A stretch of 64,000 nt of DNA from Sinohyriopsis cumingii (lineage: Eukaryota > Mollusca > Bivalvia > Unionida > Unionidae): positions 32,910,644 through 32,974,643 of the forward strand of contig CM068831.1 of NCBI GenBank assembly GCA_028554795.2. Direction: 5' to 3'. Positions 1 to 64,000 of the stretch are shown here, one piece after another. Position numbers and translations under genes: made by a program. Each line of letters starts with the position of its first letter. Position 1 is the first letter of the stretch. The notes beneath the pieces were generated by a model that saw only the letters and a program-made list of their open reading frames with translations, did no database searches and was not told where the DNA came from.

Positions 1-46
1 ATAGATAGATATAGATATAGATATATATAAATGGAGAGAGAGAGAC
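1..46. repeat. GATA/TA/GA microsatellite at window edge
   Basis: Short mixed runs of GATA, TA and GA units open the window. It is a simple repeat with no coding content. Confidence 0.8.
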
Positions 47-1122
47 CACCGCCAGGCTCATATTGCACCTCTTACATATATGTCTAATACCAGCAACTTA
101 TGGAGTCATTTCAGCAAATACCAACTAGAATCCAAGCTGGACTATATTTGCAGACTGTATGCTATTAAAGGAAGAAGGGGATCATTGATTTCCCTGACAA
201 TAAGACATGTTTTAGATCATGATGTACGTGTATATTTACGAGGACATCTATATATACTGATGATCCGATTTTAATGCGATTGCAATGAACAATCATATAA
301 CACCCATCAAGGTATTAAAAAAGAAAATAAATAATTATATCCATGAATACAAATATGTCCTTTTTGCCAATATAATCGGATGAAAATCCTTAGAACAATA
401 AATAAGTTCTCTCCCTCCCTCCATCGTTCCTTCCACCAACAGTTTCTCGCGCAAAAGATAAGGCAAGTTAAAAATACCTGTGAGTGAAATAGGTGTTCTG
501 TGTATATTTTCCATGTTTCGAATTTCCAAAATACTTGATCCAGGACAGTTGATCATCTTTAATGATTAGTCCAACAGCCCCATATGTTATCATAATGCTT
601 TAGTATGAAAACAGATGGCGTTTACTATAATACCCCAGCTTGCATCATGCTAAAATAGCACTTGTAGCTTTTACTCTGCTACTTTTGTAACTTCTCCAAT
701 GTTAAATAATTTTACCGTTATATACATTATCATGTCATCATCAATTTATCAGAAAGAAATGAGAGACTTAGAAATGGATTGATGCAAACTAGGATGTTGG
801 CATAATGATTAAAAAATGCATATACAGTTTAAAGGTATGAAACTGTACTAGTCAAATATGACGCATGTCACATTTGGAAATAAATACTGGTAGATGTAAA
901 GATACGATCTAGAATGTACATTCTAGACACACACAGAATATAATATAGATCATATGCTAATAGATAATGCATGCATATAATTATAGCGGTAATCTCCGTC
1001 CATACACCCATACACAGTAACTAATGTGCCACTTAACTGACCAGCCCACACGTATCTACACGTATCTTAACAGCAAAATATGCATACGTACAATCACGCT
1101 ATAAACAGTTGGCATATTAATT
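47..1122. other. Non-coding stretch, nothing recognised
   Basis: AT-rich sequence with only short chance open frames. I see no splice-flanked exon, domain motif or transposon terminus here. Confidence 0.5.
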
Positions 1123-1215
1123 CATACATACATGCATACATACATACATACATATATACATACATACATACATACATACATACATACATAAATACATACA
1201 TACATACATACATAC
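1123..1215. repeat. (TACA)n microsatellite
   Basis: About 93 bp of TACA/CATA tetranucleotide units with a few interruptions. The tyrosine/isoleucine/histidine-rich open frame here is only a translation of the repeat. Confidence 0.95.
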
Positions 1216-1329
1216 AAAACAACACACTGTCTGACTTACCAGCACCCACTCATCCACTGACTAGTACATATACTACCAACCAATAAAAAGAGCAGGAGTG
1301 ATTATACATATATTCATGCATAATATCAT

Positions 1330-2300
1330 TCTATGACTGACAAACACCCACATATTTACTGACCAGCACCTACTCTAACTCTCACAAAGAAGAGAATGAA
1401 AGTAAAGGTGGATTTAATTCAAGTGAAACCACTTATAAAGAAAACGAAAATTTCCCCTACTACCCGTAACCCTATATGCATTCCTTAAAGTCCCCAATTA
1501 GTCAAAAACTACATCCATAACAAAGGCTATTAATCTCCATTTCACCCACACCCACACCAATCAATCAGTACGCCGTTTGTCTCAACATCACCGTCATCTA
1601 ATGACCAAACCTTTCCCATCTACCAACCCAAACGTCGTCCTTGTGAACATTACCGAGACTAACAAAGCCAACACGGTACCTGGCTAACTAGCATCTAGTT
1701 ATCAACCTGACCGACACCCACACCTAATAACTAACTCGCTGTTTGGACTGAACAATACCTAAACCTATTAACTAACATGCCATTTAGAATGACCACCACC
1801 ACACATATAATGATCTCAACATGCACTTATTAACGATCGTAAAGAGTAGGAGTGTGTTTACATATGCACACATTTAATATATCCTACTAAACAAAGCAGC
1901 CTTTTACTGTCACATCAAGAGACAAGCGTATACTCTAATTCATACACACTGTAGCCTGTAAAAAGAAGGCATGAATTAGAAGTGAACCTCCTTATAAACA
2001 ATGCTAACAATTTCCTCACTACCCATTCCCCATATAATTTCGTTACCATTTCCGCATGAACAAATATACCACCCCACCAACTTCATGTTTGACTGATCAG
2101 CACCTAAACCTAGTAAATTATACGCCGTTTGTATTTACCAATACCGACTCACCTACTAACCAATACTTCAGTGGATTGACCAATATCTGCACATACTAAC
2201 AACGCTGACTAATGAGAACCCACCCATCTGCTGACCGATGCCTACACCTGCTCAATAACACACCGTTTGGACTAGCCAGCAACTGTACTAACTAACCAAC
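1330..2300 (+). repeat. Degenerate ~40 bp minisatellite-like region (C-rich strand)
   Basis: The sequence repeatedly returns to variants of blocks such as GACCAGCACCTA, ACTAACTAAC and CGCCGTTTGGACT at about 40-43 bp spacing. Examples are near 1705-1800 and 2095-2300. Units are heavily diverged. Related units appear in the opposite orientation at 7310-7560, so this is a repeat family rather than local chance. No coding frame is maintained. Confidence 0.55.
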
Positions 2301-3130
2301 AACCCATCACCCACTCAGAACACGAAAGAGAAGCTTAACCTCAGGTAAACAAAACTAAATCCACCTATTGAAATATCCCCTAAAACTAAATGCCTCAACT
2401 ACTCTGTCCCCTTATAAACTGTACTAGCACCATCCATTATCCTTATAACCCATGTAACAAAAGGAGTGATATGAAAAGAGAGGAAAACGGTGAGATATTC
2501 AAACACTATACATGCAAAGCTAAGATACTTGTATAATATCGCCATAGAACGCAGCTAGATAAAATGGGTAACACACGATTCAACAAACCTCATTATATAA
2601 AGTCATACATTTCAAAACCCAGCGGTAATTTAGGAACATTCAGATATTTTAGAAATACAATATTATTTAACATTGCTAAAACAAACATAACAAATCACCA
2701 CAGTATAGAATTATAATAACCCCCAAGCAAACCATTGTACGGTTACATCAGAACAGGTTATAGTGTTGATTTTTTCCTTCTTGTCTTGCAATGAATTTCT
2801 TTGCTGCAATATTTTATTTCCCGGTATCTTCTTCTGTGCCCGAGAGCTCCTCCCTTTTCTCGTTTTTTCTCTTGCATGGGACACACTAAATATCAATGTC
2901 GTTTTCCTCGACAGTTATAACAGGTAAATTTATCTTATTCCCTGACCATTTTCTGCTGTATTGAGGTTCCTTTCTTTGACGTTAATGATATTTGTATACC
3001 AACTTTTCTTCTCCCGAGGGACCTAATAAGTATGTTCGCTTTTAATTGGAAAAAATAGTCTGGAGTTTCTCTAGAAATCTTATTATAGGTGTATTATTGA
3101 ATGACACTCACTGAATCTCCGACCAAAATG

Positions 3131-3131
<1 letters not shown>
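2301..3131. other. Non-coding stretch, nothing recognised
   Basis: AT-rich sequence without a domain-bearing frame or recognisable mobile-element end. The short minus frame at 2711-2896 is unremarkable. Confidence 0.45.

Positions 3132-3209
<78 letters not shown>
3132..3209. repeat. (TG)n(GA)n compound microsatellite
   Basis: About 43 bp of TG units passes directly into about 35 bp of GA units. Confidence 0.97.
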
Positions 3210-3210
<1 letters not shown>

Positions 3211-4058
3211 CAAAGCAAATTAAACTTGACTAGCAGGCCGTCATTAATCGATCACAGCATTCCAAGGAAAAACCAGAATCATAGCGATGACCATGCAACC
3301 TCACACTGTTTCTGATGTTTTGGCATCCTTGCATTTCAGTAGAAATATAAATAGAAATTAATTGATCCATATCCAATGCCACCAGCCTCTTTGTCCTTAA
3401 GACAGTCTGAGCAAAGTCTGTCCAAACGAAATAGAATCGTGGAATGGATACTTAGGAATTATATCACATTCATAACATTCAAAACTTTTCAGAACCTTTG
3501 TATTTCGGCACATACTTACACGATCAAATGTAGAGAAAACAAGTCTCAAGTCTAAGCAGAGAATGCGGTTATATTTAGTATGCACATTTCGTAGTTTATG
3601 ATTCTTCGAGTTTAAACGACTGTGTCGGACTAAACGTGTGTGCAAATTTCAGGCCTGATTTATTAACAGAAATATATAAATAATATATAAAGCAAAACCA
3701 TCGTCAACTGATACTTCACTTGAAACAATGCTTACAAATAATGTATAATAGTAAGGATGTTCAGGCCAATAATTGCTTAAGTATTTACTTTTTGTTAGAA
3801 ATTGGAGATTAAATTAGCTACATGAGGAAAAGATCCAATGAGACTCACATTTTTAGAGATTTGCAACAGTTGTGAATTAATTTAAAATTTTATATTATCT
3901 CATTTTTGTTCACAACATTTCAACTTCATCATTTGAAATTTAAATCATACATTTTACGATATTATATAATAATTGCCTTTTGATCAAGCATAATTATGCT
4001 ACTTTTACTCATACCGATTTCCTATTTGAGAAATGATGATCGCATTTTTGCAAAACAT

Positions 4059-4060
<2 letters not shown>
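3210..4060. other. Non-coding stretch, nothing recognised
   Basis: No exon-like segment, RNA gene or transposon end was recognised. Confidence 0.45.

Positions 4061-4094
<34 letters not shown>
4061..4094. repeat. (TC)n microsatellite
   Basis: 17 TC units in a row. Confidence 0.97.
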
Positions 4095-4096
<2 letters not shown>

Positions 4097-4453
4097 CAAT
4101 GAAGAGTATGCAATATTTTGTCAAACTTGTAATATATTTGAGGTCAGCATGTCATAAGCTTAGAGGTTTCAAAAGCTACAGTTCGCTTAGTATGTATAAT
4201 GCACTGGAATGCGCACAGGGTCAAACAAATTCTACTTGTTGCAAAGTATTTTGGGCGACTTTGAAAATATCTCATCTAATATACCATATACCTCTCGATC
4301 GCTTTTGCAATGAAGTACGGTATTATTTTTAGAAAAGAAATTTAATATCATTATATCATATGAAATAAATAATAATCTTTCTAGCATTAAATGTAGTAAA
4401 TTTTCATTAGGTGTGTTGGTATGACATTAAAATGTCACTCTAGCCGAAAGGAG

Positions 4454-4630
4454 AATTGACATTACGGTCCTCATTTTGAAAGTATGACATTGTGCGGTCC
4501 AAATTATCCCCCTTTCTTTAAGTGGAATTTAACATTAGGTCACCATGTTAACAGGGCACACTATGTCGTTAAATAGCGATATATCGTCAAACGTAATTAA
4601 CATTACGGCCATCATATTACAAGTATGACA
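4454..4630 (+). repeat. Two diverged copies of a ~36 bp motif, ~141 bp apart
   Basis: A motif reading roughly AATTGACATTACGG...AAGTATGACA occurs at 4454-4490 and again at 4595-4630 with scattered substitutions. Further GTATGACATT fragments lie nearby. It is a degenerate local repeat with no coding content. Confidence 0.45.
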
Positions 4631-4894
4631 ATAAAAGCAATAAATTGCAGACACGAGGACTTGAAAATGAGTCTACCATTTAATGTTATGGGATCCAATG
4701 CAGAAAAGACAAGGATACTACTTGAGCCAGTATAGACTAAATTAATATCCATTTACTGCTTGTAGAGTACCGAGTGGACCTGAAATGAACTGTTTGTTTG
4801 AATAGTGTGCTAATTACAGCTATAAATAAAGACAACATTTATTTAAAACCCTTCTCCAACTCAAACATTTTTGTATGAGATCTATAATAATCAC

Positions 4895-5025
4895 GATGAC
4901 TCAGTGGATAACTTGCCATACTCTTCTTCCGTTGTATATGCTTGGGCTCTGTAGTTACTGCATTTACCTTGGCAATAAATAACCTAGTTGTGGTGTTGTG
5001 ACGTTAAACAACAAACAAACACCAG
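4895..5025 (+). mobile_element. Degraded tRNA-derived SINE-like copy
   Basis: The 5' part (GATGACTCAGTGGATAAC) resembles a tRNA-like A box. The 3' end reads GACGTTAAACAACAAACAAA, a tail style common in mollusc SINEs from general knowledge. The B box is poorly preserved. The call rests on overall layout, so confidence is modest. Confidence 0.35.
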
Positions 5026-7105
5026 GTCCGTATTTCATTCGTCTATCATTAAAAGCCCGCTTGCTTGCCTATCGTTTATCCGCATGCTGGTTTGTCCATA
5101 CACCACATGTACACCATACAGATAGATTTGATGCTTACATTTCTAGCTTATCAAACCTTACCACAGTACCAACTATATAAGCATATCCCTGTCTATTTAA
5201 TTCTCGCTTATGTTGGTAATCACAGGCAGTCGTGAGAAAACGACAATCATTCAACGCACCTATCATGGCGAACTTTTGCAATGAAAGCAAAAAAAAGAGC
5301 CTTTTGCCTTCGGTCACTAAAATTACCGTATATTTCAAAACACCAGACAATGTGTCAGTAAATAATGTAAATCATATTTTTCAGTTGACCCTAAAACTCT
5401 TTCTTCACATATGATTTTAAATGGACGAGGCAGACAACACGTTCTTATCTAGCCACTACAATCTCTGAGAACTTGCGGATAAAACGGAACGTTGGAAGAT
5501 ATTAGACCCGAAAAGTAACGAAACTGACGACAGCATACGCACATAGCGGAAAATGTTATTATAGCGAGACAATGCACATTAGATTCGTTTTATACTTCGT
5601 GTGCTTGCTGTAAATGTAGAAACATATGTGACCTTTATGCAATGTTCATTAGCCGACTATCTATTGTAAATTAAGTTTCACATTATACAATGTCTCGCTT
5701 ATTATTATATTAGAAAACGTATTGCATATTTGTTTAATTGTTATTTTATACAGGTCAGTATACCGCAGTGACGTTCGAAATTATACCAAACTGTAATTTT
5801 AATAAAGCAAATTCCATAATTAGATTGCAAAGTTACTTTTAATATCATATTTAGGATCCCACAGCTGAAATAAACAGTCACCGTAAATCAAAATTATATG
5901 AATGTAAGTGCGTATGTGTTTTATTTGTGCCATTGTGTTTGAATGTGTGTTACAATTGTACAAAAGGTTTATCTTGAGACGATGTCCTGACTTTCAAAGA
6001 TCCAATGACATGACTTAGTTATGGTTTGGGCTTATTTTAGGTAAAGGTAACATTTTTAGAATTTTACCACACGAACCGTTAAATGCCGATTATTCAGTTT
6101 TGTTCTTGTTCATGTCACTCAACATTTCTTGCAAGTTCATCTTTGAAACTCCCCATGATTTAAATGCCAAAGAAATTTTGACGAACCCTAACATAAAGAG
6201 GTGAACTTGTAAAAACCAGATTAACTGTTGAACGCAAAGGAGCTATAATGGCAGTGTCGTGTATTGGAAAATAGCACTGCGCACTTTTATTTTTGTGTAC
6301 TTTGCTTTTTTTATCCACAGCTACAAAATCATCTTTTTGTGACAGACGCGCTCAAAGTTCCATGTACGACTTCAATATAGTTTACTTTTGCCGATTGAAA
6401 AAATAACTCCCACTTTGAAATAAAAGTACACTATAACCTTATGCGAACCTAATTAGTTTAGATAGTGTAGTCTTCACGAGTTACAAACTTGGTGCTGAAA
6501 ACCTTTCCTAGCTAGAATCAGCATTATATTGCGAAACTAAAATGTGTCATGCTTCATATGTTGCTTCCTTCGATTGCCAGTCATTTTACTGAATTTAACT
6601 ATCCTTGATGTGAAACCTAAGTTCAGCGTTGATTCGTTCGCTGTTGGTTGCAATACACCACATTTCAATCGCATTTATTATTGTATATGATCATGATTGT
6701 TTCTCTCACAATCGCTTTTGTTTGCATTTTGCATTTATTTGGATAACTTGGTTATACTTTCACTGGTTTTCACCCCAGCTGCCATGCATATATTATTTAT
6801 TGTTTTCTGATGCCAGTAGAACTAACATGTATATTTAATGAAATTTGAACCCGACAGAATGCCAGTTATGTCCCTATTAATTATGTCTATACCATGTAGA
6901 ATCACCGAGTAGGTTCTAACTTTGTGTTGTAAACCGGTTCCGAATATATACCAAAAAGAAAATGTGACACATTTAGAAGCGATCAAATCGATAAATCATT
7001 TAGAAACCACTTGTGAACATTTTTGTCTTCGAAACGAGAAGAAACAAAACAAGGAAACTTCCAGTCAGAAATATTTAAATTCGACGTCATAGGAGTTTTG
7101 TCTTG
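5026..7105. other. Non-coding 5' flank of the modular gene
   Basis: AT-rich sequence with no recognisable exon, RNA gene or transposon terminus. The overlapping short frames on both strands at 5135-5414 show no domain features. Confidence 0.4.
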
Positions 7106-7106
7106 T

Positions 7107-7112
7107 TATAAA
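7107..7112 (+). promoter_or_regulatory. Candidate TATA box for the modular gene
   Basis: TATAAA lies 63 bp before the candidate start codon at 7175. A start site about 30 bp downstream would give a 5' UTR of roughly 35 nt. A CAG/GTGAG-like junction and a TTCTAG acceptor-like site also lie between them, so a non-coding first exon upstream is equally possible. This is position-based inference only. Confidence 0.2.
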
Positions 7113-7174
7113 CGTTCTTGACGTTAATCTGATTTCAGGTGAGATGTTAAAATAATTCTAGGTGCAAATACAAG

Positions 7175-7259
7175 ATGACTGTCACTAATTACCTTTTCCT
7201 ACTTCTACTACTTATAGGAATTTTAATATACATTTTGTTAGCAAAATCCCGTTTTATGA
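7175..7259 (+). CDS. Candidate first coding exon: signal peptide
   Basis: ATG opens a 28-codon frame starting MTVTNYLFLLLL, with an almost unbroken hydrophobic core (Leu/Ile rich) followed by a basic KSR segment. This is the layout of a secretory signal or signal anchor. The frame runs into a GTACGT donor at 7260 after one base of a codon (phase 1). That fits every phase-1 acceptor downstream (12290, 14365, 22376). If not spliced, the frame stops about 12 bp later. TATAAA lies 63 bp upstream. The donor is only moderate and there is no RNA support, so use of this exon is inferred. Confidence 0.5.
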
Positions 7260-7309
7260 GTACGTGTAGCTGATGCTGAATAGATGAGTGTGTGCTCCAG
7301 AGTCAGACC

Positions 7310-7560
7310 GTGTCGTTGTTATCACGTCTAGATATTGGTCATTAAATGATTGTCTGTCTAAAATGCATGGTGGTTATTAAATGCGGCTGTTGGTCAGTAG
7401 CAAACCGGATGCTGGTGTGAGCCCTTTTGTGAGTAGGTATTGGTATTGGTTGGGCAAAATGGCGTATTGGTTAGCAGATGTGTGGACTTTGGCCAGTAAG
7501 TGACCAGTCAGACGGAGTAATGGTCAATAGGTGCTAGTACTGGCCAGAGGGAAGGAAAGT
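7310..7560 (-). repeat. Inverted copy of the degenerate ~40 bp minisatellite family
   Basis: Read on the minus strand this region contains the same blocks as 1330-2300, for example CTACTGACCAACAG, AACCAATACGCC and ACCAATACCTACTCAC, at similar spacing. It sits just inside the first intron of the predicted gene. Confidence 0.5.
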
Positions 7561-9359
<1,799 letters not shown>

Positions 9360-10299
9360 AGTGCAAAACATTAATTGAAATGTGCAACTTACACTTCTGG
9401 GTTTGTCAACTCGTTCCTCCAGGAAAATAACTTCGGGTTAGTAGTAAGTTGAAAACTGTTGAAAGTCTGATCTACAGTGAGATCTACGCCCTATTATGCA
9501 TTACAGTTTGACCAAATGCATGAAACTGAAATTGACGTTTATGCTTATCTTGGTAAATCAGCAATCAATTAATACACATAAATAGTAATACGAGATATAT
9601 AGAGAGAGCAGAATTGATTAAATCGCATGTTCCCATCATTAATCCTAGAATTATTGTCAAACAAACGTGTAAAGAAATTAAAAATGAATAAATTGTACTA
9701 ATGTTTAGGGTCAACCGACAAAAGAAAATTCTCACATCAAATTAACAATTAAATTAATAAAACTACGACCTACCGAGCAAACTATTAAAAATTCCATATA
9801 CGCATAAATTAATACATTTAAGAAAGAGGTGATAATAATAGTCTACAATAAGAGAGAAAGAGAATCGACCTTTTAGCAGATTTAAAATAACAATAAATTA
9901 CTTCAAAATTGCATAGAAATATCATCGAGTGTTGAATATTTTATACAGATGCCTTGTCGCCATTGCACGCTTTATCTATTGGGTTAATATACAAACTGTT
10001 ACAATTACTGTACTGGAATATCAATTATCAAAATAATTAAGTGACGAGTGAATAACTTAATTTTGATATCTGCATTCTCCTCAAAGAGATACCAATAAGT
10101 TAAAAAAGTTGACATAAAAAATGGAAGGAAAATGTTTAATTGTATAGAAAAATTAGTAATACATATATTGTAAAAATTGGATTAATAGATACCATGTTTA
10201 AGATTAATCTGATACTAATTATTATACATTACATATTGTTATTAAGATGGCAGTCTTTTCCCCAAATTTAATAGATCAAATAGTAACGATATTATGTTA

Positions 10300-10531
<232 letters not shown>

Positions 10532-10828
10532 CATACGAGTTGAAGAGTTACTTTATGTAACTAGTAGCTCTTGATAGTTCATGGATCAAGCGTTATAAGT
10601 AGTCTGAGACATGATATTTTTAAGCTCAGTTATTTTTTTTTTCAGCAATACACGATAAATTCAGCTTCGCTGTGTTTTTGCAGACATTACGAATGCCTGA
10701 TTTGAACGTTTCAGGCACATCGTGTGTCCTAGTACGAGTGTGTTACTTGCAAGTTTAAAGAACGTCCTGTGTCATAGTAAATAACATGATAAATTCTAGC
10801 ACACTGGGTTACTCCATCTTTAGATTAA

Positions 10829-11090
10829 TAAATATCAGGGACTACAAGGCAACGTATAAACATTTCGCATCCTATAATAAGCGTCCAATGTTTTGCAACA
10901 CTACAAGACGGGTAATGAAAAAGTACTCTTTTAAAATATTTCTTACCAATGTCTTTACATAGATAAATATCAGGGACTATAAGCCAACGTATATACATTT
11001 CCCATCCTATAATAAGCATCCAATGTTTTGCAACACTACAAGACAAGCAATAAAAAAGCACTCTTTTAAAATATTTCTTACCACTGTCTG
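10829..11090 (+). repeat. Two-copy tandem repeat, period 135 bp
   Basis: The block starting AATATCAGGGACTA at 10831 recurs at 10966 and runs through CCAATGTTTTGCAACACTAC and CTTTTAAAATATTTCTTACC in both copies with few differences. This is a recent local duplication inside an intron, and it explains the repetitive minus frame 10825-11061. Confidence 0.9.
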
Positions 11091-12289
11091 CTTAACACTG
11101 TATTATGTTCTCTGATATGGAGAACAATATTCATTTTATACATGTTACAAAATCACCCAAAACTCGTTCTCCACAACTTGTGTTTTGCCCATGGAAAAGG
11201 CCTGAAAAGCTAAGTTTCAAATTTGAAACATTCGCTTGCATTGGTCTCAGTTTCATGTTACTTTACAAACCCAGACAGTGTTACTTCAGTATCAAATTCT
11301 TCAAATTTTTAAATCGTGATTAGATCATATAAGTCTGACTTTGGCTCAAATTGCGTACCTCCTATGCGTGGTTAGCGCAACAGCGAAAGAGTCAAAATGG
11401 TTCAAAGGAACGAGATAGAACGTAGCTAAATTCAGTTAGATTTTTTTTCCCCGTAACCTACAAGCTTGACTTTTAAAAAGTCTAATATAACACATTGTCC
11501 GTTTCCCCAACACAGTGTTAACCCTTATAGTCCTTATTACCATGTAAAAGACAGCAGAGTGAACATTAAAGAAACATGATTAGAAGAAACAATATTTTAA
11601 AACTTCAAAATAGAATGCAAATGGAAGGTCAGTCTGCACTATTTTCACCTTGAACCAAATACGTACTGAAAATAGTTCATACTTTGAAGTTTAGGTTGCA
11701 TTGCTACACCTATACTGGATAATTTGATGGAAGGCACGATGAGGCATCAACACTTTCTATGTTTCTCTCTATCGATACTGATGTTGTGAATGTCTGGTTT
11801 CAATTTGGTTACCAAAATGGTCGATTCTGGTGGAGACAGATGTGTGTGCCAAACATTTTTTAATCATTTTGTAGCTAAATTTGCATAAGAACCTTGCCGT
11901 TTTCTCATAGCTGTGTCTTTATGCGTGTACCAGAATGCTCAGAATGAGTGGTTTTGCTTGAAATTGTTCCGTTTATGGTCCACTCTCCATGTCTTTGAAT
12001 CAATATATGTGGAACGTTTTTCATTGCCTTTTCTTGTTTGAAAATAGGGAGTGGTGATGCCATAACGCTTTTTGTTGCGCTATCGTAGTGCAATTATACA
12101 GATAGCGAGCTTTTAAAACATTAGCTTAGCTGTGTTTATTTTTTCTACCGATTTCGTTTCTTCTTTTCCTAGCGTGTTTGATAAGGTATACATGCTGATA
12201 GTGATAGGGCTTCTGTTGGATTTAGATTGCCTTAGAAGTGCCACGATATATCTCGACCACGGCCGTTTAATACTACCACTGTGTTTTAG
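11091..12289. other. Intronic sequence, nothing firm
   Basis: Short open frames on both strands (11105-11323 plus, 11905-12093 minus) lack domain motifs or supporting splice sites. Confidence 0.35.
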
Positions 12290-12478
12290 GGAAAGCTCGC
12301 TGCTCATATTGTCGACTAATGAGGTGGAAAAGCAATAGCAAGATTTATGATGCTGGCTGCTGCCGTGGCCATATTGGCTGTAAAAAAGGTCAGAGTTGTT
12401 ATATAAAATTAGATGTATATCCTGAGGTTGAGAATATTAGAGAACAAAGTATTACAATCGGTTTTTTAAGGAGAAAAA
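12290..12478 (+). CDS. Candidate cysteine-rich exon, phase 1-1
   Basis: A 189 nt open segment lies between a TGTGTTTTAG acceptor and a GTAAGA donor, both phase 1 like the module borders downstream. It would encode 63 residues with six cysteines: C-x2-C-x15-C-C-x5-C-x5-C, beginning CSYC and including GCCRGHIGCKKGQSC. The C-x5-C-x5-C part matches the C3-C4-C5 spacing of the two Ly6-like modules. The rest does not, and the later Ly6 half (CC-x4-CN) is missing. It could be a divergent Ly6 first half with its intron lost, a different small disulfide domain, or chance. If used, it inserts in frame after the signal exon. Confidence 0.35.
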
Positions 12479-14306
12479 GTAAGAGCAAGATCTTGAAGTG
12501 ACAGCCATGTTGAAGTTTAGATTAATACTACCTTTTAGTCTCTTTCAGCCAGACCTTTGACATGCCTCCATAAGATCTCGGCTAGACAAAGATCATTCGT
12601 GTAGCTGAGATCCCAACACGCTAGGCGATAATCAGGCTGAGCGAGATAACACCTTGTTCATTTAGGTCATAATTTATATGCCACGTTTATCATACTCATT
12701 TCAGGATAAGTAGCGATAACAAGATGTCCAAGATTGCCGCCTAGGGGTCACCTATCCTGCTCTTAGCTCATTGTTTGAGAATAAACGAGAATCCTACATA
12801 TTTCCCATACGTGGAGGAGTTCCTTGCAAAAATGTTGATCTTTAATCAATGTTCTACGCAGCGTTCGTAAGATACGGAGGATGGGATGTCATCCTGCGGA
12901 AACACCGGTTCGTAACTGACCTAATGTGTCTGCGTTGTTGTCCTTATGGAGACATAGGGAAACCATTTTCAACTGACAGGTTCAATTCAAGAATAAAATT
13001 GTGTAACACATTTTTTAGGATTTTCTCTATGTAGTTTAGGATAACTAGCAAAAAAAAAAATTAAAAAAAATAAGAAGCTGACGCAGGCCAGACGCTGGGC
13101 TATCGGTTAGAGAAGCAAACACTAATGAACATGCAAATACCATAGGGACACATTGTGTGTGTGAATGAATGAACAAACAATTTAATAGATACATGAACAA
13201 ACATGTGAAAGAAGTAGCTAATTCCGATTAGTTGCGCAATCTTAGAATTGATTATCTTTGAATTGTTTCTCTTGTCGCAAATAATGGCTTTCGAAGTGTT
13301 CGCATGATACGTGGGTAAAGATTTGGGGTGGTATCTTGGTTTAATGCCATTTTTCAGCACATGGGTAGCTCCAGATACGCTGTAAATGGTGTCAGTATAT
13401 TTGGTAGAGACAGAACCCGGAGACAATCGGGGAAGGACTACCAGAAAACGGGAAGCTATTTACAAGAGGAGTGCCTTAGGCCACTCGTCCAACCTCTCCC
13501 CTCCTCCCGGGTAAAGTAAATAGTATCTATGCGATTTATGTTATAGGTTCATTAAGAACAGCCCATCCTAAAGTATCGGTCCGTACAATATTGGCAAATG
13601 ACAATATGCCTTTAACGCTATTTGGTCCAATTGATAAGAACCATACTCCAAACTGTGAGTTGTGTCTTATCTATATAAATAGAAAAGCTTCCTTGTATTA
13701 TTAGTAGTACCTGATTTCTCCATTGCACTCGAGGATTTATTAAGCCAAAGGATGGATAGTAAGTTTAACCCAATCGAGCTAGTGATAGTCGTGCCCTTTC
13801 TCCAGTTTTCGAAACGTATTTGTTTTTACCTGCATGCCTTGAAGGAATTATTTAGATTGTTCTTATCTTTAATAAATTTTATCTTCACTTACTAATTCCA
13901 TGAGATAATTACAAAAAATTGTTTAATTCGTATCAGGATCAGTACCTTACCGTTAATGTAATTTTGTTGTGTGTTAAACAACATTGTTTTCAATTGGAAA
14001 TCTATAAAAATAACATCCTCATATATACGTTATTTAAGTAGTTTTCATGTGTGTTCATGTAGTGAGACCCACCTTATGAGTTTTAACATATACATTTTTC
14101 ATTCATCGTATTCTTAGACGTGAGACGTTGTACATTATTAATTTCTAGTATCTATTAATCTAACTTTCTGTCGAACATTTATCGTCATTAAAATACAGAC
14201 TGAAATTCTAAGTTGAAAGTACTTTGGCTATATTAGCAGAACTTGTATAAGTGACATCAAAACAGTCATGTATCTTCATTGCCTATCCATGAACCTGTAT
14301 ATCTAT
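12479..14306. other. Intronic sequence, nothing firm
   Basis: Contains a 108-codon minus frame (13100-13426) and a short GC-richer patch near 13400-13510, neither with recognisable domains, plus an A-rich run near 13050-13070. Confidence 0.35.
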
Positions 14307-14415
14307 ATGTCTAATGCCAATATATTCATAAATAAACACACTTATTTGCATGATATTCTTGTAGGTACTATATTTATTCTGGGATGTTTAATCAGCGTAT
14401 TGATTTCCAGAACTG
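14307..14415 (+). CDS. Candidate alternative signal-peptide exon (or internal exon 14365-14415)
   Basis: ATG at 14307 opens a frame of 36 codons. It has a hydrophilic start followed by the hydrophobic core TIFILGCLISVLIS and then RT before a clean GTAAGT donor at 14416. The donor is phase 1, so joining to 22376 gives an Asp codon and the sequence ...SRTDTYKCLSC, a plausible signal-peptide/mature boundary just before the first Ly6 cysteine. Alternatively a TTCTTGTAG acceptor lets 14365-14415 act as an internal phase 1-1 exon after 7175-7259. Two hydrophobic segments in one protein would be odd, so mutually exclusive first exons are my preferred reading. Confidence 0.5.
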
Positions 14416-17400
14416 GTAAGTGATTAAAAGATTTAGTTTTTCTAGAGTTTGCAGTTGTAAAGTTTTGTGTAGTTTGATCTAATTTAGAATGATTCAAGTG
14501 GGCTAATTGCAAGGAAATCTGAATAAATATATCATTGCACAGGGGAATCAGATTGATTTAAGTCATTATATTACACACAGGAATCCGAATGCTTATATCA
14601 ACGGATTACACGGGAGTCTTGGGTAGTATCAGGGGACCAAATGGGTTCAAATGGAGATCGTATGGGTACAAGGAAATTGTCGCTGGCCGCTATATTTAGA
14701 ACGAGACCCTATGGGTACAAATTTAACGTTAAAAATGCCCAGACGTTTAATGCTTATGATTTACATGACCGGACAGTATGGATAGCGGAGTAATGACTAT
14801 GTTAAACGTTAGAATTTGCTTTGATTCTATATGGGTGTGGATTTAACATTAGTCATTGGACTATCGCGATGAAAATGTATGGGCACAAAGGAAAGTGGCA
14901 ATATTATAATTATTCATTGGACTGACTGCCGACAACTGATAAATTGAACGTAACCGACACTTACAAAACAAAACGATATTCGAGGTAACAAAACAAAGGT
15001 TAATACTAACCATTACAAAATACTTCTAATGAACACATTTATGTGACACAAAAGAAGTGGATGAAATCTGACACATTTACATAAGCACGCATTTATACTA
15101 TGTCGCAAGGGTATGACTTTTCACACATGCTGATATTCTCACACAGAAGTATATGAATGCTTTCATAGACACCAAACACCATCGCACACAAGTGTAGGAG
15201 TCCTCACACGAATAAGACCATGCCATCATATCCAAATGAGGGATTAAGTTTCAGTTATGAAAGACATTCACACACAAGCACTAATATAAAACACACAAAA
15301 CATTAGCAATGGCTGAGTAGTACATCTAGGTGGCGATGAAAATGGCAATTTGGTTGTCAATCAATGAAGGTTAATATGCGATGAACGATAGGGACAAATC
15401 TCTGCACACTGTCTACCACATCTGGAGTAGCACCAAGGATTGACGGATGGTTTCGGATTCTTTATTTCCCTTGCAAGTTTCCTCCTGAACTAAGCTGTAT
15501 TTGATGTTGCGAAATTTCTTATCTTTCTGTCCCTCTTGCTTCCTCTACTCCTCAACCTAATGCTAGTTTAATTTTGGCCATATAATCTTACATTACTTCG
15601 TGGATATGTTCTTTTCTGTTCACATACACACAGGGATAATTTCCCTTTCAAAATGTCTTGATTTGGTAGGACAGTATTCCTTATTTTGGTCCAAGAGACG
15701 CTCTCGTTTCTAGGATATGACTATAGCTTAACCTGGAAGCCAGGCTGCTCGTTTTCTATGGTGTTGAGAAGTTGACTATGGATGGCAAAACTTCTGAACA
15801 CACCAATATGTATGCTAAAGACGCATAGGTGGATGAAAATATCCCTCACATTTGGAGCCGCAGGCATGAAGGGAACATAATCTGGTGTTGGGCACGTAGA
15901 AGACAGAAAACAGGTCTGATGAAATCACACCGACAACAAGGAACACTCCTCCTTAAAAATGTCCAAAGATTAGCAGAGAGATAAAATAATAAGGATGTGA
16001 AACATTTTTTAAAAAATAAAATGACTCATTTTACACACACTTATCATCACTTACATTAACATACTATTTTATACAAGGGTATGTGTGCTCAGAGTCAACA
16101 CACCAATATTCTTAATGCGGGATTACGTTTTAGCGGTATAAGATAAATGCACAGCATATAGAAACATAAAGCAGTAGTAGTATCTCGTGGTTTATATTTT
16201 AGAGCAATATATAGGACGACTGACACTCACTGTAGCTTTTATTTTGGACCAAAGTTCCACCAATATCCAGGACAAATGTCTCTCATTGGTCTGAGTAAAT
16301 ACTAAAGATGGATCTTTTTTAAGTGACATATGACTTAGAGTTAGGTTTACAACTTCCCTTACCTTGTAAAATTTTAAGTTGTTTAAAACTCTGCCAATAT
16401 TCTTTTCGAAGTGGCGCTTTTAAGGGTAAACTTCTCTAAATACACTGCTCAGTAATTACTTCACTAAACTCAACAATTACATTGCTACACTAATTTGTTT
16501 GCTAGCTTCTTCGTTAATGTTCTTTGTGAACATGTCTATAATAGTTGCCAAGACTGCCAACTAATCCTGAATTTACAACATGTTCCTCCATTCGGCTATT
16601 CAAGTCAACTTCGAAAGTGGATAACCACGTAGGAATACGTTACCCTTAATTTGTGTTCTATAAGGGTCGGCAAAGATATTATTCGGGTCTGCAAAAGTAC
16701 GTTCTCAATGTAGATTCGCCGTTGTCCCCTGTCCCCAACACGCATTTCGGGGACTAAACTGTAACCACCACGAACTAATCTATTGACCATCGAGCAGGAA
16801 GGATTCACATAGTGTTTGCACTGCAGACAACCTAATTAATATTTGCATTTTAACCCGAAAAAACAATGCCCGGACTAGGAAAAGAAGGAACAGTACCAAA
16901 CAAAGGGGCAACAGACGTAACCCTTCTCCTTGAAACGATATAGATGTTGTGTATAAGATGTACATCAATGTTTCTAACATTATTGAAATGCATGAGTAAC
17001 GGTACTTATTTAAATTTAATGTTACGCAGTATTTCTCAAAGTAAAGTTAATTCTGTTGCGGTGGTGTCAGAAGGGTCAAAGTTGACATATAAAAAGGTTT
17101 TATCAATAGGGTTCTTTAAATAAGCCGATAATAAAACTTCACTGCTACAGACTTTGATCTCAGCTCATTTCCAGGTTAAGCCATCGAGCAGGCTGATCTA
17201 CTCCAAATGCTGCAATGCCTGGAAAATGCCTGAATGCACTGGAAAGGTATTCTTTCCAATGTAGTTTCACGTCATCTTTTTCAGTTTGCAGGTCCAGGAA
17301 TAACTGTTTCCTTCCCTAGAGATCCGGGGTGGCTGTAACTTTTCGCAGAATTTCTGTCTCCTCCTGTATGTCTGGTGTTTTTCCGTCTGGCCTGTGAAAA

Positions 17401-18483
17401 CACATACATAACACAAAACAAATACTTGTAACGTCGATTCTGCGTGGCTAACACAGAGATATCAGCAAACTTTGCTGGAAACCTTTGTCGAATGGGTTTG
17501 CATCACGTATACTCTAATTGTAATAATCCTCATCATAGATTTGTCTGTTGGCTTAAGGTGCACGACACGATGTTTCAATTCCAACGTAGCCAGCTGGATG
17601 ATCCTGTAAATATAATCAATGCACGCTAAAAGTGTATCCTATTTGTACCCGTCCCTCACTAAGTTAGCCAACGTTTCTTCGTCACTTATACTTTTTGTTC
17701 TTGGGAGGGGGACACAAAATCCTTTCCATGTCCAACGATAAATCCGACCTCTTCCCTCACTTCTTTAGTTTCTCTTGGCGAAGACGCTAACTTTCTTGAT
17801 CAAACCAATGCATGATGAAGTTGTCATATTGGTGCTTTAGGATGTAGAATTTAAAAGTCTTCAAACTTTTCTCCTTATTCTCTTCTATCATCCACTTTGA
17901 TATATTTTTCTCCATTCTTGAATGCTCTAAGTAGGTTTAGCCGTCTCCACTAAAGTTTTCTGGTGAACCAGCTGTAGATGTTGCAATCATTGGACATTCC
18001 GCAGCCAGTTCTCGTTTTGACAACTCTGTTGTACTCATGAACGGTTGTTGTAAATTATACGTCTCAGCCAGATTAGGAGTATGAAATAAGTGAGGCATCC
18101 TTTTATAGTACCAATGATGGCGTTCCACCTACCTATTGTGAAAACTAAAGTTCAGTTTTTCGTCCTCCCATAAAATCTAAGGGTACAAGCGTTATTTGCT
18201 TCCACAATCGTGTGTCATTTTTTCTTCACCTCAAGACTCAGCGAGGTCTAGAAATTGACCCTAAAAACGAGCAGTTAATAAACGTGTGTACAAATTTTCC
18301 GCGTTGAAGGAGGACCGTTTTCGTAGGAAAGAGGGGAATCTTATATGTCACTATTTCCACAAAAAAAAACTATGGCGGCTATTATAACTGGTGGAGAAAG
18401 AACTCGAGTATACTCCAGTAAGAACCACAAGAAGCTACAACCACAAGAAGCTAGGCAGATTGATCACACTAGCAGATTTATCA
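14416..18483. other. Large intron with degenerate repeats; no firm gene
   Basis: At 14630-14900 phrases like TATGGGTACAAA and GATTTAACATTA recur in degenerate form about every 60-100 bp. The remainder has short frames only. A small splice-flanked open segment at 17176-17246 contains a CC motif and is reported as a finding, not a gene. Confidence 0.35.
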
Positions 18484-18859
18484 CATGCCACCCCTTGAGG
18501 ATCTGATGTGTCCTCACTACGTGTCGTAAGAGGCGACTAAGTAGAGGCAACCTGTTTGCCCTGGGTTGCGCTCCGTGTCGGGGAAGGAAAGGATCCTGTT
18601 AGTTGAGCAGAGGCGTTCCGATGCAATACACTACTTTGGCCTCTCAGGAAGTAATTTTACCGACCTTATAAGGCGGTGGCTTCACGGGTCAATCATAGGT
18701 AATTTTGTCGACTGAGTATAGCATATGTCTATCCCTATCACTTGAAAGGCGTCCCCTTGTTGGGCTCCATGGTGGGCGGAGAGCACGGGTGCTGAATTTT
18801 CATCAATGCAACACGAAAACGTCAACAAATAAATCAACACAAACGCACTAAAATTGGAT

Positions 18860-20010
18860 CTGAGTCAGATGACGAACCATGTAGAGTGGAGCCATTTCAC
18901 CGCTCCATGGTTATACAGTCCAAAGATGCCTCAAAAACTCTTGCCTCACTCTCTCCATTTGTGATTGAAAACACAGTAATGGGATCGATTTGCACACGAA
19001 AAAATGTGAAAAAATTTGATATGGCGTTGCCTTCTTGTTTAGTGTAAACGATGAGGTCAGAAAGAAAATATCTAGAAAATGAAAACTTTCATCGATATTC
19101 CAGTGACCTCATTCGCTCACACCACACTCAATATGTCAAGAAACGTGATTCGTTGTCGAGACTTGGATGGAGTCAGCGACATCGATATCATTGAAGGAAT
19201 GAAAAACGAAGGTGTCATTGCAGTCCGTAGAATAGTATTAAACGTAATAACAACCTGCAGAACACCAACACCATTGTACTCACCTTCAACAACCCAGAGT
19301 GGTCAAAGTTGGCTTCTTGCAAACGAAGGTTGAGATATACATTCCAAATCCCTTTCGATGCTATAAATGTCAGAAATATGGCCATTACGAAGACCGCTGC
19401 TTAAAAAGCCAAATATGTGGCCGATGCGGAGACCATTCTCATCAGGAATCTGATTGTAGAGCAACTCCGCATTGTGTCAACTGTGGAAAGGGGTACCACG
19501 CCATTTCCAAGGATTGTGATACTTGGAAACAGGAGAAGGAAATACATAGGTAAAGTACACAGCTAACATTCCCTATCCAGAAGCCAGAAGACTTGTACAG
19601 GCCAAAACAGCCAATCCTGACCCATCCTTCTCCACTGTAGTGATAAGCAATCCTAAAACAGCGAAGGACGCACAAATACAGACAGATTTACCCGACTGAA
19701 CACCAAGCTATAATATTTCCATTACTAAGCACAGAAAAACTCGGCATCTACTCAGACAACATTTAATAATACACTACCATCGAAATCACCAAAGAATAAA
19801 ACCAAATCTCATGGAAACAGACAACACAAATAGGTCAGATGACCCCATTAAACTCTATCACAGGTTTGAAGACATTGAGAGCATGGATGCAGAAGAAACT
19901 GCTCCATGCGCTCAAGGTAGCTCCAGACCTACAAACAAAAAATCCCCCCCCCGTACTTCCTCCAGAAAAATAACCACACAAATTGCATCAGCAAAAGGTC
20001 TAACCTAGCT
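18860..20010 (+). pseudogene. LINE ORF1 (gag-like, three CCHC knuckles), broken
   Basis: The ORF1 protein normally binds LINE RNA. Reading across frames, an acidic SESDDEPC start (about 18860) is followed by a segment with SLSPFVIE, then frame 19079-19333 with NVIRCRDLDGVSDIDI. Frame 19299-19553 has three zinc knuckles: CYKCQKYGHYEDRC, CGRCGDHSHQESDC and CVNCGKGYHAISKDC. Frameshifts near 19310 and stops after 19553 break it. A later segment at 19811-20005 (DDPIKLYHRFEDIESMD) has its counterpart in copy 3. Confidence 0.85.
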
Positions 20011-20033
20011 CCACAATCTTCAGTTTCAATTTA

Positions 20034-21543
20034 TAATGAAGAACAGTATCATACAATGGAGCTGCTGATGATTTAAAGCAAATTACAATGATATGCTCCT
20101 CCTTTTAAAAGAACATGATCCTGCAATAATATGCCTTCAGGAAACATTCTTGAAAGATACGGATAACATTACACTTAAAAACTACTCCTTGTTTAACACC
20201 TACTCACAAAATGTTTACAGGGCCTCAGGGGAGTTTATGTTTTTGTGAACAATAAAGCCCCTCATAGCGTCATCCCTTTAAACACAAATCCGCAAGCCAT
20301 TGCGGTAAGCGTCACTCTTCATCGAGTGATTACATTTTGTTCTATTTACCTGCCACCAAACACCAATGTAGTACCAAACAATTTAGACAAACAACTTCCC
20401 GCACCATTTGTTTTACTCGGGGATTGTAATGCCCATAACTTTTTTTGGCGATCAAAGCACATAAGTGACCGACTTCACAAAGTAGAAGACATCATTTCTA
20501 GACAAGATGTATGTCTATATAACACCAAATCACGAACATATTTACACCCAGGAACGGGTACATACATGTGTATCGATTTTACAATTTTCCCCCCATCGCT
20601 ACTTTTGGACTATGAATGGAAATTCGCTGATGACCTTCACAGCAGCTATCACATTCCGTTTACTCTTAATACTACTGACGCAACAATTGACGAAGCAGCT
20701 CCACAAATAAATTTAAAGAAAGTCGACTGGGCCAAATTTGAAACACTTTGCACAGCTAGGCTGAACAAGGATACCATTTTAAACGAGAATAACCTTTTTC
20801 AATATTTTACTTCTGTTTTAACTGACATTGCAGAAGAATCTATAGCCATTTCCTCAGCAAACTATAAAAGAACCCGAAAACCGTGGTTCACACAAGAATG
20901 TAAAGAGGCCATTAGACAAGGCCGAGAAGCAGTGAAAACATTTAATAATCGTCCAACACCCGAAAATTTCACTTAGTACCGTATTGTTCGGGCCAAAACA
21001 CGCCTCACAATTAAAGAAAGTAAAAGAGCATCTTGGAAAAAATTTGTTTAAACTTTAAATTCTCGTTCCTCGATAAAGAAAGTTTGGGACACGATCCAGA
21101 AAATAAATCGAAAGGGAAAACTCAATTCCTTTAGACATCTCAAATTAAACAACAAGAATTTCAAATCCAACCTTGATATAGTTAATATACTTGCTGATAG
21201 TTTCTCTAAAAATTCATAATCTCTAATTATTCAGAAGCCTTCAGAAGACTTAAAACTCAAAATAAAAGACACGGTTGATATTCACAACGAATAACTCAGA
21301 AAGTTATAATCAACCGTTTACACTGTATGAGTTGATGTAATCTCTGAATAAGGCAACGATACATCCACTGGGCCTGACGAAATACATTACCAGTTTTTGA
21401 AACACCTTCCAGAACCATCATTAACAGTCCTTCTGGAAATCTTCAATGATTTATGGATTACTGGTAATGTACCAAACATTTGGAAAGAAGAAACAGTAAT
21501 AACAGTTCCCAAACCCGGTAAAGATAGCACAGATCCTAACATA
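20034..21543 (+). pseudogene. LINE ORF2 (AP endonuclease + start of RT), broken
   Basis: The endonuclease would nick target DNA and RT would prime from the nick. ICLQETFLKD at the start and VLLGDCNAHN..W in frame 20245-20976 are AP-endonuclease motifs. The RT N-terminal region is seen as STGPDEIHYQFLKHLPE (about 21370) and VPKPGKDSTDPN. Several in-frame stops and a large 3' deletion make it inactive. Confidence 0.85.
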
Positions 21544-21967
21544 CACCATTTACATTCCCCGTGGATCGGGAAGCTTTAATTTTCACCGTTATCATCTTAT
21601 CGTTTTAATTTCAACTATCTGGTTTTGATATCGCTGGTCGATTTCAGACTTTTTATAATTTTTAAAAGATTATAGATTAACATTTTGTTTGGCGCTAGAT
21701 AGGCTAACAGTGTTGATGCGCCGTCAAAAATGCAATCAATCAATCAATCAACCATTCGCTAGTTAGACTAATTTCAGACCTATGTTAAACTCACGAAGCA
21801 CTTTTACTAAAAGGAGGATTTCTCAATTTAATATATTGCTCTCTTATTTCGCAATAAAACATGACATTCTTAAATCCTAGTTATCGATTGTGTCGTGAAT
21901 TACTGTTTGATGAATTTACTATGTGTTCGAAATATACCACAGTTCATTACTTTATATAGCCTCTCCT

Positions 21968-22042
21968 CTGTCTGTCTGTCTGTCTGTCTCGCGATGTTGC
22001 GGGCGCTTTCTCTGTCTCTGTCTCTCTCTCTGTCTCTCTCTT
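21968..22042. repeat. (CTGT)n and TC-rich simple repeat
   Basis: A short CTGT tetranucleotide run at 21970-21990 and a TCTG/TC run at 22009-22042. Confidence 0.9.
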
Positions 22043-22375
22043 GCATCTTTTGCCTCTATCATGCATCTGTACATATAATTTTGTGAAACCACATTCTTGG
22101 TGAGCTTCTATGACATAAAGTTTATAATCTAATGTAGGGAAAGGTTTTGTTCTAAGTCATGGGAACTCATGAAACAATCCATTGAATCCCCAACATTTAT
22201 ATTAATAAAGCGTATTTGAACTATGAACGGGTACAGAAAGTTCACATCATATAAATGGATATTCATAAAACTCATCGATAAAGAGTTCAGACTGGTAGTG
22301 TCAATTAAAATATGAAGGAAATTATGATAAATATTTTGTCTAAATAATCAATTTATTTTTGCTGTTGAATTTTAG

Positions 22376-22455
22376 ATACATACAAATGTCTTAGCTGCAA
22401 GGCAAGTGCTAGACCACGCGATTGTGAATTTGTCCAGGAATGTGGTCCGCATGAG
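22376..22455 (+). CDS. Ly6-like module 1, exon a
   Basis: Acceptor TGAATTTTAG and donor GTATGT bound an 80 nt exon that enters in phase 1 and leaves in phase 0. It encodes the first four cysteines of module 1, starting TYKCLSCKASARP, with spacing C-x2-C-x8-C-x5-C. The same spacing occurs in module 2 (40223-40317), as do the intron phases. In the Ly6/uPAR family this segment forms the first finger. The exon ends exactly four codons after the fourth cysteine, as in module 2. Confidence 0.85.
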
Positions 22456-22971
22456 GTATGTAATTCGATCTTACTATTACGTGTACATGTCTCCAAAATA
22501 TATCTTTGCTATATTCTTCAACTTCAAACATGACATCCCTGCGTTTTAGAAAGTGCTGAAAACTTAAAATTAACAGAATAGACACTAACAATTGTCAAAG
22601 GAAACAAATATTATGGAAATGTGGACTTAAATCTATATTGATTGTATTTCAATAAAATATAATGTTGGAAATTTTCTGTTTCGATTTTTATACCGGCAGA
22701 TGCTGTGACTGTTATCATACACAATTTGGTTCAAAACAGTAGTTTCAGTTACAATCTTATGCTGGCAGAAAAGTACACGTAAATTTCCTAACGTGATGAA
22801 CTTCCTCTTAGTCAACTATTTTAATCTCTCTATCCTTTATATAGTACAATATTTATTTCACTGTACTACCAATTTAAATGTAGTACTACTCATAATGAAA
22901 ACTAAAATATATGCGCCAATTGGATTTCATTCTGTAACTAGTGCAGACCCTCTGTTATATTTACTCTTCAG

Positions 22972-23043
22972 AAATGCTCCATTGAATCATATCTTACGAC
23001 AACGGGCTACATCAGATACGATCTCGGTTGTATGGACATCCAC
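22972..23043 (+). CDS. Ly6-like module 1, exon b
   Basis: A 72 nt phase 0-0 exon between TTTACTCTTCAG and GTAAGT. It encodes KCSIESYLTTTGYIRYDLGC plus four residues, supplying cysteines 5 and 6. The layout (one residue, Cys, 16-17 residues, Cys, four residues) is the same as module 2 exon b at 41173-41241. The longer frame covering this stretch is in another register and is not coding. Confidence 0.85.
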
Positions 23044-25129
23044 GTAAGTATCATGTTTTAAATTTTTGGAAATAGTAATCATTAGTTGGTGTTATTATTG
23101 AGTGCAGCAATACTCATTAGAATGAACAGCACGGTCGATGAATTCTTTGCTTCGTGGAAATCAAAACTCATTAACGGGAAGTGATAACACCAGTTAGAAT
23201 CAATGTCTCCTTATTAAAGATGCAAACATTTTTGTTAACATGCATGAAATTAAATGTTTGCATTGAATGCTTATTCAACTTATCATTATGGTATCAGTTA
23301 CTGTATGGCTTCCAAACTCTCGATTGCTTTATACTTATGAAATAGGGCATCGCTCGAACATTTTTGACTCACCGTTTCATCTGATACCTTGAAATGAGAA
23401 ACTTTCAAATAGAGAACAGTACATCATAACCATATTTTATTTGTGGATAAGAATGGTTAATATGGGTCATGCAATGGCTCATTTGAATGTGTATTTCTAA
23501 TTGTGTCTGCTCGGAGTGAACATTGGAAAATTGTCAGTGTTGAAAATGCTCAAAAATGGCTCATGTTCATCAGTTTCGTACACATTACTTCTAGACAACA
23601 TAAAAACTCTTTCCTGTGCCTATAACACTAATGCATAATAATATATTGAATAACTTGTAATTAGAAAACACACAAAATCAACACGGTTCAGAGACAATGA
23701 TGCCATAAATAACGAAGTATCGTTTTATTTGTTCTCTCTCCAGAGCGAATCTATTTTCATAGCAGGCGTTCTCCTTCATCTATTTTTCACTGACAGGCTA
23801 AATTACAAAACCAAGATGTATTTAACACTATTATGAGATGGTGTAATAAAACAATATATTTCAGTACCAGTAAATATGTAAGAACCATAGTAAATTACAA
23901 AAGTGAAAAACTGTATTAAATTGCAGGCCTATATTACAACAACAGACTATATTACAATACTATAGTACATTACCGTAAAAGGTAAAACAAAATTCAGGCT
24001 ATATTAACATGCCTGGCTAGATCACCATATCAGGTTATATAAGTAATACTACAATGGTAGGATGTACTACAACATCATGATATTGTGCAGTAAATGTCTA
24101 TAAAATGCAGGGCTTCTTTACAGTAACAGAAAATATCTCAATTCCAAAATATCTTGTTTGTCCGTGTTGCACTTCAAACGTCAAAGATGACCATAGCATT
24201 AATAACTGATTTTGGCATATGCGAGTAGGGTGGTTGTTTCAGACTGATTTGCGCTGTAAACAATCTGTGCCACACAAAACAAGTAGGTGTGTCTTGTTGA
24301 TGCTTCTTAAGTAAAGGAATTTCTTCATTTCCAATATTTACGCTGCTCGCTCATATGCACTGCCTCTGCAATTTCCTTATCTCAATATATGTATATCTTC
24401 ACTCAGTATTGAAATATTTTACTGATATTTTTAGTGTGTACTTGAATAGATCTATCTTTCCTCCCTGAAATCGGTTTTGTCCTTCAGCTCGCCATTGAAA
24501 ACCATCTTTGATTGACACTCATCTCACATCCTGATGTTATAGTATGCCTATAACATCTGAACATTTCATTAATAAGTAGAAGCTTCGAATGCCTGCTTTT
24601 GCAAGAACATCTGATTATGTCACCTTTTCTGGTATTTTATCCGAATCAGTTTATTCAGACATCATGTGTGAAAATGGGTCATCTTCCTGGCATGGCGTAT
24701 ATACACACCATCCCGGTTTTGTTTTTATATAGCAGGGTCGGCAGCAAATAACTTTGCAGACCTTCAGGATTGTTTCCAAAAACGTTTCTGCACTCCCACA
24801 CATTCGCCAGAGGTCGACCAATGGTTACATGTGTTTCAACAAATCGGTAATATGTACGCGTGTTTCAACCGAGGGTCTTCGTGTAAATGAGTAAGCAGAA
24901 CCTCGGTTTGCCCAATTGTTCTTGACGTTCTTAGAGGTCACATTATTTTGTTCAAGCTGGCTGCACAGTTTAATGACAAATGTAAGTTTTAGAAGCTCCT
25001 TTCTCAATTTGAAAACGTTGAGCAATTCGTATCTAGGCTGTATCCGGATGTCGAACTTAGAGACTATGAGCCAGCGGTTAGTCTAGCATTATGCACTTCT
25101 CATGGTATTCCTAACTCATACTTCCTGTC
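23044..25129. other. Intron with degenerate repeats and a possible gag relic
   Basis: At 23920-24120 a motif resembling CAGGCTATATTACAAC recurs in degenerate form. Between 24735 and 25105 fragmentary frames read NNFADLQDCFQKRF and later FENVEQFVSRLYPDVELRDY, reminiscent of an LTR-retroelement gag. This is weak and is reported as a finding. The rest shows nothing. Confidence 0.35.
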
Positions 25130-28100
25130 AGTATCTCCCCCTGCGGGTCGGGGTTGAAGAATTGGCCCCACGTGCCTCACTACATGTCGTAAGAGGCGGC
25201 TAAGTACACTAATTTGGCCTCTGCTTCTTCTAGATTGGTCGGGATGGCCCCGGTCTCAACAAATTGGCTGGTCACGCCGAGCCCTAGGAAGTCTTTATTT
25301 ACTCGCTTACCTTTATCTTTCTTCTGGTACCTCCCTTGATACCACCGTTGCACCTACAGTCTATTCCTTTATCTTTCCCTTTCCAAAGTCTTCTAAGACT
25401 TCCTAGAAGGCGTGGCTTCACGGGTCAAACTTAGGTAATTTTATCAACTGAGTATATCATTTGCGTATCCCTGGTACTTGAAAAGTGTCCCTTTGTTGGG
25501 CTCTATGGTGGGCGGGAAGTACGAGTGATGAATTTTAAACAAGCCAACATGGAAATTTTAAAAACAATTCAACATAAACGAACCAAAACTTGATCTGAGT
25601 CAGATGACGAACAATGTAGTGTGGAGTCATTTACACGCTTCATGGTTATACAGTCTAAAGATGCCACAAAACCGCTTGCTGCACTATCTACGTTTGTCAT
25701 CGAGAAAACAATCACCAAATCAATTGGCGCACGTAAAAGTGTTTTAAAAGGTTGAAACCGTGTTGCCTTCTTGTTGAGTGTGAGCGACGAGGTCAAACAG
25801 AAAATATCAAGAAAATTAAAATCTCTTCGACATTCCAGTGACCTGATTAATGCTCATACTATTTTATGGGGATCAAATCAAATAAACGACCGAGGACAAA
25901 AAGTGTAAGCGTTCATTTCTAGAAACGATTTGTGTCTATATAACACGAAATCACCGACATATGTACACCTAGGAACGGGTACATACAATGTTTTCCCTCT
26001 CGCTGATTTTGGACTATGAATGGAAGGTCGCTGATGACCTTCATAGCAGTGATCACTTTCTAATCTCTCTTAAGAACACCGACATTGCAACTGACGAAGC
26101 AATTCCACAACGGAATTTAAAGAACGCCGACTGGGCCAAATTTGAAACACTTTTCACAGCTAGGCTTAACAGGGATATCATTTTAAAAGAATTTTTTTTA
26201 AATTATATTTTACCTCTGTTTTAAACGACATTGCAGAAGAATTCATTCCCAAGTTCTCACCAAACTGTAAAAGAACACAAAAATTGTGATTCACAACAAA
26301 ATGTAAAGATCCCATTAGACAAAGCCGAAAAGTAGTGAAAAAATTAATAATCGTCATACGCTCGAAAATGTAACTAAGAATCGTATCACGATTAAAACAA
26401 ATAAAAGAGCATCATGGAAAAGATATGTTTTAACTTTAAATTCTCGTTCCTCTATAAAGAAAGTTTGGGACACGATACGCAAAATAAATGGAAGGGGAAA
26501 ACACAATTCCTTTCGACATCTCAAACTAAACTAAAAGAATTTAATCCCAAACTTGACGTAGTTAATATAAAGTTGCTGATAGTTTCTCTAAAAGTCCTCA
26601 TCGGTTAATTATTAAGAAGATTAAAAACTCAAAAGGAAAAGATTCGGTTGAAATTCACATCGAATGGCTCAGAAAGTTGTAATCAACCGTTTACACTGTT
26701 TGAGCTGATGGACTCCCTGAATAAGGCCCTGGATACATCCACTGGGACTGAATAAATACATTACCAGTTTTTTAAACACCTTCCAGAACCATCATTAACA
26801 GTTCTTCTGGAAATCTTCAATAATATATGAATTACTGTTAATGTTCCAAACATTTGGAAAAATCAACAGTAATACCAGTTCCCAGACCAGGTAAAGATAG
26901 CGCAGACCCTAACATCTATCGACATATTGCTCTCACAAGCTGTGTATGCAAAACAGTGGAACGAATGATCAATTCTCGGCCTCTTTGGTACCTGGAAACT
27001 AACCATTTAGTATCTCCTTTCCAAAGTGGCTTTCGATATAGCCGGAACACCAATGATAATCTGGTTAGACTGGAAACATTTGTTTGCGATGCATTTGTCA
27101 AGAAGGACATTTAGTAGCGGTTTTCTTTGATTTAGAAAAGGCCCTTAACACAACATGGAAATACGGGATACTAAATGACATGCATGATCTAGGTCTAAAA
27201 GGCTTTCTGCCTTCTTTGGTATCAAATTTTCTCTTAGACAGGGAATTCAAAGTACGAGTGGGCTTTACCCTCTCATATCTGCACGAGCAAGAGATGGGTG
27301 TGCCTCAGGGCAGTATTTTATCTGTGACGCATTTCAACATCAAATTTAATAGCATCACCAAGTTGTTGGCTCCTGGTGTGGATTGCTCGATATAAATTGG
27401 TGATCTTTTCGATCAAAGTACATGCGTACAATCGAAAGACAAGTACAGCAAAAGATAAACAATATCAAAAATCGGTCCAGTACTAACGGTTTCAAATTCT
27501 CGAAATCAAAAACGGTATGTATTTCTGTCCTTTACGGAGACATCACGATGAACCTAAACTCAAGCTACACGAAACACCTATTCCAGTTGTTGAGGAAAAA
27601 AAGTGTTTAGGTGCTATCTTCAACAGAAAACTGACTTTTATTCCACACCTAAAGAACTTGAAAACTAAAAGCTTAAAATCTCTAGATCTACTTAAAGTAG
27701 TAGCGCACACTGACTGGGGTGCTGAAAGAAAAGTTATCCTCAATTTATATAGAACGTTTATTTGCTCCAAACTGGACCATGGTTGCGTTGTTTATGGTTC
27801 AGCCAGAATGTCATATCTGAGAATGCTTAATCCAAGACATCATCAAGGTATAAGACTCGCTCTGGGAGTGTTTAAGACATCCCCGAGTGAAAGCCTTCTA
27901 GCTGAAGCGAATGAGTCATCTTTATCACATCGTAGAGAAATGCTTTCCGTACAGTATGCTTCCACAATTCTTATCATGAACTCCTCAACAAATTTAAATG
28001 CTACACCATACTTTATACTGACGGATCAAATGATGAGGAAATACTGCTGAAGTCATCGTTAGTGGAAATCACACAACAGAAGTTCGCTTAAAAAATGTCA

Positions 28101-28762
28101 CATCAATTTTTTCAGCCGAAATCAGAGAAATAGACCTTGCTCTGCATTAAAAAATGGGACAGACCTATTTTAAATAGCATCATCTTCTCAGACTCCCTAT
28201 CAGTACTTCAGTCACTACACAATAGAAAACTGGAGATTCCATTGTTGACCAATGTTCTCGTCAAAAATACTAAGCTGAGTACCTCCCACAATATCGTATA
28301 CTGCTGTTTACCTCGCCATGATGGTATTTCAGGTTATGAAAAAGCAGATCGCGTTACTAAAATGGTCCTATCTCAAGAGCCAACTGATTTTAAAGTACCG
28401 TATACTGATTTTAAACCTAGTATTAAAGAGACTTTACTTGAGAAGTGGCAGGTATCTTGCAATGATGCAGTGAATAATGAACTTCACGAAATCAAGCCAA
28501 CCCTAGGAGAATAGGCTCCTTCCTACAGAACCATGGGTAGGGAGGAGGTAGTCGTTGCAAGAATTCGAATTGGTCATCCTTATATAACCCACTCGCACAT
28601 ACTAAAAGGCGAAGACACTCCCGAGTGCATTTCTTGCAATGAACCAGTCACTGTTAAGCACGTTATATTTCGACTACAACCTACGCGCGATCAGTATTAC
28701 AATGTACATGACTTGATTCGACTTTTTGACACAATAAATATCGCTTGTACAATCAATCAATC
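25130..28762 (+). mobile_element. I/Nimb-like LINE relic, copy 2 (internally deleted)
   Basis: It starts with the family 5' sequence (CCCTGCGGGTCGGGG, CATGTCGTAAGAGGCGGC) and ends at a CAATCAATCAATCA tail. Most of ORF1 and the endonuclease N-terminus are missing: the sequence passes from the ORF1 start directly into the endonuclease segment near 25853. The 3' UTR is almost wholly deleted just before the tail. RT and RNase H regions survive in fragments. Same orientation as the host gene. Confidence 0.85.
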
Positions 28763-28790
28763 AAGCAACCTCTCTGTATTTTGTCTTGAC
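25853..28790 (+). pseudogene. LINE ORF2 (endonuclease C-part, RT, RNase H), broken
   Basis: Endonuclease remains include LDYEWKVADDLHSSDHF (25988-26224). RT remains: VPRPGKDSADPNIYRHIALT (26854 on), motif A region VFFDLEKALNTTW and GVPQGSIL (27084-27395). The YxDD box is lost. Downstream are RT thumb-like sequence (27517-28050), an RNase H start LYTDGSNDEE in another frame near 28010, FSDSLSVLQSL (28137-28514) and a terminal Cys/His segment CISCNEPVTVKH (28533-28793). Several frameshifts and stops are present. Confidence 0.85.
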
Positions 28791-29210
28791 TAAGATTAAC
28801 CATCGTGGGTAGTGCGGATGCATACAAAACGTCTTGTCTGCCTTCGGTGCCACTGCTATTAGTGACTCACGGGCTTCATAAAATGTGGCCTTGATCTCAT
28901 GTGGGTTAGTCATATTGAGAGAATCTGCCCTAAAGATAGCTGCTCTCTCATTTGCATTAATCTGTCATTCTTGTACTTTGTACAATCTGTGAGTTTGCTG
29001 AGCAGCAGTAATTTGATGGCAAAGTGTAGGTGACTGATAAACCTCCAAAATATAATTTTCCGTCAAGACATGTTTTAATCAGAGCTGCTATCTAGATCTT
29101 AAAGATGGCAAGTTCCTTTCTTCCCAACGTGATTTGGTTGTCGTCTGGTCTATCTGTTGATGCAGTGACTTTTACAATACACACATTTCAAGCACCAACG
29201 TTTGGCAGGG
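28790..29210 (-). pseudogene. RTE-like LINE endonuclease fragment
   Basis: On the minus strand, fragmentary frames follow the order of an RTE-type AP endonuclease. A degraded start lies near 29200. Next come FAIKLLLLSKLTD (about 29000), DRLMQM, and then TNPHEIKATFYEARESLIAV with PKADK near 28830-28915. In the family FYE..L..AVPKADK precedes LGDFNAR, which is destroyed here. Frames shift repeatedly, so this is a dead fragment. It abuts the 3' end of LINE copy 2 but runs the other way. Confidence 0.5.
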
Positions 29211-31140
29211 TATTTTAAGAGCGCCTTTTGTAGCACCTCGCTTGTCTTACGGATGTCATTATCTGTGATTCTAAATCAGACTGCTCAGTCAACTGACGGA
29301 AGTAAAATTTTAGTGCTGCTTCCTTCCAGCGAAAAGCGATCCTGTATCTAGATCCTCGTGAGTAACGCTCTACAGATGCAGCTTACAGTGTATGCACACA
29401 TGCTACTTATTCGCTCGCCCATCGCCACAGAACGGGAAGCCCAGGACTTGTAAGCACTTAAATATCTTTGTCAAATAAATAAATGGCTAATAAAGAGCAG
29501 ATCACACTGACTGGGTTTGATATTTTTCCAAAGAGATTTTGGAATTATTGCATCAAGTAGTAATATACTTAAAACGTCCTACTTGGTAACAGGACAGAAC
29601 TTGCTGACATGCCGAAACATTAACAGTGCTGTGTTCATTTTCATTTGAGTCAAAACCAAATGTTCAGCGTTCACGACGATAAACACAATATATTTCGGTG
29701 CAACTGGCACTCGTTCGGAATATTAGAATCAAGATACAGTATCATTAATAACTACACAGGATTCACTGATCCACATTCAGTGGCCTTAAGGTACAACATA
29801 GTATAAATGAACATATTTTGCAGTAACATCTAGGACCTTGAAGAACAATAATGTATGCCAGTGTATCAAAGTATGAAACAAACGTTTCCATAAAGCATTC
29901 CTTTGAAAAATCTGTTATGAAGTAAGTTTGGAATGATTAAGCGATCATCAGTGAAAACCGCCATATGAAAGGCTCTATTTATAAAGAAATGTACATACTT
30001 ATCATTTTTGTACACATGTAGTTCATTATCCATCGAAATTACTCTTCCTTCCGTTAATAGTTCTTTTAATATGCTAATGTTTAGAGATAAACAACAACAA
30101 TGTATTTTTTTACCGATGCATTTACTCATGTCTTGATTTTTTCTGAGTGAGTTTGAAGAACCAGCAAGCTAGAAATTTCATAATCTGCAACAATCGGGAC
30201 GAAAGTGTGCATAATATTGAATGAGATCTAAACATGAAAATTTACTTTACAAGAATTTAATTAACAGTTGGCCGATACTTCCTTAAAAACACCTAAATGA
30301 TATGTAGTTTCTATCTTGTTTTCGATTTCAGACTTCAATAAAATTCTTAAGCAGTTCCTTTAAATTCATATATATGCCTTGTATTATAATTCAGCATAGG
30401 ATTATAGGTTTTTGGGGACTATTGTTTTTTGTGCCTGAACCCTTATGTTTATACAGGCAGACTGCTCCTCCTGAACTTGACTTAAAGCAGCTAAATGCAC
30501 CATTCAAATGTATTACTAATGTATGTCTGTTGCTGATTGTTATTGAACCAAGCGTCCCAATACAATAAACTACGATTCTAAAAGAACAACAAGAAACAAA
30601 AAACAATTGAATTGAATAACTTTGTAAAGAACACGCTCTCTATTTTCTCGCAAAGTGCAAACATTGCATTATAAGAAATATGGTTGGATACAATACAATA
30701 TATAAGAGATGAATGAATGAAGTGGTATTTATCTTCATTCGGCTTGTATGTTTGCACTCAATATCATACCTTTATCGCACTAGACAGCAACTCGAGTAAT
30801 GGCACTGTAAAACATTCTGACATAGTTATATGTACATTTGGTAGAATTTTTATATACTGTACCTTTTGTATGTAATTGTTCATGCACAAAACTGTACTCA
30901 AATACACCCTCAACTTATCTATTTCGTACTCGCAGAGACAGCGAACTTAAAGCTGCAGTTCTAAAGAATTATTCTATAGGTATCCGTTCATCACAAGGGA
31001 TTAGAACTCTATATGCTATTCTGATTTTGTTTTGCAAAACTAAGCATACAAAACCTCATGAAGAAAAGTTTCACAATTGTTGTCTATGAAATCACCAATA
31101 AACAGGACAGGAAATAGAATAATCAAGCGTGATAGATTTG
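29211..31140. other. Intronic sequence, nothing firm
   Basis: Short frames on both strands (29866-30129 minus, 30374-30568 plus, 30838-31089 plus) show no domain motifs and no module-type splice signals. Confidence 0.35.
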
Positions 31141-31213
31141 AATATATATATATATACATATATATACAGATATATATACATATATATATACATATATATA
31201 CATATATATATAC

Positions 31214-31281
<68 letters not shown>
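31141..31281. repeat. (TA)n/(TACA)n microsatellite
   Basis: About 140 bp of TA with periodic C substitutions in the first half and pure TA in the second. It lies 180 bp before an exon. Confidence 0.95.
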
Positions 31282-31286
<5 letters not shown>

Positions 31287-31460
31287 TCTCTCACGGGTTT
31301 CAGACCATTTTGCATTCAGTCTCTTGCAAAGAAATTTGCTGCAGCAACAATTGAAACCTGATATGTATCAATGACACGCTTTAAGACGCTTTCGTTATTT
31401 CAAGTAACCATAGCTGTCAACGATTCAATGTTCACGTGTAAGCTTCGATCATATTTCCAG

Positions 31461-31644
31461 AAATGTGCAGCTTTTGGATCAAAAAGAGCTCTACTGAACG
31501 GCAGTGTTATTGAGGAGATTAAACAGAAGGATAATTTTGCCGTAGTTCCTGACGAGCAATGGGATGATTATAACAAAGACTCGTTACTGTGTGCTGAATG
31601 TTGCACTAATGATTTATGTAATGCTCAAGGATGTGGTGAAGCAG
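31461..31644 (+). CDS. Ly6-like module 1, exon c
   Basis: Acceptor CATATTTCCAG and donor GTAAGG bound 184 nt entering in phase 0 and leaving in phase 1. It supplies cysteines 7-12, with the family-defining end LLCAECCTNDLCNAQGC (C-x2-C-C-x4-C-x4-C); the CC-x4-CN part is the hallmark of the Ly6/uPAR fold. Between Cys7 and Cys8 is a 41-residue loop, 13 longer than in module 2, holding a possible N-glycosylation site (NGS). The upstream part of this open frame (31371-31460) is intron. Reading through the donor would end at a stop 26 nt later. Confidence 0.88.
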
Positions 31645-31867
31645 GTAAGGACCATTTTGTGCAATCATGATAAAATAAGTTTAGTGGAAGTGTCAAGTCC
31701 TGAACATCGTTAGTTAATTGGATGATTGTATTATCTAAGAAGTACTCAAGACCTACAACGTAATATTGGCGGTACGGTAAAATAGGTCTAACAATAAAAC
31801 TAACGATATACTGACGATTCATAGTTTTGAATATGCTTTCTTATATTCTGATATTTGAGATACAAAT

Positions 31868-32005
31868 GACGGATATCACTTTCCGCTTTGTATGATGTGT
31901 ATTAGTAACTTCTATATTGATCTCTATATATCTCGATCTCTTTCAGAAGAATTTAAATGACCCCGTATGAGACGAAAGTTAATTATTTGGTCGTCCTTGT
32001 ATCTG
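31868..32005 (+). repeat. Dispersed repeat related to the 50.5-51.2 kb cluster
   Basis: GGATATCACTTTCCG and the pattern GATCTCTTTCAGAAGAAT...AATTATTTGGTCGTC match, with divergence, sequence at 50867-50900 and 51075-51150. Family not recognised. Confidence 0.4.
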
Positions 32006-32163
32006 CTTATCAGGAATAGATATGTAAATATATGCATCGCGTGGGAATGGTGTAATCATTCGATTATTTCATTCAGTTAATTTAAATACACGGTCTTTGC
32101 GAGGTGATGAAGATTTTAACATTTGCTGGCACAGTTGTTTCCCTTACACATATTAGCATTTGT

Positions 32164-32176
32164 AATTATGGATGGT
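32164..32176 (+). repeat. Target-site duplication, left copy
   Basis: AATTATGGATGGT sits immediately before the 5' end of LINE copy 3 and is repeated exactly at 37473-37485 after its tail. Confidence 0.85.
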
Positions 32177-32642
32177 TCCCCGTGCGGGTCCGGGGTTATA
32201 GAATTGGCCCCATGTGCCTCACTACGTGTCGTAAGAGGCGGCTAAGTAGAGGCAACCAGTTTGCCCTGGGATGCTTCCGGTGTCGGGGGAGGAAAGGCTC
32301 CCGGTAGTTGAGCAGAGGATTCTCCTATGCAGTACACTACTTTGGCCTTAGATGGGTGGGCGGGTTGGGCCCGTTCTTGACCAATCGGCTTGTCACCACC
32401 AGCCATAGGACGTCTTGTTTTGGTCACTCACCTTCTTTATCTTTCCCCTTGTATCTCTCTTGATACCACCGTTACCCCTGCTATCTAACCCTTTATTTTT
32501 CCTTCGTCCTACTCTCAAAAGACTTCCTAGATTGCGATGGCTTAATCGGGAGGTATCTTTACTTGCCGAGTATACCATCTATAATCCCTGGCACTCGAAA
32601 AGTGTCCCTTTGTTGGACTCCGTGGCGGGTGGGTGAACATGG

Positions 32643-34180
32643 TTGATGAATATAGAACACGACGTAATGGAAAACAAAAGCAAAAATCAACTGAAACGTT
32701 CTAAATCCTTAACGGACTCAGATGAAGTACCGTGTAGCTTGGAATCATTCCCACGCTTCATGGTTGTTCATTCAAAAGATCCTACAAAATCAAAATCTGC
32801 GCTATCACCATTTATATTCGAAAAGACTATACTTGTCCTAGTTGGCACTCGTAAAAGCGTAAAAACTCAAATCGGGTAGCTTGCTCGTTGTATGTGAGCG
32901 CAAGGTGCAGACCGAGAACATCAGGAAAATTCAGACTTTGTATGAAGTTCCGGTTACTACTTTCGCTCATTCGACTCTCAACTCTTCCATATGCGTTATT
33001 CGCTACCGAGACCTTGCAACGGACAGCGACACTGACATCATCGAGAGAGTGAGGAATCAAGGTGTTACTGCAATTTGCAGAATTCGTATCAAACGGGGCA
33101 CATAATTGCAGGACACAAACACCATCATACTTACCTTTAACACACCAACACTACCTAACGTAGGAAAATTCAGCTTTTTCAGGTTAAAGTTTAAGTGTAT
33201 ATTCCAAATCCTCTACTTTGTTTCAAGTGTCAGTAGTAGGGTCACCACGATGAGTGATGCTCCAGAAGACTTGTGTGCGGCCAAAGCTGAGAAAACAGAC
33301 ATCGAGAAGGAGACTGCGTCGCAAACCACCAATGTGCAAATTGTGGCAAAGGTCATCATGCCAGTTCAAACGACTGCTAGACCTGGAAATTAGAGAAGGA
33401 GATCCAGAGGGTAAAATATACGTTACACAATCCCTTTCCAGAGGCCAAAAAGATGCTCGAATCTAAAACCCAACTACATGGCCAAAAATTCTCAAATGTT
33501 GTAAAAACCAGTCCAAATACAACCAAGGATGGACAAACTCAAACTGATCTACCAGATTCAACAGCAGCTATTAGCATTCCACACTCCAAGCCACAACAAA
33601 TCACAAACGTTCCTTGGATGCGGGAGGTCGTGGGTTCGATCCCCTGTCGAGTCATACCAAAGACCAACAAAAATGGAACTAATAGCTGCCTTGCATGGAG
33701 CTCAGCATTAAGAGGTTAAGTGTTATGATGGGTCGACCTGGTGGCATGATAATGTGACTGGGTCGGACATCATGATACATGTCTTCAGCATCAATCCCCA
33801 GTGCTAGACATCACTATAACTGTCACACTGCAGACATCGTAGCGATATGACTGAAAAATCGTTAAAGCTACGTAAAAAATCCAAATCACGCACACACTCA
33901 CAATCTCCACACATACAAATTTCAACAACCCCCCCATATCTAAGTCTCCATACAAACAAAAACAACAACAAAACAGGCAGAGAAAGGGGTCTGACGACCC
34001 CATTAAGCTACACAATAGGTTTGGCGACTTTGGGGACATGGATGCTGAAGAAACTGCTCCATGTTCGCAGGGCAGCTCAAGACGTGCAAACAAAACATTT
34101 AACTGGATACTTCCTCCAGAAAAATAACCACATTCAGTGCCACCGCGAAAGGATTAACTTAGCTACCTTATCTCTACTTT
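32643..34180 (+). pseudogene. LINE ORF1, broken and split by a SINE
   Basis: ORF1 begins near 32643 with DSDEVPCSLESFPRFMVVHS (32643-32879), aligning with copy 1. It continues in other frames with VPVTTFAHSTLNSSICVIRY (32881-33105). The zinc-knuckle part is mostly degraded. A SINE interrupts it at 33614-33900, after which SDDPIKL.NRFGD.GDMDAEE is recognisable, matching copy 1. Confidence 0.8.
33614..33900 (+). mobile_element. tRNA-derived SINE nested in LINE copy 3
   Basis: It starts within the tRNA-like part (GTCGTGGGTTCGATCCC, a B box). It then shares CGAGTCATACCAAAGACC, TAGCTGCCTTG, AATGTGACTGGGT and GACTGAAAAATCGTTAAAGC with the copies at 44150 and 58380. The end is AC-rich. It lacks the A box, so it was 5' truncated. 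It must be younger than the LINE it interrupts. Confidence 0.8.
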
Positions 34181-34189
34181 AAACTTATA

Positions 34190-37140
34190 ATGAAGAACAA
34201 GATCATAGAATGGACCTGTGGAGAACTTAAATCCAATTACAATGATATTCTTCCGCTCCTTAATGAACATCATCCTGCAGTACTATGCCTGCAGGAAACT
34301 TTCTTGAAAGATACGGAGAACATAACACTTAAAATCTACTCTGTTTTTAATAACTACTTTAAAAATGGTGACATATCCTCTGGAGGAGTTACTGTATGTT
34401 TGAACAATAGTGCTCCTCACAATGTCATCCCTTTAAAAACAAATGTACAAGCTATTGCTGTAAATGTCACTCTACACAGAGTGATTACGTTTGGTCCTAT
34501 TTACATACCACTAAACACCAACCTAGTACCAAATGAATTAGACAGTCTTGTTCAACAACTTTCCGTGCCCTTTGTGTTACTCGGAGATATTAATGCCCAT
34601 ACCATTTTATGGGGATTAAATCACGTCAGTGACAGGGGACACAAAGTAGAACACTTCAGCTCTAGACACAATTTGTGTCTATTTAACACCAAATCACCGA
34701 TTTATTTACACCCAGGAACGGCTATCGATCTGACAAGTTGTTATCCGTCGTTGCTTTTGGATTATGAATGAAAGGTCGCTGATGACCTTCATATCAGTGA
34801 TCACTTTCCAATCTACCTTGAAAATATCAACTCTACTATTGGTGACTCAAATCCACAATGGAATGTGAAGAAGCCCGACTGGGCTAAGTTTGAACCATTC
34901 TGTAAAGCTAGGCTGAATGTGGATACAGTCTTCAACATTTGTTACCTATTCAGCATTTTAGTTCAGTTTGAATAGAGATTGTAGAAGCATTCATTCCGAA
35001 ATCCTCACCGAACTGTAAAAGAACCCCAAAACCTTACTCACTAAGGAATATAAGGAAGCCATTAGACAACGCCGAGAAGCATTGAACAAAATGTAACACT
35101 CATCCGAACCCAGAATATTTAAGTAAATACCGTATTCTCCGGGCCAAATCTCGCCGCACAATCAACGAATGTAAACCAGCATCATGGAAGAAATATGTTT
35201 CTTCTTTAAACTCCTGTTCCTCTATTAAGAAAGTTTGGGACATTATCCGCAAAATAAACGGAAAGTCAAAACTCAATTCTCTCCGACATCTGAAGATAAA
35301 TAATAACACTTTTAGTTCAAAACGTGACGGAGCAAATATTCCTGCCGACAGTTTCTCTAAACATTCCTCATCATCTAATTATTCAGCAGCCTTCCAAAGA
35401 TTTTTTTTTAAAAAACGTCACGTTTAAAATTCATGTACAACACCTCGGATTTGCACGAGGAAGAGATAGGTGTGCCCCAGGGCAGTATCCTATCTGTGAC
35501 GCTTTTCAACATCAAAATCAATAGCAGCACCAAGTGTTTGGCTTCAGGTGCGGATTGCTCGTTATACGTTGATGATTTTCTTATACGATATCGACAAAGC
35601 ACATGCATTCAATTGAAAGACAACTGCATGACAATATTTTAAGATTAACAATTGAGTTTCGAATTAGCGGAGTAAAAACCGAATGTATGCATTTTTGTAA
35701 GTTACAAAGACATCATGATGAACCTAAACGCACGCTGGACGGAATACATATTCCAGTTGTTGAGGTATTATCTTCAACGGAAAACTGACTTTTATTCCAC
35801 ACATAAAGAAATTGACAGCTAAATGCTTGAAATCTCTAGATCGATTCAACGTAGTAGCGCACACTGACCGGGGGGGGGGGGGGGGGGGCTGATGATCTTC
35901 AATTTATAAAGAACGTTTGTTCGCTTCAAACTGGACCAGGGTTGCATTGTTTATGGTTCAGTTAGGAAGCCATATTTGAAGATGCTTGATCCAATTCATC
36001 ATCAAGAAATATGACTCGCTCTGGGAGCATTTAAGACATCCTCGTGTGAAAGTCTCCTTGCTGAAGCGAAAGCACCACCTTTATCACATCGTTGAGAAAT
36101 GCATTCCGCACAGTATTTTCTCAAGGTAAGATCAAAACATCTGAACTCTGCTGTTTCAGCTGTGTTTCAACCAAAATACAAAATCTTGTATGAAAATAAA
36201 CCACACGCAATACCTTCCTTTGGAATTAGAATAGCATCCAGCCTTGACAGTACAAAAATTGATCTTTCTAAAATTCAGAAATCGTCCGTTCCCGACACAC
36301 CGCCCTGACTATTTAAACAACCAAAAGTAATTTTTTCGCTACACGATGAAAAAAAAATCCGAGACAAACCCTTCCATCTTCTACAACTCTCATCATGAAG
36401 TCCTCGCCGAATCTAAAAACTACACCAGAATTTATACTGATGGATCAAAAGACTTGGAAAAGGCTGCCGAGACTTTCGTTAGTGGAAATCGCACGACACG
36501 TGTTCGCTTACCAAATGGCACATCAATATTGTTCGGCCTTAATCAGAGCAATAGATCTTTCTCTGCAATATATCGAAGACAAACCTTTTTTAAACTACAT
36601 CCTCTTTTCTGACTCCCTATCTGTACTTCAGCCATTACACAATATAAAATTGGAGAACCCTTTGTTGACCAATGTTCTCGTCAAAAATACTAAGCTGAAT
36701 ATCTCCCACAATATTGTATACTGTTGGTTACCTAGCCATGTTGGTACTAAAGGTAATAAAAAAGCAGATCTCGCTGCTGCAGATCTCGCTGCTAAAATGG
36801 CCCTTACTCAAGAACCGTCTGATTTTAAAATACCGTATGCTGATTGTAAACCTAGCATCAAAGAGAATGAAGCAGTGAATAATAAACTTCACGCCATCAA
36901 GACAACTCTAGGAGAATGGACTCCTTCCTAGAGAACCATGCGTAGGGAGGAGGTAGTCATTGCAAGGATTCGAACTGGTCATACATATATAACCCACTCC
37001 CACATACTAAAAGGTAAACACCCACCAGAGTTCGTTTCTTGCAATGAACCATTCACTGTTAAGCACTTTTTGATGGAGTGCAACCTACTAAAATGTTCAT
37101 TACATGAAGGAACTGTTTGATACAAAAAACATCACTTGTA
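34190..37140 (+). pseudogene. LINE ORF2 (endonuclease, RT with YVDD, RNase H), broken
   Basis: The start at 34190 opens a 193-codon endonuclease frame with LCLQETFLKD and VLLGDINAHTILWG, stopping at 34769. RT is partly deleted near 35400. What remains includes GVPQGSIL and LYVDDFLIRYR (35433-35642), so the catalytic YxDD survives in an otherwise broken frame. RNase H is recognisable as RIYTDGSKDLEKA (36346 on), LFSDSLSVLQPL and WLPSHVGTKGNKKADLAA (36395-36931), followed by the terminal FVSCNEPFTVKH segment. A G19 run at 35870 disrupts the thumb region. Confidence 0.88.
35870..35888 (+). repeat. Poly-G tract (G19)
   Basis: A run of 19 G in the LINE RT thumb region. At the same place copy 2 has only GGGG (ACTGACTGGGGTGCTGA), so the run is an expansion of a G4 or an assembly artefact. 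Confidence 0.95.
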
Positions 37141-37472
37141 TTGTGAAATTCCTGAATGAAGTAAACATGTATCCTAAGCTTTAACGTATATGCCATCACC
37201 TAGAGCAGTTTTATATAATGTATTTACCGTCCCTTTTTTGCTCAATACCATTTCATCTGACTTTATTAACACACACAATTTCCATCCCCCGTTGATCGGG
37301 AAGCTTTTTTTCACCGTTAACCATCTTATCGTTTTACTTTCAACTATTTAGTTTTTATATCGCTGGTCGATATAACACTTTTTTATAATTTTTCAAAGAT
37401 TACACAGATAGCATTTTGTATGGCGCTAAATAGCCTAATAGTGCTGATGCGCTGTTAAAAATACAATCAATC

Positions 37473-37485
37473 AATTATGGATGGT
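37473..37485 (+). repeat. Target-site duplication, right copy
   Basis: AATTATGGATGGT directly after the CAAT tail of LINE copy 3, identical to 32164-32176. Confidence 0.85.
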
Positions 37486-39874
37486 CGCTTGTGAAGAGAC
37501 GGAGTATTTAATCTGAAGAATAAAGATAGTGATACTGTTACATAATTGGTGATTTACCTAATATAAAAGCACGAAACCCTGCACTGACTTAAGTGGGACG
37601 TGCATCCAGGGATTCAGGGAAAATCGTTGTTTTAAATGTCATTACATAAAAATGTCTTATTAAAGCAATCACGTCAATAAATATCCTTGAAATAATAGCA
37701 ATTGAAGTTTGTACATTTTATTAACAATTAAAACTGGTTAAAGATAACATAGATCTCTTATCACACGCTTCGAACAATGTATGCTGAAGAGTAAATCTAT
37801 TCTTCTATAACAATTTTATTTTTAGCTCAATTTCAGCTTTATATGCATTTTGAAAGTATCTTAAAATTATTTTAACATTTTGTGATAGTTTCTATTTTGT
37901 GAAAGAAATATTACACATAATTAAATATAATTTATAGTAGGCGACGGTAGACGCAGAAATTGTCTGTACTGATCCGCCATTTTTGGCAAGTTATTTTGTA
38001 TAATTGTCTGTAAGACGCTGTGAGTAAAATTGATGCAATGTTGTACACTAGCTTGTACGCTTTGGGTCAATATTCACAAACATCTTCACAATCGAGATCA
38101 TAATAGCAGACATTTGTGTGCATAATGCCTTGCAAAACAGTGCCTAGCGAGAATTGCATATCTCCACATGCACAAAGTAGCCAGTGTTCTGCCAGCACTA
38201 TGTATAGTTAACAGTTTTAATTTGCTGAAGTAATTGTTCTTAATAAAATGAACAGGTATGCCTGATAGACGGTGTTCAAAATGTTTTACCTCTGTTGACA
38301 GTGTTGAAATTTACCTTATCTTGTTTAGAATGAAAGTATTTCCGACCGAATCGCATGGAGTATTGAAATGATCAAGACTATGAGCTGCCGGATAAATTCG
38401 TAGTACATTTATATGTAATTAATAAGACAGTGAATTTAAAGCTTGGCGTATGTTAGACCTGTGTGCCGCACATCAAATATATGATATGATGTCGACCGAG
38501 GACTTTTTTAAGAGTTTCGAATATTTTCTTGCAACATTTGTATTCCTTTAAACTTCTAAGTAAACATAGGCAAACATAGCATTGTATAAAATAATCATCT
38601 TCGACTGTGCATCTTACGGACACATATATCTGTTGTGACGCGAAATAGCTAATTGTTAGTGGGCTAATGTGTCGGCGAAGAATAACAATTTCGCCAGTGA
38701 ACAAATGACTCTCTGTAAAATCCATGCACTCTTAGAGTACTCTCTGAAATTTTTTTAAACCAGATCTGGACAACGTTTAATGGTGTAATTCCCTGACATA
38801 TTCTACAATACTGAGTTTGTTTTATCCCTGTAAAGATGGTCGCGAATCCATGGAAAATGATCCATGTTATGGAAGTGATATGAATTGGAAGTATTACCAC
38901 TGACCAACTATTAAAAAAGCAACCACAGAACGTTAGAATCAGACTGCTGATAAAGCATGAATTTACTTTCTTGAACCCGAATCAACAGAAACAAATAAAG
39001 TTCATATCGAAGAAATTAAGCAGAGACTACAAATTGATCGAAGGAGTTGGAGTGTAAAGAGAACTGTATACACATTAGTTTTGAATGCAAATGTTCTTGT
39101 ACTCAGACTCCGTCAAGGCAGATGGACTTAAGCAGTTGTCTTAAGTTCTGGAACACTATATGACCACCCGTCTAAGTAATGGTACTGATGCCACTACTTC
39201 CATACAACCCTGATCTAACAAAACGTTAATTTTTGGATGAATCATTTTTACAAAGATGTGCTGTGAGGCAGATGATTTGAAAATTGTCAAGCGAATGGGA
39301 GTGTACCTTTCGTATGTATGAATAACATACCAAAACGTGATTTCCACATGGCATTTTATAACTGAATAAGCTGACTCAGAACGTGTATTGAGGTGTATGG
39401 GGAGTGCCTTCTGTGGATACACCGACATTATGGTTGCTACTAAAGAACTTTGTTGTACACTCACCAATATACAGAACTTTTAAATACTCCTCGCAGGTTA
39501 TGCATAATTTTCATATTCAAGGAATCGGCGTGTACAGTCTTTTTGTTGCTGTAGTTTAAATTGTGATTTAACTTTATTTTCATTGGTCAGAAACATAGCG
39601 AACCTGCAATTACATTTTCACCATATGCAAGTTAAAACTACCATAATACGGAGATAAGACCGAGTACTATTTCGTTATCTGCTGGAAGTCAGTATAGAAT
39701 GCATATGTCGCTGTGAGGTAACCTTACTGAATAGTTTGGTCTGTTTATTAGATACGTATTTATATTTTTAAATCCGAGGACCGTTCCTTAAGATATTCAT
39801 ATAACCTTGTAGATTTGTTTCCAATCCTACATTAATGGTGGAATAAATTCTACCGATACAGATTCCTAAGTAAC
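37486..39874. other. Intronic sequence, unexplained minus frames
   Basis: Three minus-strand frames (38453-38725, 38664-38900, 39156-39467) are longer than expected by chance in AT-rich DNA but carry no motif I recognise. They overlap in different registers, which fits a decayed element better than a gene. Confidence 0.3.
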
Positions 39875-39974
39875 GAGAGCTCCAATTTATAGCTAAATTG
39901 CTCTTTGGTTTGTCGTTTTGCGTTGAGAGCTCCAATTTATAGCTAAATTGCTCTTTGGTTTGTCGTTTTGCGTT
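39875..39974 (+). repeat. Perfect 50 bp tandem duplication
   Basis: The 50 bp starting GAGAGCTCCAATTTATAGCT at 39875 is repeated without a single difference from 39925 to 39974. It lies 248 bp upstream of module 2 exon a. Confidence 0.97.
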
Positions 39975-40222
39975 ACAGCCACAACAGTCTCTCTTGGTTA
40001 GTTTCTTTGGTAGAATGTAATAGCACTCATAGTATCAAATGTTGATGCAATATTGTGATAAATAATGTATTGGCATTTGTAACCGTGGCGAAAGTATATA
40101 TTGGTTTTAGCTTGTAAAAATTGTTGACAAATATAAGAAGCTGATCATATGAAGAGACATTCGTCAGAGACATATAAATGTTGGCAGTATATTGAGCGTT
40201 ATAGTCTTCTTGATATTCGTAG

Positions 40223-40317
40223 GATATCCATCAGATATCGGTCCCATCTGTTACAACTGTGCTCAGGGGCAGCGTCCCGACGAGTGTAATCAAATTAAAG
40301 CGTGCGGCATAGATCAA
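40223..40317 (+). CDS. Ly6-like module 2, exon a
   Basis: Acceptor ATATTCGTAG and donor GTAAGC bound 95 nt entering in phase 1 and leaving in phase 0. It encodes YPSDIGPICYNCAQGQRPDE and then C-x5-C plus four residues. The four cysteines have the same spacing as module 1 exon a (C-x2-C-x8-C-x5-C) and the intron falls at the same place. This is strong internal evidence that both are real and arose by module duplication. The glycine at the junction is completed by the last base of 31461-31644. Confidence 0.87.
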
Positions 40318-40433
40318 GTAAGCAACCTTTGTTTCTTTTCCGTTACATACTGATTAAATTACATCATTCAAATCAAAGTAGTGAATAATACAATTGTTAC
40401 CTTATATATATATATGGAAAGAGAGATAGAAAG

Positions 40434-40675
40434 ATACATACATGCATACATACATACATACATACATACATACATACAATTTCGTCCAATAACAACGGAT
40501 TTGTGGACACAAAATGTAATTAAAATGTGCGGTACACATGAAGTAAACAACAGTCGTTGTTTCTGTAATGTATTGGTTAAATTCCACATTTGATATTAAA
40601 GTAGCAAATAATAAAATTTGATCAATGACAAGCATGTTTCATTAAGGATACAATACTATTAATAACTGGAAGATG

Positions 40676-40722
<47 letters not shown>
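40434..40722. repeat. (TACA)n and (TA)n microsatellites
   Basis: TACA units at 40434-40478 and a pure TA run at 40679-40722, with a short unique spacer between. Confidence 0.95.
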
Positions 40723-40724
<2 letters not shown>

Positions 40725-41172
40725 CTTCGCCTAATAAGAACAGGTGATGTAGACACAAAGTGTATTTACGTGTCATATTCTATACTTCTGTACACGCCGA
40801 AAAACTGTACGAGTAAAATAGTGTATTCATTTCATTTTTCATAATAAGCACCTTGCTGCATATAGCAACAGAAAATAACGAAATTGTCGTAGTTCAAAAA
40901 AACAGAATCAGTAAGGACTGTAATAATTTGCGCTTCGACAAGACTAATTAACAAACCATGATTTCTTACTGCAAACGTGCAAAAGGAGATTAAATATTGG
41001 CGTCATCTATTTGCAAGTAACACAACGAATGTTCTAAATAAAATATTTACTTACAATGATGAACTATGCATGACAATATTCGACTATAATACAGTAGCTT
41101 CTTCCAGAACAGACTGCCATACTGTTATCACAGAGAAACATAAATAATTGATGCTATTCCCTTTTTGTCCAG

Positions 41173-41241
41173 GTATGCCATTTGTCATTCAATGCGGTAG
41201 GATCTGATTTAGTTTTCACGAGCGAATGTACAGCCAGACAG
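41173..41241 (+). CDS. Ly6-like module 2, exon b
   Basis: A 69 nt phase 0-0 exon between CTTTTTGTCCAG and GTATCT. It encodes VCHLSFNAVGSDLVFTSEC plus four residues: cysteines 5 and 6 separated by 16 residues (17 in module 1). Entry, exit and cysteine placement mirror 22972-23043. Confidence 0.86.
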
Positions 41242-41430
41242 GTATCTTGGTTCTCGTTTTTATGCACAACGATGTAACATCAATCTGAACCTTTCATTTG
41301 TTTGTTTCTTCCTTTTGAATATTGATTTGATATCACATTTACCTAACATCATTTGGAAATCGGCTTATTTAGCATTACTAATTCTTCAACATAATACTGT
41401 GCATAAGTTTTACATTTCAATGGACTACTC

Positions 41431-41606
41431 CAGGGCGTAGAGAGCGATCACGGGCAAGGGGGTAAGAAACACCCGGGCTTCTCCTAGTTCTTGTCCAAAC
41501 GAGGTTTTCTTTTACAAAATTAAAAAGTGTTGTTCGGCCCTGGCCCCCTTACGGGCCTTGGCCTCAGGGACATATCCCGGATTGCCCCACCCTCTTGTCG
41601 GCTCTG
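41431..41606. mobile_element. Short hAT-type MITE, 176 bp, with 8 bp TSD
   Basis: A GC-rich island in AT-rich intron begins CAGGGCGTAGAG and ends GTCGGCTCTG. The reverse complement of the end starts CAGAGCCGAC, giving imperfect terminal inverted repeats. GACTACTC flanks both sides exactly (41423-41430 and 41607-41614). An 8 bp duplication with central TA and CAGGG-type ends is what hAT elements (Buster-type TSD) leave. It has no coding capacity, and orientation cannot be set. Confidence 0.6.
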
Positions 41607-41614
41607 GACTACTC

Positions 41615-43021
41615 ACTCGTTGTATTTGACTTTGTTAAATACTACTTTTGACTGCTGTTTTAAGCGGCCTTAATAAGCTGACCCCATGCTTTACCTATAA
41701 AGAAAAATAAAGTGAACATGTATTTTGGTTTTCATCTACTTTTCAGTATGGTTCCTTTATTTATTTTAAATCATAATCTATATTCCTTTAAGACTTTCAT
41801 TTTTGCATGTAACCACGAACATTGCTCGCATATTCTATCTCCTTCATTTTCGAAAGTGCCCCTATCAGAATTAGCTCTGCATTCGCTGTTTAATTTTTAA
41901 TTGATCGTTGCCCTTTCCATACTATTTTTCAACCATATCTGTATCTGTCCTCAGTATTCGTCTTTTGCAGCTTTTGAAGCTATCGTGTTTATCTATATAT
42001 CTATGGGAGCAAGCCATACAAAAATAACATATTCAGTAGTGTGTGTTCGATTTTCCTTATTATTTGTAGGATAGGGGTGTGTGTCTATGTGACACTATCT
42101 ATTCAAGGTACAATAAATGTGCACATCTTTATAATATTATAGCTTTTTGAAATCATGGACCATTTCGAAATATACAAATAAAGGAACACATACCCTATTG
42201 CTGCTAGGATCGCAACAATACTTATTAAATAATCTCTCTGTATACTTGCTACGTTTATCTAACTTTTCCGATGTGCAGCTTGTATATGCATGCTACTTTC
42301 GTTAAAGAATGTGTAATTTTTTATTTTATTACAACGAGGCATGCTTTTATTTATCAAGTCTATAGTTATATATCTGTAATATGAACATGTTAATCACACA
42401 ATAAGCTTTTATTCTACCTAAAAGAAAACCTTTCTTTCATACAAATAAGTTGCAAAGACCATTGCACTTGCTCTTGCTCTTTATCCTCTCTATTAACATT
42501 GTTTCAATTTTTAACTCTGCATGAAAGATGAGCTAAGACTTTTACAGTGATAATGCAAGGCGAGCAAAACTTATTTTACATGTTTCCATTTTGATCTTTA
42601 AGAAACTATTTGTAACCAAACCTATGTGTAAAAGTTGAACTTTTATACATTTTAAGATTTTTACATCTGAATTCTTTGCAAACCAAGGAAAAGACCTTTC
42701 CGTTCATTGTTTTTTTTTAAAGGTTTAAATATTTTATTCCTTTTCTCAGTTGCAGCTAGCTACTGATTATTGCTAATTAGTGTTTCGCAAATTCTTGTAC
42801 GATACTTTTTAACCATTATTGAAAGAGAAATGTACGCATGGGTTGTGTAATAGGATCGATGACGACCTCAACTTTATTTCTGCTCATGTTTATGAAAAAT
42901 GTAGGTAATTGACAAAGAAACTTGTATATAGTAACCTAAGAACGACCTTTATTTACAAACTTGTTTATATACATAATTCCTTTTTCAATCCAGTCTTTGT
43001 ATATAACACAAGATTTTTAAA
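41615..43021. other. Intronic sequence, nothing recognised
   Basis: AT-rich, with short frames only. Confidence 0.45.
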
Positions 43022-43202
43022 TCTATGTATGTGTGTGCTGGCGTGCGCGTGCGTGCGCGTACATTCGGGCGCATGTGTGCGTGCATGCGCCCGCGCGTGC
43101 ATATATGTATGTATGTATGTATATAAATATGTATGTATGTATGTATGTTGTATGTACGTGTGTGTATGGATGGCTGGATAGTTGGATGGCTGGATGGATG
43201 GA
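43022..43202. repeat. Compound TG/CG, TATG and GGAT repeat
   Basis: Alternating purine-pyrimidine sequence rich in TGCG and CGCG (43025-43105) passes into TATG units (43105-43155) and then GGAT units to about 43202. The translated frames here are repeat artefacts. Confidence 0.9.
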
Positions 43203-44147
43203 TACTTTGCTTAGGTTCAGACATAGACATATGTATACATCTATGTGTTGAGGATGGGTGATTTTAAAGCCATGAGAACAAAAGTGTAATAATATGAAAA
43301 TAAGATATGTAAAACAGAGATATCAATTATTTTCATCCATCTTGCCTTCTTGTATGTAAAGTGTTTGATTTCAGCAACAGTAATATATTTTTGCTGGAAT
43401 GCAGCTTATAATTTACTGCTCTGTTAAATGTTTACTTGCTATCGGAAGTCGTCGATCCTTAATATTGCTGCCATTCTGACATATTATTAATTAATATTTC
43501 CATATTCATGGTTCAATTTGCGATTCGGTTATAGTAGTGGAGAAAGGGCGTTTGCAAATTGTATCCATGACTAAACCTTTCTTTCACACACGATTGCAAC
43601 GTAGAGATTTTCTGTGGATACACGAACCAGAACCGCACGTGTGGCGCGCTAATTTTGTTGATCAGCAAATCGGGCGACAGTCCTCCTAGCGTGCGTTCAC
43701 GTGACACCGCTTTGCACAAGTACGACTATTTCTTTGAGTTTTAATATTGTTCTAAAGAGACATATACACTAAGACCGACAAAAAGAACCAATTGTATAAG
43801 CAAAATAACAGAATATGGTTTACAGTTTCAATATAAATTTCTATGGATCATCACAAGTGTTCGCCAGCGTTGTTAAGTTTATGTAGGAGGTTTTTTTTTC
43901 TGATGTATAAGATCTAAGCGCAGTCTAATCGGCTAAAGCGCTGTACAGGTTCCATTTGTTTAAAGCTCGACTCACGTTCGCGGAAGAATTGTGTATTTTT
44001 ATTACTTGAGAAGACGTTGAGTCGGTGCTATGTTGCACGTGAAATATTAACATTAACTCTGAAGATGAGTTACAAGTGTCGTATACTAACATTGACTCAT
44101 ACATTTTATTCAGAGTTTGTGTAATCGACATTTATTAGAACTCGTCA
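43203..44147. other. Intronic sequence, nothing recognised
   Basis: No module-type exon or element end seen. Short minus frames at 43513-43719 and 43925-44131 are featureless. Confidence 0.4.
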
Positions 44148-44480
44148 AGGACCGCTCGTGTGGCCTGTTGGTTAGAGCTTCCGCCTCGAATGCGAGATAT
44201 CGTGGGTTCGAACCCCGACCGAGTCATACCAAAAACTGAGACAAATGGTACTGATAGCTGCCTCACTTAGAGCTCAGCATGAAAAGGTTAGTGTTAGGAC
44301 TAGTCGGCTTGGTATCACGATAATGTTACTGGGTGGGACATCAGGCTACATGTCTGTGGCATGATGTCCTTGTGCTAGAGATCACTATAAACTACCACAC
44401 TGCATATATCGAAGCGTCATGACTGAAAAATGTTTAAAGCTAGGTTAAAAATCCAAATCACACGCACACACACAGAATGT
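44148..44480 (+). mobile_element. tRNA-derived SINE, most complete copy
   Basis: It begins with a tRNA-like head: A box region GTGGCCTGTTGGTTAGAGC, an anticodon-arm-like CGC CTCGAAT GCG (loop reading CGA, so serine-like), and a perfect B box GGTTCGAACCCC. A body shared with 33614-33900 and 58378-58640 follows (CGAGTCATACCAAA, TAGCTGCCTCA, AATGTTACTGGGT, GACTGAAAAATGTTTAAAGC). It ends in an AC-rich tail. An isolated tRNA gene is unlikely because the 3' acceptor half is replaced by the SINE body. It sits in an intron of the modular gene. Confidence 0.85.
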
Positions 44481-45406
44481 GTCTATTGTCTGCAAGAAAT
44501 TATGTGGAAAACCTAAAAAAAATTAAATGTTACCATAAATGAACCTTTGCTAGTGATGGTATACATTAACAGGCAATATAATTTTATAGTCACTAATATA
44601 ATATTTGATAAGCGGATCCACGTGCACTCTTTATTTATGCATCCTGATTCTATACAATGGTCTTAAAAGTAAATCATGGGTGGATATAAGACTGAAGATA
44701 CTAATTATATGATAAATGGGAACCAGGATAGGAAGGGGCGATGATACAATTTACTATATATGGCTATTGCTAGCCATGATTGTTTGATATGAAAATTTAA
44801 AGTTTAGTGAAAAGAAAGGTTTTAGATCTTATTCTATGTTTAACTGAGGAAAAAAAGCTAGAAGTAATGTTTTATTGATGTAATTTCAGTCCTTGTTCAT
44901 ACTTGATTTTGGAAACCACGTTACTGAAATTATCTCCTGATTCTTTAGGAGCGAATTGAAAACACATGTTTAGAAGAAAAAAATTGTTTTAAAGAAAGAC
45001 GCGGCTTACCATGGTTTTCTCATTTATATCAAGAATGGGTGGCACTGAGAAAAATAATGCTTTTGAACATGAGCATTCATTAATGTTTAGTTATTTAATG
45101 TTTAATATCACGGTGTTGCCATAGGTTTACTATATAAACTAAATTATTATCGTGAGTTCTGAAGGATACACGCCCAGGGAGTAGATTCGAGACAGAGTCC
45201 TGATATTGAAATAATTATCAACAGATTCAAAAGCAAAATTGGTTTTTCGGTCATTACAGATTGAACCAATCGAACACCAACTTAGAGAAAATGTGTGTCT
45301 AGGTACTTTTCGAGCAGCCATATTTTAGCCATTTCATCCATAAGAAAATTATCAAGGAGAAAACGTACAATTGTAAAAATTAAACTTGTACCTTTTACTG
45401 CTGTAG
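44481..45406. other. Intronic sequence, nothing recognised
   Basis: AT-rich. Frames at 45139-45504 are shadows around the following exon. Confidence 0.45.
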
Positions 45407-45626
45407 GCGTGTCATGGAACCTTAGACATAGGACCCATTTTTGGTCGACGACGAAAAAGCATCGAGATGATAAGCAGACGCAAGAGGGCGCCACGATGTC
45501 ATAAATGCTGTTCTAATAACCTTTGCAACTTAGACAACTGTACTTCACTGACCCACATAAATGCAGTTTCGAATCCGCCTATGACAACCGATTCAGTAAC
45601 AATTGCACCGGTAGTTTCGCATTCAG
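45407..45626 (+). CDS. Ly6-like module 2, exon c plus Ser/Thr linker
   Basis: Acceptor TTTTACTGCTGTAG and donor GTACTT bound 220 nt entering in phase 0 and leaving in phase 1. It begins ACHGTLDIGP (Cys7), has a strongly basic loop with GRRRKS and SRRKRA, then the closing signature CHKCCSNNLCNLDNC, with spacing identical to module 1. After the last cysteine comes a Ser/Thr/Pro-rich linker (NPPMTTDSVTIAP) typical of an extended spacer. The RRKR at 45476-45487 fits a furin-type cleavage site. Confidence 0.88.
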
Positions 45627-48280
45627 GTACTTTCATGTCATCTCTTTCTCTGAACATTCAAACTGCTTACTTATCCAAACGATGATTTTTGTCGTAACAT
45701 CGGATCCTGATGTAGTTTCAATCTAATATAACACTGTTAATTCCTTTCATCATTTTTATTACGATCAACGTGGGTATTGCGCTGATTTCCATTATTCTTC
45801 TTCTTGAGAGGTTGTTTGCTAAATGACACATTACTTGAAGTACTTAGATACATATTCTCTTCTTAACGTACGCGTGCTTGTTTGTAATAATCATATAGTT
45901 TGTAGTAGATGCCACACATATCTTTAACTGCTACAGACATGCTAGCTGAAAACCGTATTTACTTGCTTGCTTTCTCCACTAGGCTGGAATACTTGGCTCC
46001 ATTGCAGTATAAGTGTTGGTGTATGCACACGTTGCACAATGCGTGTCAATAACATGTATCTTAAGGCAAATGGCTGACCTACGTACAGTGTTACAAAACT
46101 CATAGTTTTTCAACGACAAACCATACACAGATAAAGCACTCTCTCTGGATCACTATGTTACATATTGTTATGTTTTTTCCTCATAAATTGCATTATTTAA
46201 TTCTTTTTTTAAATATATTTTCCTTTCAATGAAGCATCTGGATTGCATGTGGGTCTGAGAGTGTGTTTATTTGTGTATGTGTATTGGGGTAGGGTTGGGG
46301 GGCATTTAGTATTGCCTTGGTTGTTTTGGACGAGTAGCTTGGTCATGTGGAAACGTTGACAAACCGTTTTGTACCTGAAAAAATCTTCTAGGTCACTTGT
46401 ATTTTCCCCACTGTGTCAAGTATTCACAAAATTGGCTGTGAGCGCTAGGACAATCGAGTTTAAGACAATACAATGTAAAAACAGTCAATAGTTTTTGTCG
46501 ATTAGTATAAGGATACTACACGTATTTACTAGGTACAATCGTTGGCTACAGAACGTAAACTTTTAGCCCCTAGGCAAAGCATGTCCAGTCCAAAGTCCTA
46601 CCTTGAGTCTAGAATGCTCTGGTAAATTTTGACACACAGCAGACTATGCTTACATGTTTAGTTAAGATATATAACGGTGTTAGTACAATTTATGGACAGC
46701 GCACTTCACGATGTCACGGTATTGACGTAAGATACATACTCTTTTTAACACAGATGACAGAACTAATCTCATGCACCAAATTTAACAATCATAAGTACGC
46801 TTCATGTCGACGTTGTGTGTTGTTTAATTATGTACAAACATATTCGGAGTAGGACTCATTGAAAGCAAGTTCAAAAACATGTCGGCATAATTTATTAAAG
46901 AAAAGTCGACCCATATGCACAATTTAAGTCTTTGTATTTATTTTTACCTGCGTTCTGTGTGCTTTCTGTATAACTCCTCGAAGATCTTTAGAAGCTGAGT
47001 ATGTTTAGGCTAACATGCTTAAGGTCCAACATATTAAGGAAAGCAGCAGTGGCAGGCACCTTTGTAATTCCGAATCCTTGTAACATTTAAATGGAATATT
47101 CGTAAGGTCAGGTCCACTCAAAAAATAGGTATAGCAGGGCATGCATATCGCCTGTGCAGTTTGAAGGAATTGTCTCTTGCACATCCGACATGCACATAGT
47201 CATACCAATTGCACAAGTAGACTAGGTATTCAACTGATTCTAATTAAAGGTTAAAAGGAAATGTCCATCTTGTCGTCCTAATGATACAAATTTAGTTTAC
47301 TAAGAGGGTGATAAACTAAGATATTCCTACGCTGTATAATTATGTCCGCTGTAAATTGCATTATTCAAGATCTCCGTCTGAAAACAATCGTTTGCAAATT
47401 GCGCTCAACAATTTCCCCCTTTATTTTACAACACTCAGAATTAATGTCAGTAAAATTTCTTGGCCGAAATGTTCAATAAATATTATTGACGAATGCATCT
47501 TTCTTACATACCCCTATTTGCCGTTATTGCTTAAAATTGTGTTTGAATGCATGGGAAAAATCAGAGAATCACTGTACTCGCAAAAAAGATAAAGCTTCAT
47601 CAAATGAGTAGAATATTAAATAACATATTACGAAGGGAAGACGGCCTGATTATCTTGGATTTCAATGTGGGGGAGTGTTTGCTTATCTAATATTGTGTTA
47701 ACCTCTTATAATGTGAAATACTTTAAATTAAAAACTAGCTATCTTGTTGTAGCTGGTATTCACAACTATTCGAGACGGTATAAGAATCTTAATATATATA
47801 TCTCCTTTTAGCGGGATGGATGCTGTTAACTAATAATGACGTGATAAAAGACTTCAAGTCCTCATATTTGATGGTTAAATTTGATAACTCTTCAAGCTGG
47901 TAATACAGACCTTCCAACACATAACTTAACTTATATCAATCAACCCACAAGTATTTTCCTACCGTAAACAGAGCTTAAGAAATTTCAGGTTAGTTCCAAT
48001 TTTGTATCATACCTCTGGTTGGCGACAAATATGAGTTTCAAATGTATCAACACAAAACTTCAAATTACCCTCGCTTTTTGTGAAATGTGCCCAACAAAGC
48101 AACCTCCTTTGCATCTGGATGTTAGTCGACGTTCTCTTGTGGATGAAGTATCGTATTTGTTTTATGAATAGCTGTAGTCGCATAAATTAGATTTACTAAA
48201 CAAATATCATCTTAATTAGTATTTCAACGTCTTATATCAATGCAAATTTCAAGACTGATCCAGTAATCTCTTCCTTTCAG
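45627..48280. other. Intron with two possible decayed module exons
   Basis: Between module 2 and the TSP1 exon, segments at 45983-46074 (TSP1-like, ends in a stop) and 46643-46726 (Ly6 exon b-like) have module-type splice sites. Both are reported as findings. Neither can be joined into a complete module, and the remaining sequence shows nothing recognisable. Confidence 0.35.
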
Positions 48281-48448
48281 TTGATGGCCAGTGGTCAGCA
48301 TGGACGGCTTGGGGTATTTGCAGTCAAACGTGCGGAACCAGTGGAATAACTGCCAGGCAACGTACTTGTAATAATCCCGCACCTTCTGCTGGAGGAAAGG
48401 GCTGTGTTGGCGGACATGTTGAAACGCAGCCCTGTTCGGGATCCAAAG
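48281..48448 (+). CDS. Thrombospondin type 1 repeat exon
   Basis: Acceptor TCTTCCTTTCAG and donor GTAGGA bound a 168 nt phase 1-1 exon encoding exactly one TSP1 domain. Signature features are WSAWTAWGICSQTCG, the arginine strand ARQRTCNNPAPSAGGKGC, and ETQPC near the end. WxxW motifs are sites for C-mannosylation and CSQTCG for O-fucosylation in this family. Such repeats bind glycosaminoglycans and matrix or receptor proteins. Only five of the usual six cysteines are present; the last is missing at the exon end. Confidence 0.93.
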
Positions 48449-48589
48449 GTAGGAAGACTATGAAAAGTACTCTCAGAACCTGGATAATGTTTCATGTCAT
48501 CAAATAAATCTAATGATGTGTACCAATATTGCTAAGTATTAGAGTCACAATGTCTCGGATTTTGTTTTTTTTAATAATTTTTTTTACCA

Positions 48590-48715
48590 TTATTCCAATC
48601 TAACCTAAGCTTGGAAAGAAGTAAATTATTTATTTTTAAAAGAAATTGTCACAAACCTTTACCTTTATTCCAATCTAACTAACGCTTGGATAGAAATAAA
48701 TTATTTATTTTTAAT
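48590..48715 (+). repeat. Two-copy tandem repeat, period 75 bp
   Basis: TTATTCCAATCTAAC...GCTTGGA...TAAATTATTTATTTTTAA occurs at 48590 and again at 48665 with a few changes. Confidence 0.85.
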
Positions 48716-50490
<1,775 letters not shown>

Positions 50491-50514
50491 GCTATCACAC
50501 AGGTTAGATAATTT

Positions 50515-51200
50515 TTTAATTCGTAAACTAAGGAAATTCGAACCCAGATCCGCTGGTAAACGGCACCCATAGTCTTGGCTGCACACACAACCCCATATTC
50601 CTTCACCACTAAGCACACATCACCAAAAAATTATGTTAGTCAGTCTGTGTTATATGCGCTCGTGTGTAGCAGACACACTTGCATGAAGACCTAGTAATTA
50701 ATTCTCGTGTATTTACACAATCGTTCCTGATTCCTATGAAAGAAATCGGTGTATATAGAATTAATTATAGAGACTTATAAATAAATATACACCAAGCAGA
50801 AGTAATATTATTTGTATTAAAATATTAATTCTGCCCACTATTATGAAGCATTCTTCTATAGGAATCCAAGGATATCACTTTCCGTTCTGTCTTGTGTATA
50901 TCTTAAAAATTCGAACCCAGGTCCCCTGGTAAGCGGCACTCATCGCCTTGCCTGCACATACCAGCCTATATTTCATCACGACTAAGAACATTTCACCAAA
51001 AAATGATGCTACTTAATCGGTGTTATATCCACTTGTGTGTATATTCATTATCATCTATATTTAATCATATATACCTTGATTTCTTTCAGAGGAATCCGGA
51101 ATTGTTGTGTAGATAGATGAGTATTAATTACTAGGTCGTCATGCGAGTGTGTAATCAACACACCAATGCATATAACACCGATTAAGTAGCATCATTTTTT
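50515..51200. repeat. Cluster of copies of a dispersed repeat in both orientations
   Basis: A minus-oriented copy at 50519-50760 and a partial one at 50920-51055 share TTCGAACCCAG, CCTGGTAAGCGGCAC-like and CACCAAAAAAT blocks. A plus-oriented part at 51070-51200 matches the reverse complement of 50640-50750 (GATTTCTTTCA, AATTAATTACTAGGTC). Arms 50998-51028 and 51170-51200 are perfectly complementary over 31 bp. The TTCGAACCC block on the minus strand resembles a B box, so a tRNA-related SINE is possible. Confidence 0.6.
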
Positions 51201-51938
51201 ATATTGACCGTTATAACACGTATTACAAAACGAACGATTATGAATTTTAAACTCATGCCATATCAACATCATAAGTTGAGATGAATTCAGTTGAAATCAT
51301 TCAAAGTTTATCCGGTCGGCTACGTAACCATCTTTGGTTTTTGTGTCTAAGATTTGTTATTACAAATTCTTGATCAATTCTGAGTGCGGTGATGATGGTG
51401 TGGACATTAACGACCCATTTTTGATCATATTTCAGTCGACGCTAAGATTGATAACAAAATTGTCGTTCAACCTCTTGAGGAATATCGGTTTCAAAGTGGT
51501 GTTACTAAACATTCGTGCGATAAGGTATATAAGTGTGTTAGTGGTCAAATAGAAATGTGGCATTAGAAGAACCCTGATGTGAAATATCAACCCGAGGCCA
51601 ACATAGAACCTTAGCGGAGGCAAGCACCCAAAGTTGACTGAACCAACGGCAAAGTAGCATTACCAGCTGTATCCACCCCGGTACCTTTCCCAAGTATAAA
51701 TTTACACCAACATTGTCTTGAGTGAGATAAACATATCTCGACTTTTCTTCAACAAGGATCTACTTGTTTGTGTAACAGTTACTGAGCGAAGACGATCGTA
51801 AGAAGCAAATGGAAGATGCGTAATAATTGTGTTTTAAAAGAAGAGGGTGCTAGACTCCACGAAGCACAGTCTCCGGAAATTGAAATAGTGACATAACCGA
51901 TATGACGATTCCTCTAAATACATCTTAGTTCATCATGC

Positions 51939-51941
<3 letters not shown>
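51201..51941. other. Intronic sequence, nothing recognised
   Basis: Short frames only. No module-type exon. Confidence 0.45.

Positions 51942-51986
<45 letters not shown>
51942..51986. repeat. (TC)n microsatellite
   Basis: About 45 bp of TC units. Confidence 0.97.
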
Positions 51987-51990
<4 letters not shown>

Positions 51991-53364
51991 GTTGATTCCT
52001 TCCTATTTTACAGGAGATCCGCATGCTTTTATGAAATGCCAGTTGATCCCGATAATCTCGTTCGATCTATTAACTAACCAGCAGTTAATGCATAACAAAT
52101 GAATCAACATTCAAGTCACTACGATATTTCTTGCTCATTTTTAAGAATTTTCTTTCACATTTTTGGGAATTATTCTTTTCGGAGTGGGAAATAATGTGTG
52201 ATTTCACAAATTCTACTTGATACGGTTAAAACACATTTAGCAATCATACTGATATTAATGGATACATGACCTATTTATGTTTACAAATCCTTTACTCCCT
52301 TTTCCAATATTTGGAGAAGAGACATTTTCACTCAGGTCAGAATCTTTTTTCTTACAAACACGCACGCACACACACACACACACACAGTCATTTAATAACT
52401 TGAATACTGGTGATTAGACAACGCAATACACTTTGACTCACATGAAAATATATTTTAGCCACTCTCATACATAAAACACCACAGTTTATCTACTGAACTC
52501 GTGTACTGAAAGCAGTACCTTTTATATGGAAATGTATATCCTTACAAACAGTCTCCTGCTCTCCGTACATATATAAACATTAATCGTTCTTTAATTTTGA
52601 ATTGTATTGCACGTAAAATTGACATATCAATGCATAAAAATATAGTCATAAGAACATTATTTGATATATATTCTTCAGGTTCAAGTCTGCAAATACAAAT
52701 TATAGAATATTCGAAGAAAAGGATAAATAATGTAAAAATTATTGATTTTTTTCTCACCTAACTATCGATACAAGATTCTGTACACTTTAATTATTTGATA
52801 CTCTACATATCGGAAAATGTTAACAAGAAAGATTTAAACTAATGACAATAAAAGCATAGTATTAATACAGTTTAGTTGAAAGTGAAATTCAAAAAGAATC
52901 TGATAATCTTAAAGTAAAAAAGCGTAATAGAAATTACATAAATGTGAAAAGTTTTAGAGGTGATGGTGTGGGGCTAGAATTTTGTATTAATTCAAGATAT
53001 TTGTTTCCTTTCACCTCATGTTATCTTATTTCATCAGCAATTATGATTTATAAATATAGCACCGTTTCTACATATCAGAGCAACAATTTTGTTTCAATAC
53101 ATTTAGGGGCATATAAAGAAGAGTAACTGCCAAATCCTTGGCCCTACTAAGAAAAAACTATATGGTCAGTCCCTACAGTAAATGGGACCATGCATGCTTG
53201 CAATGTAACTAATGTAAACTAGTATATAACCAACACATGCTACGTGTAGTTTTAGATTCATTTCTGTTCACAGTAGCAAGCAAATATGAAATATCAAGAG
53301 TTTGAAATGTGGGAGATTGACACATGTTGCAGTTCCGATTATTTTGTACAATTTCTACTTCCAG
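51987..53364. other. Intronic sequence with a short (CA)n run
   Basis: A CA run at 52355-52386. Otherwise AT-rich with short frames and no domain motif. Confidence 0.45.
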
Positions 53365-53492
53365 ATCCGCAGGTTATTCAGAGTGCACAGAACTTTACAA
53401 AACCAACTGGTTCACAGATTGTGATACACTGTCTTGTGTCAGGTGGTGCTTCCCCAGCACAGGCTCCCAATATCACATGGATTGCTCCTCAG
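53365..53492 (+). CDS. Immunoglobulin domain, first half
   Basis: Acceptor TTTCTACTTCCAG and donor GTAGGT bound 128 nt entering in phase 1 and leaving in phase 0. It encodes PQVIQSAQNFTKPTGSQIVI followed by HCLVSGG and PNITWIAPQ, that is the B-strand cysteine and the C-strand tryptophan of an Ig fold. Two N-glycosylation sites are visible (NFT, NIT). Splitting an Ig domain by a phase 0 intron between the C strand and later strands is common. The frame extending from 53286 is intronic upstream of the acceptor. Confidence 0.88.
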
Positions 53493-54507
53493 GTAGGTCT
53501 TGCTTTGTGTTTATCTTATAGACTCGGTGGTAGAGGGGCACTACCAAAATCCCACGCGTATGTAGCTCAGTGATATGTAGGACCAACACACTAATCAAAC
53601 CTAACGGTTCGTATCGTGATACATATTCCATAAGCGATACAAGGCCAATAACAATGGATGCAAATATAGATTTCCATATAAATGGTATGGGTGAATGAGA
53701 CAGTAAATACCAATGGATGCCCATTAAGAATGTGAGTTGCGCATTCTTTTGTCTTTAATAATCTTCTACATTAATTTAAGTTTAACCTTCAAAAAGTCAC
53801 TCATTATTATTTACTTGCATCAGTCACACTCGCTTATTATTCCAAATGTTCCATTCCACGGCATTTCCATTGATCAATATGAAACATTCACTGTCCTCTT
53901 CTTCTACTTCTCCTGGGCCACTGTAAAATGGATATGTTGAAATGTCGCCGTCACTCCATTTCCATTTGATCAATCACGTCAACGTTTTGAACACGTTTGT
54001 CTTCTCCTGTCTAATCTACTCAATTAATCGCGTCACGTCCTATGTACATTGGTGTTTGCTACAATATTATTAAATTATGAAGGATACATTCAGGAGGGCC
54101 AAAACACAAAATGGTATGATATGATATGAATTATTTTGATACAAGTTGAGAGTTATTATTATTATTCCTTTAGTGCCATTTGACGAATTAGTTTTGAGCA
54201 TGTTGTAATGGAAATTAACAAATATCTTAATAACTTTATTTCACAAAATATTCTAATAAAAATTCTCTTTTGATCCTGATAATGTTATCCCGCTGATAAT
54301 TCATCTACTCTTTATAATTATGTCTGCCTGTATTAGTTTAGATGTTTGTGCTTTTTCGTTTCACACCCTACATAACTATCTCTGTGCTGGTCCAACTAAC
54401 TCTACTGCTAGAGATGTGCCATGCGTTTAAAACAACTGTGGAAACAACCGCTATCACCACAAACGGCCTCTACTACCTTAGGTGATAACCGCCATTATCT
54501 TTTGCAG
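53493..54507. other. Last intron, nothing recognised
   Basis: AT-rich with no repeat element identified. Confidence 0.5.
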
Positions 54508-54666
54508 ATAGTTGGTCATCCCATACCAACAAATGTGGCACAATTACCAGACGGATCCCTCAGTATTGACAGGTTGACGTTGGAAAATGTCGGACCGTAC
54601 TCTTGTACATTAACTACTAATTGTGGCACGTATGACTCAGCCAAATTCTGGGTCAGTATACAGTAG
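54508..54666 (+). CDS. Immunoglobulin domain, second half, and stop
   Basis: Acceptor TTATCTTTTGCAG starts a phase 0 terminal exon. It encodes GSLSIDRLTLENVGPYSC, the classic L-x-L-x-N-V-G-x-Y-x-C end of an Ig domain, then a final strand ending KFWVSIQ and TAG. With the previous exon it completes a roughly 90-residue Ig domain. An extra cysteine (TTNCGTY) follows the F strand. Nothing follows the G strand: no transmembrane segment or GPI signal, so the protein is probably secreted. The frame upstream of 54508 belongs to intron. Confidence 0.9.
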   Translation: MVGHPIPTNVAQLPDGSLSIDRLTLENVGPYSCTLTTNCGTYDSAKFWVSIQ

Positions 54667-54690
54667 TCAAGAACTGTACTAAGCTAACGT

Positions 54691-54696
54691 AATAAA
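54691..54696 (+). terminator. Polyadenylation signal
   Basis: AATAAA 25 bp after the stop codon, followed by TG/T-rich sequence. It implies a very short 3' UTR. Confidence 0.6.
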
Positions 54697-56341
54697 GGCT
54701 TTAACATTTGAACTGTGACTTTTATCGTTATTTGTCAACAACAGCATTAATATACATAAACAGAGCAATATAACTAATTTCGGTACCAGACTTTTGAAAC
54801 TGTTTTAAGTACATGTCATTAATTTGCTGAATACAAGAAAAACAATAACACAATCAGTAGTAATAGTGTAGGGTTCTGTAATGTGTATGACTATTGTTAA
54901 ATACCGTACCCATCAAGTTAACCTCTGACTTTGCATCAAGCAGGCAAAATTTTGGTTTGAAACTGCATAATAAATTATTGATTTTGTGAGACAAAACACT
55001 CGAATAGTGGTGTTTAAGGTCATTAGTTCACGTCAACATCTTTTCTCTCAGGGCCCATTCCAGTCATCTTATTGGACATGCATTTAGGAAACGTGATAAT
55101 AAAATGTCAAAACATATTGTTCTATCTGATGAAAATTATGGTATTCAAAAGTCTGTTGGTGTCTAAGATTGTAAGCTGCTCAGCCGACATTTCTAATCAA
55201 TCATTTAGTGAGACGGATTAAGGCTTCTAACGTTTGATTAGTTTATACTGAACAAATGAGTTCCTTAGAATACTATTCTACTTATGGAAGCATTCGAAGA
55301 ATTCAGGCCATAAAGAGATGTATGTGGGACTAATATATGAGTAGAAACAAATTAACCTTATACTCAAGACTCGGAAATTAGAAGCCATATTATGGATTTT
55401 AATCGCTGTCAAAAAAAATCTTGTTCTTTTGCATTCATTTTACAAACATGATTGAACAATATAGCTTGGTGTTATGCAGCAGCTTTTGTTCATGACGTAT
55501 CAAGATCAGAACTTGGATCTGTCATCAGGAAATGGTACAACATCCAGTTTCACGCGCAATCCTCAAGAATTAGAAACTGTTTTCATTTGCTTTAAAATTT
55601 GGATTTTATTTCACAAATACGTTTAGCATATAGTACTAATATGAGTTCGAGGCATTGGCTATTTAAATTGGAATTTTGTATAAGCTGTATGTGTTTGTCA
55701 TAATGTATGTTATCAAAAATATTTAAAGAATAACCATCCCTTCTATATCCAAGTTCTGTAGCCAATCACATTTGTTTTTCTCGTTGCGAATATTTTTCAC
55801 TTTTCCCATTTCAGAGACCATATAGTTAGTATATATCGTAAAATATTGTACACATTCTTATTATCGACAACAGGCAGTGACAGCGTTATAGGTTTACATA
55901 GAGTGAGAATCTAGGAAAACGATAGGCTGATTATTTACGAAAGATATGATTTAGACACTCTTAACGTCGCCAGACAGCCCACTCATGCATGGGTGCTTTT
56001 AGAAAGCATAGTATGTCATGACAATTGTTTCTGATAACTAGTGTTTATGTTAAAATTCTCTATTGTTCAATTGATTTAACAACATAAATAGTGCGTATAA
56101 ATGACGTGAAGCAGGTATCAGGATACACATAAAGTAATATAAATGAGCCTGTCATTTGAATCTCAAATACGTCTTGGAAACTTTTCTGCGACACTTGATA
56201 GCAATCGTTCAACGTTGTGATTTTGCGCTACGCTGTATAAAAGATGTTACACATAAACAGAAACCCGTCCAACTATTCCACCCCATTCCCACTCAGAGAA
56301 GCATTTATCCTTGAATTACATGTATAATGTAGAAACCAACA
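54697..56341. other. Intergenic sequence, nothing recognised
   Basis: AT-rich without long frames or recognisable element ends. Confidence 0.5.
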
Positions 56342-56554
56342 CAGGGATGGTCCTGGCTTTTAAAAAGCTGTCGCCAAAAAAATCGCCAACCTCAATATTT
56401 TGTAGCCAATTTTCAAAAAGTGTCGCCAGAACAAGTAGTGTACATTTTTCCAAGTGTTAATTTAGTCTATTAATGTAACAGGCAATGAAAATTACAAAAG
56501 ATGGGTTACTTAATTCTTTAATTACAACAAGCATTAACAAAATGTTACAAAGTG

Positions 56555-56752
56555 TTACATGAAGATTTGTCGCAATTTTAGGGCTGCCCACTTGTTGAAT
56601 GCAGTTTCAAAGTCTAATTTTTCACATCTGTACATGCCGATTCTCATGAAATTCTCGAGAGATGAGATGCAGAGTTTATTTCTGATGTCAGTTTTTATGA
56701 GGTTCATCTTACTGAATCCACCTTCACAGTCCACAGCACTGACAGGTGACAC
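56555..56752 (-). pseudogene. hAT transposase C-terminal (dimerisation) fragment
   Basis: The minus frame reads SAVDCEGGFSKMNLIKTDIR, then NKLCISSLENFMRIGM and FNKWAALKLRQ. This matches the hATC dimerisation region of hAT transposases and domesticated ZNF862/ZBED-like proteins (family pattern: S..DCERGFS..N.IKT..RN.L....L..LM.I). The catalytic RNase H-like part and zinc finger are absent, so this is a remnant. It lies inside matching terminal inverted repeats. Confidence 0.85.
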
Positions 56753-57258
56753 CAGTAGTCTATCAGCAGCCTCCCCCCCCCATCCCCCTTATGGCTAGCT
56801 TAACAAAGCTTGTAGTGAATTGCTTCCTAAATCCCAAGAATGATCGCTGAATGCTGTATAAATTTTCTCGACAAACAAAATAGGATCTACATTCCCACGA
56901 ATGAAACTTACACGAATCAACACCTGGCAATATTGGACCGTATATATAAGCATAAATTCACACCCAATTTAGAGATTCTTTCACTCTTGTATTTTGAGAA
57001 ATAAATAATTATTATTAATTATGCAAAACTGGTTGTTGTTTTTGTTTTGTGCTATTTCTTGTTTCGGAGTTTAAGTCTCAGCAGCCGTAACACGGATTGA
57101 TGACAAAAGGAAAAGATCAATGAGTAAAATGCTGCACTGGCGACATACATAATTGTGATTGAGATTTTTCCATTTGCTTTGTATTTATACACAGTAGTCG
57201 GTACTTCAAAGGTTATCAGTTTTCTATGAAGGTTCAGCAAAACTATTGTACTGGTATA

Positions 57259-57261
<3 letters not shown>

Positions 57262-57291
<30 letters not shown>
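57262..57291 (+). repeat. Poly-A tract (A30)
   Basis: 30 consecutive A inside the hAT relic. It may mark a retroposed insert within it, but no retroelement body was recognised. Confidence 0.95.
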
Positions 57292-57293
<2 letters not shown>

Positions 57294-58149
57294 AACAGAA
57301 GATTTAGCCATTCAATTAATTGTATCTGTTCTATTCGCGTCTTTAGAAGTCGGTCAGTTGTAGGTATAGTTCGGTAGCATGATTGACTGTATCACAGCAT
57401 ACTCAACCCAGATGTCAGCATAAGCAGATTATGATGTAACAATGCACTGTAAAGATGGGGTTGTCAATACGAAAAAAGGATTGTTTGTGTAACAGATTGA
57501 TTCCAATGCATTGCTTAGTCAAGTTTGTGGCTTCCTTTCGTTCTCCCTTTTAATTTATCCAGTCCAAATCTATGATTGTATGTACAAATTAAATAACCAA
57601 AAAGTCTGTGGCCAAAAAAATCGCCAGATGGGATATTTTTGTCGCCAATTAGGAAAAAAAATCGCAATTTGCGACATTGGCGAAGCCCAGGACGATCCCT
57701 GCCAACAGAAGGGATATCAGCAAAAACAACTGTCTCAATAAACATCGTAAAGAAAGATGATATCGCTTTGACAGTGATGAAACCGCTTTATAATGAAGCA
57801 GTTATGTCATGAAACTGTAGCATTTCTACAGTAATCCACAATACTTTATAACACAAAATGATCTCTTTCAAAAAATGTGTCTGAGAAAATCTTCCATAAG
57901 ACATACCAATAAACTGTATAAAATCGAGTTTAGTGAAGGGATTGATTTCAAAACATCTTTTGGACTACAACTGTTTTAAGCTCAGAGAATACCATGGGGT
58001 TCATTTCTTGAAAAGCTTTGTACTGCAGTGGAATAATGTACGGTGATGATAACTATTTGGTCTCTTTTTTCAAGGTGACTGCAGATAAAATCCATAATTA
58101 TAAATCAGAGTACTCGGAGCATGATATGTTTGCTTGCTTTTGTTGCATG

Positions 58150-58345
58150 CACGGTATGTGCGTAATAGACAGGATATGTGTATAATAGGTAGTGTGTGTG
58201 TATGTGTGTGTACGTGTGTAATAGCCAGCAATACGTGTGAATAGCAGCGTATGTGCGTAATAGGCAGGATATGTGTATAATAGGTAGGAGTATGTGTCAG
58301 TGGCAGGGTATGTGCATACTAGGTAGGAATATGTTTGTAATATTA
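58150..58345 (+). repeat. Minisatellite, ~20 bp degenerate units
   Basis: Units such as TATGTGCGTAATAGGCAGGA and TATGTGTATAATAGGTAG alternate about ten times with substitutions. Confidence 0.75.
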
Positions 58346-58377
58346 TACATTGATTTGAAACAGTATTACGTCATTAT

Positions 58378-58640
58378 TTAACCCCGGCCGAGTCATATCA
58401 AAGATTATAAAACGGTACTAACAGCTGCCTTGCTAGGCACTCAGAATTAAGAGTTTAGTGTTAGGACTGGTCGGCCTGGTGTCACAATAATGTGACTGGG
58501 TGGGACATGATGCAACATGTCTGCAGCATGATGCCCCCGTGTTAGACATCACTGTACGCTGCTACACTGCAGACATAGTTGCGATAAGACTGAAAAATTG
58601 TTAGAGCTTCGTTAAAAATCTAAATCACAAACACATTTGT
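58378..58640 (+). mobile_element. tRNA-derived SINE, 5' truncated copy
   Basis: It starts at the very end of the B box (AACCCCGGCCGAGTCAT) and follows the body of the 44148 copy: ACAGCTGCCTTG, GTTAGGACTGGTCGGC, AATGTGACTGGGTGGGACAT, GACTGAAAAATTGTTAGAGC, ending near AAATCACAAACACA. Confidence 0.8.
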
Positions 58641-60395
58641 GTTGTAAAATATATAATTTATTTAGTTCTTCTGACATAGTACCTATCTATGCAACGACAT
58701 GGATAGTGTGCAATTCTGTTCTAAACTGGAGTCACAAAATATAATATTTATACCGTAATCGACCCGATTCCATCTCTACTGGTCTGAACACTTTATTTTG
58801 TATAAAATAACACATAATGCTAATCATGGTAATAACAACAAAAATGACAAAGAAGAATGTTATTGTAACATTGATATGTACACAAAACAAGTCAAAGAAG
58901 GAACAAGTGGAAATAGCAACAACAGAGAACCGAATGAAACAATTACAATTACTTCTAGTAACAAAACTACTGTATGCATAGCAAACAACAATGACACATT
59001 TCTAGGATTTAATACCTATAATACTGTAACAGATTTTGCTGAATCATGTTTCCGGTTTAAAAGCACAATCTATATATTTTCTCAAGAAAATGGATGACAC
59101 AACAAACTATTAATGCGTATTATTCGTGTGTACATGAGTCCTTGCCAGTGAATAGTTACTTTTTACCTAGGTTTTGTTCATTCATACAATGTTATCGGTA
59201 ATTATTAACAATTACAAAATGGTTAAATTAACCGACATAGTAAACACAAAGATTGACAGACACTCACGTCATATTTGAAACTATTGTCTTCATGTTGATT
59301 AAAACTGATTATTGGAATGATGTCTTTCTGAGGTGCTAGTGAAACTTTAAACACTGAGAAAACAACAGATGAAAACATGATGAAAATGATGCAACACTAT
59401 GGCAAACCATGAACATTTTTGTTTCAATCTATTCATTACGTTACCTACTTTAATTAAAGTCCTAAAATTAACAAAAGAAAGTGAAGATAATTTACCTAAA
59501 GTTCGACAACATTTATTGAAGGTCTATCAAGGGATAAATAATGAGGTTGATGCCTTGAAGTTTGCCATTAAGAAAACTAAACTTCTCTTAAAACTATGTC
59601 ACTTTAACTTCTGAACATTAACATCAACAATAAGAGCGGATAAGCGAAACAGAACACAACATTCACGAGATCAAAAAGTGGACTTGTCATAAAGCAACAC
59701 ATGACCTAGCAAATATAATTCAAGTGTTAAAATCATGACCATAAAATTGCATGATCAGGTTGAATAATTTAAATGAGGTACAAACAACATTTTCATAAAG
59801 AAGTTGTTAGTAATATTAGCCTGATGAATGGAAGAAGAAATTTAAAGTAAAGCCCAGTCTATAATTTGGAACACTTCTAATATCAGGTACCGATGCATTA
59901 AAAAAAACTGGAGTGAACAAAAAAAACATGCACTTTGTGGTAGCATTAATAATCTCATCACTGAAATAAACAAAAACATGGAGACAACATTGAACTTAAA
60001 AGAAAAATGAATAAAGAGTACTGTATTCAGATCTAGAATGGATGAATCGAACAAAGTAAGTAATAGAGAAACAAAAATGCCTTAGGAAGCGAAACATATG
60101 CCGTTATGTAAACAGCTTTATGATTTCACATTGCACCGAGTAGGAAGTATCCAGATTGCATCACTTCAATTCAAATCCCATACAACATACTTTTACGGAA
60201 AAGATAAATTTTCATATATCTAGCGCTGCAAATGAAGTGTGTTGTGAGAACCCTGAAACTCGCATATTTAATTATATGATCAAGGTTGATTTACGAATTA
60301 CGATTTCAACACAGACATTTGCACAAATTACCACTGGAACCTTATAACAAAATAAAATATGAAAAATGTTTACAACCACCTATGTAAACTGAAAC
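58641..60395. other. A-rich, purine-skewed non-coding stretch
   Basis: The plus strand is markedly A-rich. It gives low-complexity frames such as the Asn-rich 58798-59097 and the Lys/Leu-rich 59399-59614 (KESEDNLPKVRQHLLKVYQG). No domain or splice signal supports a gene. An old retroelement sense strand is one explanation, unproven. Confidence 0.35.
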
Positions 60396-60456
60396 AACAA
60401 CAAAAACACAAACACACACAGACACACACACGCAGATACACACACAGACAAGCACG

Positions 60457-60528
<72 letters not shown>

Positions 60529-60545
60529 GAGAAAGAGAGAGAGCC
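60396..60545. repeat. (CA)n, (TA)n and (GA)n compound microsatellite
   Basis: CA-rich sequence, then about 75 bp of TA, then GA units. Confidence 0.95.
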
Positions 60546-61069
60546 AGACAGATGGACAGGAAGAGATAGAGCTAGATATATAGATTATTTTTTCAGCGTA
60601 TGAATGATGACCATAGCCTTCGAAAAGGATAAGCTGCAAAAAGTAATTGAAAGATTTATTGAGATATAAAAAAATATTTGTCTCTCTCCATATTTGTTGA
60701 CTGTTCTTCTATTAATTAGTTTGTTTGTGGTCGCTTATCCGCAGCACCACCTCCTCCACACTCCCATACTATTGAACTTGTTGATTTGCAAGTCGTCGCG
60801 AAGTTACAAATGAGCCAACTGTATTGACGGGTCATAATAATATAATCCAAAATGTCCTTGAATGAATTCAAAATAATTTCGAAGATAGCAATTTAGGCCT
60901 GAATTAATTAATAGTTTGGTATTCGAGTGAATACTTTAAATAAATACATTTAATGGTCTCGACTGAACATAAACTAAAATTGATTGCTCTAAGATTAAAA
61001 TTATAATTCTGATATAAACAATTTTATATATCTCCCACATCAGACGTAGGTCGCAATAGTCATTTTCTG
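60546..61069. other. Intergenic sequence, nothing recognised
   Basis: AT-rich with no element or gene identified. Confidence 0.45.
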
Positions 61070-61322
61070 AAGGGGCTGTGTGGTCGAGTGGTCTACAGCG
61101 CTCGCCTTTACCGACCACTTTCATTTCATCTCTGTCCGCGTGGGTTAGAGTCTCGGGTTCAGCCAGTATGGGAATATGAGAAAGCCGTCTGTAGGTTCCC
61201 TTGGGTTGGTTTTACCTACCGGGAGTTTTCCCACGTTCTTCCCTCACCAACAATACTGGCCGCCATGTATAGTCTTGCGCTTATAACTGGTGTAAAACAC
61301 AAAAACAAAAACAATAAAAGAA
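61070..61322 (+). mobile_element. tRNA-derived SINE, second family
   Basis: The head GTGTGGTCGAGTGGTCTACA resembles the A box region of Ser/Leu tRNAs. A variable-arm-like spacer and GGGTTAGAGTCTCGGGTTCA follow as a weak B box. The body (GGGAGTTTTCCCACGTTCTT, CTGGCCGCCATGTATAG) ends in GGTGTAAAACACAAAAACA. The CTGGCCGCCA...TAAAACAC tail is a familiar layout in mollusc SINEs. It differs from the family at 44148. Confidence 0.65.
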
Positions 61323-64000
61323 ACAGTTTATCACAATACTCTGTCACTTTACTTTAATGGAATTTTCCATCATATTCATACGCATGACCAGGTCTGTTTG
61401 CCTAAATTTTAGGAACCTAACTGGGAACGGACTGGCAGACAACGTTTTTCCGAGGAGAATACCAATGTTCTGAATTCAGATTAAACTAATAATTATCTTA
61501 ATACCTAATCTAAAATCGTATATAATAATTGGATATGTAATATGTCCTCAAGGAAAAAAGAAGACATTAGAGAGATAGGATTAAACCCCTGCTTTCATTT
61601 ATGGATGATTTATGGATAAAGGTCAATCAAATAAAACAAATTAAATATACATAAATCTTCCAAACGTTATCATTCTCCTTAATCTTCTTTTGTTAAAAGA
61701 CCATATAAGAGATTTTATATTTGGAAATGAGAAAACGAATATTTGACTTTATTTTTCAGCAAATATTCTTATCAGTGGTTTTAAGTTGTCGTACACGATA
61801 AGTGGGAGTGCAAATAATTTTAACAAACCCCATTCAAAGGGTTACAAAATGTGATAGTTCATATCACATTCAGAACATAGTTCCATCAGAATCTCCTATT
61901 AGAATATGATATCATGCTTAACATAGACCGCAAAGTTATACTGGGAAAAGTTTGAAATATATTCCGATCGCAGAACTTGGATAATTGTGTTTGTGCTATC
62001 ACACAAAAGCTTATGCAGAAGTTGTCTATGGACATGTTGATAAACGAAGATACAGAGAACCTAGCTATAAACGTCAATAAGCCCCTATATTATATTGCAA
62101 CAGTGACATAACAAGTCTATGAATAATGTCACGTGATTCATATGCTGAGGAAACGCTGACAATGTGTTCAATTTAAAAAAAAAAAAACAACAGATATTAC
62201 CTTGTTAAATAGTCCCCTTGGCAAATATCGTAGAAAGAGAGAAATTGTTAAACATGCGGAATAACATTCATAAAAATTGAAAACTCGGATCCAAAGCTGC
62301 TTCATCTAATTGCTTTACGTAGAGAATGTCTTGAGCAACAGCAATACTAAGTGTAGATATCGTGCATAATTCAGATTTAAAGTTGAAAGTTAAATTGGTT
62401 TCGCTGGATATGAATAAATTCAGTAACTTTTACTGAAAACAATTACTTATTTTTCGCGATTCTATTTCAAAAGTGTTGAGCTTGCGCTTTTTAAAGTTCT
62501 TGGTAGCCAACATGATAAATGATCATGACGTTTTCTGGACATGTAGGTTTGGGACAGCACTTGCCTGGAGCAGGGGGCTCCGTGTGCCCACACTAGGCAT
62601 GTTCCAAGTTAGACACCTATATTTAGAATAAAAAGATGATGCATCAGACACATGTCGTTTAGCGGACAATAACACGAATGACGTCTAAAGTGTGAAAATG
62701 CATACTGTTTCAGATATCGGACAATTACTAGAAGAATAAGCTTAGTAGTACTGGAATTATTAACACATGATAATTAGTTGTAAATGCCATAGTAAAAATC
62801 ATTTAATCAGTAGAATATAATACTTTAAAGTAAGGATCTTACACATGTATCTTATGAATACATGATCTGGTTTTCTATTTATCATCTTTTGAAATATACT
62901 TTTAAAAATGTTATTAACAGCAAAACGAGCACGGTCAAACATATTTTATTCGTTAGAAACGAACACAGGATTTATAAGAATTTTAACTAAGGCTGGATGC
63001 AGGAAATGAAACAGCCAAACCATATCCATGCTGTTTTTAAAATGGGTCTTTAAGTGAAGCCTTTTTGTCTGCTCTGAGTAGTATAACAAGACTGGGCTCC
63101 TGACAGTGGTCTAGCTGCTAGCTATTCTCTCCATTTGTACTAAGCTTCCTTACTATTCATTGCACTTGCAAGGGTTCACATTCCTTCAAAGTCACTGCTC
63201 TCCTTAAAATCCTATTAAACTCTAATTTTAAAGCCCACAATGAATTTTAACTTTAAAAATTGAAAATATGTCATAATACAACTAAAAAAGAGACAAATAG
63301 GTAACGAGAAACTGTTAACTTAATCATTTATGAGATTTTGAATCACATAATTTAATTTGTTTTTTAAGTGTCTTCCTTTTGGCCTCAAAAACTAAACAAG
63401 TACATATTGCTGTTAGAAATCAATGTTTTACAAAATATTCAGAACACAATTAGTATTATTTAATGAGTTCTTGGTTTGTTTATTTTTTATTGTTTGTTTC
63501 AATATGATTATTTAAATGTTATTATACTAATATGCAGTGCAGAAAGAGGTAGTTCCAAGGTGAGTTAATCCAGAGAATGTCATATTGTCTTTGTTGCCAT
63601 ATACTATTCTTTTAATTTTGTCCGTAATTCGTTCACAATGTCAATTCAATGAACTTCGCGCATCAGAGATGGTACTCCTAGTATTTTTGAATTTCATAAT
63701 GAATTTGATATTTGTTAATTCGTAAACTTGCAACATTTCGTGTTTTCTTAACTAATTTTTTCTATGTTGAATTCCTGTTCGTATTTTTCAACTTTGTTGT
63801 TTTGTTTTTGTTTCGGTTTTCAGCTATGATGTTTACATTCTATCATCTGCAGCTTTAATAAGATCCACGGAAAAAGCGACAAGATGCACAAGTTAGTATG
63901 GAGGACAAATGTGAGCCACAAGAAACTGATAAATTATATATGGATGCGTTGGAAAAAATCAGCTATCTATAGGTACACAGTTCGCACCTTCAAACGGAGG
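61323..64000. other. Intergenic sequence, no firm gene
   Basis: AT-rich with short frames. At 63822 a strong polypyrimidine tract and CAG acceptor precede a short open segment at the window edge, reported as a finding. No other element recognised. Confidence 0.4.

Follow-up and report, generated by a model that had tools for sequence, protein, structure and literature searches.

A tandem gene family joining Ly6/uPAR-like, thrombospondin type 1 and immunoglobulin domains in Sinohyriopsis cumingii

The window, a stretch of 64,000 nucleotides of Sinohyriopsis cumingii DNA in which all short coordinates below are counted, carries one member, g3, of a tandem row of related genes on C8. The gene has nine exons on the + strand (22376-54666), which encode, in phase and in this order, two Ly6/uPAR-like domains (LU1 and LU2), a thrombospondin type 1 repeat (TSP1), an immunoglobulin domain (Ig) and a stop codon.

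7175..7259, + strand: strongest of several candidate signal-peptide first exons (ATG, hydrophobic run, phase-1 donor)
22376..22455, + strand: exon A, first finger of LU1 (Cys 1-4), entry phase 1, exit phase 0
22972..23043, + strand: exon B, second finger of LU1 (Cys 5-6), phase 0-0, with homologues in g5 and g6
31461..31644, + strand: exon C, third finger of LU1 with its C-terminal CxxCC...LCNxxxC, entry phase 0, exit phase 1
40223..40317, + strand: exon D, first finger of LU2, entry phase 1, exit phase 0
41173..41241, + strand: exon E, second finger of LU2, phase 0-0
45407..45626, + strand: exon F, third finger of LU2 (basic RRKR) with its C-terminal CxxCC...LCNxxxC, followed by a linker, entry phase 0, exit phase 1
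48281..48448, + strand: exon G, TSP1 repeat with WxxWxxWxxC and five Cys instead of six, phase 1-1
53365..53492, + strand: exon H, N-terminal half of the Ig domain, entry phase 1, exit phase 0
54508..54666, + strand: exon I, C-terminal half of the Ig domain and stop TAG (54664-54666)
54691..54696, + strand: AATAAA, candidate polyadenylation signal

The exon order and phases (1-0-0-1 for LU1 and again for LU2, 1-1 for TSP1, 1-0-stop for Ig) are observed directly, every internal boundary is AG/GT, and the whole chain from A to I comprises 390 residues with no internal stop. The nine-exon phase chain with a stop and a poly-A signal, as put forward in the preliminary description, is confirmed in its borders, its TAG and its AATAAA, and its limits at 22376 and 54666 are exact. 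The two 12-Cys Ly6-like modules claimed there were both counted, the count for LU1 depending on where exon C begins. The frame is also open from 31386, but LU1 would then have 13 Cys, and this start was discarded for 31461, which has the better acceptor (tatttccag), gives a spacing like that of LU2, matches g2, g5 and g6, and leaves LU1 with 12 Cys. Exon C also carries KR and an N-glycosylation sequon. Motifs written post hoc from the g3 exons occur in the region twice for A/D, twice for C/F, once for TSP1 and once for Ig; the respective counts in 100 dinucleotide shuffles combined are 0, 0, 0 and 2.

In a 2019 review (PMC6600238) the LU domain is defined by ten Cys in classical order and an Asn after the tenth. 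Both LU domains of g3, which match each other in BLASTP (1e-5), have the ten classical Cys and an extra pair, one of which stands three before CC and the other four after the Asn (LCNxxxC). All 12 Cys and the Asn after the tenth are invariant in the five aligned rows, which represent four distinct domains (LU1 of g3 and g5, LU2 of g3, of its block copy and of g2). The criteria for LU also include the disulfides 1-5, 2-3, 4-6, 7-8 and 9-10 and a three-finger fold; the domains described here are assigned to LU by sequence. LU2 searched alone against Pfam reaches 20 bits with Toxin_TOLIP (0.0011; cut-off 21.2), and LU1 searched alone has no significant Pfam match. Toxin_TOLIP touches all five LU copies below its cut-off, 0.0011 being the best value, and UPAR_LY6 touches one of the five (9.2e-4). 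When a profile of the LU copies was compared with PDB, all six matches at E<=10 were three-finger proteins (E 0.031 to 7.1), with SLURP-1 as the best (0.031).

According to the same review, LU is typically encoded by two exons that meet at the tip of loop 2, a layout that is common and not obligatory. This layout is not found in g3, where each LU is spread over three exons, one finger per exon; one intron directly precedes Cys 5 and the other separates Cys 6 from Cys 7. Phase-1 introns flank both LU1 and LU2. The third finger of LU2 has a basic stretch (RRKR in g3) that may be cleaved by a proprotein convertase or bind heparin, and RxxR is present there in four of the seven copies examined.

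The TSP1 repeat of exon G is well above the cut-off of Pfam TSP_1 (1.3e-12, 48.1 bits versus 21.6), and its best PDB sequence match is thrombospondin-1 (E 1.5e-22). The Ig domain, with its B- and F-strand Cys and Trp (IHC...NITW...YSC), reaches 29 of 30 bits with Ig_3 (1.6e-6) and 23.7 bits with I-set, which is the printed cut-off of that model; both values are for the domain alone, and the Ig models drop under their cut-offs when the whole 390-residue chain is searched. The profile search by which the domains of the preliminary description were to be checked supports TSP1 and, at the cut-off, I-set for the domain alone, while Ig_3 and LU2 stay just under and LU1 is not significant. Six Cys are standard for a TSP1 repeat. 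The TSP1 adjacent to Ig has five in g3, g2 and g6 and four in g1; among the other TSP1 exons examined, 13 of 14 have six, and the exception bears a stop. In all four genes the Ig domain has a further Cys, placed six residues beyond that of the F strand, and the sum over TSP1 and Ig is eight in each of them (5+3 in three, 4+4 in g1). As the Ig-adjacent TSP1 has lost one Cys and Ig has gained one, an inter-domain disulfide is predicted.

The array is a row of genes with two LU domains and one or more TSP1 repeats, most of them with Ig. The gene g6 (C8:33.068-33.092 Mb) has all nine exons and one TSP1, its exon A being 83% identical to that of g3 over 24 residues. LU exons and the same Ig are also found in g1 and g2, which have three and nine TSP1 repeats, respectively. 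Four TSP1 repeats, one with a stop, are present in g5, and since no Ig was found for this gene, Ig is not universal in the array. In the Ig-bearing genes examined (g1, g2, g3 and g6) the splice sites are conserved and TAG stands at the same codon in 4/4. The single gene with the order LU-LU-TSP1-Ig that had been claimed is backed by these three Ig-bearing paralogues and by a near-identical block copy, in which exon A is unchanged. The Ig exons have 22 matches in the genome, two of them with E>0.5; the remaining 20 fall within the array and its copy. Purifying selection prevails between the older copies, with dN/dS values of 0.24-0.38 (g3-g6 0.25, g3-g1 0.24, g3-g2 0.29, g1-g6 0.38, g2-g6 0.30, g5-g6 0.27), and the recent pair g1-g2 has 0.73. 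Between g3 and g6, 195 of 337 residues are identical, so that about 40% differ.

The preliminary description had called the protein secreted. The extracellular module types, the lack of anything after Ig and the same stop in four genes agree with this, and a signal peptide was not found: no convincing counterpart of 7175-7259 was present in the fetched upstream sequence of g5 and g6, nor did the sequences that precede g3, g5 and g6 share any convincing candidate for such an exon. For this last reason we can only infer secretion, and the g3 protein is likely to be extracellular and secreted. A transmembrane or GPI tail after Ig is impossible, because the stop follows Ig directly.

The modules of g3 can be set against known systems. 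With the LU superfamily (SLURP-1, GPIHBP1, PSCA, LYPD1, and the multi-LU uPAR and LYPD3) they share the pattern of Cys 1-10 with Asn after the tenth, the phase-1 flanks, tandem gene clusters and LU in series; unlike that superfamily, LU has 12 Cys and three exons instead of two, is joined to TSP1 and Ig, and leaves no room for a GPI tail. WxxWxxWxxC is shared with the TSP1-repeat proteins thrombospondin-1, properdin, ADAMTS and UNC5, but the Ig-adjacent TSP1 of g3 is one Cys short, and LU domains are not known from any of these four. UNC5 also joins Ig and TSP1, although there Ig precedes TSP1 and a transmembrane part is present. The Ig domain resembles I-set domains (DCC, MDGA1 and ROBO1 are among the PDB matches) in its Ig_3/I-set match and in the intron within it, and differs in being single and C-terminal and in the extra Cys six after the F-strand Cys. 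Text searches of the literature gave no paper on LU-TSP1-Ig among those listed, and the architecture, earlier remarked to be unusual, may be so.

What function could such proteins perform? A protein of this family would carry two LU domains and a short linker on its N-terminal side, followed by between one and nine TSP1 repeats and, at the C-terminus, one Ig. LU1 and LU2 would make up a head for binding, set on a stalk of TSP1 repeats that is longer or shorter depending on the gene, and the predicted disulfide would hold the last TSP1 and Ig together as a rigid unit. The g3 product would be secreted and soluble, judging from its exclusively extracellular module types and the stop after Ig, and the family could serve in humoral recognition or as a cell-matrix adaptor. 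Our preferred reading, to which we give about even weight, is a tandem family of extracellular recognition or adhesion proteins that may be diversifying by duplication, loss and change in TSP1 number. The variable number of TSP1 repeats, the broken members and the duplicated block make the array a candidate for a diversified recognition family.

TSP1 and Ig modules are widespread in matrix proteins, and the family could instead encode structural proteins of extracellular matrix, mucus, shell or egg case. In these, as in spondins or hemicentin-like proteins, the modules would be cross-linked into a scaffold, and duplication would do no more than increase dosage. The prevailing purifying selection between older copies fits this, and the LU2 basic stretch could bind glycosaminoglycans; however, each chain has just two LU domains and one Ig, and the difference between g3 and g6 exceeds what pure dosage would lead one to expect, so we consider a structural role possible but rather improbable. 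A reproductive recognition protein of gametes or accessory glands would have its parallel in some proteins of a vertebrate LU cluster, such as TEX101, which has a sperm role. Another member of that cluster, SPACA4, is expressed in spermatocytes (PMC6600238). The tandem array with decaying members and the fast recent pair g1-g2 would suit such a role, which is nevertheless unlikely given the clear constraint on the older pairs.

A neural modulator, with LU acting on nicotinic receptors like SLURP/Lynx and TSP1-Ig targeting as in UNC5-type guidance proteins, is suggested by SLURP-1 as the top-scoring solved LU and by UNC5B/5D TSP1 and DCC Ig among the PDB sequence matches. These matches follow from common module types, however, and we regard a neural role as quite improbable. 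Finally, the chain could combine exons from more than one gene and owe its continuity to phase bookkeeping: long introns separate the exons, that between C and D reaching 8.6 kb, the first exon is missing and the chain is known from genomic DNA. Yet the same exon order recurs in g1, g2, g6 and the second block, matches of the Ig exon at E<0.5 are confined to the array and its copy, and the chain runs without an internal stop to a stop and AATAAA behind Ig; that the exons are parts of different genes is very unlikely.

LU is probably no bona fide mobile module according to PMC6600238. The LU-TSP1-Ig family is a counter-example, because in the array genes LU is linked to TSP1 and Ig and every finger has an exon to itself, and it illustrates how LU could be shuffled and diversified. 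We tentatively propose, as a possibility short of a probable one, that in this lineage LU turned into a genuinely shuffled module, one finger per exon, and by joining variable-length TSP1 stalks and a disulfide-locked TSP1-Ig base gave rise to a new, expanding class of soluble recognition proteins in a birth-and-death array.

The duplicated block lies at 31.02-31.38 and 32.74-33.10 Mb. Between the two block copies the counts of changes, 7 and 8, are small, and Ka is 0.77% versus an overall divergence of the gene region of about 1.2%, only moderately lower. The second block was considered as an assembly duplicate. When a 1.5 kb probe at C8:32.0 Mb was searched, its non-repeat portion had no match but itself among those listed (43 rows; 40 of 8441 candidates scored), so that the second block is not one uniform 1.7 Mb repeat; it may be a misplaced haplotype of about 0.36 Mb.

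Scans of the 64-kb window for tRNA and Rfam families gave no matches. A molluscan haemocyanin domain had 0 matches in the genome, as it had in the 14 control genomes, and a reflectin query gave nothing significant (best E 0.19). A Cys-rich open reading frame at 12290-12499 was considered as the last exon of another gene and dropped. Of its 33 genome matches at E<=1, two are strong, those to itself and to the block copy; the other 31 are weak (E 0.003 to 0.9), 16 of them with stops, and the frame therefore looks like a dispersed repeat.

The limits 22376-54666 that the preliminary description had given for a modular gene are exact, and its chain in one frame closed by a stop and poly-A signal was recovered: nine exons join into 390 residues, with a phase-1 start of reading, followed by TAG and by an AATAAA that starts 25 bases past it. 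LU1 and LU2 below are the first and second Ly6/uPAR-type three-finger (LU) domains of the chain.

Coding exons of the gene in the window (g3), each placed by AG/GT sites and phase
22376-22455, + strand: exon A, LU1, Cys 1-4
22972-23043, + strand: exon B, LU1, Cys 5-6
31461-31644, + strand: exon C, LU1, remaining Cys
40223-40317, + strand: exon D, LU2
41173-41241, + strand: exon E, LU2
45407-45626, + strand: exon F, LU2
48281-48448, + strand: exon G, TSP1, phase 1-1
53365-53492, + strand: exon H, Ig
54508-54666, + strand: exon I, Ig, stop

Both LU domains follow the phases 1-0-0-1, TSP1 is a single 1-1 exon, and the Ig domain occupies two exons (1-0-stop). Concerning the domains proposed earlier, Pfam profiles run on the spliced chain placed TSP_1 over its cut-off and left the Ig models below theirs. 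For separate domains, TSP_1 on exon G reached 1.3e-12, above cut-off, I-set on the Ig scored 23.7 bits, equal to the printed cut-off, and Ig_3 gave 1.6e-6 (29 bits, cut-off 30). Toxin_TOLIP matched LU2 at 0.0011 (20 bits, cut-off 21.2), and LU1 alone had no significant Pfam match. LU1 and LU2 are kin (BLASTP 1e-5); TOLIP touches all five LU copies and UPAR_LY6 one of them. A profile built from five LU rows, one of them a block copy and the other four distinct domains, matched six PDB sequences at E<=10, all of them three-finger proteins: SLURP-1 (E 0.031), the sole match near significance, GPIHBP1 twice, PSCA, LYPD1 and TGF-beta receptor type 1.

According to PMC6600238, an LU domain has ten Cys bonded 1-5, 2-3, 4-6, 7-8 and 9-10, with Asn after the tenth, and its coding sequence is typically divided at the loop 2 tip between two exons, whereas each LU of g3 takes three. 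Given the bonds and loops described there, each finger appears to lie on its own exon, A holding Cys 1-4, B Cys 5-6 and C the remainder. The aligned LU rows contain all ten classical Cys and the Asn, together with two additional Cys, one three residues before CC and one four residues past Asn (LCNxxxC), for which a sixth disulfide would be the simplest reading. All six examined copies of LU1 finger 3 carry KR, and five of them also an N-glycosylation sequon (missing from the block copy of g3, described below); in LU2, RxxR directly precedes CxxCC of finger 3 in 4/7 copies.

The gene belongs to a tandem array on contig CM068831.1 (C8). The stretches read, about 252 kb in sum, cover less than the full array, so g1, g2 and g4 may have further exons.

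Array genes on C8 (Mb)
g1, 32.737-32.780: LU1 exon C, LU2 exon F, three TSP1 (one with a stop), Ig
g2, 32.854-32.891: exons C, D, E, F, nine TSP1, Ig
g3, in the window (C8:32910644-32974643): exons A-I, one TSP1
g4, 32.983, minus strand: exon F alone seen in the stretch read
g5, 33.018-33.030: exons A, B, C, D, F, four TSP1 (one with a stop); no Ig found in the stretches read
g6, 33.068-33.092, read except 33.083-33.0863: exons A-I, one TSP1 found
33.098-33.102: fragment with stops

Thus the full nine-exon set of g3, with a single TSP1, is found again in g6. Exon-by-exon searches of the 2.90 Gb genome cover the best-scored candidates and give lower bounds. Exon F has at least 19 matches at E<=1. 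Those below 1e-5, at least 14, comprise six each at C8:32.77-33.08 and C8:31.05-31.36, one on contig C16, and another at C8:21.25 that contains two in-frame TGA. Exon C has at least 19, at least 12 below 1e-6 (five in each of two blocks, C16 and C8:21.24), and the Ig exons at least 22, with 20 in the two blocks (four with stops) and two elsewhere at E>0.5. The C16 relative has, 3.7 kb beyond its exons C and F, a six-Cys exon of phase 1-1 (L042:3518-3625, C16:62.9745 Mb), ShK-like by eye and without a Pfam family at E<=10, which hints that LU pairs may have been shuffled more widely. An orphan exon A copy with acceptor and donor lies 23-26 kb before exon A in both blocks (L016:4708-4779, at C8:32909708, 0.9 kb ahead of the window; L020:4177-4248). 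No exon B or C belonging to it was found; it may serve as an alternative exon for finger 1 or be a relic.

The matched array exons are present twice in the same orientation, at C8:31.02-31.38 and 32.74-33.10 Mb, about 1.72 Mb apart; pieces of the two blocks (L020-L028 and window) are 93.8 to 99.3% identical over 73 kb aligned. Either a genuine segmental duplication or a second haplotype put in the wrong place would account for this. The block copy of g3 retains all nine exons and splice dinucleotides. It differs at 15 of 1175 coding bases, with eight synonymous changes on 260 sites and seven non-synonymous on 910 (Ks 0.031, Ka 0.0077), and at 403 of 32519 aligned positions (1.2%) across the region, exons included; these substitution counts are small and, taken by themselves, would tell little. 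In Nei-Gojobori comparisons of the array genes (own script), g3 and g6 share 195/337 residues at dN/dS 0.25; other values are 0.24 (g3-g1), 0.29 (g3-g2), 0.30 (g2-g6), 0.27 (g5-g6) and 0.38 (g1-g6), and synonymous sites are saturated in the three remaining g5 pairs. The most recent pair, g1-g2 (L009-L014, L029), stands at 0.73 against 0.24-0.38 in older pairs, through either relaxed constraint or diversification after duplication. All four Ig-bearing genes read end in TAG at the same codon. The model is that of a single gene, conserved, repeated and under constraint.

The TSP1 adjoining the Ig contains four Cys in g1 and five in the other three Ig-bearing genes (g3, g2, g6), whereas 13 of the 14 other repeats read have six, the exception (in g5) having a stop. 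The neighbouring Ig contains three Cys, or four in the case of g1, and the two domains together total eight in 4/4 Ig-bearing genes. Six residues past the F-strand Cys, the additional Cys of the Ig falls in the FG loop, at the end to which the TSP1 ahead of it would be attached. The Cys deficit of TSP1 and the extra Cys of the FG loop lead us to predict a disulfide between the two domains. WxxWxxWxxC, the C-mannosylation motif, occurs in the Ig-adjoining TSP1 of all four genes, and the O-fucosylation pattern in three (not in g3).

We infer that the product is soluble and extracellular. The LU pair would form a head, the TSP1 repeats a stalk of variable length and the TSP1-Ig unit a base; recognition or adhesion is the most likely role predicted for such a protein, with a matrix protein as the main rival. 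The LU, TSP1 and Ig modules are already known. Among the papers listed from the open-access literature, taken by title and abstract opening, we met no description of their combination, and we propose their joining as a new variant by that literature alone, without claiming absence elsewhere.

The best candidate for a signal-peptide exon is 7175-7259, within a short open reading frame (7175-7273) that has a long hydrophobic run and whose first 28 residues are identical in the block copy. No convincing counterpart was seen in the upstream sequence read for g5 and g6, and when the window's first 23.1 kb were compared with 7.2 kb around exons A and B of g6 (blastn, E<=0.01), those two exons were the sole conserved stretches. 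The frame may hold the signal-peptide exon sought here, encode a membrane micropeptide or be a chance occurrence. A Cys-rich open frame at 12290-12499, with an acceptor and the look of a last exon, was rejected, since its many weak, often broken genome matches resemble a dispersed repeat. Broken retrotransposon-like + strand frames, with putative zinc-knuckle and reverse-transcriptase-like parts by eye, lie in or ahead of the introns of g3 (about 19250-21600, 25900-28800 and 34100-37100). A repeat of about 325 bases (L044:441-765) has copies 90-93% identical on many contigs (best 40 of 8441 candidates scored) and is an abundant, little-diverged element.
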